Below are positions 1 to 36,786 of a stretch of DNA of 36,786 bases, piece by piece; the first letter of the stretch is position 1; every line of letters starts with the position of its first letter. The position numbers were made by a program, and so were the translations under genes. This DNA comes from Gemmatimonadaceae bacterium. GTDB lineage: Bacteria > Gemmatimonadota > Gemmatimonadetes > Gemmatimonadales > Gemmatimonadaceae. The stretch covers positions 1 to 36,786 of the forward strand of contig JANYIN010000142.1 of the NCBI GenBank assembly GCA_025362035.1, written 5' to 3'. Under the pieces are notes generated by a model, which worked only from the letters and a program-made list of their open reading frames with translations, was not told the origin of the DNA and made no database searches.

Positions 1-1
1 C

Positions 2-397
<396 letters not shown>

Positions 398-412
398 CCG
401 CGCCAGCGAAAG

Positions 413-441
413 GCCGCGTCGCGGCAGACTCGCGACGCGGC
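413..441 (+). terminator. GC-rich hairpin after the RND pump gene
   Basis: A perfect 11-bp inverted repeat (GCCGCGTCGCG / CGCGACGCGGC) with a 7-nt loop begins 15 bp after the pump stop codon. There is no T-run after it, so it is either an imperfect intrinsic terminator or an mRNA-stabilising 3' hairpin. Its position before the next gene favours a transcript boundary. Confidence 0.45.
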
Positions 442-503
442 GCCATTCGCCGCCGGAAACGAATGACAGGACGCGGCGTTGACCTTGCAGTCGGAAGGCA
501 CGA

Positions 504-1568
504 GTGTCGTGCCGCACCTCCCTCGTACCCACGCGCGCCAACATGACTCCAGCATCGTCTCGGACCAGCCGGGAGATACGTCTCGCCTCCCGCCCCGCAG
601 GGCGTCCCGACGCGGGCAATTTCGTCGTCGTCGAGAAGGCGCTCGACGAACCGAGGCCGGGCGAGGTGCTCGTCGAGAACCTGTTCATGTCGGTGGACCC
701 CTACATGCGCGGCCGCATGACCGACCGGCCCAGCTACGTGCCGCCATTCGTCATCGGCCAGCCGCTGGATGGCGCGGCCGTGGGACGCGTGCTCCTGTCG
801 CGTAGCGATTCGTTTGCCGCGGGCGACATCGTGACCCATGGATTCGGCTGGCGCGAACGGGTGGTGGCGCCCGCCAGGGCGCTCACGAAAATCGACCCCG
901 TCGCCGCGCCCCTTCCCGCCTACCTGGGCGTCCTCGGCATGACGGGCTTGACCGCCTACGTGGGCCTGCTGGACATCGGCGCGCTCAAGGAGGGAGACAC
1001 GGTGTTCGTGTCCGCCGCTGCAGGCGCGGTGGGCTCCATCGTCTGCCAGATCGCGCGCATCAAGGGTTGCCGCGTGGTGGGCAGCGCCGGATCCGACCAG
1101 AAAACCGAGTGGCTCACACGCGTGGCACGGGTAGACGCGGCAATCAACTACAAGACTGCCCCCCGCTTGTCGGCAGCGCTGCGCGAAGCTGCTCCAGGCG
1201 GCGTCGACGTCTACTTCGACAACGTCGGTGGAGAACATCTGGAGGCGGCACTGTCCGTGATGAACTCACACGGCCGCGTCGTGCTGTGCGGGATGATCGC
1301 GCAATACAACACGGAGGAGGCGTCCTGCGCACCTCGGAACCTGGCGCTGGCCATCGGCAAACGGCTCACGCTGCGCGGCCTCATCGTCACCGATCACCTC
1401 GAGCGGCGCGCTGCATTTCTGACCGACATGACCGCATGGCTCGCCGACCGAAGCATCACCGCGGAAGAAACGATCGTCCAGGGCATCGATGCGGCACCGT
1501 CCGCGTTCATCGGCCTGCTTGCCGGCGAGAACATCGGCAAGATGATCGTGCAGCTCGCGCCAGCCTGA
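504..1568 (+). CDS. NADP-dependent zinc-independent MDR oxidoreductase (CurA/leukotriene-B4-dehydrogenase-like)
   Basis: This is a cytoplasmic medium-chain dehydrogenase/reductase of the type that reduces the double bond of alpha,beta-unsaturated carbonyls with NADPH. The N-terminal GroES-like half carries the family hallmarks LASRPAGRP and SVDPYMRGRM. The Rossmann half has the nucleotide-binding AAAGAVGS motif followed by CQIARIKGCRVVGSAGS, and no zinc-binding cysteine set is seen. Two starts are possible. The GTG at 504 has GGAAGG about 6 nt upstream and gives 354 aa. The ATG at 543 gives 341 aa, closer to the usual family length, but lacks a clear ribosome site. I report the longer form because of its ribosome site. 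It is a single gene with no evident operon partner, and the physiological substrate is unknown. Confidence 0.88.
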   Translation: MSCRTSLVPTRANMTPASSRTSREIRLASRPAGRPDAGNFVVVEKALDEPRPGEVLVENLFMSVDPYMRGRMTDRPSYVPPFVIGQPLDGAAVGRVLLSRSDSFAAGDIVTHGFGWRERVVAPARALTKIDPVAAPLPAYLGVLGMTGLTAYVGLLDIGALKEGDTVFVSAAAGAVGSIVCQIARIKGCRVVGSAGSDQKTEWLTRVARVDAAINYKTAPRLSAALREAAPGGVDVYFDNVGGEHLEAALSVMNSHGRVVLCGMIAQYNTEEASCAPRNLALAIGKRLTLRGLIVTDHLERRAAFLTDMTAWLADRSITAEETIVQGIDAAPSAFIGLLAGENIGKMIVQLAPA

Positions 1569-1713
1569 TGTAACGTCGCCGCCGCGACGGCTCTCGTCCG
1601 GCCGACTGCGGCCATCTTCGGCGCGCACCAGAACAACGTCGGAAGAAAGCACCCTCACGCCGGCGCGAACGATTCCGTCGGCGCGTCGGAGCTGTCCGTA
1701 ATTTCACCGCGGC

Positions 1714-2112
1714 GGCCTTCGGTTGGAGCGAACCCGCGTGTCAAAACAGCGGGGCGGCCTGTCGTTGGAGCGGAGCATCTGGTCGCGGCAGCAGAGCGGT
1801 CTATCGTTGGAGCGGAGCGGCCTGTGGTCGCAGCGCGGCCGCCCGTGATTGGAGCGGACAGGCCTCTCGTTTGAGCAGACGGGCCCGTCGGGGGAGCAGA
1901 GCAGCCTGTTGCCGGCGCCAAGCGGCCTGTCGCCGCAATCGAGCGTGCTGACGTCGGGAACAAGGCGCCTTGCGACACAGCACGGCGGGCTGCCTTCGCT
2001 CACCTCTCGACTGTCGTCGCTGGGGACCGGCCTTGTCTCACGCACCACGAGGCTGTCGTCGCACTGAACCGGCCTCACGCAGCGCATGACGACACTGACG
2101 TCGCGCTGAGCC
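1714..2112. repeat. Array of nineteen diverged 21-bp units in perfect phase
   Basis: The only content of the 723-bp gap between 1568 and 2292 is a run of 19 consecutive 21-bp units (19 x 21 = 399 bp) with no indel. The best copies begin GGCCTGTCGTTGGAGCGGAG (units at 1756, 1798). Early units carry CGTTGGAGCGG, while later ones (1924, 2008, 2050) carry CTGTCG followed by CCGC or TCGC. Because 21 is a multiple of 3, frames stay open. On the minus strand one frame is open from about 2327 to 1704 and reads as heptapeptides resembling LRSNDRP. Its start would overlap the next gene, and no ribosome site or promoter was seen, so coding is unproven. On the plus strand a heptad frame (GLSLERS-like) is broken by a TGA at unit 1840. 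Flanks: a small stem at 1574-1589 (CGTCGC/GCGACG) just after the oxidoreductase, and one at 2136-2157 (GCCGCG/CGCGGC) after the array. Confidence 0.8.
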
Positions 2113-2291
2113 ACAAAGAACGCGCTAAGAAGTGCGCCGCGGTCTAAACATCGCGGCGTCTTTGCGGTCTGCCCTAGCGTAAGCAAGGACATGGCCCGCC
2201 TCTTGGCGCGCGTGTCCATGCTGCATGGATACGATACACTCCTTGCCGCGCTCGCATCCGTCCTCTGATCCGTTTCTTCCGGAGTTGCTCC

Positions 2292-3023
2292 ATGCATCGC
2301 GCTGGTACCCCGCTCCGCACGTATCACATTGCCACCGTCGTCGTAGCGCTCGTCAGCGCGGCGAACCTCACCGCCTGCACGCTCGGCACGTCCACCGACA
2401 GCGCGGGCCTCGCGGCAGCCGTGCCGACGGCTTTCACGCTTGCCAGCGGAGGGTTGCAGTCCGGCACGGTTGCCGCCCCGCTCGCGAGTCCGGTGGTGTT
2501 GAAGCTCACCGACCAGTTCGGGCTCGCGTCAAAGGGCGTGATGGTGACGTTCACCATGAGTTCCTCCTCGGGCAGCGTGAGTCCGGCCTCCACCATCACC
2601 GATTCGACTGGTTCGGCAAGCACCACGTGGACGCTCGGCACGCTGGTGGGGACCGACACCCTCGTCGCGTCCGTCAGCGGCCTAGGCCCCGTAACGGTGC
2701 TCGCGATCGCGCACGCAGGGGCGCCGGCCACCCTCGTCCTCGTATCCGGCGCGGGGCAGAGCGCCACCGCGGGCACCACGCTGGCGCCCATCGTCCTAAA
2801 GGTCTCTGATCAGTACGGCAATCCCGTACCGAATGTGTCAGTGAACTGGAGCAGCGACGGCAACGGCACGTTCGCGGCGGCGTCCGAGGTGAGCGATGCC
2901 TTCGGCATCGTGCAGAACGTCTACACGCTCGCCCCCGCGCCGGGTCGCCAGAACATCGTCGCCAGCGTAGTGACGACCACCAACGCCGTGCTGACGAGCA
3001 CCCTGTTCGTCACGGGGACCTGA
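2292..3023 (+). CDS. Ig-like (Big-1/invasin type) domain lipoprotein
   Basis: This is a 243-aa exported lipoprotein. After a basic start and hydrophobic segment (residues 12-25) comes the lipobox LTAC, with the lipidated Cys at 29. The mature part is Ser/Thr/Gly/Val-rich and holds two similar Ig-like beta-sandwich units, about 40-130 and 135-243. They share the patterns VVLKLTDQFG / IVLKVSDQYG and GSASTTWTLG / GIVQNVYTLA, which are typical of Big-1 bacterial Ig-like domains. No catalytic motif is visible, so an adhesive or structural role on the cell surface is likely but unproven. The ATG at 2292 has CGGAG about 8 nt upstream. A 15-bp stem hairpin follows within 25 bp of the stop, so it appears to be transcribed alone. 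Confidence 0.82.
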   Translation: MHRAGTPLRTYHIATVVVALVSAANLTACTLGTSTDSAGLAAAVPTAFTLASGGLQSGTVAAPLASPVVLKLTDQFGLASKGVMVTFTMSSSSGSVSPASTITDSTGSASTTWTLGTLVGTDTLVASVSGLGPVTVLAIAHAGAPATLVLVSGAGQSATAGTTLAPIVLKVSDQYGNPVPNVSVNWSSDGNGTFAAASEVSDAFGIVQNVYTLAPAPGRQNIVASVVTTTNAVLTSTLFVTGT

Positions 3024-3045
3024 TGCACGCGGCGTTCGACGCGAA

Positions 3046-3085
3046 CGTCGGATCGCGCCAAGTGGGTATCTGGCGCGATCCGACG
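3046..3085. terminator. Bidirectional hairpin between convergent genes
   Basis: A perfect 15-bp inverted repeat (CGTCGGATCGCGCCA / TGGCGCGATCCGACG) with a 10-nt loop lies 22 bp after the Ig-like lipoprotein stop and about 90 bp beyond the stop of the convergent amidohydrolase gene. It has no strong T-run on either side. Its length, perfection and position between converging genes support a terminator for both. Confidence 0.75.
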
Positions 3086-3174
3086 CTGCTCCTCTTGGTG
3101 CTGCTCAGCGTCGCGGTGGAATCCGGCGGTGCCGCACTCGGCATGCAGTTGCTGCTTGCGCGCCACCACGCCGT

Positions 3175-4833
3175 CTACTGCACGATCTTCCGCACCGTGG
3201 GGTACGTGATGCCGAGCTGCTGGAGATAAGTGTCGAACTTCTTCGAGTCGTAGTAGAACTTCCGCATCTCCGGCCGGTATCGGGCCATGATGGCCTCGTT
3301 CAACCAGATCGGCGGCTGATCAGTAGCGGCGAAGAACGGGCGATACTTCACGGTCTTCGTCTGCACGTTGTTGAAGTAGTCCCAGGCGTCGGCCACGATC
3401 TGCGGCGTGAGCAGGATGTCGAGCATCGTCATGGCCTGCACCTTGGCTCCCGCCACGACACCCTTGTGCGCAATGGGCGTGGCCATCGAGATCGCGTTGG
3501 CCCAGTTGTGGCCCGGCAGCCCCGGGATGTTCGATGGATAGTTCAGCGTGATCGTCGGCACGTTCCACGCGACGTCACCGATGTCGTCGGAGCCGCCGCC
3601 GGTGCGCTGATTCTCGGGCTGCGGACCGTTCACGCGGCCCGGGCGCGTGGAGAGCCCGCTGTCCGGTACGCCCAGCTCGCGCTGGATGCCCTTGGCGAGG
3701 GTCTGGTCCTTGTCGTCCCACGTTGGCATGCCCACGCGCTTGATGTTCTCACCCATGGCTTCCGCGATGGGACGCGAGAAGTGCCCGCTCCAGCCCGAGC
3801 CGATCATCATGACGGTGTCGATCTTCGTGCCGGTCATCAGGGTGGCGCCCTCGGCCATCTTCTTCGCGTCTTCGTACATCTTCAGCGTCGATTCGTAGTC
3901 GAGGTTGCGGAAGAAGAACCAGATGGCGGCAGTGCTGGGCACCACGTTCGGTTGGTCGCCGCCGTCGGTGATCACATAGTGGGACCGCTGGGCCAGCACC
4001 ATGTGCTCGCGATGGAACTCCCATCCGTTGGCCATGAGCATCACCGCGTCCAGCGCGCTCTTGCCGCGCCACGGCGCGCCGGCCGCATGCGCGCTCTCGC
4101 CCTTGAACTTGAAGATGGCGGAGATGAGCGCGTTGCTGCTGGACTGTCCCCACGAGACCTGCAGCGACTGCCCCACGTGCGTGAACAGCGTGACGTCCAC
4201 GTCCTTGAACACGCCCGCGCGCACGAGAAACGCCTTGCCAGCCATCTGTTCTTCGGCAACGCCGGGCCAGAGCACCAGCGTGCCGGGGATGTGGTCCCGC
4301 TCCATGATCTTCTTCACGACGATGGCCGCCGCGATGTTGAGCGGCATGCCGGAGTTGTGCCCCTCGCCGTGACCCGGCGCGCCCGCGAGAATGGGGTCGT
4401 GATAGCCCACGCCCGGTTTCTGGCCCGCCTGCGGGATGTCGTCGATGTCGCTGCCCAGTGAGATGACGGGCTTGCCCGAGCCCCACCGCGCGACGAACGC
4501 GGTGGGCATGCCGGCCACGCCGCGCTCGACCCTGAAACCATTCTCCTCGAGAAGGCCGGACAGATACTTCGACGTCTCCACCTCCTGCATGCCGAGCTCG
4601 CCGTACGAGAACACCTGGTCCACCATGACCTGGATCATCTTCGCCCTGGCGTCGATCTCCGCGGCGGCTTCGGCCTTGAGCGCGTCCAGCTGCGCGGTGG
4701 TGGCGTACTTGTACTTCACGGAGTCGGTATTCGCGGCGCCGCCCCCGCGCTGCGCCATGACCGCGTTGGGTGCGAGGAGCGCGATGCACAGCGCTGTGGA
4801 TCGTGTGACGTGCCCGAGCTGAAAACGTACCAT
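3175..4833 (-). CDS. Exported M20-family amidohydrolase/peptidase (AbgB-like)
   Basis: The product is a 552-aa metallohydrolase of the M20 amidohydrolase branch that includes p-aminobenzoyl-glutamate hydrolase AbgB. These enzymes cleave an amide bond next to an amino acid. An N-terminal signal peptide ends near VMAQRGG, so the enzyme is likely periplasmic. Visible family features are SDIDDIP, GHGEGHNSG (in place of the usual GCGHN), the GVAEEQMAGK segment with the catalytic Glu pair, the small dimerisation domain starting at KFKGESAHAAGAPWRGKSALDAV (split here: KFKGESAHAAG, APWRGKSALDAV), and GHNW near the C-terminus. I chose the ATG at 4833 because it begins the signal peptide and has CGGAG about 8 nt upstream; the frame runs open to 4902 without a better start. 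It is the last gene of the long minus-strand run, 127 bp after the glycosidase-like gene. The substrate is unknown. Confidence 0.87.
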   Translation of the reverse strand: MVRFQLGHVTRSTALCIALLAPNAVMAQRGGGAANTDSVKYKYATTAQLDALKAEAAAEIDARAKMIQVMVDQVFSYGELGMQEVETSKYLSGLLEENGFRVERGVAGMPTAFVARWGSGKPVISLGSDIDDIPQAGQKPGVGYHDPILAGAPGHGEGHNSGMPLNIAAAIVVKKIMERDHIPGTLVLWPGVAEEQMAGKAFLVRAGVFKDVDVTLFTHVGQSLQVSWGQSSSNALISAIFKFKGESAHAAGAPWRGKSALDAVMLMANGWEFHREHMVLAQRSHYVITDGGDQPNVVPSTAAIWFFFRNLDYESTLKMYEDAKKMAEGATLMTGTKIDTVMMIGSGWSGHFSRPIAEAMGENIKRVGMPTWDDKDQTLAKGIQRELGVPDSGLSTRPGRVNGPQPENQRTGGGSDDIGDVAWNVPTITLNYPSNIPGLPGHNWANAISMATPIAHKGVVAGAKVQAMTMLDILLTPQIVADAWDYFNNVQTKTVKYRPFFAATDQPPIWLNEAIMARYRPEMRKFYYDSKKFDTYLQQLGITYPTVRKIVQ

Positions 4834-4960
4834 CGAGAGGCTCCGGTGGTGGTCGGCGTGTGTCGAGGTGAGCGCGACGGGGAACCGCGCGCGAGGGAGC
4901 ATATCCTTGGTGCTACGGCTTCGCGAGCGGGGTCGCTGACGGCGCGATGATGCGGCGGCG

Positions 4961-6784
4961 CTAGACGATGCCCGCCCGCTCCCGTGCCTTCCTGATCACC
5001 GCCGCCATCGTGTCGCGGTAGTCTGCGAAGGTGTCGTCCGCGATGTTGAGCGTGGGGATGGCGTTGGGGTTGAGATTGAGCGTCTCCGGGTCGAAGCGGC
5101 CGAAGCCTGCCTCGTGCACGCCGGTGCTTCCGCGGCCCGGCGCCGGCAGGCTGAGATGCTGGAAGAACCGTGCGTGGCGCTGGATGTGCTCGCGCGCATA
5201 GCGCCCACCGCCGCCCGAGTGATACAGGGGGATGAACTCGAGCATCGCGTCGTAGTGCATCTCGCCGCAACAGAGCACGGTGGGGTGCTTCGCGCGGATG
5301 TCGGCCACCATCCGCTTCATCCCTTCGTGCATGTCGGCGCGCGAATCGTTGATGTGACCGCCGGCAATGTCGAGGAAATACGCGTCCACGCCGTATGTCG
5401 CGATCATCTCGTCGATGCGGCCGGTGAGATGCCGCCGCCACGACGCCACGCCGAGGTTCATGTAGGCGAGCCAGCCCTCCTGATGCCGGTCGTTGTCCCA
5501 ATCGACCCAGTTGAGGTCCACTTCGTCGCCGTCGACCTTGTGCGTGACGGCGTCCGCGATGCGCGCGAAGCCGGGCTGTCGCTTGTTGGCGGCGTTCATG
5601 CCGAACATCGGCATGATCCTGAAGCCCATCTGCTGTCCTTCCTTCACCAGCGTCCGGAAGCCGACGTCACCGCCCATGCGGTCGTTCACGCGATAGTTCG
5701 GATAATCCCAGTAGTAACGGCCATCCCACGACGAGAGGAACGCGAGCACGCGCTGACCCGGAACCTGCGTGTTCACCCAGCGAAGAATGTTTAGCATCTT
5801 CGCATAGTCGTTGAACACGTAGCCGGTGTAGTGCTGACCATGCAGGGTGAGCACCAGCGCCGTGTCGCGCAGCCACGGCGGAACGTCAGGCCGCGCGGCG
5901 AAGTCGGGCAGGCGATAGGACGTCCGTAGGTGTTCGTAGTGTGGCGTGGTGGCCGCGTCGGCGGTGGTCGCACGGGAGATGCACCATGCGGGCACGTGCA
6001 TCTCCTTCTGGTCCAGCCACCCCTCCCCTTCGTGCACGAGCTCGACGCGATAGCCCTTCTCTCCCGGCTGCAGGTAGATGCGCTTCGTCCGCACCCTGGT
6101 GTCGCGTGACGAGAGCGCCACGAACGAGTCCTCGGCGCTTTTCACCACGACGAGTGGCGTGGTGAGGCCGCCCGCGCTGTTACCTCCGAACAGGTCGCCG
6201 CCGCTGAACGGATAGCCCAGCAGCACTTCGTTGTCGCGAGGCTCGTAGAATTCGCCGCCGGCCACGGAGAGCGCGCCACGCGGCACGTCTCGCACCACGG
6301 TCGTCACGCTCTTGATCGCCCTGTCCATCCGCACCACGACGTCCCATTCGATCCCGTCAGCGGTGGGGCGAAGCCTCGCGTGCAGATTGCCAGGCGCCTT
6401 CTGCTGCCCGCCGGCCCACGTGAATCCCGTGCAGACGATGTCCAGTCCGTCGGAGCGCTCGGCTGCCAGCATCAACGCAGGGTCCATCGCATACGCGTTC
6501 TCGCGCGAGAACACCAGAAAGGAGAAGCGGTGTCCCCGATACGCCACGCCCGGTTCCGGAAAGCTGAAGCTGAACTTGTCGTACGCATGTCCTTTCGGCG
6601 GTACGAATACGTCGCTCGTGGACGTGAGCGGCAGAATGTCGGACGTGCCGCTCGATGGCGCGTCCGGCACCGCGCTCGTCGCGCGCGCCACGCGCGCCAG
6701 TGCCGGGTTGCCGTCGAGCGCTGATCCGGCGGCGACGACGCCCACCATCTTTACCCACTCGCGACGAGAGACATCGTCAGGCAT
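4961..6784 (-). CDS. Tat-exported glycosidase-like protein with C-terminal TIM-barrel features
   Basis: This is a 607-aa protein whose exact family I do not recognise. The N-terminus has a twin-arginine signal (SRREWVKMVG, residues 6-15, followed by VVAAGSAL), indicating folded export. Residues about 45-290 look like a beta-sandwich region. Residues about 305-607 read like a glycoside-hydrolase barrel: strands LVLTLHGQHY, RVLAFLSSWDGRYYWDYPNY, GFRIMPMFGMN, VDLNWVDWDN, VDAYFLDIAGG (Asp472) and TVLCCGEMHYD (Glu508). The Asp and Glu at the ends of predicted strands are the obvious acid candidates. The fold and carbohydrate activity are inferred from this pattern only. It lies 39 bp after the deaminase gene of the hydroxyproline cluster, which suggests co-transcription and a possible role in stripping sugars from hydroxyproline-linked glycans. 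Confidence 0.7.
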   Translation of the reverse strand: MPDDVSRREWVKMVGVVAAGSALDGNPALARVARATSAVPDAPSSGTSDILPLTSTSDVFVPPKGHAYDKFSFSFPEPGVAYRGHRFSFLVFSRENAYAMDPALMLAAERSDGLDIVCTGFTWAGGQQKAPGNLHARLRPTADGIEWDVVVRMDRAIKSVTTVVRDVPRGALSVAGGEFYEPRDNEVLLGYPFSGGDLFGGNSAGGLTTPLVVVKSAEDSFVALSSRDTRVRTKRIYLQPGEKGYRVELVHEGEGWLDQKEMHVPAWCISRATTADAATTPHYEHLRTSYRLPDFAARPDVPPWLRDTALVLTLHGQHYTGYVFNDYAKMLNILRWVNTQVPGQRVLAFLSSWDGRYYWDYPNYRVNDRMGGDVGFRTLVKEGQQMGFRIMPMFGMNAANKRQPGFARIADAVTHKVDGDEVDLNWVDWDNDRHQEGWLAYMNLGVASWRRHLTGRIDEMIATYGVDAYFLDIAGGHINDSRADMHEGMKRMVADIRAKHPTVLCCGEMHYDAMLEFIPLYHSGGGGRYAREHIQRHARFFQHLSLPAPGRGSTGVHEAGFGRFDPETLNLNPNAIPTLNIADDTFADYRDTMAAVIRKARERAGIV

Positions 6785-6823
6785 GTTGATAGCGCCTTCG
6801 CGCGGAGGAGTCGGCGCGCGGCA

Positions 6824-7735
6824 TCAGACCGCCGCCGCCACCGGTCGCGCGGCGATCGATCTCGTGATGAGCGCGCGCATCGCGGCCAGTTCCTCGCCGT
6901 GCAGTTCGAGCCGCGGCGGACGCACGGTGGCCGTTCCACATCCCACTTCCTGTTGCACGAGCTTGATCAGCTGCACGAACTTGGGGACGGTGTCGAGCCG
7001 CAGCAGCGGCAGGAACCAGTCGTACAGGACCATGGCCTCCTCGAAGCGCCCGGCCTTGCCCAGCTCGAACAGCTGAACGGACTCCACCGGGAATGCGTTC
7101 ACGAGCCCCGCGATCCAGCCGACCGCACCCATCGGAATGCTTTCGAGGATCATGTCATCCATGCCCGCGAAGATCGCGAGACGGCCGCCGAGCCGCTCCC
7201 GCACAGCCGTCACGCGGCGCACGTCGCCGCTGGATTCCTTCACCGCGTGAAGGTTGGCGTGCGCCGCCGCCAGTTCCGCAAGCTGGTCCGGCGTCACGTC
7301 CGTTCCATACGCGATGGGATTGTTGTAGAGCATCACCGACAGCGGCGTCGCCTCGATCACCGCGCTGTAGTGTGCGCGGGTTTCCCGCCAATCGCCCTTG
7401 TAGACGTACGCCGGCAGCGCCATCACGGCGTCACAGCCGACGTCGGCAGCGCGGCGCGCCAGTGTCACGCACTCCGTCGTGCTCAGCCCCGCGATGCCGG
7501 CGATGACGGGCACCCGCCCGGGCAGCGCCTTTCGAATGGTGTGGAGGATCTCGACCTTCTCGTCCGTCGTCAGGGTCGCGGACTCGCCCAGCGACCCGAG
7601 CGCCACGATCCCAACGCAGCCGCTGTCGATCAGCCAACGAACCTGCGTCGCGAGCGCGTCGTGATCCACGGTGAGGTCGGCGTGAAACGGCGTGGTGATC
7701 GCGGGGAAGACTCCGGCCCAGTCACTCTGTTGCAT
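6824..7735 (-). CDS. lhpC: DapA-family lyase, probable 1-pyrroline-4-hydroxy-2-carboxylate deaminase
   Basis: This is a 303-aa cytoplasmic aldolase of the dihydrodipicolinate synthase/N-acetylneuraminate lyase superfamily, full length for the family. It shows the Schiff-base lysine in HAVKESSGD, the conserved tyrosine region LPAYVYKGD, YNNP, and the GSLGESATLT substrate loop (GTTGE in DapA). On sequence alone it could be any DapA-like lyase. The context decides: it directly follows a D-hydroxyproline dehydrogenase and hydroxyproline epimerase, where the known pathway needs a DapA-family enzyme. That enzyme deaminates and dehydrates 1-pyrroline-4-hydroxy-2-carboxylate to alpha-ketoglutarate semialdehyde. 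It starts 6 bp after the preceding stop, so it is in the same operon. The gene name is assigned from pathway position, not from a residue-level diagnostic. Confidence 0.82.
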   Translation of the reverse strand: MQQSDWAGVFPAITTPFHADLTVDHDALATQVRWLIDSGCVGIVALGSLGESATLTTDEKVEILHTIRKALPGRVPVIAGIAGLSTTECVTLARRAADVGCDAVMALPAYVYKGDWRETRAHYSAVIEATPLSVMLYNNPIAYGTDVTPDQLAELAAAHANLHAVKESSGDVRRVTAVRERLGGRLAIFAGMDDMILESIPMGAVGWIAGLVNAFPVESVQLFELGKAGRFEEAMVLYDWFLPLLRLDTVPKFVQLIKLVQQEVGCGTATVRPPRLELHGEELAAMRALITRSIAARPVAAAV

Positions 7736-7741
7736 AAACGC

Positions 7742-9058
7742 TCATGCTCCCTGGTGAAGCGAGTCGGCGGATTCGTCCGCCGTGCCCGCAAGAATGGTTG
7801 ACAGCAGTGCCGGCTCACTGGGCAGGCGCACCGTGTCGGCGTGCCACCCGAAGAGAAACTCCAGCGACGCACCACACACGCGGCCCTGGCACGGACCCAT
7901 GCCGGCGCGAGTGTACAGCTTGGCCTGGCGAGCGTTCCAGCCGCTTTCGATGGAACGCAGCCGGACGTCTTCGCACCGGCAGACGATGGTATCGGGAGTG
8001 ACGATGTCGCGCAGTTCCGCGCGCGGCGCAAATGCGTGCTCCATGCGAGCCGCCATTCGTCGCAATGGTCGTAGCCGATGGCGCAGCAGCTCGACGTCCG
8101 TTGCGGAGCCCGCCGCGGAGAGCCCCGCCAGCTCGCCCTCCACGATCGCCAGCTCCGCGCCCCCAATGCCCGTCGCTTCACCCGCGCAGTAGACACCGGG
8201 GCGCGACGTCTGTTGGTGATTGTCCACCACCACCGCGCCGTTGGCGACCTCGCATTGCAGCAGTCGCGGCAATTCGACGTTGGGAATCAACCCGTGGGCC
8301 GCGCAGAGCACGTCGCAAACGATCTCCCGCGTGGTGCGGCCGTCGGTGACGGTCACCGCTTCCAGGCGCTCGGTTCCTCGCGCTTCGGACACCCACAAGC
8401 CGGTACGGTACGGCGTGCCGAAGAAGCCGGCACGGTACCGCGCGCCCTGAAGCAGCGATTCGGGACGCGTCAGGAGCCCGACAGCGAACCCCACGACCGC
8501 GCGCGCCGGCGCCTGCTCTGCGACAAGCACCACGCGCGCCCCTGCCCCCGCGAGCGTCGCGGCCACTGGGAGCAGCAAGGGACCAGTGCCGGCAATGACC
8601 ACACGCTTGCCGGCGAACGACAGTCCGGCCTTGAGCAGCGCCTGCGCGCCGCCCACGCCGTGTACCCCGGGCAGAGTCCATCCAGGGAACGGGATGAAGC
8701 GTTCGCGCGATCCCGTGGCGAGCACCAGCGCGCGCCCATGCACTCGGCAAGCCAGCGACGCGCGCTCCGCCGTGACGAGGAAGCCGTCGCCGCCACTGGT
8801 GGCGCGCGCGTCCACCACTGACGCGCCGTTCAGGACCATGGCGCCGGAGCGCGCGAAGCGCGCCATCCACTTGCGCGCTTGCGTGGGAACGCCGTCGCCA
8901 GCGCGATGACGCCAGATGTTGCCACCCATTTCCGCGCCCTCGTCCAGCACGACGGTGCGTCGTCCCGATTCCGCCGCGCGCGTTGCGGCGGCGATGCCGC
9001 CGGGTCCAGCGCCGACCACCACGACGTCAGCGACGATGTCCGCCACACCGGCGCTCAC
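7742..9058 (-). CDS. FAD/NAD(P)-type oxidoreductase with C-terminal BFD-like [2Fe-2S] domain (D-hydroxyproline dehydrogenase subunit)
   Basis: The product is a 438-aa flavoprotein of the HcnB/opine-dehydrogenase/LhpE type. It has an N-terminal FAD motif GAGPGG (residues 16-21) with the acidic end at VVLDEG, a second dinucleotide motif GTGPLL (157-162), ATGSRERFIPFPGW, and a C-terminal cysteine set: CRC (360, 362) and CQGRVC (390, 395). The set resembles the bacterioferritin-associated-ferredoxin domain and is suited to a 2Fe-2S cluster. In hetero-oligomeric D-hydroxyproline dehydrogenases this subunit passes electrons with the small ferredoxin-like and DadA-like partners encoded directly upstream. 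The start is a GTG at 9058 that overlaps the upstream stop as GTGA; the longer frame to 9115 would overlap the neighbour by 61 bp and adds no family sequence. Confidence 0.87.
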   Translation of the reverse strand: MSAGVADIVADVVVVGAGPGGIAAATRAAESGRRTVVLDEGAEMGGNIWRHRAGDGVPTQARKWMARFARSGAMVLNGASVVDARATSGGDGFLVTAERASLACRVHGRALVLATGSRERFIPFPGWTLPGVHGVGGAQALLKAGLSFAGKRVVIAGTGPLLLPVAATLAGAGARVVLVAEQAPARAVVGFAVGLLTRPESLLQGARYRAGFFGTPYRTGLWVSEARGTERLEAVTVTDGRTTREIVCDVLCAAHGLIPNVELPRLLQCEVANGAVVVDNHQQTSRPGVYCAGEATGIGGAELAIVEGELAGLSAAGSATDVELLRHRLRPLRRMAARMEHAFAPRAELRDIVTPDTIVCRCEDVRLRSIESGWNARQAKLYTRAGMGPCQGRVCGASLEFLFGWHADTVRLPSEPALLSTILAGTADESADSLHQGA

Positions 9059-9321
9059 GATGCGTCCTGCTGCGCGGTGGTCACGCGAAGACCGTTCTTT
9101 GCCGTCACGAGGCACGCGCGCTGATACGGCACATCATCGATCGTCACTCGGCACTCGAAGCACACGCCCATGCCACAGAGCGGCCCGCGCGGCTCGCCCG
9201 TGACGGAGCGGCGAACCGTCGTGATGCCAGCGCCAAGAAGCGCGGCGGCCACGCTAGTCCCCGGGGCGACTCGCAGTTCGCGGCCGTCGGCGACGATGGT
9301 GACGATCCAGGTGTCCGTCAC
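9055..9321 (-). CDS. Small [2Fe-2S] ferredoxin-like subunit of D-hydroxyproline dehydrogenase
   Basis: This 88-aa protein matches the HcnA/sarcosine-oxidase N-terminal ferredoxin type (Fer2_4). Four cysteines, C49, C54, C57 and C70, in the pattern PLCGMGVCFEC...RAC fit a plant-type 2Fe-2S cluster. It is the electron-relay subunit between the two flavoproteins encoded on either side. It starts with GTG at 9321 in a GTGA overlap with the DadA-like gene, and its own TGA overlaps the GTG of the next gene. This indicates translational coupling of all three subunits in a fixed ratio. Such small subunits occur in several amino-acid dehydrogenases; the hydroxyproline assignment rests on the neighbouring epimerase. 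Confidence 0.87.
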   Translation of the reverse strand: MTDTWIVTIVADGRELRVAPGTSVAAALLGAGITTVRRSVTGEPRGPLCGMGVCFECRVTIDDVPYQRACLVTAKNGLRVTTAQQDAS

Positions 9322-10451
9322 CGAGCCGCCGCAGGCGCCGCGAGCACGCGCATCGGCGAGTACGCGGCGGCGTCAAGCACCGGCGTGCGGCCCAGCACGA
9401 GATCGGCGAGAAGGCTGGCGGTTCCAAGCGAAGTCGTGATGCCGAGCCCTTCGTGCCCTGTCGCGACATACAGTCCCTGGATGGGTAGCCACCTGCCGAT
9501 CAGCGGGAGCTTGTCGGGCGTCGCGGCTCGAAAGCCGGTCCACGTCCGTACGATACTCATCCGGGCGAGCATCGGCATGAACTCCACCGCCCGCTCCAGC
9601 ATCTGCCCGAGCACGCCGCGATTGGTGGCCGCGTCCCATCCGACCAGTTCGCGTGACGACCCGATGAGCACCTGTCCGGTCGCTCGCGGCTGCACGTTGA
9701 ACGCCACCGATTCGGTGGACAGCACGTGCGCGCTGGCGAGATAGCCCAGTTCCACGAGCTGGTGGCGACAGAAGCCGGGATGCCGGTCCGTGATCGCCAG
9801 GTGCCCCTTGCGTGGAACGATCGGTAGCTCGGGCGTGAGTCTGCCGCTTTCGGCGCCCGCGGCATTGACGATGACGTTCGCGTGCAGCGTTTCACCTCCA
9901 ATGCGCACGCCGTGATCCACGATGTCGTCCACACGACACTGCTCGCGCAGCACGGCCCCGTGCGTCTGCGCGTCGGCCAGCAGCGCCAGCGCGGCGCGCG
10001 GCGGATAGATCACGCTATCGGCGGGCACGAGGAGCCCGCCTGCGAGGCCGCTCCGCAGGTTGGGCTCCAGTGCGTAGAGGCGGCGGGCGTCGAGCACTTC
10101 GCTCGCGATCGCGTGCTCCTCGTACACGCGCCGTTTCTCCGCCACCGCCTCCAGCTGTTCCCCGTCCTCCGCCACCCAGATCGTGCCGCACGCGTCGTAC
10201 TCGACGGACGCTGGTAACGAGTGGCGCAGCGACTGCCACAGTGACAACGAGTGCGCAGTGAGCGCGAGCTGTTCGGCCGAGTCGTCCATCGCCACGAGGT
10301 GCCCCATCCCCGCCGCGGTGGTGCCGCCGGCGGCGAACCCGGCGTCGAGCACGAGCACCCGGAGGCCCTCGCGCGCGAGCGCGCGCGCGCACGCCGCGCC
10401 CACTATGCCCGCGCCGATCACGATCGCATCACTGCGCGTCGCGATGGTCAC
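9318..10451 (-). CDS. DadA-type FAD-dependent D-amino-acid dehydrogenase, probable catalytic subunit of D-hydroxyproline dehydrogenase
   Basis: The product is a 377-aa FAD oxidoreductase of the D-amino-acid oxidase/glycine-oxidase (DAO) superfamily. It has the FAD motif GAGIVG (residues 13-18) with the VLVLDAG acidic strand end, the GTTAAGMGHL segment near the flavin, VNAAGAES, RKGHL, and the C-terminal ATGHEGLGIT block typical of DAO proteins. It would oxidise cis-4-hydroxy-D-proline to 1-pyrroline-4-hydroxy-2-carboxylate. The GTG start at 10451 overlaps the epimerase stop (GTGA), which tightly links it to the reaction that makes its substrate. D-proline or another D-amino acid is possible, but the cluster matches the known three-subunit hydroxyproline arrangement. 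Confidence 0.87.
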   Translation of the reverse strand: MTIATRSDAIVIGAGIVGAACARALAREGLRVLVLDAGFAAGGTTAAGMGHLVAMDDSAEQLALTAHSLSLWQSLRHSLPASVEYDACGTIWVAEDGEQLEAVAEKRRVYEEHAIASEVLDARRLYALEPNLRSGLAGGLLVPADSVIYPPRAALALLADAQTHGAVLREQCRVDDIVDHGVRIGGETLHANVIVNAAGAESGRLTPELPIVPRKGHLAITDRHPGFCRHQLVELGYLASAHVLSTESVAFNVQPRATGQVLIGSSRELVGWDAATNRGVLGQMLERAVEFMPMLARMSIVRTWTGFRAATPDKLPLIGRWLPIQGLYVATGHEGLGITTSLGTASLLADLVLGRTPVLDAAAYSPMRVLAAPAAAR

Positions 10452-11428
10452 ACGCGTGCGCGGTCGCCGTCCGGCAAGGGAATGCCGAAACGGAATGGAT
10501 CACGCTCGTCGAACAGCAGCGTCGCCTCCCCGGTAACGAACGCCGAGCCGCGAATGTGCGGAATGAGCTCACCGTGCAGCCCCGGCGTGAGCCACCCCGT
10601 GAACAGCCCCCCGACGATGCCCTCCTGACGCCACGGCTCGCCGAACGCGAGTTGATCGCGCGCGTGCAGCGTGGCCATCTTTGCGGATGTGCCCGTTCCA
10701 CATGGCGACCGGTCGTATTCGCCGCCGGAGCAGAGCACATAGTTGCGGCAGTCGGCGTCCGCACGCGACGGGGCGGCGGAGATCTCGATGTGGTCGATGG
10801 CACTACCCTGGGCGCCGGTGATGCCGTGCGCGTCAATCGCCTGCTGAATCGCGCTCGTGAAGCGGCCCAGTTCCGCCACGCGGCTCATCTCCACCGGTAC
10901 CTGAGCGTCATGGGTGATGAAGAACCAGTTACCTCCGTACGCCACGTCGCCGACCACAGGTTCGTAGCCCGCGACGTCCACGCGGACGTCCTGCGCGTGG
11001 ACGAACGACGCCACGTTTTCGATCGTGACGGTGCCATCGTCGGACAGCTCCGTGCGCACCGTGCCCGCGGGGGTATCGATGAGGGCTGAGCCGGGCGAAA
11101 GCCGACCCAGATGCTGCAGCGTGCGGATCACGCCGATCAATCCATGGCCGCACATGCCGAGGTAGGTACCGTTGTTGAAGAACACCGCGCCCGCGAGGGA
11201 CCCCTCGTTCACCGGCGGCGTGAGCAGCGCGCCGACGATGGCATCGTGTCCGCGCGGTTCACACACCACGGCGCGTCGCAGGTGATCGGAACCGTCGCGA
11301 AGGTCCGCCACTCGTTCGGCCATGGTGGCACCGCGTGGCTGCGGCCACCCGTCGATGACGACGCGAGTCGGCTCTCCTTCCGTGTGAGAGTCGACGACGT
11401 GAACGCTGCGCGGACCGTGAGAGGGCAT
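10448..11428 (-). CDS. lhpA: 4-hydroxyproline 2-epimerase (proline racemase family)
   Basis: This is a 326-aa cofactor-free epimerase that interconverts trans-4-hydroxy-L-proline and cis-4-hydroxy-D-proline. Both catalytic cysteines of the two-base mechanism are present: Cys93 in GMCGHG and Cys243 in SPCGTGTSA. This excludes the dehydratase branch, which replaces a cysteine. The N-terminal VVDSHTEGEPTRVV block is typical. The frame is open to 11704, but family similarity begins at the ATG at 11428 (MPSHGPRSVHVVDSH). That start has no strong ribosome site, so its exact position is slightly uncertain. A true proline racemase cannot be fully excluded, but the downstream D-amino-acid dehydrogenase and DapA-type deaminase argue for hydroxyproline catabolism. 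Confidence 0.9.
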   Translation of the reverse strand: MPSHGPRSVHVVDSHTEGEPTRVVIDGWPQPRGATMAERVADLRDGSDHLRRAVVCEPRGHDAIVGALLTPPVNEGSLAGAVFFNNGTYLGMCGHGLIGVIRTLQHLGRLSPGSALIDTPAGTVRTELSDDGTVTIENVASFVHAQDVRVDVAGYEPVVGDVAYGGNWFFITHDAQVPVEMSRVAELGRFTSAIQQAIDAHGITGAQGSAIDHIEISAAPSRADADCRNYVLCSGGEYDRSPCGTGTSAKMATLHARDQLAFGEPWRQEGIVGGLFTGWLTPGLHGELIPHIRGSAFVTGEATLLFDERDPFRFGIPLPDGDRARV

Positions 11429-11486
11429 GTGCGATTCGGGTGAGCGGATTGGCACTAGAGTATGCAGCCCGGTACCGACGGGCAAC

Positions 11487-13340
11487 TCATCGAGCCCGGC
11501 ATCCGGGCATCCGGAACGCTCCGATCCGCGTGGAGTAATTCGTCGCGGCGGCGCGCAAGTAGTCGCCGACGTACCAGATGGTGCAGTCGTCGCTCGGGTC
11601 GACCGCCGTCTGGGTGTAGTCCTCCCAGCGCAGCGTATTGATCTGCGCTGCCGCGCCCTCGACGAGCACCGCTTCGCGGAGCGATAACACGCCCGGCGGG
11701 TCATTCACGAGCCGGCCCGCAAACCGCTGCCCGGCAAAGTTGGGTGATCCCCCGAACGAGTAGCCGATGCCGATGTTCCCGGCGCCATCAATCGCGGGCG
11801 AACCCATCCACCGAAAGAAGCTGTCGGGAGCGAACGTCCCTTGCTGGGCGAGCGTCACGCGGCGATTTCGATCCACCACGAACTCGTACCAGCGGACGCC
11901 GCCGCCGCCCACGGCCGTGTTCACGGAGTGCACCGCGACAATCGATTCCCTGTCGCCGCGGCGACGATAGACCACGCGCGCCATGAGCTTGTCGCCCTGC
12001 GCGTCGAGCCGGCGCTCGGTACCGGGCTGCGGCACGCAACTCGTCAGCTGGCCGTCGCACAGATAGTGGTACGGCGCCACCGCGATCTTCGTCGGGCCCT
12101 GCAGCGTGGTCTTCGACGAGTCGTTCCAGTCAACGTGGAACGTCCAGGCATAGATGCCGTCATCGCCGAGCACCTTTTGCAGCTGGGTGCCTCCGGCCGC
12201 GAGAAGGATGTTCGGCGCGCCGGCCGGCGGGAGTTGGGTGCCGTCGAGATCGGCGTTGTTGAGGAAGTTCACGCCGTCGATGACCACGCACTGCTCGGTG
12301 GCCTCCTCACCACGCAACATCCTCGCTCGATCCACCACGCACGCATGCTTCTGGATCACCTCGTCCCCGGTACTGCTCGGCACATAGTAGCCGTCTGGCC
12401 AGACAGCCGGTCGCGGATAGTCGGGGAACAGCGGTCGAACGAATTCGTAGCGGTAGTACGCGCCAAGCGGATCCGGCCCGACGCTTACGGCGTAGCACAT
12501 GCCGTACGAGCCCTTTTCCTGCGGGGACTGTCCAACGCGCGCACCGCTGACGGGTGCGGCCGGAGCCGGGGGCGGTTCAAACAGTTTCGTCGCCGCGCCG
12601 GGCTGCCCGCGCTGTCCGATCATGCTGCGGCGCGCCGGCTCCCCGGCGGCCGGGGCAGTCGGTTCCAAATCTCGCGCGGCCTGGCGACGAAAGATCGGCA
12701 TCACGATCAGCCATCGACCGGCAAGCTGATCGTAGCGCACCACTGCATCGCCGTTCGGACGCTCCGCGCAAGGTCCGCCGAAGTCCTTGAACACGTCGTT
12801 CGTGCCGACGGGTCCGAGCAGCACGGTGCCTGTGCTGTCGAAACGCTTCCCCTTCTTTGTGAAGATCGCCATGCGGGTGTTCACGATCTGCACGATGTGA
12901 TTGGGGCCCACGGCCAGCGTGTTGTCCGACGGATTGCGCATGTTCGCACTGCCCTGCGGGCCGGCGAATCCTTCACCAAGCCCGTCAAAGCTCGCGACGA
13001 GTGTGGCTGCGGGCCTCGCGCCCTGCGACGTCTGCTCGATGTCGGCGCCGCGTACACGCGTCGCGGTGGAAGGCTGGCGGTCGCGCGGGCCTGGCAGGCC
13101 AGTGGAGGGTGCTTCCGCGTCGGGCGCCAGTGCATTCGACGGCGCGCGCGATTCTCCCCCTGCCCCGCCCCGTATCAGGTATTCGTTCGACGGTCGCGTG
13201 TCACGCAACGGGGCGGATATGTCGTGCGCTACGGGGTGGTGGACCACCACGTCACGGTTTGGCGCACCGCACGCGAGCGCGACGCCGACGACGGCGATGG
13301 TCGTGACGGCGAGTGACACAGTGTGGGCGACGTGTTTCAT
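11487..13340 (-). CDS. Large exported lipoprotein of unknown function
   Basis: This 617-aa protein has a lipoprotein signal: hydrophobic residues 7-23 and lipobox ALAC with Cys24. I do not recognise the family. A disordered Ser/Pro/Arg-rich stretch follows to about residue 110, then a globular part with GPNHIVQIVNTRMAIF, DFGGPC, WPDGYY and WEDYTQT, interrupted near residues 225-275 by a Pro/Ala-rich linker (EPPPAPAAPVSG). The repeated short strand patterns hint at a beta-propeller-like fold, which is only an impression. Several cysteines outside the signal could pair as disulfides in the periplasm. ATG at 13340 has GGAAG about 9 nt upstream and lies 6 bp after the M1 peptidase stop, so the two are co-transcribed. 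A GCCCGG/CCGGGC stem at 11494-11508 covers its last codons. Confidence 0.75.
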   Translation of the reverse strand: MKHVAHTVSLAVTTIAVVGVALACGAPNRDVVVHHPVAHDISAPLRDTRPSNEYLIRGGAGGESRAPSNALAPDAEAPSTGLPGPRDRQPSTATRVRGADIEQTSQGARPAATLVASFDGLGEGFAGPQGSANMRNPSDNTLAVGPNHIVQIVNTRMAIFTKKGKRFDSTGTVLLGPVGTNDVFKDFGGPCAERPNGDAVVRYDQLAGRWLIVMPIFRRQAARDLEPTAPAAGEPARRSMIGQRGQPGAATKLFEPPPAPAAPVSGARVGQSPQEKGSYGMCYAVSVGPDPLGAYYRYEFVRPLFPDYPRPAVWPDGYYVPSSTGDEVIQKHACVVDRARMLRGEEATEQCVVIDGVNFLNNADLDGTQLPPAGAPNILLAAGGTQLQKVLGDDGIYAWTFHVDWNDSSKTTLQGPTKIAVAPYHYLCDGQLTSCVPQPGTERRLDAQGDKLMARVVYRRRGDRESIVAVHSVNTAVGGGGVRWYEFVVDRNRRVTLAQQGTFAPDSFFRWMGSPAIDGAGNIGIGYSFGGSPNFAGQRFAGRLVNDPPGVLSLREAVLVEGAAAQINTLRWEDYTQTAVDPSDDCTIWYVGDYLRAAATNYSTRIGAFRMPGCRAR

Positions 13341-13346
13341 TGTCGA

Positions 13347-15029
13347 TTACTTCCCCGCCCGCGCACTCACGTCCCGCGCGAGCACGTAATAGTTGTCGTC
13401 CAATCGCACATTGGCTGCGTCATGGACCGCCGTCGGCGCCGTCTGCCAGATGGTTGTGGGGCGCAGCGCGGAGAAGGCACCTCCCGTGAGCGCCACACGA
13501 ATGGGCATCGCGAAGCCCGGTACGACATCCGCCCACCGGTACGACAGCGTCTCCCCCTCGAGCTTGTACTCGAACACGGGTACGCGGGTGGTCGAGAGGT
13601 ATTGCGCGAAGACACTCGCGAGATCGACGCCCGCCTGCTGGCTGATGAACTGTTGCAGCTGCGCGCCCGTGATGACCTGATGGCGGAACGTCGCGTTCAT
13701 TCCGCGCAGTATCCCGCGCCACTTCTCGTCGTCGTTCACGATCTGGCGAATGGTGTGCAGCATGTTGCCGCCCTTGTAGTACACATCGCCCGATCCTCCG
13801 CGGTGCACCCCGTACTGGCCCAGGATCGGTGTGTCGTTGCGGATCAGCTTGCGAGTGCCGATCACGTACGACGCGCCCGCCTGTTTCCCGAACAGGCACT
13901 CGGTGTAGAGGTTCTCAGCGTAGTTCGCGAAGCTCTCGTGGATCCAGGTGTCTGCGATGTCGTCCGCGGTGAGGCTGTTGCCGAACCACTCGTGGGCGCT
14001 CTCGTGCACGATGATGAAGTCCCAGCGGAGGCCCCATCCGGAAGCGGAGAGGTCGCGTCCGAGGTATCCGTTCGCGTAGTGGTTCCCGTAGGCGACGGCG
14101 CTCTGATGCTCCATGCCGAGATGCGGCGTCTCCACGAGCTTGTAGCCGTCCTCGTACCACGGGTACGGACCGAACCAGTGCTCGAAGCACTTGAGCATCG
14201 ATGGGACCTGCTCGAATTGCTTGCGAGCGGCCGCCACGTTGTAGGACAGTGGATAATAGTCCAGCGTCAGCTGCCCGCCTTCTCCCTCGTAGGCGTCCGC
14301 CAAATGCGCGTACCGCGCCGCGTTGATGGCCACGTCGTAGTTATTGATCGGGTTGGCGACGAACCATTCATAGGTGGTGGTGCCGTTGCGGTGATGCGTG
14401 GTACTCATCAGGCGACCATTCGAGACGTCGATGAGCGGATCGGGCACCGTGATGGCCACGCGCTGGCTGTCGGGTTCGTCGGCCTGGGTGTCCTTGTTCG
14501 GCCACCAACCGCTGGCGCCGAACCCCTGAACTGCTGACGCGATCCATGAGCGTCCCAGGCTGTCCCTGCCCCACACGATGCCCCCGTCCCACGGCGCGCG
14601 AAGGGCCGCACGCGGCTTGCCGTGATAGTACGCCACGATCGTCTGTACGTCGCCGACGCGTTGCGGCGCGACGGTCGTGACAAAGAACGCGTCGCCGTCA
14701 CGTCGATGCGTCAGCCGCGTCCCGTTCTGCTTCACGCTGTCCATCTCCAATGGCATCCGCAAATCGAGCTGCATGTCCTGCGCTGGCTTCACCACCTTGT
14801 ACGTGATGGCGTTGAATCCGCGCACGCTGCTGTCGCCCGGGCTCACAGCCACGTGCAGGTCGTAGAACGTCACGTCCCACCAGGTTCGCGCTGGCGACGT
14901 CAGGGAGCCGCGAAGTGAGTCCGCGTGCGTCGTCGTCTCGCTCCGCTGCGCGAGAGCGCTGGCGGAGAGCGCGCACATGGCGAACGCGAGTCCCGCATGG
15001 TGCCGAGCGGTGCTGGTGATGCGTGGCAT
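13347..15029 (-). CDS. Exported M1-family metallo-aminopeptidase
   Basis: This is a 560-aa zinc aminopeptidase that removes N-terminal residues from peptides. The gluzincin motif HESAHEWFG gives zinc ligands His342 and His346 with catalytic Glu343, and the third ligand Glu365 lies in WIHESFANYAE. The exopeptidase motif usually written GxMEN reads GMEHQSAVAYG here, a variant known in related secreted M1 enzymes. A signal peptide (residues 1-28, ending ALAQR) predicts periplasmic or outer location. I chose ATG 15029 because it begins the signal peptide; the frame continues to a TTG at 15077 with no support. The protein is shorter than PepN and lacks its long C-terminal helical domain. Its stop is 6 bp from the downstream lipoprotein gene. 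Confidence 0.9.
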   Translation of the reverse strand: MPRITSTARHHAGLAFAMCALSASALAQRSETTTHADSLRGSLTSPARTWWDVTFYDLHVAVSPGDSSVRGFNAITYKVVKPAQDMQLDLRMPLEMDSVKQNGTRLTHRRDGDAFFVTTVAPQRVGDVQTIVAYYHGKPRAALRAPWDGGIVWGRDSLGRSWIASAVQGFGASGWWPNKDTQADEPDSQRVAITVPDPLIDVSNGRLMSTTHHRNGTTTYEWFVANPINNYDVAINAARYAHLADAYEGEGGQLTLDYYPLSYNVAAARKQFEQVPSMLKCFEHWFGPYPWYEDGYKLVETPHLGMEHQSAVAYGNHYANGYLGRDLSASGWGLRWDFIIVHESAHEWFGNSLTADDIADTWIHESFANYAENLYTECLFGKQAGASYVIGTRKLIRNDTPILGQYGVHRGGSGDVYYKGGNMLHTIRQIVNDDEKWRGILRGMNATFRHQVITGAQLQQFISQQAGVDLASVFAQYLSTTRVPVFEYKLEGETLSYRWADVVPGFAMPIRVALTGGAFSALRPTTIWQTAPTAVHDAANVRLDDNYYVLARDVSARAGK

Positions 15030-15104
15030 GAAGCTGATCTGATGGGTGAAGGTGTCGTTATTGCAAGGGTGTCTCAATCAACCGAATGGCAACCGCCTGA
15101 TCAT

Positions 15105-15770
15105 TCATTGCACCGACGCGCGGATCAACCGGTCCAGCCGTGGAAACTCTCGGTCGAGCCACCCGTTCCCTTCGCCGAGCAGCCGTTGCTGTTTGCCCCG
15201 ACGCATGCCGCCTCCGGAATCCTCCCCGTATTCGGAGTTCAGGAGGTCCACCACGTCCATTCCCCGCACGACCCGCCCGAAGATCGCGAAACCCTCCGCG
15301 TCGTTCTTCGTGTTGTCCGCCACATTGATGTAGATCTGCGTGCGACGATCGTTCGGTCCGCGCATGGCATACGCAACCGTTCCCCGCACGTTCGAGAGCC
15401 CGGGCCGGTCATCCGGCAGCGCGCGATCGTTCCAGATCGCCGTGACGGCGGGATCACCCGCAACGCCGAACTGCGCGATGTAGCCCGGCAGCACGCGAAA
15501 GAAGCGCGAATCGTCGAAGAACCCCGAGCGGACGAGATTGTAAAAGCGGTCCGCACCGATCGGGGCGCGCGCGCGCACGCTCTCGATGACGAATGTACCC
15601 TTGGTCGTTTCGAACCGCACGCGTGCCGTGTCCGGTGCGCGCTCGTTCCACCGCGAGTCTTCGGGGTGGGACAGCATCCCTCGTCGCTCGTCGGGCGGAA
15701 GCTGGCCTGGGCGTCCTGATCCGTGACACGCCGCGATGGAGAGGAACGAGGCGAGTAGCCAGCGGCGCAT
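15105..15770 (-). CDS. Cyclophilin-type peptidyl-prolyl isomerase lipoprotein
   Basis: This is a 221-aa exported isomerase. The signal is short, with lipobox IAAC (Cys15), followed by a linker to about residue 48 and a single cyclophilin domain. The domain shows KGTFVIES, DRFYNLVRSGFFDDSRFFRVLPG, QFGVAGDP, RGTVAYAMRG and FAIFGRVVRGMDVVD, which are the conserved catalytic and core segments. It catalyses cis/trans isomerisation of X-Pro bonds in the cell envelope. It is the first gene of the minus-strand run, 75 bp before the M1 peptidase, and diverges from the post-proline dipeptidyl peptidase. General folding help is the default role; aid to degradation of proline-rich substrates is an inference from neighbours. 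Confidence 0.88.
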   Translation of the reverse strand: MRRWLLASFLSIAACHGSGRPGQLPPDERRGMLSHPEDSRWNERAPDTARVRFETTKGTFVIESVRARAPIGADRFYNLVRSGFFDDSRFFRVLPGYIAQFGVAGDPAVTAIWNDRALPDDRPGLSNVRGTVAYAMRGPNDRRTQIYINVADNTKNDAEGFAIFGRVVRGMDVVDLLNSEYGEDSGGGMRRGKQQRLLGEGNGWLDREFPRLDRLIRASVQ

Positions 15771-15781
15771 TCAATCGTGGT

Positions 15782-15810
15782 TGGCGGAGGGGTGAGCCGA
15801 TGGATATAGT
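15782..15810 (+). promoter_or_regulatory. Candidate promoter for the dipeptidyl peptidase gene
   Basis: In the 107-bp divergent gap a TATAGT box (15805-15810) lies about 18 bp after TTGGCG (15781-15786), a fair sigma-70-like pair, 68 bp before the ATG at 15878. It was assigned by eye only. No comparable pair was found on the minus strand for the isomerase gene. Confidence 0.35.
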
Positions 15811-15877
15811 ATGCGGCGGCACGCCTGTCCACTCACGGCGCGAGCGCTTTTCTGCTCCTTTTCTTCTTCCAATCGAC

Positions 15878-18151
15878 ATGATCGGACACACCTCCCGTCG
15901 CGCGCGACAGCGGTCGCTCACGCTCCTGTGCGGCGCCCTCGCACCCCTCACGGCCGGTTTCGCCCAGGCACCGTTTGCCGGTGCGCCCGACTCGGTGAAT
16001 CTGAAGCGCATCTTTGCGTCGAGTGAGTTTGCGGGCCAGAGTATCGGCGGCGTCCGGTGGCTGGACGGCGACAGCTACACGGCGCTCGAGCGTGCTGCGG
16101 ACGGCTCCGGCGTGAACATCGCCCGCTACAACGCGGCGAGCGGCACGCGGGACGTTCTCGTCCCGGCGGCGCAACTGGCGCTCATTGGGGACAGTCAGCT
16201 GGCGGAGGACTACCAGCTCTCTCCCGCGCGCGACTTCCTCCTGGTCTTCACCAAGTCGGAGAAGGTGTGGCGCGACAACACACGTGGCGACTACTGGATC
16301 ATCGACCTCAAGCGATCGTCGGCGCACAAGGTGGGCGGACCGACGGCGGCCCCATCGAGCCTCATGTTCGCCAAATTCTCGCCCGCCGGGGATCGCGTGG
16401 GGTACGTGTGCGCGGGCGACCTGTATGTGGAGTCCGTGTCGGGCGGCGCGCCGGTGCGGCTTACGCGGGACGCCTCACGCACTATCGTGAACGGCACCTC
16501 GGATTGGGTCTACGAGGAAGAGTTCGGCTTCCGCGATACCTGGCGCTGGTCACCGGATGGGAAAACCATCGCGTATCTGCAGTTCGACATGGCCGGCGTG
16601 CGCGACTACACGCTGATCAATGACACGGACTCGCTCTACTCGTTCTCCACGCGCATCCAGTACCCGAAGGTGGGCCAGACCAATTCCGCCGTGCGCGTTG
16701 GCCTGGTGTCCGCCACCGGCGGCAAGACCACATGGGTCAAACTCATGGGCGACGCGCGCCAGATGTACGTTCCGAGCATCGAGTGGGCCGGCGCAACGCA
16801 CGTGATGATTCAGCACGTGAATCGCCTGCAGAATCGGGACGAAGTGCTGCTGGCCGACCGGCGCACCGGCGCAACGCAGTCGATCATGGTGGAGGCGGAC
16901 AGTGCGTGGGTGAACGTGAACTCCGACGTCCGCTGGATCGATGGTGGCGGACGCTTCCTGTGGGAGAGCGAGCGCGACGGCTGGCGGCATCTGTACAGCG
17001 TTTCGCGTGACGGCAAGGACGTGCGGCTACTGACTCCCGGTGACTATGACGTGGTGTCGCTCGCCGGCGTGGACGAGAAGGCCGGCTTGCTCTACGTCAT
17101 CGCTTCGCCCACGGACGCCACGCGGCGCTATCTGTACCGCGTTTCGCTGGCGTCGCCGGCCGCGCCGGTGCTGGTGTCTCCCAACGTGCCGGGCACGCAC
17201 GGCTACAACGTGTCGCCAGGCGGGCACTGGGCGCTGCACGTCGTGTCGAGCTTCGATGCGCCCCCGGTGGCGGATATCGTGGCGCTTCCCTCGCATCAAA
17301 CGGCGCGTACGCTCGTCACGAACGACAAGCTTCGCGCCGCGCTCGCGCCGATTGTGCGCAGTCGTCCCGTTGAGTTCTTCAAGGTCACCGTCGCCAGCGG
17401 AACCACGCTCGACGGGTGGATGATCCGACCGACGTCGTTCGATTCAACGAAGAAGTATCCGGTGCTCGTGACCGTCTACGGCGAACCCGCGGGTCAGACA
17501 GTGGTGGATCGCTGGGGCGGAGGTGGCATGCTCTGGCATCGTATGCTGGCTGACAAGGGCTATCTGGTGGTGAGCTTCGACAACCACGGCACGCCCGCCC
17601 CGCGCGGGCGAGCATGGCGCAAGAGCATCTACGGCGCCATCGGACCGCTATCCAGCCAGGAGCAAGCCCAAGCCGTCCAGGCAATCACAAAATCGCGCGC
17701 GTACGTGGACGGATCACGAGTGGCGATTTGGGGCTGGAGCGGTGGTGGCTCGAGCACGCTGAACGCCATGTTCCGACATCCCGATGTGTATCAGGTGGGC
17801 ATGGCGGTGGCGCCGGTGCCCGACCAGCGGCTATACGACTCCATCTACGAGGAGCGGTACGTTGGGCTCATCGCCGAGCATCCGGAGCATTACGCGGTCA
17901 GCTCGCCCATCAATTTTGCGGAGGGGCTAACGGGCAAGTTGCTGGTGGTACACGGATCCGGCGACGACAACGTCCACTATCAGGGCACGGAGCGGCTCGT
18001 GAATCGGCTGGTGGCCCTCGGGAAACCCTTCGACCTCATGGTGTATCCCAACAGGACGCATTGCATCTGCGAACTATCAGGGACCACGCTGCACGTGTAT
18101 TCTCTGCTCACGCGGTACCTGAGCGCCAACCTGCCAGCCGGCCCGCGGTAG
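15878..18151 (+). CDS. Exported dipeptidyl peptidase IV (S9B family)
   Basis: The product is a 757-aa serine peptidase that releases X-Pro or X-Ala dipeptides from N-termini. A signal peptide (residues 1-30, ending GFAQAPF) is followed by the beta-propeller with the substrate N-terminus-binding Glu motif DWVYEEE (209-215), which is diagnostic of DPP IV. The alpha/beta-hydrolase domain follows, with nucleophile Ser621 in GWSGGG, Asp696 in HGSGDDNVH and His728 in YPNRTHCI. The usual GWSYGG reads GWSGGG. I chose ATG 15878 because it begins the signal peptide; the frame extends upstream to 15593 across the divergent isomerase gene and is not credible there. It lies opposite the hydroxyproline and peptidase run and would supply proline-containing dipeptides. 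Confidence 0.93.
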   Translation: MIGHTSRRARQRSLTLLCGALAPLTAGFAQAPFAGAPDSVNLKRIFASSEFAGQSIGGVRWLDGDSYTALERAADGSGVNIARYNAASGTRDVLVPAAQLALIGDSQLAEDYQLSPARDFLLVFTKSEKVWRDNTRGDYWIIDLKRSSAHKVGGPTAAPSSLMFAKFSPAGDRVGYVCAGDLYVESVSGGAPVRLTRDASRTIVNGTSDWVYEEEFGFRDTWRWSPDGKTIAYLQFDMAGVRDYTLINDTDSLYSFSTRIQYPKVGQTNSAVRVGLVSATGGKTTWVKLMGDARQMYVPSIEWAGATHVMIQHVNRLQNRDEVLLADRRTGATQSIMVEADSAWVNVNSDVRWIDGGGRFLWESERDGWRHLYSVSRDGKDVRLLTPGDYDVVSLAGVDEKAGLLYVIASPTDATRRYLYRVSLASPAAPVLVSPNVPGTHGYNVSPGGHWALHVVSSFDAPPVADIVALPSHQTARTLVTNDKLRAALAPIVRSRPVEFFKVTVASGTTLDGWMIRPTSFDSTKKYPVLVTVYGEPAGQTVVDRWGGGGMLWHRMLADKGYLVVSFDNHGTPAPRGRAWRKSIYGAIGPLSSQEQAQAVQAITKSRAYVDGSRVAIWGWSGGGSSTLNAMFRHPDVYQVGMAVAPVPDQRLYDSIYEERYVGLIAEHPEHYAVSSPINFAEGLTGKLLVVHGSGDDNVHYQGTERLVNRLVALGKPFDLMVYPNRTHCICELSGTTLHVYSLLTRYLSANLPAGPR

Positions 18152-18182
18152 GGCCATTCCCCTTTCTCTCGCCCGCAGAGAC

Positions 18183-19121
18183 ATGCTGCTGTCACAAGCC
18201 GAGCCCGCGAATACGCTGGACGTCAAGACGCTTCTGTTCCTTGCGCTCGGCCTCATCGCGCTCTTCTACCTCGCGGTCGCCGTGCGAGCGCTCAGGCAGG
18301 CGCGCGCCACGGAGCCCATTTCGCCTTCGGTCGGCGGACTCGCCACCGGATTCGTCACCAATTTCTTCGACACGCTCGGCATCGGCTCCTTCGCCACCAC
18401 GACGGCGATCTACCGGCAGTGGCGCATGGTGCGCGACGAGCGGATTCCGGGCACGCTGAACATCGGCCACACCCTGCCGACGCTCATCCAGGCGTACATC
18501 TTCACCAAGCTCGTACCCGTCGATCCGATAACGCTGGTGCTCATGATCGCTGCCGCGGTGACCGGCTCGTGGCTCGGCGCGGGCGTGGTAGCCGGGTGGC
18601 CTCGCCGGCGAGTGCAGATCGGCATGGGGTGCGCGTTGTTGGTGGCCGCGCTGCTCATGCTCATGTCGCAACTCAAGCTCGTACCGGGTGGCGGCACGCT
18701 GCTGAAGCTCGATGGCGCACGACTGCTCATCGGGCTGGTCGGGAATTTCGTGCTGGGCGCGCTGATGCCCATGGGCATCGGCCTGTACGGGCCGTGCATG
18801 ATTCTCATCTATCTGCTCGGCATGGATCCCAAGGCCGCGTTTCCCATCATGATGGGCTCGTGCGCGTTCCTGATGCCCATCGCCAGCGCGCGGTTCGTGA
18901 AAGCGAGGGCGTTCGACGCGCGCGGCATGGTCGGATTGATGCTGGGCGGCGTGCCAGCGGTGCTCATCGCGGCTCTCATCGTGAAATCGATGCCGCTGTC
19001 CGCCGTGCGCTGGATGGTGGTCGTCGTCGTGCTGTACACCGCCGTGACGATGCTCCGGTCGGCGGTTCGCGAGCGAGCTGGTGGGAGCGGCGCCGTGGAC
19101 CGGGCGCCCGTGCCACTATAA
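18183..19121 (+). CDS. TauE/SafE (TSUP) family membrane permease
   Basis: This is a 312-aa integral membrane protein with about eight hydrophobic helices, including residues 16-36, 109-128 and 237-255. The paired family motif regions are GGLATGFVTNFFDTLGIGSF near the N-terminus and LGALMPMGIGLYGPCMILIYLLG in the second half (given here as separate segments of a duplicated fold). TSUP proteins export or import sulfite, sulfonates, sulfoacetate or other small anions; the substrate cannot be read here. The ATG follows the peptidase stop by 31 bp, so it is probably co-transcribed with it. One possible link is export of sulfite or an organic anion from amino-acid breakdown, but this is speculation. 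Confidence 0.85.
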   Translation: MLLSQAEPANTLDVKTLLFLALGLIALFYLAVAVRALRQARATEPISPSVGGLATGFVTNFFDTLGIGSFATTTAIYRQWRMVRDERIPGTLNIGHTLPTLIQAYIFTKLVPVDPITLVLMIAAAVTGSWLGAGVVAGWPRRRVQIGMGCALLVAALLMLMSQLKLVPGGGTLLKLDGARLLIGLVGNFVLGALMPMGIGLYGPCMILIYLLGMDPKAAFPIMMGSCAFLMPIASARFVKARAFDARGMVGLMLGGVPAVLIAALIVKSMPLSAVRWMVVVVVLYTAVTMLRSAVRERAGGSGAVDRAPVPL

Positions 19122-19166
19122 GTTTCGGCAGGGGAGTTCTGCGCACCTGCCTTCGCCGTGTCGTGC

Positions 19167-20603
19167 ATGTCGCGTACGTGGCTGCTGTTGATCGGCGGAC
19201 TGTTCATCTCGACCGTGCGGGCGCAGAACCCGCCTGGACCGTTGCGCGTGGTGCGGGGCGTGGTATTCGACTCGATCAAGGGCGCGGCGCTCGCGGGCGC
19301 GGTGGTGCAGGTCGTGCGAGTCGGACCCGCCGAATCCGCCCAGGGACCGGGGCGCGAAGATGCGCCGGCGCGGGTGTTCGCGGGCACAACGGATACCAGC
19401 GGACGTTTTCGGATCCAGGGCCTCCCCGCCGGACAATTCGCCATCGGATTCCAGCATGAGGCGTTGAACGCGCTGCGGCTCGAATCTCCGCTCCGCGCCT
19501 TCGAGCTCCGCAACGACACGAGCGTCACGGTGAACCTCGCCATCCCGCCGGGACCCGTCGTGCGGTCACAGGTGTGTGGCGACTCCGTTCGTCTTATCGG
19601 CGAGGGACTGCTGGTCGGCTACGTGTTCGATGCGCGCGGGGAGGGCCTGCTGCCCGGGGCCGTCGTCAGGGCACGGTGGTTGGAGTTCGCGCTGGAGCAC
19701 AACAACTACCACGCGGTCACGCGCGTCGTGACGTCGGTGGTGGGTGACGACGGTCGGTACCTCGCCTGCGGCCTGACCTCCGACGAGGCGATCGCTGTCG
19801 AGGTGACCATGCCGGGGCGCCGTGCGGTTGCTGGTCGTATTTCGGTTCCGGTCAGCGGCGCCGTTCGACAGGATTTCTGGCTGGCCGATACGGTCGTGGT
19901 GCCAGGCACGCTGCGGCTCGCGGGACGCGTGGTGTTACCCAGCGGCGCCGGGCTCGCATCTGGACAGGCCGAGATCGCCGCGCTCTCGCTGTCGGTGCCC
20001 GTAGTAAAGGGTGAGTTCACCTTCACGGGGATTCCGCCGGGCACATGGCTCGTGGAAGCACGGGCCATCGGGCACGAGCCGAGATCGGTGCTGGTAGGAG
20101 TCCGGGAGCGCGAGGTCTCTACGGCACGAATCACACTGGACGATCGGGTGCAGCAGCTCGCTGTGGTGAGCGTGGTGGGACGGCGCGGCGGAGACACGAA
20201 GATCCTGAGCGCGATTACGGGCCGCCGGAGCACGTCCATTGGGTCAGCCTTCCTGCCAGGCAACGAGTGGCTCGAGTCGGCCTATGATCCCGCCGATGTC
20301 GTGCGCGGCGCGCCGGGCTTCCGCTACGTGAATCCGGAGGTGCTGCTCAGCAGTGGCTGCGGATTCCGGTATCCGTCGCCGGACGAGCCCAGGCTGGCCC
20401 TTGGGCCGGTGCGTGCGCGCACGAGAACGCTCGCGGTGTACCTTGATGGCCTGCGGGTGATCGGCGGACTATCCGAGCTCAGGACGGCGGTCACCATGCG
20501 CGATGTACTTGCCGTCGAAGCATACCAGGACGTCATGTCGGCGCCGCTGGAGTGGCGCACGAACGACGCGTGCGCGGTGCTCGCGATCTGGACCAAACGC
20601 TGA
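19167..20603 (+). CDS. Exported protein with carboxypeptidase-regulatory repeats and a barrel-less TonB-plug-like end
   Basis: The product is a 478-aa protein with a signal peptide (MSRTWLLLIGGLFIS..VRAQ). It then has three Ig-like regulatory units, each opening with a V.G.V/VGYVF/LAGRVV-type strand: about 27-115 (RVVRGVVFD, DTSGRFRIQGLPAG), 150-225 (LLVGYVFDARG, GDDGRYLACGL) and 248-325 (LAGRVVLPSG, KGEFTFTGIPPG). The last ~140 residues resemble a TonB-receptor plug: LAVVSVVGRR, TLAVYLDGLRV, MRDVLAVEAYQDVMSAPLEW, CAVLAIWTKR. No beta-barrel follows. Such plug-ending proteins are frequent in Gemmatimonadota, and their role is unknown to me. ATG 19167 begins the signal peptide; a GTG at 19158 is an alternative. 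It lies 45 bp after the permease gene. Confidence 0.8.
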   Translation: MSRTWLLLIGGLFISTVRAQNPPGPLRVVRGVVFDSIKGAALAGAVVQVVRVGPAESAQGPGREDAPARVFAGTTDTSGRFRIQGLPAGQFAIGFQHEALNALRLESPLRAFELRNDTSVTVNLAIPPGPVVRSQVCGDSVRLIGEGLLVGYVFDARGEGLLPGAVVRARWLEFALEHNNYHAVTRVVTSVVGDDGRYLACGLTSDEAIAVEVTMPGRRAVAGRISVPVSGAVRQDFWLADTVVVPGTLRLAGRVVLPSGAGLASGQAEIAALSLSVPVVKGEFTFTGIPPGTWLVEARAIGHEPRSVLVGVREREVSTARITLDDRVQQLAVVSVVGRRGGDTKILSAITGRRSTSIGSAFLPGNEWLESAYDPADVVRGAPGFRYVNPEVLLSSGCGFRYPSPDEPRLALGPVRARTRTLAVYLDGLRVIGGLSELRTAVTMRDVLAVEAYQDVMSAPLEWRTNDACAVLAIWTKR

Positions 20604-20681
20604 TTGCTGCCGGGTGTGGTTGCTTGACTGGAACGCTGCCGCCCCAGCATTGTTCACGTTCCGACCAACTGGAGATGTCAG

Positions 20682-21110
20682 GTGTCACCCAAGACTCTAT
20701 GTGCGTGCGTTCTGCTTGCACTGGGAAGTGCGTGCGCCGCGAAGGCTCCAGTTTCGGGATCGAGCGATGAAGCCCCCGCGCCCGCCCCACGCAACCGCGA
20801 CCTGATCACGCAAGCGGATCTGGACGCCGATCCCGGCCTCCGGGCGCAGACCGTTCTGGAAGTCGTGCGTGCGCTGCGTCCGCACTTCCTCAACGAGCGC
20901 GGCACTACGCTGCCCTACGCTGATCAGGAAGCCGGGAAGGTGCATGCATCGATCGACAACGCGCGCATCGTCTCCGTCTCTGAGTTGAGCGGCATGCACG
21001 CCAACGACGTGGTGGAGATCCGCTATCTGAACGCCTCGCAGGCAATGCAGAAGTTCGGCATCGCCGCGCGCCAGGGGCCCGTGATCCTCGTCACGACCAC
21101 CGTAAAATAG
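20682..21110 (+). CDS. Small lipoprotein with TonB-plug-like C-terminus
   Basis: This 142-aa protein has a lipobox GSAC (Cys18) and a short Ala/Pro-rich linker. A compact region of about 100 residues resembles the second half of a TonB-receptor plug: ARIVSVSELSGMHANDVVEIRYLNA, then AMQKFGIAARQGPVILVTTTVK, matching the usual 'dVesIEvl..a.A..yG.ra.nGVIlItTK' pattern (shown in parts). It lacks any barrel. The GTG start at 20682 has TGGAG about 8 nt upstream. It follows the larger plug-ending protein by 78 bp and is closed by a strong terminator. Both genes may act with TonB-dependent receptors, for instance the SusC downstream, but this is a guess. Confidence 0.78.
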   Translation: MSPKTLCACVLLALGSACAAKAPVSGSSDEAPAPAPRNRDLITQADLDADPGLRAQTVLEVVRALRPHFLNERGTTLPYADQEAGKVHASIDNARIVSVSELSGMHANDVVEIRYLNASQAMQKFGIAARQGPVILVTTTVK

Positions 21111-21139
21111 CGCGTGCGGCCGGACTGACGCGCCACATG

Positions 21140-21175
21140 CACAGCGGGGCACTCCTGATGGAGTGCCCCGCTGTG
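21140..21175. terminator. Strong bidirectional terminator
   Basis: A perfect 16-bp stem (core ACAGCGGGGCACTCC / GGAGTGCCCCGCTGT) with a TGAT loop lies 29 bp after the small lipoprotein stop and 24 bp after the stop of the convergent SusD gene. It is followed by TGTCTTT on the plus strand. It is the clearest terminator in the window. Confidence 0.88.
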
Positions 21176-21199
21176 TGTCTTTGCGATCAACCGTTCAGC

Positions 21200-22699
21200 T
21201 TACTTGTCCCACCACACCCGAGTGTAGTAGCTGTCCGGACCCTGCGCCGCGATGGCCGCCATGAGCGAGGCGTTGTTGACGGCCGACTCGGAAATCGGGT
21301 ACAGGAAGCGCCGCGGGATATTCGGAGTGTCCGGATAGGCCTTGGGTCCCATCTTGATGGAGGCCGGATTCCCCGTGCGGCGCCACTCGCTCCACGCCTC
21401 CGTGCCCTGCGTGAAGAGCGCGATCCACTTTTGCAAACCGATCTGTTGCAGCCCGGTCGCGCCACCGGCATACGCGACGCCTGGCTGTGCGAGATACGCC
21501 GCCGCCTGCGCCGCGGTTCCCCCCCACTGCGTGATGGACGCCGTCACGCCGGCGGCGTAGAAGCCCGCAGCGGCGGCAGGGGTCAGTCCCCCGACCGAAC
21601 GCTCGGCCGCCTCGGCCTGGATGAATGACACTTCGGCGTACGTCATGATATAGGACGGCGTCTTCTTGCCCGCCGGCGTGCCGAATGTTCCGTACACCGT
21701 TGAACCCGGATAGAAGATTGTCCCCAGGCGCGAGGTCGTGTTGAAGAACGGCGTGACCGTGACATTGTCCAGCCCGTTCTGCAGGCCGACATACTTGGTC
21801 GGATCCGCCTTGGTCGGCTGCGCGTAGATCGCGACGCGCGGATCGCCCAGGGCGTTCATGGTGTCGAGCAGCGTCTTGGAGATACGATGATCGTCGCGGC
21901 CGGAGAAGTTGGCCGCCCATGGGTTGTCGAATATGCCGTCGCCCGGCCAGACCACCAAGGCGTTGTCCGCGTTCGACGTCATCAACCCGCCCGGCGCGGA
22001 GAATGCCGCCGCCAACTCCGCGGTCGACTTGCCCGCGTCGGCCTTGGATATCCGCATCGCGAGACGAGCGTGCAACGAGTTGGAGAACTTCTGCCACTTG
22101 GCGATGTCACCCTTGTACACCGGGTCCGCGCCACCAATGCCAGGGTCGGTCGAGCCAGGCTTCATCGCGATCGACGCGTCGGTGAGCGTCTTGAGCAAAG
22201 CGGTGTAGATGCTCTGCTGCGTGTCGTACTTCGGCTTCTGCGGGCCGCCGACAACGTCTCCCTGCAGCGCTTCGGTGTACGGAATGTCGCCGAACACGTC
22301 GGTCATGTTCTGATAGCCCCAGACCTGCATCACGCGCGCGGGCCCGGTGGTGTTCGGCGACTTGTTGACGACGCCAATGGCCGCCACCTTCTCCAAATCT
22401 TCCAGTTCGGACGGATACGCGGCGAAAAAGGCGTCCATCGTCGCGGGCCGAAGGTGGCCCCGATCCTCGTCCACATACTGCACCTGTGACACGTGCTCTG
22501 CGAAGAGCGACGTGCCCGACAGCGAGAAGCCGGCGAACCGCCGGACCTCGGTGACCGCGGCGTTGGTGAACAGCGCGGCGGCCGGAGCCACGGTCGGGCT
22601 GTTCGGGTTGTCGTTCAAGGCGGTGAGATCGGTCTTGCATGCGGTCGACGCGAGCGCGCCGGCCATGAGCACCGCGACCGAGTATCGTGTGAAATGCAT
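21200..22699 (-). CDS. SusD/RagB-family outer-membrane nutrient-binding lipoprotein
   Basis: This 499-aa lipoprotein caps the SusC channel and captures substrate at the cell surface. Its signal ends in the lipobox STAC with Cys21. The following DLTALNDNPNSP is the common N-terminal pattern of SusD-like proteins, and the rest is the family's helical TPR-like scaffold with variable loops. Typical pieces are YTALLKTLTDAS, KWQKFSNSLHARLAMRIS, AEVSFIQAEAAERS and KWIALFTQGTEAWSEWRRTG. ATG 22699 has AGAAGGGA just upstream and begins the signal peptide. It starts 23 bp after the SusC stop, the usual susC-susD order. The substrate is not predictable from sequence; the divergent dipeptidase suggests peptides rather than glycans. 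Confidence 0.92.
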   Translation of the reverse strand: MHFTRYSVAVLMAGALASTACKTDLTALNDNPNSPTVAPAAALFTNAAVTEVRRFAGFSLSGTSLFAEHVSQVQYVDEDRGHLRPATMDAFFAAYPSELEDLEKVAAIGVVNKSPNTTGPARVMQVWGYQNMTDVFGDIPYTEALQGDVVGGPQKPKYDTQQSIYTALLKTLTDASIAMKPGSTDPGIGGADPVYKGDIAKWQKFSNSLHARLAMRISKADAGKSTAELAAAFSAPGGLMTSNADNALVVWPGDGIFDNPWAANFSGRDDHRISKTLLDTMNALGDPRVAIYAQPTKADPTKYVGLQNGLDNVTVTPFFNTTSRLGTIFYPGSTVYGTFGTPAGKKTPSYIMTYAEVSFIQAEAAERSVGGLTPAAAAGFYAAGVTASITQWGGTAAQAAAYLAQPGVAYAGGATGLQQIGLQKWIALFTQGTEAWSEWRRTGNPASIKMGPKAYPDTPNIPRRFLYPISESAVNNASLMAAIAAQGPDSYYTRVWWDK

Positions 22700-22722
22700 C
22701 TGTCCCTTCTCCCGGTGTGCGG

Positions 22723-25700
22723 TCACGGTGTGAGCGTCAGGTTGATGCCAATGGACTTGGTGGTCGGCAGGGAACCCATTTCGAAGCCCTGGCCGCCATT
22801 GCCGGCATTGGTTGCGTTTTCTGGATCGTAGTTGGGGTACTTCGTCCACATCGCCAGATTGCGGCCCACCAGCGCCACATTCATCTGCGACACCCGCGCC
22901 GCCGCGGCAACGCGCGATGGGACCTCCCAGCTGAAGCGCATTTCACGCAGCTTCACGAAGCCGGAGTTGTAGATGTACGGCTCCACCACCGGGTAGATGC
23001 TGTGGTTGTAGTCTTCCCGCGTGACGTTGATGGTGTTGGGCTTGCCGGTTGCCGCGTCGATGCCCTGCACGACCAACCCGGGGTTGTTCCAGTCCACTTC
23101 GCGGCCAGTGAGCGTGTTGGACAGTACGCCGGAATAAGTGCCCCACATGTTGCCTACCGAGAACGACTGGCCGCCGCTCCGGATGTCCATGAGCATGTTC
23201 AGCGCGAAAGCCTTGTAGTGGAACTCGTTCGACCACCCGCCAACCCAATTCGGGTTGACGTTGCCGAGCACCTTGTTGGCGCCCTTCTGCGGGAAGCCGC
23301 CGGAAAGCAGGAGCTGTCCCGACGCGGAATCGCGCAGGAAGGACGGCCCATAGAGATCGCCGTAGGGCTCGCCAACCCGCGCTTGGAGCGCCGTGCTCCA
23401 GGTGCCGCCCGGGACGGTGATCGTCGTCAGTCCGGGCGCCAGCTCGTCCACTCGGCTCGTGTTCTTGTTGTAGTTGAACGTGGTGGACCAGGAGAAGCCA
23501 TTCGTCAGCTTGATGGGCTTCGCCGTGAGGCTCAGCTCATACCCCTTGTTGCTGATCTGACCGGCGTTGATGACGGTGGCCGTGAACCCAGTGGCCTGCG
23601 GAATGGTCAGCGGCAGGATCTGATCGCGAGAGAGCTTCTGATAGTAGGACGCGTCCATCGTGATGCGGTCGTCGTACAGCGAGAACTCCACCCCGCCCTC
23701 CTTGCCCGTGGTCTGTTCGGGGCGAAGGCCGGCATTCGCCGAACGGTCGCTGAGCGTGTACAGGGCGGCACCGGCAAACTTGTTGGAGCTGCCGATGAAC
23801 GGCGTGGACAGCTGGTAGGGAGTGGCATCGGAGCCCACCCGCGCCCAGCTGCCGCGCAGCTTGAGGTACGTCAATACGCCGCTGCCGGTCAATGACGGGA
23901 ACAGGTCCGACACGATGAGCGACGAGCTGACCGACGGGTAGAAGTACGACGAGTTCTCCTTCGGCAGCGTGGACGACCAGTCGTTGCGGCCGGTGACTTC
24001 CACCGTCCACAAACGATTCATCGTGACCACCGCCGAGCCGTACGACGAGTTCACCGCGGAATGGAACTCCGCGTTGGTAAAGGTGGGCGCGATACCGGCG
24101 TTCGACAGGTTGTAGATGCCGGGCACCAGAATGCCGCCGGTTCCGAAGGCCGCTTGGTACTGATCGTTGCGGCGATGGTTGCCGCCGAAGTTCGCGGTGA
24201 GATCGAACATCCCCACGCTCTTTTTCGCGGTGAGGATCCCCTCGACGTTCGCCTCGCGGTTCTGAACCGAGGTGTTGTTGAACCCGCCGTTGTACGACGC
24301 GCTGGCTCGGTCGATGTTGCCGGCCGCGAACTGCTCGACCTGATTGTTGTTGTACGAGTCGCCACCGCCACGCAGCATGCCGGACAGCCACGGCGTGAAG
24401 TCGTAGTTCGCCGACGCCTGCGCAATGACGCGGTCGCGCGAATCCGGCGCGGGATTCTGGAACTGCTGCCAGTACGGGTTCCGATGATAGTTGTCGTTCC
24501 AGTTGAACAGCGAGCCATCAGCGAATCCGTACGGGCTGGACGTGTTGTAGTACTTGTTCTTGAGCAGATCGAGGTCCACCTGCCGGCCGAACCAGGTGAA
24601 ACTCATGAGCGGATTGCCTTCGGTGTATCCATTCTCGGCGCGATTCAACCCGCTGTTCTGGGTGTAGTTCAGCGAGCCGTTGAGGGTGAGCTTTTCCTTG
24701 ATGGTCGCGTTCGCCGACACCGAGCCCGCCAGCTTGGCGAGCGAGCTGTTCGGCACGATGCCGCGTGTGTCGTCCTTGGTCAGCGAGAACCGCACGCCAC
24801 CGGCATCGAACGACTGGGAGACGTTGATGTTGTTGGACAGCGAGCTTCCGTTCCGGAAGTAGTTGTTCACGTTGTCGGGATGCGCGATCCATGGCTGCTG
24901 CTTCCCCGTGAACTGGTCGATGAGCCGGCCGTCGAGCTTCGGGCCCCAGGACTCGTCGGCACCGTCGTTCACGCCGCTGCCTGCACCATCCACGTACTGG
25001 AAATCGCCCCCGAAGCCCTGCCCGTACTGGTTCTGGTAGGACGGCAGACGAGACGGCGTATCGTAGGTTCCGCGACTGGTGAAGCTGAACTTCGTGCCAC
25101 GCGACTGATTCCGGCCATTCTTGGTGGTGATTACCACGGCTCCGTTCGATGCGCGCGAACCGTATAGCGCGGCGGCGTTCGGTCCCTTGAGCACCGTGAC
25201 CGACGCAACGTCGTCCATGTTCAGATCGGAGATCGCACTGCCATAGTCACGCCCGCCGTTCGCCGACGCGGTGGAGAAGTCGGAGTTCGAGATGGGCGTG
25301 CCATCGAGCACGAACAGCGGCTGATTGTTGCCGAGGATCGAGCCGGCGCCGCGGATGACGATGCGCGTGGAGCCGCCCATGTTGCCGGACTGGCTGATCT
25401 GCAGTCCTGACACCTTGCCCGACATCGCGCTGATGACGTTCGGGGTCTGAGTGCGCGTCAACTCGTCGCTGTTGAGCTCCTGCTGCGACGAACCGATGGT
25501 CGCTTTCTCGCGCTGTTGACTGAGCGCGGTGACGACGACCTCGTTGAGCTGCGTTGGCTGCGAGATGAGTGTGAAATCGAGGGTCTGCCGTCCGCCGGAC
25601 AGCGTGACCGGCGTCTTCACCATGCGATAGCCGATCAGGCGCGCGGTGACCGTGATGGAGCCGCTGCGACCCCCGGGCACGGTCAGCTGGTAGGCGCCGT

Positions 25701-25893
25701 CAGTTCCGCTCAGCGCGCCAATCTGCGTCCCGTCGATGTGCACGGCAGCGCCGGCAACCGGCTCTCCCGTCTTGCTACTGACCTTTCCGGTTATGACCGT
25801 CGCACCCTGTGCGGCCGCGCTGGAACCGACACCCGCGATCAACGCGAGTGCGAGTGCTCCGGCGAGAAGCGGTCGAGACCAACTGTGTGCCAT
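22723..25893 (-). CDS. SusC/RagA-family TonB-linked outer-membrane receptor
   Basis: This is a 1056-aa TonB-dependent transporter. It has a signal peptide (1-28, ending SSAAAQG) and a carboxypeptidase-regulatory-like domain (about 32-110, GKVSSKTGEPVAGAAVHIDG). The plug lies at about 115-255, with VVVTALSQQREKATIGSS, the SusC signature RIVIRGAGSILGNNQPLFVLDG and DVASVTVLKGPNAAALYGSRAS (in parts). A 22-strand barrel of about 800 residues follows to the C-terminal SIGINLTLTP, so the protein is full length. It imports substrate captured by SusD, driven by TonB. Upstream is a 449-bp intergenic region with a candidate promoter and inverted repeats, and no adjacent sigma/anti-sigma pair. The substrate is unknown. 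Confidence 0.94.
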   Translation of the reverse strand: MAHSWSRPLLAGALALALIAGVGSSAAAQGATVITGKVSSKTGEPVAGAAVHIDGTQIGALSGTDGAYQLTVPGGRSGSITVTARLIGYRMVKTPVTLSGGRQTLDFTLISQPTQLNEVVVTALSQQREKATIGSSQQELNSDELTRTQTPNVISAMSGKVSGLQISQSGNMGGSTRIVIRGAGSILGNNQPLFVLDGTPISNSDFSTASANGGRDYGSAISDLNMDDVASVTVLKGPNAAALYGSRASNGAVVITTKNGRNQSRGTKFSFTSRGTYDTPSRLPSYQNQYGQGFGGDFQYVDGAGSGVNDGADESWGPKLDGRLIDQFTGKQQPWIAHPDNVNNYFRNGSSLSNNINVSQSFDAGGVRFSLTKDDTRGIVPNSSLAKLAGSVSANATIKEKLTLNGSLNYTQNSGLNRAENGYTEGNPLMSFTWFGRQVDLDLLKNKYYNTSSPYGFADGSLFNWNDNYHRNPYWQQFQNPAPDSRDRVIAQASANYDFTPWLSGMLRGGGDSYNNNQVEQFAAGNIDRASASYNGGFNNTSVQNREANVEGILTAKKSVGMFDLTANFGGNHRRNDQYQAAFGTGGILVPGIYNLSNAGIAPTFTNAEFHSAVNSSYGSAVVTMNRLWTVEVTGRNDWSSTLPKENSSYFYPSVSSSLIVSDLFPSLTGSGVLTYLKLRGSWARVGSDATPYQLSTPFIGSSNKFAGAALYTLSDRSANAGLRPEQTTGKEGGVEFSLYDDRITMDASYYQKLSRDQILPLTIPQATGFTATVINAGQISNKGYELSLTAKPIKLTNGFSWSTTFNYNKNTSRVDELAPGLTTITVPGGTWSTALQARVGEPYGDLYGPSFLRDSASGQLLLSGGFPQKGANKVLGNVNPNWVGGWSNEFHYKAFALNMLMDIRSGGQSFSVGNMWGTYSGVLSNTLTGREVDWNNPGLVVQGIDAATGKPNTINVTREDYNHSIYPVVEPYIYNSGFVKLREMRFSWEVPSRVAAAARVSQMNVALVGRNLAMWTKYPNYDPENATNAGNGGQGFEMGSLPTTKSIGINLTLTP

Positions 25894-26037
25894 AATTCCG
25901 AACCTCTTGGGGGATTGGAGGTGGCCACTACCTGCGCGGCCTGGCGGGACGAACGCGTGCGTGTGGTTCGCTCATCTTCCGTACGGGAGACATGAAACGC
26001 CCGAGTGGGCACGAACCCGTGGTGCTTTCGGCTCGCA

Positions 26038-26053
26038 CCACATTGAAATGTGG
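26038..26053. promoter_or_regulatory. Inverted repeat, possible operator (susC upstream region)
   Basis: CCACATTGAAATGTGG is a 7-2-7 inverted repeat about 145 bp upstream of susC, in the least GC-rich part of the region. It would fall in the 5' leader if the candidate susC promoter is right. Binding by a dimeric regulator is possible but unproven. Confidence 0.35.
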
Positions 26054-26101
26054 ACCGCGCGTAGCCGTTGATCCACGTAATCTAGAACAACGACCGATAT
26101 T

Positions 26102-26132
26102 GTGGGATACAAATTTCCCACGCCCGCGTCAA
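26102..26132 (-). promoter_or_regulatory. Candidate susC promoter overlapping an inverted repeat
   Basis: On the minus strand TTGACG (26132-26127) is followed after 17 bp by TATCCC (26109-26104), a moderate sigma-70-like pair with a leader of about 200 nt to susC. The -10 and spacer overlap an inverted repeat GTGGGA-8-TCCCAC (26102-26121), the arrangement expected of a repressor site. All were assigned by eye. Confidence 0.35.
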
Positions 26133-26174
26133 GCAACAATTGAGTGTGACGTTTCGTGTGATCGGGGGGTGTAT

Positions 26175-26188
26175 GCCGCACGTGCGGC
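26175..26188. promoter_or_regulatory. Perfect 14-bp palindrome between susC and the dipeptidase gene
   Basis: GCCGCACGTGCGGC is a perfect palindrome with an E-box-like CACGTG core, roughly mid-way in the 449-bp divergent region (25894-26342). Further along, a consensus TTGACA occurs at 26259-26264, pointing toward the dipeptidase gene but without a good -10 partner. Nothing else with coding character is seen in this region. Confidence 0.3.
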
Positions 26189-26342
26189 GGGTTTGGACGT
26201 CGCCGTACGGTGATTCCGCGGAGCCCGTGAGGGCTTCGTTCGCGACCTGGTCGTACGCTTGACATCGTGTGCACGCGGCGTTGCTTGGGCATGATGTCGC
26301 GAACGCGTCCGCCGAAATCGACGCCCTCTAAACAGACCGGTC

Positions 26343-27671
26343 ATGCCCCGAACCTCCTCCCGACTCGCGGTTGCGCTCGCATTGTGTGCCGTCGCCGCGC
26401 GCAACGTTCCCGCCCAACAGATTCCCGCGGCGGACCCGTACATGGCCCGCGCGGAACGCGTGCTGCGTTCAAGTCCGCTCGTCGATGGACACAACGACCT
26501 GCCGTGGGCCATTCGCGAAAGCCGGACAGCGCATGGCGACCCCGTGCTCTACGATCTGCGCAAACCGGCGGACGGCCAGACCGATTTCGCGCGCCTGAAA
26601 AAAGGCATGGTCGGCGCGCAGTTCTGGTCGGTGTACATCCCCGGTGAAAAGGACGCGCCCGCGTACGCGCGCATCGGCGCCGTCTCCAGCACGCCAGGCT
26701 ATGCGCGGCTGCAACTGGAGCAGATCGACATTGCACGGCAGGTCATTGCGATGTATCCGGATCGGTTGACCGCCGCCACTCGGGCCAGCGACGTGGCACC
26801 GGCGTTCAGGCAGGGAAAGATTGCGTCGTTCCTCGGCATGGAGGGCGGCCACGCGATCGAGAACTCCCTGGACCTGCTGCGGCAGTACTACGCGCTGGGC
26901 GTCCGCTATATGACGCTCACCCACAACGTGACGCTCGACTGGGCGGACGCTGCCCTCGATTCCGCGAAGCATGGCGGCCTCACGCCCTTTGGCGAGGAAG
27001 TCGTGCGCGAGATGAACCGGCTCGGCATGCTGATCGATTTGTCGCATACGTCGCCAGGCACGATGAGCGCCGCGCTGCGCGTGAGCACGGCGCCCGTGAT
27101 CTTTTCGCACTCGAGCGCACGCGGCCTGACCGATCATCCGCGTGATGTGCCCGATTCCATTCTTCGGAAGCTGCCAACCAACGGCGGCGTGGTGATGGTG
27201 ACGTTCGTGCCGTCGTTCATCTCGAATGTGATCTACGCGTACGAACGCGAGGAAGAACAGCAGATTGCGTCGCTCGCCCGTCGCTTTGCCACCGACTCCG
27301 CGGCGGGGATGTCGGCGCTCGTGGAGTGGCGGCGTGCGCATCCGCGTCCACCGGCTACCATCGGGATGGTGGCGGACCATATCGAGCACGTCCGCCACGT
27401 GGCAGGTGTGGATCATGTGGGCATCGGCTCGGACTACGATGGTAATCCGAACCAACCGATCGGCCTCGAGGATGTTTCCCGGTATCCCGTACTCTTCGCG
27501 GAGCTCGCGAGGCGAGGATGGAGTGACGCCGATCTCCGCAAGCTGGCAGGAGAGAACGTGCTCCGGGCACTCCGACAGGCCGAGCAGGTGGCGGCGCGAC
27601 TGCAGAAGGAACGTCCGCCGTCGCATCGGACGCTTGCCGAACTGGACGGACACCAGTCGCTCAAGCCGTAG
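26343..27671 (+). CDS. Exported M19 membrane-dipeptidase family enzyme
   Basis: This is a 442-aa zinc dipeptidase of the renal dipeptidase family, which hydrolyses a wide range of dipeptides including some with D-residues. The signal peptide ends near VPAQQ. The metal-binding set is present: DGHNDLP (His50, Asp52), FLGMEGGHAIE (bridging Glu167), DLSHTS (His234) and FSHSSAR (His255), plus the GIGSDYDG motif near the C-terminus. It is full length. It diverges from susCD across a shared regulatory region, which fits a system that splits dipeptides after outer-membrane uptake; this is inference from position. It may also use X-Pro dipeptides released by the DPP IV gene upstream. Confidence 0.92.
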   Translation: MPRTSSRLAVALALCAVAARNVPAQQIPAADPYMARAERVLRSSPLVDGHNDLPWAIRESRTAHGDPVLYDLRKPADGQTDFARLKKGMVGAQFWSVYIPGEKDAPAYARIGAVSSTPGYARLQLEQIDIARQVIAMYPDRLTAATRASDVAPAFRQGKIASFLGMEGGHAIENSLDLLRQYYALGVRYMTLTHNVTLDWADAALDSAKHGGLTPFGEEVVREMNRLGMLIDLSHTSPGTMSAALRVSTAPVIFSHSSARGLTDHPRDVPDSILRKLPTNGGVVMVTFVPSFISNVIYAYEREEEQQIASLARRFATDSAAGMSALVEWRRAHPRPPATIGMVADHIEHVRHVAGVDHVGIGSDYDGNPNQPIGLEDVSRYPVLFAELARRGWSDADLRKLAGENVLRALRQAEQVAARLQKERPPSHRTLAELDGHQSLKP

Positions 27672-27755
27672 TCTGCCCGTATGGCGCGGAACGGCCTCCC
27701 GCGTGTAACTTTTCCCCGCGAAAATCGACTGGCCCGTTACTGCCTAGAGAGCATC

Positions 27756-27947
27756 ATGCCTGAGAACACGCTTCGCGCCGATGCCCGGCGACTGGAAGAA
27801 ATTCGCCTGGAGATTCAGACCCGGCTGGCGCCGCGGTACACGCACCTCAGTGCGAACGCATTCAAGGAAATGGTCGCCAAGATGGCGGAGGCGAAGTTCC
27901 GGCTCGAGAAGCGAGTGAGCGGCGCCCATGGGGGAATTCGCGACTGA
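27756..27947 (+). CDS. Small uncharacterised protein, 63 aa
   Basis: This is a short, highly charged, helix-rich protein (MPENTLRADARRLEEIRLE..., ending RVSGAHGGIRD) with no signal or membrane segment. The charge spacing suggests a helical hairpin. ATG 27756 is preceded by AGAGAG about 5 nt upstream; the frame extends to 27681, but the added residues look like leader sequence. It lies 84 bp after the dipeptidase gene and ends 33 bp from the convergent permease gene. I do not recognise a family. Coding is supported by the ribosome site and composition only. Confidence 0.55.
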   Translation: MPENTLRADARRLEEIRLEIQTRLAPRYTHLSANAFKEMVAKMAEAKFRLEKRVSGAHGGIRD

Positions 27948-27980
27948 GGGGCAGTCGCTCGTTCCCTCCGTCGCAGCGGG

Positions 27981-28799
27981 CTACCGGCCGGCGGTGGATC
28001 GCTGAGCGATCGAGTCTCCCAGCACGTTGCAGCACAACACCGTGACGAAGATGAACGCGCCGGGGAAGACGCCAAGCCACGGTTGGCTACTCATCGTCGT
28101 CTGTGCCTGATACAGCATATTGCCCCAACTCGCCGTGGGTGGTTGCACGCCGACGCCGAAGAAGCTGAGCGCGCTTTCGATCAGAATGCCGCGTCCGACG
28201 GCTAGGGTGAGCGCCACGCTGGCCGTCGGCAGCACCCCGGGCAGGACGTGGTGAAGCAAAATGCGCGGTGACCTCGCGCCCGCCGCGCGGGCCGCCGTCA
28301 CGAAGTCGCGCACCGCGATCGACTGCACGTCCGCGCGAACGACGCGGGCCATCTCCATCCAACCCACGGCGCCAACAAGCAGAATCAGTAGCGTGACGCC
28401 CGGATCGAGCACCGCGGCCGCGATCATCAACAAGGGGAGCCTCGGTACCGAGAGCATGGCGTCGGTAAAGCGCATGCACACGGCGTCCAGGACACCGCCC
28501 GCGTAGCCTGCCATCGCGCCGACCGTCACGCCGATGGCGGCGCTGAGCCCGGCCGATACGAGTCCGATGGCGAGCGAGACGCGCGCGCCAAATAGAATGC
28601 GGGTGAGCACGTCGCGGCCGAGCTCGTCGGTGCCGAACCAGTGATGCAGCGAGGGCGCGCCGCGTCGTCGCGCAAGATCGAGCACATCCATTCCATACGG
28701 GGCGACAATCGGCGCCGCCGCCGCGACGATGAGCAGGATCACGAGAACGGTCGCCGCGGCGAGCGTACCCCTCCGCGATGGGGGAGCGCGCGTGATCAC
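27981..28799 (-). CDS. Dipeptide/oligopeptide-type ABC permease (DppC-like)
   Basis: This 272-aa inner-membrane permease belongs to the BPD_transp_1 family. A first helix (about 13-31) is followed by the DppC-type HWFGTDELGRDVLTRILFGAR segment and five further helices. The EAA loop region reads DFVTAARAAGARSPRILLHHVLPG, which contacts the ATPase. The start is GTG 28799, overlapping the upstream permease stop as GTGA; the open frame to 29267 upstream is antisense-like, low-quality sequence inside that gene. It is the last gene of its operon and no ATP-binding subunit follows. The solute is probably a peptide or peptide-like compound, but this family also moves nickel, opines and oligosaccharides. 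Confidence 0.9.
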   Translation of the reverse strand: MITRAPPSRRGTLAAATVLVILLIVAAAAPIVAPYGMDVLDLARRRGAPSLHHWFGTDELGRDVLTRILFGARVSLAIGLVSAGLSAAIGVTVGAMAGYAGGVLDAVCMRFTDAMLSVPRLPLLMIAAAVLDPGVTLLILLVGAVGWMEMARVVRADVQSIAVRDFVTAARAAGARSPRILLHHVLPGVLPTASVALTLAVGRGILIESALSFFGVGVQPPTASWGNMLYQAQTTMSSQPWLGVFPGAFIFVTVLCCNVLGDSIAQRSTAGR

Positions 28800-29743
28800 G
28801 ATGGTTCCCGCGTACGCGGGTCGAGCACGTGCACGGCAACGTCGGCCACGAGACTCAAGGTTGCGACCGCGATTGCACCGCACATGAGGAATGCCATCAG
28901 GACGGTGTAGTCGCGCTTTGCGAGCGCTTCGGTGAAGAGACTTCCGACCCCGGGCCACGCGAATACGCTTTCGGTCACCACGGCCCCGGAGGCCATGATC
29001 GAAGCATCCAGGAGGACGACGGTGGCGAAGGGGAGCAGTGCATTGCGCAATGCGTGGCGCGTGACCAGCTGACGCTCGCTTACGCCGCGCGCGCGCGCGG
29101 CGCTGATGAAGGGCTGCGCGAGAACCTCCCGCAGTGACCCGCGAAGGTAGCGAGACCAGCCGGCTGCGTGAGCCGCCGCGAGCACCACGACGGGCAAAAC
29201 GAGGTGCGCCATCCGATCGATGGCGCCCCCGCCGGTGAAGGTCATGCGTCCGGAAGACGGGAGCCATCCGAGGAGGTTGGCAAACACGAGCTGCAGCACC
29301 AGGCCGAGCCAGAACACGGGGAGTGAAATTCCCGCGACCGCACCGACAGTAGCGACCCTATCGATGCCGCGCTGCACTGCGGAGACGAGGCCCACGACGA
29401 GCGACACCGCGAGCGCGAGCACCGTCGAGATGCCAACGAGTTGAAGTGTCGCCGGCACGCGCTCCAGCAATCGATCCATCACCGGCCGGCCGTCGGCATA
29501 GCTGTAGCCCCACTCGCCGCGGACGAACGCCGCCGCCCAGGCCACATATTGCATGGCCAGTGGGCGATCGAGTCCCATCTGGCGGCGGAGCCGCTCGATG
29601 TCTTGGGGACGAACGTTCGGATTGTCGAGGTACAGGGCCAGCGGCCCGCCGGGCGCGGCGTGAATGAGCGCGAAGACGACGAGCGACACGACGATCAGCA
29701 TTGGCGCCGTCTGCGCGACGCGGCGAAGGAAGAACGTCAACAT
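28796..29743 (-). CDS. Dipeptide/oligopeptide-type ABC permease (DppB-like)
   Basis: This is a 315-aa inner-membrane permease. It has the N-terminal helix of the DppB type (FFLRRVAQTAPMLIVVSLVVF), the RRQMGLDRPLAMQY and FVRGEWGYSYADGRPV segments conserved in DppB/OppB proteins, and the EAA loop FISAARARGVSERQLVTRHALRN before the last helices (segments quoted separately). It pairs with the DppC-like protein to form the channel. The ATG lies 9 bp after the stop of the binding-protein gene, so all three are co-transcribed. Confidence 0.92.
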   Translation of the reverse strand: MLTFFLRRVAQTAPMLIVVSLVVFALIHAAPGGPLALYLDNPNVRPQDIERLRRQMGLDRPLAMQYVAWAAAFVRGEWGYSYADGRPVMDRLLERVPATLQLVGISTVLALAVSLVVGLVSAVQRGIDRVATVGAVAGISLPVFWLGLVLQLVFANLLGWLPSSGRMTFTGGGAIDRMAHLVLPVVVLAAAHAAGWSRYLRGSLREVLAQPFISAARARGVSERQLVTRHALRNALLPFATVVLLDASIMASGAVVTESVFAWPGVGSLFTEALAKRDYTVLMAFLMCGAIAVATLSLVADVAVHVLDPRTREPS

Positions 29744-29752
29744 GCCGTCAGC

Positions 29753-31339
29753 TCACTTCGCCGTGATCTCCCATTCATACACATTCCAGAACGGCCCCGC
29801 GTTGCTGGGATTCCCCTTGAAATTGCGCAGCGTGGTCGGCACGGCGTCGATCTTGGATGTGTTGTACAGATACAGCTCCGGCACGAGCTCACCCACGCGG
29901 CGCTGCGCCCGCTGCAGCAGCTCGCGCCGCTTCGTCTGGTCCACGGTGCGATCGGATTCGTACAGCAGCGTCGTCAGCGCGGCGTCGTTCAGGTAGTCGA
30001 TGTTGCGCCCTGCGGGCGGAGTCTTGTCCGCGGCGAAGAACGTCGTGATCTCCGGATCGGCACCGGACTGCCACCAGTGCAGCATCGCATCGAATGCACC
30101 GCTGAACCACACGGGGCTGATCGCGGTGCCGTCGAGCAGCTTGATCTGCATGTCGACACCGACGTCCGCGAGTTCGCGCTGGATGGCTTGCGCGACGTTC
30201 TCGCGAATCGTGAATCCCGCCTGCGTGATCAACGTGAAGGCGAGCGGCTTGCCGTCCTTGCGTCGCTTGCCGTCCGCACCCCGCATCCAGCCGGCGCCGT
30301 CAAGCAGAGCATTGGACGTTGCCGGATTGAATTCGTACGTCGCCACGTTCGGCTCGTACGCCCACGACAGCGGTTGAATCGGCCCATTCACGGTGGAGAC
30401 GAGACCATCGAGAATGGATCTGACCAGCAGATCGCGGTCGATGGCGTGCGCCAGCGCTCGGCGAACCCGCACATCGGCGAACGGAGGAAAGTGCTTCTCG
30501 TTGAGTGTCACGTGCTCGTAGCCGTTGCCGAGCACCTGATTCAGTCGAATGCCGGGGAGGGTCCTGATCTCACGAACCTTGTCCCACGGGACCAGGGCGA
30601 CGAGATGAACCTCGCCGGTCTTCAACTGATTGATGCGCGTCGTCGCGTTGGTGACGAAGCGAAACAGGATTTTCTCGATCCGAGGGTACGCGTCCCCCCG
30701 CCAATAGTGCGGTACGCGCTCGAGCAGCACATACTCGCCGGTCTTCCATTCGGCAACGCGATACGGTCCCGTGCCCAGGGGGCTGCGATTGTAGTCTGTC
30801 GCCTTGTCGATGTCGCGCCCTTCCAGCTGGTGCCTGGGGAGTGTACCGCGCAGAAACTGCAGGAGGTACGGCGCGTAGGCTTCCTTGTAGTGCACCACCG
30901 CCGTGAGTGCATCCGGCGTGTCCACTGAGGCGATGCGGTCGAACCCGTCAGTGCTTTCCGGCTTCCAGTCGCCCTTGATCATCGCGTCCGCGGTGAACTT
31001 CACGTCCGCCGACGTATGCGGATGCCCGTCATGCCACCGGACGTTCGGCCGCAGCTTCCACGTGACATCCATGCCGCCGTCCTTGCGCAGTACCACGCCG
31101 CCGTTCGCCAGCGTCGGCAGCGACGCCGCCAGCATCGGCACCACGTTCATCTTCTCGTCCGTCGTTACCAGTCCTTCCACCACGCAGGTCTGAATGTCTT
31201 CCAGAATATGCGTCGCGTAGCGATTCATGGTGTCCGGCTCGCGGTCGTAGCCGACGATCAGCAGGTCGTTCGAGGCGCCGGCGGTTCCCTTCGTACATGC
31301 GACGAGAGAGAGGAACATGCCGAGCACCAGACGTCTCAC
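29753..31339 (-). CDS. ABC-transporter substrate-binding lipoprotein, family 5 (DppA/OppA-like)
   Basis: This 528-aa periplasmic binding lipoprotein has a short signal with lipobox LVAC (Cys15). Family features include LLIVGYDREPDTMNRY at the start of the mature protein, VTWKLRPNVRWHDGHPHTSADVKF, SPLGTGPYRVAEWKTGEYVLLERVPHYW and FADVRVRRALAHAIDRDLLV (quoted in parts). SBP family 5 proteins bind di- or oligopeptides, opines, nickel-chelates or sugars. GTG 31339 overlaps the upstream DUF885 stop as GTGA and directly begins the signal, so I prefer it to the longer frame to 31525. Coupling with DUF885 proteins suggests that these process the imported compound. Confidence 0.9.
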   Translation of the reverse strand: MRRLVLGMFLSLVACTKGTAGASNDLLIVGYDREPDTMNRYATHILEDIQTCVVEGLVTTDEKMNVVPMLAASLPTLANGGVVLRKDGGMDVTWKLRPNVRWHDGHPHTSADVKFTADAMIKGDWKPESTDGFDRIASVDTPDALTAVVHYKEAYAPYLLQFLRGTLPRHQLEGRDIDKATDYNRSPLGTGPYRVAEWKTGEYVLLERVPHYWRGDAYPRIEKILFRFVTNATTRINQLKTGEVHLVALVPWDKVREIRTLPGIRLNQVLGNGYEHVTLNEKHFPPFADVRVRRALAHAIDRDLLVRSILDGLVSTVNGPIQPLSWAYEPNVATYEFNPATSNALLDGAGWMRGADGKRRKDGKPLAFTLITQAGFTIRENVAQAIQRELADVGVDMQIKLLDGTAISPVWFSGAFDAMLHWWQSGADPEITTFFAADKTPPAGRNIDYLNDAALTTLLYESDRTVDQTKRRELLQRAQRRVGELVPELYLYNTSKIDAVPTTLRNFKGNPSNAGPFWNVYEWEITAK

Positions 31340-33009
31340 GCGACGTCCTCGGTCATCAGTCGCGCGATGAGCGGCACAGGAATGGAGCCGAAGCGAAGGA
31401 CTTCGTCGTGAAACCGCTTGAGCGAGAAGGACTCCCCTTCCCGCGCACGCACGTGCTCGCGCAGATCGAGGAGACCCTGGGTGCCCAGCCAGTACATGAG
31501 CGCCGTGCCTGGGAACATCGAACACTTCACCACTTCTGCGCGGGCGACCACCGCGTCCATGTTGGCCCGCTCGACGAACACGCGCGTCGCGTCGTCAACG
31601 CTCAGGGTGCCGGCATGGAATGCGAGGTCGACCACGGCGCGGGCCAGCATGCGGACGCGCGAATGCTGTTGCGATACCTGTTCCAGCGGCGACAATCCGC
31701 CGAGGTCCTCCATCAGTTCCGTTGCGTAGCACGCCCATCCTTCGGCCATCGTGCCGCCGCAGAACATGCCGATGCGGTTGGCACAGTCCACGGCCGCGAT
31801 CTTGCCGACTCGCGACGTGGCACGATGGTACGCGTGCCAATTCTGGAGATGGTGCCCGACGCCGCCGTGATGAATGACGTGATTGAGCTTGATCGCGGTG
31901 TGGTTCCACGCGCGCAGGTGGGGAACGGGATCGCCCAGCGGAAGCGGCGGCACCACATACTCGTATTCATCGTATGGGTCCAGCGGCGCCGGCGAGCGGT
32001 AGTAGAGATAATAGAAATACGGTGCGGACTCCCGCGTGTACGGGGGAATCTCGACATATCTGATGGGCCATTCGGGCCACGTCACCACTTTGGCGTCCAT
32101 CACCTTTCGGTAGCACGTCCTCCACTTGTATTCGAATGCGGTGAGGTACTCCGCGGACGTCGGGTGATTCTCCGCGAGCCGCTCCAGTAGCTCCTCCCAC
32201 GTGCCGGCGGCCTCGCGGACCATCTGGGCGAGCCTGTCGCACTCAACCTCGAGTCGCCCGCGTGCTTCCACGAGCAGATCGGCGCGCGATCGCGGGCTCT
32301 GGTGACCGCGCGAGAGCAATAGATCGAAGTGCGACGCACCGCACGCCATCGCGGACTCGGCCGCGATCGGGCACGTGTGCAGCCACTCCGAGAACTCGCG
32401 AAACGCGATCGCCGCGTTCGACGCGCCGGCGAGTGCATGCGTCTCACTCGCCGGCGCGTGCCGGCCCGACGCCATCCACAGCTGGACGCCGCTCGTGAAC
32501 AGGATCTCGGCGCCCTCGCAGTCGCGTGTCGCGCGTGCCGTCCACACCGAGGGAATTGGCCGATCGCCGAGGACAGCGCGCGCATGGCCGAAGAACGCGG
32601 GAATCGCGTTCATGCGCTCGGTCGCCGCGCGAATGCGATGGTCGAGGGGTTCGAACTCGCGGATCATCAGCGAGATGACCGAGAACACCGCCTCGCCTGT
32701 CCAGAGCGCGGGGTTTCCTCGCATGCCGTGACCAGACGCGTTTTCCGACAGTTGCGTCTCGCAGAAGGCACGAATGAGGTCGGCATCGAGGAGATCGACG
32801 TCGTCACGATACGAGCGCGCGGAACTCGGCGCGGGATACGACTCGTCGAGTTGAGCCCGCAGCTTGCGCAATTCCGCCTCGAGCGACGTCAGTCCGTCCG
32901 ATGACCAATCGGGAAGGCTGGAATCGTACACGTGCATGCCCGTGAACGTGGCGTTCACCGGCCGGCGGCGGTAATAATGATCGAGGAACCGGGAGAAGGG
33001 ATCGATCAT
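31336..33009 (-). CDS. DUF885-family protein with altered metal-site motif
   Basis: This 557-aa protein belongs to the DUF885 family, thought to be HExxGH-type metallohydrolases/peptidases. It has no signal peptide, so it is probably cytoplasmic. The family's HEAxPGHHLQ motif reads HHGGVGHHLQ here (residues 380-389): the glutamate after the first histidine is replaced by histidine, while the following GHHLQ, and EGWACYATELMEDLG (423 on), are kept. That may impair or change catalysis. ATG 33009 overlaps the upstream oxidoreductase stop as ATGA; the longer frame to 33048 lies inside that gene. The next gene, the binding protein, is joined by GTGA. Confidence 0.82.
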   Translation of the reverse strand: MIDPFSRFLDHYYRRRPVNATFTGMHVYDSSLPDWSSDGLTSLEAELRKLRAQLDESYPAPSSARSYRDDVDLLDADLIRAFCETQLSENASGHGMRGNPALWTGEAVFSVISLMIREFEPLDHRIRAATERMNAIPAFFGHARAVLGDRPIPSVWTARATRDCEGAEILFTSGVQLWMASGRHAPASETHALAGASNAAIAFREFSEWLHTCPIAAESAMACGASHFDLLLSRGHQSPRSRADLLVEARGRLEVECDRLAQMVREAAGTWEELLERLAENHPTSAEYLTAFEYKWRTCYRKVMDAKVVTWPEWPIRYVEIPPYTRESAPYFYYLYYRSPAPLDPYDEYEYVVPPLPLGDPVPHLRAWNHTAIKLNHVIHHGGVGHHLQNWHAYHRATSRVGKIAAVDCANRIGMFCGGTMAEGWACYATELMEDLGGLSPLEQVSQQHSRVRMLARAVVDLAFHAGTLSVDDATRVFVERANMDAVVARAEVVKCSMFPGTALMYWLGTQGLLDLREHVRAREGESFSLKRFHDEVLRFGSIPVPLIARLMTEDVA

Positions 33010-34151
33010 GGTGACAGCGGGATAGAAACCCATCGCCGTTCGCGACACGAGAGCTCGACGGCGTTGATCAACTCCTGGACGTGTGCCCCATCCTCAAAAT
33101 GGCCCTGGCTCACGACTCCATCGTCGACAATCTCCGAAATGAAGGAGCTTATGAGGTTGGCGTAGAATAGCGACCGCCACGATTCCTCCTTGCTGCCGCC
33201 CGGCGGATAGAATCGCGCCGGCACCTCGAGATCGCGGAACTCCACCTGCTCCGCGGTTGCGCCCTTGAGCGATTCGCAGATTCCATTCTCCTCGACGAGC
33301 CGGCAGATCAAGGCTCCCTTGCTGCCATACACGCGTGCCTCGAGCCCCGGGTAATTGCCCACGGTCACGAAGCTCGTCTGGATCGTCCCGAATCCGCCAT
33401 TCGCGAAGTTTCCGATGAAGACGTCCCCGTCGTCGATGTTCATGCGCATCATCGTGCCGGTCGCCCGGACCACACGCTCGGGGATGAAGTTTTTCATGGT
33501 GCCCACTACCTCCGTGAAGCGGCTTCCCATGAAGAGATGTGCGAGATCCATGATCGGGGCCCCGTAACCTTCGAGCGACGACACCTGGATGCTGGACTGA
33601 TCAGCTTCGTGATCCACCTGTCGCAGCGGTGTTTGGGGATTTAACCACTGCGAGTTCTGCTCGTAGCCGTTGAAGATGAAAGGGGTGCCGACGTAACCCT
33701 GGTCGATCAGGTCCTTCATGTACTGCATTGCCGGGCTGTATCGGAACGTGAAGCCGAGCTTCGTCCTGACGCCCATCTGCCCGGCCTTCTCTGCCGCACG
33801 GCGGGTGTCGGCATAGTCATACGCCACCGGCTTTTCGCACAGTACGTGCTTGCCTGCTTCCAGCGCGGCCCAGCTCAGCGCGAAGTGTGTCGCGCTGGGC
33901 GTGCACACATCCACGAGGTCGATATCGTCACGCGCGATCAGGGTCTCATGCGACGCGTAGGCCTGCGGAATGCCGAAGCGCTCTGCGAACGCCTGTGCGC
34001 GCTCCAGGACCGGGTCCGCAATGGCAACCACTTCACAGCGCTGATCGCGCTTGTATCCCGGGATGTGCGCGAATTCTGCCCACGCGCCGGCGCCAAGCAC
34101 TCCCACACGCACGGGCCTACCTCGCACCGATCTTCGTGTCGATCCGCCCAT
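33006..34151 (-). CDS. Gfo/Idh/MocA-family oxidoreductase
   Basis: This is a 381-aa NAD(P)-dependent dehydrogenase. The N-terminal Rossmann motif is VGVLGAGAWA (residues 16-25), with AIADP at the end of strand 2. The family hallmark EKP is at 106-108, and the C-terminal alpha/beta substrate domain includes GAPIMDLAHLFMG. Members oxidise or reduce sugars, inositols and related hydroxyl compounds; the substrate here is unknown. Its ATG overlaps the upstream DUF885 stop by one base (TGATG), and its stop overlaps the next gene (ATGA). It is therefore translated as part of a tightly coupled set with two DUF885 proteins and an ABC importer. Confidence 0.9.
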   Translation of the reverse strand: MGGSTRRSVRGRPVRVGVLGAGAWAEFAHIPGYKRDQRCEVVAIADPVLERAQAFAERFGIPQAYASHETLIARDDIDLVDVCTPSATHFALSWAALEAGKHVLCEKPVAYDYADTRRAAEKAGQMGVRTKLGFTFRYSPAMQYMKDLIDQGYVGTPFIFNGYEQNSQWLNPQTPLRQVDHEADQSSIQVSSLEGYGAPIMDLAHLFMGSRFTEVVGTMKNFIPERVVRATGTMMRMNIDDGDVFIGNFANGGFGTIQTSFVTVGNYPGLEARVYGSKGALICRLVEENGICESLKGATAEQVEFRDLEVPARFYPPGGSKEESWRSLFYANLISSFISEIVDDGVVSQGHFEDGAHVQELINAVELSCRERRWVSIPLSP

Positions 34152-35887
34152 CAGTCGATGATGGCCGAAGTGTCGCCCGGCAACAACAGTTGCCGATGCG
34201 CCCAGATGGGGGCGATGCCATTCGTCATGAACCGTTCATGGAACGCACGCAGACTGTAGTTCGAGCCCATTTTCATGGCATAGTCTGCACGCAGTTTTTG
34301 AATGCCCCGTTTTCCGAGGAAATACCCGCCGTAAGTCGGGTCGTAGGCCGCGCGCTCGGCTTCGCGCCTTGCGGCAGGGGCAGCGACGTACGCTTCGCGT
34401 TCGAAGCAACGTTGGGCGTCATCGAGCGACCAGTGCCTCGTGTGCAGCTCGATGCCGGACAACAGCCGACAGATTCTCGTGAGCGCGTCGCTGACCTGAG
34501 CCATGCGCAGCTTCGGGTCGCCGTTGCCATAACCTTCATCCAGAATCATTTGCTCCGCGTAGTGGGCCCATCCGTCCTGCCCCGATGACGGCTGCGGAAA
34601 CGGGTTCAACCCGATCCATATCCGGCGAATCTTGCCCGGAGTCCTCCGCATGTACGTGGAATGCAGCCAGTGCCCCGGCATCGCTTCGTGCGCCGCCGTA
34701 TTGGAGAGTGACGCGTAGTTGTACCGCTCCAGCCACGCCTCCTGCTGTTCGGGCGAGAGGTCGGAACGCGCGTCGGTGATATAGAAGACACTCTTCAGCG
34801 GCTTCGTCTCGAGCGGCGGAGACGCATGCATCGACGCGAACCCGAGGTCGAATGGGAGCGCCGGCGCCACGATTACGCGTTCACCGGGCGGGAGCGTGGC
34901 AATGCCGTGCGATGCCACGAAGTGTGTCAGCGAGTCTACGATGCGTTGCGTGGCCGGGACTACGCCGCCGAGCTTTGGATGATCGCGTCGTACCGCCCGC
35001 CACGTCGCCTGCGGATCCTTTCCCGGAGCCAGCGCTTCCGCGGCCGAACGAAACTCGGCCTGCGACTTCCGGAGTTCCCGCTCGCCGATGGCAACCATGG
35101 TTTCCAGCGGTGTGTCGATCAACTCTTCGGCGAGATAGCGGCGCGAGAGGTTCGCCCCGCCGATGGCAAAGTCGCCGCTCGCTCCAGGAACGACGTCCCG
35201 TTCCAGGTGGGCGGCGTACGCGTCGATGAGTGGAATGACCGAGTCCGCGGCGCGACGCAGCGAATCGCGAAGTACCGGATGCGAATCCGATGCAAACGCC
35301 AAATCCAGATCCCGCCCCAGCAACTCGCTCGCCCCGCGCATCATCGCCGCACCGCGTTCAGCGAACAGCCTCGGAGGATTCCTGATGTTGGTGCGCGCGG
35401 CGGCGAGCAGTCCCGGCGCGCCGCGCAGCTTCGCAATGATGTTGCGCATCCGGACGGGCGCCGGTTCGCTTTCCATCGTCATGAGGTCGTGAATGCCGTC
35501 GGTGAGCGCCGACGCATACTGCATCGGATTCCGCTTCCAGTTCTCGAGCGTTTCCTGTTCGAGCAGCCAGCCATCGATGATGCCGCCCAGGATGCGCCGA
35601 TCGACACGCTCGTCGGGCGTGAACATCGTTTCGTCCATTGCCAGCAGCGATGCCCGTTCGTTCTTCAGGAGGGCCACCTCAGCCGCAACGCCGCGCGTCG
35701 AAAAGTCCTCGAGCAGATCGTCGTGGGCGTGCAGCCCGTTGCCGGCCGCAATCGACGGATGCATGCGCGCGAACTCTTCGAGGTAGTTGTCCACGAAGAC
35801 CGCGAAGTGGTCTGCGTGGGTGGGCCGACGGACGCTGAATGGAAGGAGGCAGAGTACGACGGCGACTGCGCGGGCGGACCGATGCAC
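34151..35887 (-). CDS. Exported DUF885-family protein (putative metallohydrolase)
   Basis: The product is about 578 aa. After a short basic start, hydrophobic residues (AVAVVLCLLPFSV) form a likely signal peptide, so it is probably periplasmic. The DUF885 motif is intact: HEAMPGH at residues 399-405, with the downstream QDGWAHYAEQMI block. It is thus the likely active member of the two DUF885 genes in this operon. The frame is open to 36163 but the upstream part has no family character. I chose GTG 35887 because it starts the signal peptide; the ribosome site is weak, so the start is uncertain. It is the first gene of the operon. Confidence 0.82.
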   Translation of the reverse strand: MHRSARAVAVVLCLLPFSVRRPTHADHFAVFVDNYLEEFARMHPSIAAGNGLHAHDDLLEDFSTRGVAAEVALLKNERASLLAMDETMFTPDERVDRRILGGIIDGWLLEQETLENWKRNPMQYASALTDGIHDLMTMESEPAPVRMRNIIAKLRGAPGLLAAARTNIRNPPRLFAERGAAMMRGASELLGRDLDLAFASDSHPVLRDSLRRAADSVIPLIDAYAAHLERDVVPGASGDFAIGGANLSRRYLAEELIDTPLETMVAIGERELRKSQAEFRSAAEALAPGKDPQATWRAVRRDHPKLGGVVPATQRIVDSLTHFVASHGIATLPPGERVIVAPALPFDLGFASMHASPPLETKPLKSVFYITDARSDLSPEQQEAWLERYNYASLSNTAAHEAMPGHWLHSTYMRRTPGKIRRIWIGLNPFPQPSSGQDGWAHYAEQMILDEGYGNGDPKLRMAQVSDALTRICRLLSGIELHTRHWSLDDAQRCFEREAYVAAPAARREAERAAYDPTYGGYFLGKRGIQKLRADYAMKMGSNYSLRAFHERFMTNGIAPIWAHRQLLLPGDTSAIID

Positions 35888-36256
35888 CGGGATGTCTCGA
35901 AGAGGTTTGCGCGTTCGGAACGGGCCGTATTGCCCACGAGCAAACGTTTGCGACGCTCGCCCGTTTCGCCAGCCCCTCCGTGCGCGGCGCAAACGAGCAG
36001 CGGCGCACCGCGGACCGTGGAGGTGAGGGTCGTGGCGCGCGGCAAGGTCACGCCCGCACCACCGCACGTCAACCATTGCGCGCGGATCGTCCGTTGCGCA
36101 TTTCCCTGTTCGAAACGCACGTCTCCCGTCTCCGCTCGTTACGCCTCCACCGCATTCACCCACGGCAATGCGCGTTCATGCAGGACTCGAACTGGCGCGG
36201 AGCGCCGCGTTGCTGACGGCTGCCCACGCGCGGCCATTCGACCGGAGAGCGACACC
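35888..36256. other. Divergent intergenic region
   Basis: This 369-bp gap separates the exported DUF885 gene (minus) from the 2-hydroxyacid dehydrogenase gene (plus) and should hold both promoters. It is as GC-rich as its surroundings. I saw no convincing promoter pair, strong palindrome or gene. Part of it may belong to the DUF885 gene if that start lies further upstream. Confidence 0.5.
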
Positions 36257-36786
36257 ATGAGCCAGCCGCTTCCGGAGCCGCGGCGCGTGGTCATCGGCGC
36301 GGGCGCCCACGTCGAGCTGGCGAACCGGCTCCGTGCTCTGCGCGCGGACCTGGAGATCCGTGGCCACACGTATACGAATGTCACCACCAACGATCTCGAA
36401 TGGGGTGACACCTACATCGGATTCAAGCGGCCGCCCCTGACAACGATGGGAAACATCAGGTGGGTTCATTGCACCGGTGCAGGCGTGGACGCATGGCTCT
36501 CTCCTGACGCCCTGCCGCGCGACATACTCCTCACCAGGACGTCCGAACCGTTTGGACCGATGATCGCCGAGTGGGCGTTGGCTCGCGCGCTGGCATTCAA
36601 GCAACAGCTACTCGATCTCGCGGACTCTCAGCAGAGGCACGAATGGACCCCGCGGGATGTCTCATACATTCGCGGCACGACGGCAGTGGTAGTCGGCACC
36701 GGAGAAGTCGGCACCAGCATCGGGCGCCTCTTCAACGCGCTGGGCTGCACCGTGCATGGTGTTTCGCGCACCGGCGGCAGCGATCC
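36257..36786 (+). CDS. D-isomer-specific 2-hydroxyacid dehydrogenase, 5' part
   Basis: The first 176 codons are seen; the gene runs past the window end. The N-terminal substrate-binding part shows IRWVHCTGAGVDAWL (residues 67-81), the loop that follows strand 4 in this family. PFGPMIAEWALARAL (98-112) is the conserved helix leading into the coenzyme domain. The NAD(P) motif VVVGTGEVGTSIGRLF has its GTGEVG at 147-152. Such enzymes reduce 2-oxoacids to D-2-hydroxyacids or the reverse; the GhrA-like branch acts on glyoxylate and hydroxypyruvate. ATG 36257 has GGAGAG about 7 nt upstream. It diverges from the ABC/DUF885 operon, and its catalytic His and Glu lie outside the window. Confidence 0.87.
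   Translation, partial: MSQPLPEPRRVVIGAGAHVELANRLRALRADLEIRGHTYTNVTTNDLEWGDTYIGFKRPPLTTMGNIRWVHCTGAGVDAWLSPDALPRDILLTRTSEPFGPMIAEWALARALAFKQQLLDLADSQQRHEWTPRDVSYIRGTTAVVVGTGEVGTSIGRLFNALGCTVHGVSRTGGSD

Follow-up and report, generated by a model that had tools for sequence, protein, structure and literature searches.

The window analyzed here, a 36,786-nucleotide stretch from a Gemmatimonadaceae bacterium, carries a candidate locus for the use of hydroxyproline-rich glycoproteins or glycopeptides, most likely of the plant extensin/AGP type, a reading that is drawn from gene context and that we hold with about even confidence. Its core is a run of ten genes on the minus strand (3175–15770), with intergenic gaps of at most 75 bp, that combines a full set of epimerase, dehydrogenase, and deaminase genes with genes for exported enzymes; a dipeptidyl peptidase IV (DPP IV) gene is divergent from the run on the plus strand. 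From the gene for an M20-family amidohydrolase to that for a prolyl isomerase (PPI), the gaps are 58, 39, 6, −4, −4, −4, 58, 6, and 75 bp, assuming that the M1-type metallopeptidase gene starts at 15029; the last gap is 27 bp if this gene starts at 15077. These gap lengths confirm the closely spaced run in which the preliminary description had joined hydroxyproline genes with those for PPI, M1, a glycosidase-like protein, and M20, and family searches (PF05544, PF00701, PF00160, PF01433, TIGR01891, and PF00930 with PF00326) recovered all of the genes that it named, on the strands that it gave. Some of its gene starts had to be revised, i.e. the epimerase starts at 11428 and not at 11704, and the most likely start of DPP IV is 15878 and not 15593. 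Also, where it had a single glycosidase-like protein, the run encodes two long proteins without a Pfam family, GHlike (4961–6784) and unk7 (11487–13340).

The catabolic genes, all on the minus strand, are predicted to form a complete set for converting trans-4-hydroxy-L-proline to alpha-ketoglutarate semialdehyde (KGSA). The set comprises a Cys/Cys-type hydroxyproline 2-epimerase (10448–11428; PF05544, with both catalytic Cys motifs), a three-part D-hydroxyproline dehydrogenase with a beta-like subunit (DAO; 9318–10451; PF01266), a gamma-like 2Fe-2S subunit (corrected bounds 9055–9321; PF13510, Fer2_4) and a soxA-like alpha-like subunit (7742 to a corrected start at 9058 or, in a longer form, 9115; Pyr_redox_2/Fer2_BFD), and a DapA-family pyrroline-4-hydroxy-2-carboxylate deaminase (6824–7735; PF00701). 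The best NCBIfam model for the epimerase was 4-hydroxyproline epimerase (NF052296; 361.6 bits, which is below the 450-bit cut-off), and proline racemase scored 226.5 bits. In most relatives, the deaminase gene adjoins the epimerase gene. No match to a GntR regulator or a KGSA dehydrogenase was found in the window, and genes for both accompany the hydroxyproline operon in many relatives. Second PF05544 genes in two genomes (G024 and G029) were considered as trans-3-hydroxyproline dehydratases (T3LHypD-like), and we dropped this assignment because they carry a Ser...Cys dyad, which the available portion of PMC4113996 assigns to a 4-hydroxyproline epimerase group.

As far as the available portions of two reports (PMC4113996, PMC6608401) describe them, the trans-4-hydroxy-L-proline operons of Pseudomonas and Sinorhizobium and the HypR regulon of Streptomyces share with the window the epimerase, the alpha and beta subunits of D-hydroxyproline dehydrogenase, and the DapA-type deaminase, and share with the relatives of the window a GntR-type regulator. 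Compared with the operons in these portions, the window is without the regulator and KGSA dehydrogenase genes, but its run includes exported peptidases and a predicted glycosidase.

The exported enzymes of the run include the M20-family amidohydrolase (3175–4902; TIGR01891, above its cut-off), the M1-type metallopeptidase with an HExxH...E motif (13347–15077, alternative start 15029; PF01433), and the cyclophilin-type PPI, a putative lipoprotein (15105–15770; PF00160), all encoded on the minus strand. The exported S9 peptidase encoded on the plus strand (15878–18151; PF00930 and PF00326) is a true DPP IV, judging by its DPPIV_N and Peptidase_S9 domains and by the Glu-Glu and Ser-Asp-His triad motifs, with the sequences DWVYEEEF, GWSGGG, and GSGDDNV. 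The gene for a TauE/SafE permease, a candidate transporter, starts 31 bp past it (18183–19121, plus strand; PF01925). A SusCD pair consisting of a SusD-like_2 surface lipoprotein (21200–22726; PF12771) and a SusC/TonB-dependent porin (22723–25893; PF07715 and PF13715) is encoded on the minus strand; DPP IV is ~3 kb away from this pair, and the ten-gene run is 5.4 kb away. SusCD-type utilization loci likewise have a SusC/SusD pair near exported hydrolases, whereas the anchor in the window is amino-acid catabolism.

A rather unlikely alternative is that an ordinary hydroxyproline operon had unrelated exported enzymes shuffled into it by chance in a peptidase-rich lineage, the tight spacing reflecting genome compaction. 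Spacing alone does not show co-function, and homologues of the exported enzymes are widespread in genomes without an epimerase, those of M1, DPP IV, and unk7 being common there. Moreover, M20, PPI, and GHlike were beside the epimerase in none of 38 other Gemmatimonadota epimerase loci, and M1 in only one; in 40 Acidobacteriaceae loci, M20 and PPI were again absent, and M1 was present in two (at 38% identity). Orthologues of M20 that are up to 83% identical are unlinked to the epimerase. Because M20 and PPI are never and M1 is rarely linked to the epimerase, we ruled out that all ten genes are one conserved module. Chance shuffling is, however, difficult to reconcile with linkages of DPP IV and SusCD that recur in different orders. 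Seven of the 38 loci have DPP IV linked to the hydroxyproline genes, and in three it lies inside the operon; the order is DPP IV-GntR-epimerase in L003, L006, and L007, DPP IV follows the deaminase in L079, L080, and L081, and it lies upstream in L103, which is from another family. SusCD homologues are beside the epimerase in five of the 38 loci, and a TauE/SafE permease adjoins the epimerase locus in 7/39 Gemmatimonadota loci. DPP IV was within 20 kb of the epimerase in 5/14 genomes compared with 0.12 expected by chance, and in 4/13 with the window left out (P=2e-6, a statistic that ignores kinship); on the tree, this linkage arose at least two separate times. Conservation beside the epimerase in Gemmatimonadota, therefore, extends to DPP IV and SusCD but not to M20, PPI, and GHlike, and hardly to M1. 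That hydroxyproline catabolism is coupled to the functions of exported peptidases and glycosidases, as the preliminary description had proposed, is borne out as a recurrent pattern but not for the particular enzymes that it listed.

Loci of one contig that were reached two ways (L023–L027, L029, L034, L001, and L078) were counted once, and the loci include close relatives (L079/L080 and L133/L134). Absences are weak in 13 of the 38 Gemmatimonadota and four of the 40 Acidobacteriaceae loci because these are shorter than 15 kb. Eight further epimerase loci outside both groups (including L030–L033 and L035–L037, L031 being from Rhodanobacter) were mapped and left uncounted; L030, L032, L035, L036, and L037 had no glycosidase or peptidase match.

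GHlike (4961–6784, minus strand) is a predicted glycosidase of the alpha-galactosidase-like (GH36/GH129/GH31) superfamily, presumably with a Tat-type leader. Its sequence matched no family in Pfam (even at E≤5) or NCBIfam, and no PDB sequence match was credible. Its predicted structure (pLDDT 75.6, pTM 0.78) has a beta-sandwich plus TIM-barrel fold, for which the best Foldseek match was 5opq (E 3.9e-19, TM 0.57). Asp472, which lies at the end of strand 4 and is invariant in 14 sequences, is at the place of the catalytic nucleophile in the model and may have this role. In an order-level sample, 12 of 14 GHlike loci had genes for GH127 beta-L-arabinofuranosidase (9/14) or L-arabinose genes of the ribulokinase/AraD type or sugar-ABC genes (6/14). 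GHlike also adjoins a Ser/Cys-type epimerase paralogue in G029 (L016); leaving out the window, and excluding G007 because its GHlike is cut by the contig end, GHlike was beside a PF05544 gene in 1/7 genomes (P=0.025). The second Pfam-less protein, unk7 (11487–13340, minus strand), is a putative lipoprotein (lipobox identified by eye) and beta-propeller-like. It also lacked a Pfam match at E≤5, and because its fold matches were only weak (the best was a sialidase, TM 0.34–0.35), we set aside an activity based on fold. Homologues of unk7 neighbor AraB/AraD in G024, GH127 in G211, and the GHlike end in G007; in G024, one stretch holds an M24 prolidase, the operon, the second epimerase, unk7, ribulokinase, and AraD.

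In Acidobacteriaceae, a GHlike-GH127 pair lies directly 3' of the hydroxyproline operon in 2/40 loci (L127 and L130), and the GHlike proteins are 48–49% identical to that of the window. Conservation of GHlike thus fails within the phylum but is seen across phyla and in G029, and this two-phylum pairing argues against chance shuffling and makes it less likely that GHlike is a chance neighbor of hydroxyproline genes. At least one listed glycosidase family was present in 18/40 and a listed peptidase in 17/40 of the Acidobacteriaceae loci, compared with 0/8 control stretches (150 kb), all from Acidobacteriaceae and none from Gemmatimonadota; the seeds for the seven glycosidase families were drawn from the 40 loci themselves, and 24 of the 33 matches were not seeds. 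The 40 neighborhoods, from 85 epimerase-positive genomes, favor long contigs because they were picked by score and room on the contig. GH127 was within 20 kb of the epimerase in 21/80 genomes compared with 2.18 expected (G417, G437, G535, G549, and G629 were left out), and could mark a general plant-polysaccharide island. Other genes at these loci were GH51, GH43, GH27, GH31, DUF5695, DUF885, and S9; we found no literature on point for DUF5695 or DUF885 (the latter judged by title). None of the listed glycosidase families was found in the 38 other Gemmatimonadota loci, a search of the window with GH43 seeds gave no match, and its contig has no GH127, AraB, or AraD homologues. The host, a soil bacterium, has one PF07944 (GH127) gene, on contig C130, in a stretch (L099) with no other labeled gene family.

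It is also conceivable, but unlikely, that the system serves proline/hydroxyproline-rich peptides generally, including collagen or gelatin, with no glycan part, such that SusCD, DPP IV, M1, M20, M19, the Dpp transporter, and DUF885 form a peptide-use region. Peptidases and an oligopeptide transporter dominate the window, and in the available portion of PMC6608401, the targets of the Streptomyces coelicolor hydroxyproline regulator HypR include a secreted collagenase. However, no M9 collagenase was found among the window proteins scanned, and GHlike and unk7 lie inside the run and are both tied to GH127/arabinose genes in other genomes; because of this tie of GHlike, plant glycoproteins are favored over collagen. 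That the locus acts on D-amino acids or cell-wall peptides, with the dehydrogenase, DapA-family, and M19/M20 proteins using peptidoglycan-derived substrates, is very improbable because, despite the presence of M19, M20, and D-amino-acid-type oxidoreductases, the epimerase scores as a 4-hydroxyproline epimerase and, in relatives, the five-part set is accompanied by a KGSA dehydrogenase-like gene.

In our working model, the locus would allow hydroxyproline-rich glycoproteins to be used for their backbone and, probably, for their arabinose side chains. Based on comparative context, GHlike, and perhaps unk7, would strip off side chains that contain arabinose and shield the backbone; peptides or hydroxyproline would be imported by SusCD and perhaps also by the TauE permease; and DPP IV would trim X-Pro/X-Hyp dipeptides off imported or periplasmic peptides. 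PPI could assist prolyl peptidases that require the trans form, and the epimerase, dehydrogenase, and deaminase would take trans-4-hydroxy-L-proline to KGSA. For the glycan half, GH127 and arabinose genes would have to be supplied by other parts of the genome. The roles of M20, M1, and PPI, which are not conserved at the locus, are the weakest parts of this model.

In the available portions of PMC6085000, PMC10850190, and PMC7263609, the HypBA1/HypBA2/HypAA beta-L-arabinooligosaccharide systems of Bifidobacterium and Xanthomonas likewise link a GH127-type enzyme to a prolyl peptidase, and a broken prolyl oligopeptidase gene adjoins xehypAA in Xanthomonas euvesicatoria. As described there, these systems release sugar only, without hydroxyproline catabolism, and have GH127/GH121/GH43, whereas the locus described here is anchored by the hydroxyproline operon, with GHlike taking the place of those enzymes. 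GH127 and peptidases have likewise been proposed to act against extensin in the in silico analysis of hydroxyproline-rich glycoprotein (HRGP) degradation in Latescibacteria (PMC4454575), the available portion of which is a genome-wide inventory with no linked hydroxyproline operon. Our searches of open-access literature turned up no description of a locus joining deglycosylation of hydroxyproline-rich glycoproteins to hydroxyproline catabolism.

Soil receives a large input of hydroxyproline-rich glycoproteins from plants. We tentatively, and with some doubt, propose that soil Gemmatimonadota and Acidobacteriaceae have a distinct kind of locus for consuming the hydroxyproline backbone and the L-arabinose side chains of extensin-type glycoproteins, and that GHlike is the founding member of a new glycoside hydrolase family whose substrates are arabinosylated or galactosylated hydroxyproline-rich peptides. 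The pattern names GHlike, unk7, DUF5695, and DUF885 as targets for assays on a single class of substrates, and it makes directly testable whether bacteria obtain nitrogen and carbon from extensin. The similar pairings in two phyla suggest that there are gene clusters devoted to plant cell-wall glycoproteins.

The window (contig C87 of a 4.64-Mb genome in 212 contigs) carries on its minus strand, at 3175-15770, a series of genes in the order M20 amidohydrolase, a predicted glycosidase (GHlike; 4961..6784), DapA-type deaminase, alpha, gamma and beta subunits of the hydroxyproline dehydrogenase, hydroxyproline 2-epimerase (PF05544), a putative lipoprotein without a Pfam family (unk7; 11487..13340), M1 aminopeptidase and prolyl isomerase. 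The gaps between successive genes are 58, 39, 6, -4, -4, -4, 58, 6 and 75 bp. Our analysis bears out the preliminary description of a closely spaced run with a full hydroxyproline gene set and exported-type enzymes (ten genes, gaps ≤75 bp) as well as of a divergent DPP IV (15878..18151, plus strand), in which the Glu-Glu motif and the catalytic motifs are present. The genes of the run may be co-regulated. Judging by eye, we take M20 and M1 to have Sec-type leaders, the GHlike leader to contain a twin-arginine motif, and unk7 and the prolyl isomerase to have lipobox-like leaders, and these proteins would presumably be exported. Six named Gemmatimonadetes/Gemmatimonadaceae MAG records have epimerases with 69-75% identity to the window's. 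Past DPP IV lie a TauE permease, SusD/SusC, M19 and, on the minus strand at 27981-36163, oligopeptide ABC transporter genes, two DUF885 proteins and a GFO/IDH/MocA oxidoreductase; genes for a GntR regulator and an alpha-ketoglutarate semialdehyde (KGSA) dehydrogenase had no match within the window. Directly outside the run and convergent with M20, a protein with Big_1 Ig-like domains (2292-3023) has no homologue in the compared loci.

An epimerase match was found in 20/60 relatives at E≤0.001 and in 35/395 genomes of the phylum at E≤1e-80, the own genome counted in both. For comparison we used 38 mapped Gemmatimonadota loci plus the window and 40 Acidobacteriaceae loci, from MAG contigs, many of them short (13/38 and 4/40 loci <15 kb), with genes predicted by our own simple gene caller and labels assigned by clustering or BLAST, one member per label having been tested against Pfam. 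Most often the GntR regulator comes first, followed by the KGSA dehydrogenase-like gene, the epimerase and the dehydrogenase subunits; the position of the deaminase varies, either ahead of these genes or behind them. Alpha and gamma subunits were unmatched in L005 and L008, and L015 matched the epimerase and deaminase only; perhaps these genomes (G005, G008 and G025, respectively) have a single-subunit dehydrogenase. A TauE/SafE permease, at 18183-19121 in the window, adjoins the hydroxyproline genes in 7/39 Gemmatimonadota loci besides the window (L003, L004, L038, L083, L084, L085, L087) and is a candidate hydroxyproline transporter; among the remaining loci there is one more, L019, likewise next to a PF05544 gene, and L027 duplicates L085. 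A large Sortilin/BNR-repeat protein is encoded near the epimerase in 6/39 Gemmatimonadota loci (L009, L079, L080, L081, L082, L087) and in two Acidobacteriaceae loci (L149, L150).

Conservation beside the epimerase across Gemmatimonadota held for DPP IV, linked in 7/38 loci, but not for M20 and the prolyl isomerase (0/38) or M1 (1/38). In L003, L006 and L007 the operon opens with DPP IV, which overlaps the following gene or is separated from it by ≤19 bp. In L079, L080 and L081 DPP IV immediately follows the deaminase, in L103, from another family, it stands two genes upstream of the epimerase, and in G008 the distance is 11.7 kb. Within 20 kb of the epimerase, DPP IV occurred in 5/14 epimerase-orthologue genomes searched versus 0.12 expected, and without the window in 4/13 (P=2.3e-6, no kinship correction). 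A tree of 15 S9 proteins requires a minimum of two switches between the linked and the unlinked state of DPP IV, one of them forced by the starred branches, so that inheritance from a single event does not account for all of the linkage. At the cut-offs used, homologues of DPP IV, M1 and unk7 matched in 39/60, 32/60 and 18/60 genomes, many of which lack the epimerase. M19 was present in 6/38 loci, all of one genus, M24 prolidase in 2/38 and S9 of another type in 2/38. SusC and SusD homologues, which may serve in transport, flank the operon in 5/38 loci; those of L006 and L086 are 46-48% identical to the window's and those of L079, L080 and L082 are more distant.

No Pfam family matched GHlike at E≤5. 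Its predicted structure (pLDDT 75.6, pTM 0.78) is a beta-sandwich plus TIM barrel, and the closest Foldseek matches were a GH129-type enzyme (5opq/8rzk; E 3.9e-19, TM 0.57) and also GH36 alpha-galactosidases. Among the 14 GHlike loci of the order-level sample, window included, a PF07944-type GH127 gene adjoins GHlike in nine, and ribulokinase-, sugar isomerase- or AraD-type genes with a sugar ABC transporter are present in six; GH127 or the arabinose-type/sugar ABC set is found in 12, the two exceptions being the window and one locus truncated at the end of its contig. The ribulokinase and AraD labels rest on NCBIfam scores above cut-off; for GH127 one member was Pfam-tested, and PF07944 searches matched that place in four other members' genomes. 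In G029 (L016), GHlike and GH127 lie tail to tail with a Ser/Cys-type epimerase paralogue, and one stretch of G024 encodes an M24 prolidase, the operon, a Ser/Cys paralogue, unk7, ribulokinase and AraD. Seven listed glycosidase families were all absent from the 38 Gemmatimonadota epimerase loci, which counts against the glycoprotein reading in the window's own phylum.

The epimerase is present in 85/250 genomes sampled from the family to which the Acidobacteriaceae KBS 83 genome belongs. In L127 and L130, GHlike (48-49% identical to the window's) and then GH127 directly follow the operon, tail to tail. Across the 40 loci, GH127 occurs in seven, GH51 in five, GH43 in four and DUF5695 in six; 18/40 have at least one listed glycosidase family and 17/40 at least one listed peptidase, and eight control stretches (149.6 kb) from Acidobacteriaceae contained neither. 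Because the search seeds were taken from these same 40 loci, we turned to the curated family PF07944 for an unbiased test, which covered 80 of the 85 epimerase-positive genomes. With 150 of 256 matches listed, and counts therefore lower bounds, at least 9/80 genomes had PF07944 no more than 10 kb from the epimerase (1.15 expected) and at least 21/80 had it no more than 20 kb away (2.18 expected; nominal P ~1e-15, no kinship correction). DUF5695 (~880 aa), a candidate new glycosidase, stands right after the operon in L121, L122, L123, L132, L138 and L143, twice with GH27. DUF885 neighbours the epimerase in 10/40 Acidobacteriaceae loci.

Two papers (PMC6085000, PMC10850190) describe GH127 beta-L-arabinofuranosidases that free arabinose from the hydroxyproline-linked chains of extensin and note that, in Xanthomonas, a disrupted gene for a prolyl oligopeptidase adjoins the genes of these enzymes; a third (PMC6608401) describes a regulator common to hydroxyproline catabolism and a collagenase in Streptomyces. 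The preliminary description had proposed that the locus couples extracellular or periplasmic breakdown of hydroxyproline-rich (glyco)proteins to hydroxyproline catabolism, and in the window the support is stronger for the peptide half of this proposal than for the sugar half. The sequences show which genes are present, how they are spaced and that their association recurs. The recurrent link between the operon, a prolyl peptidase, a porin and an arabinosidase is best explained by the presumed use of whole hydroxyproline-rich glycoproteins.
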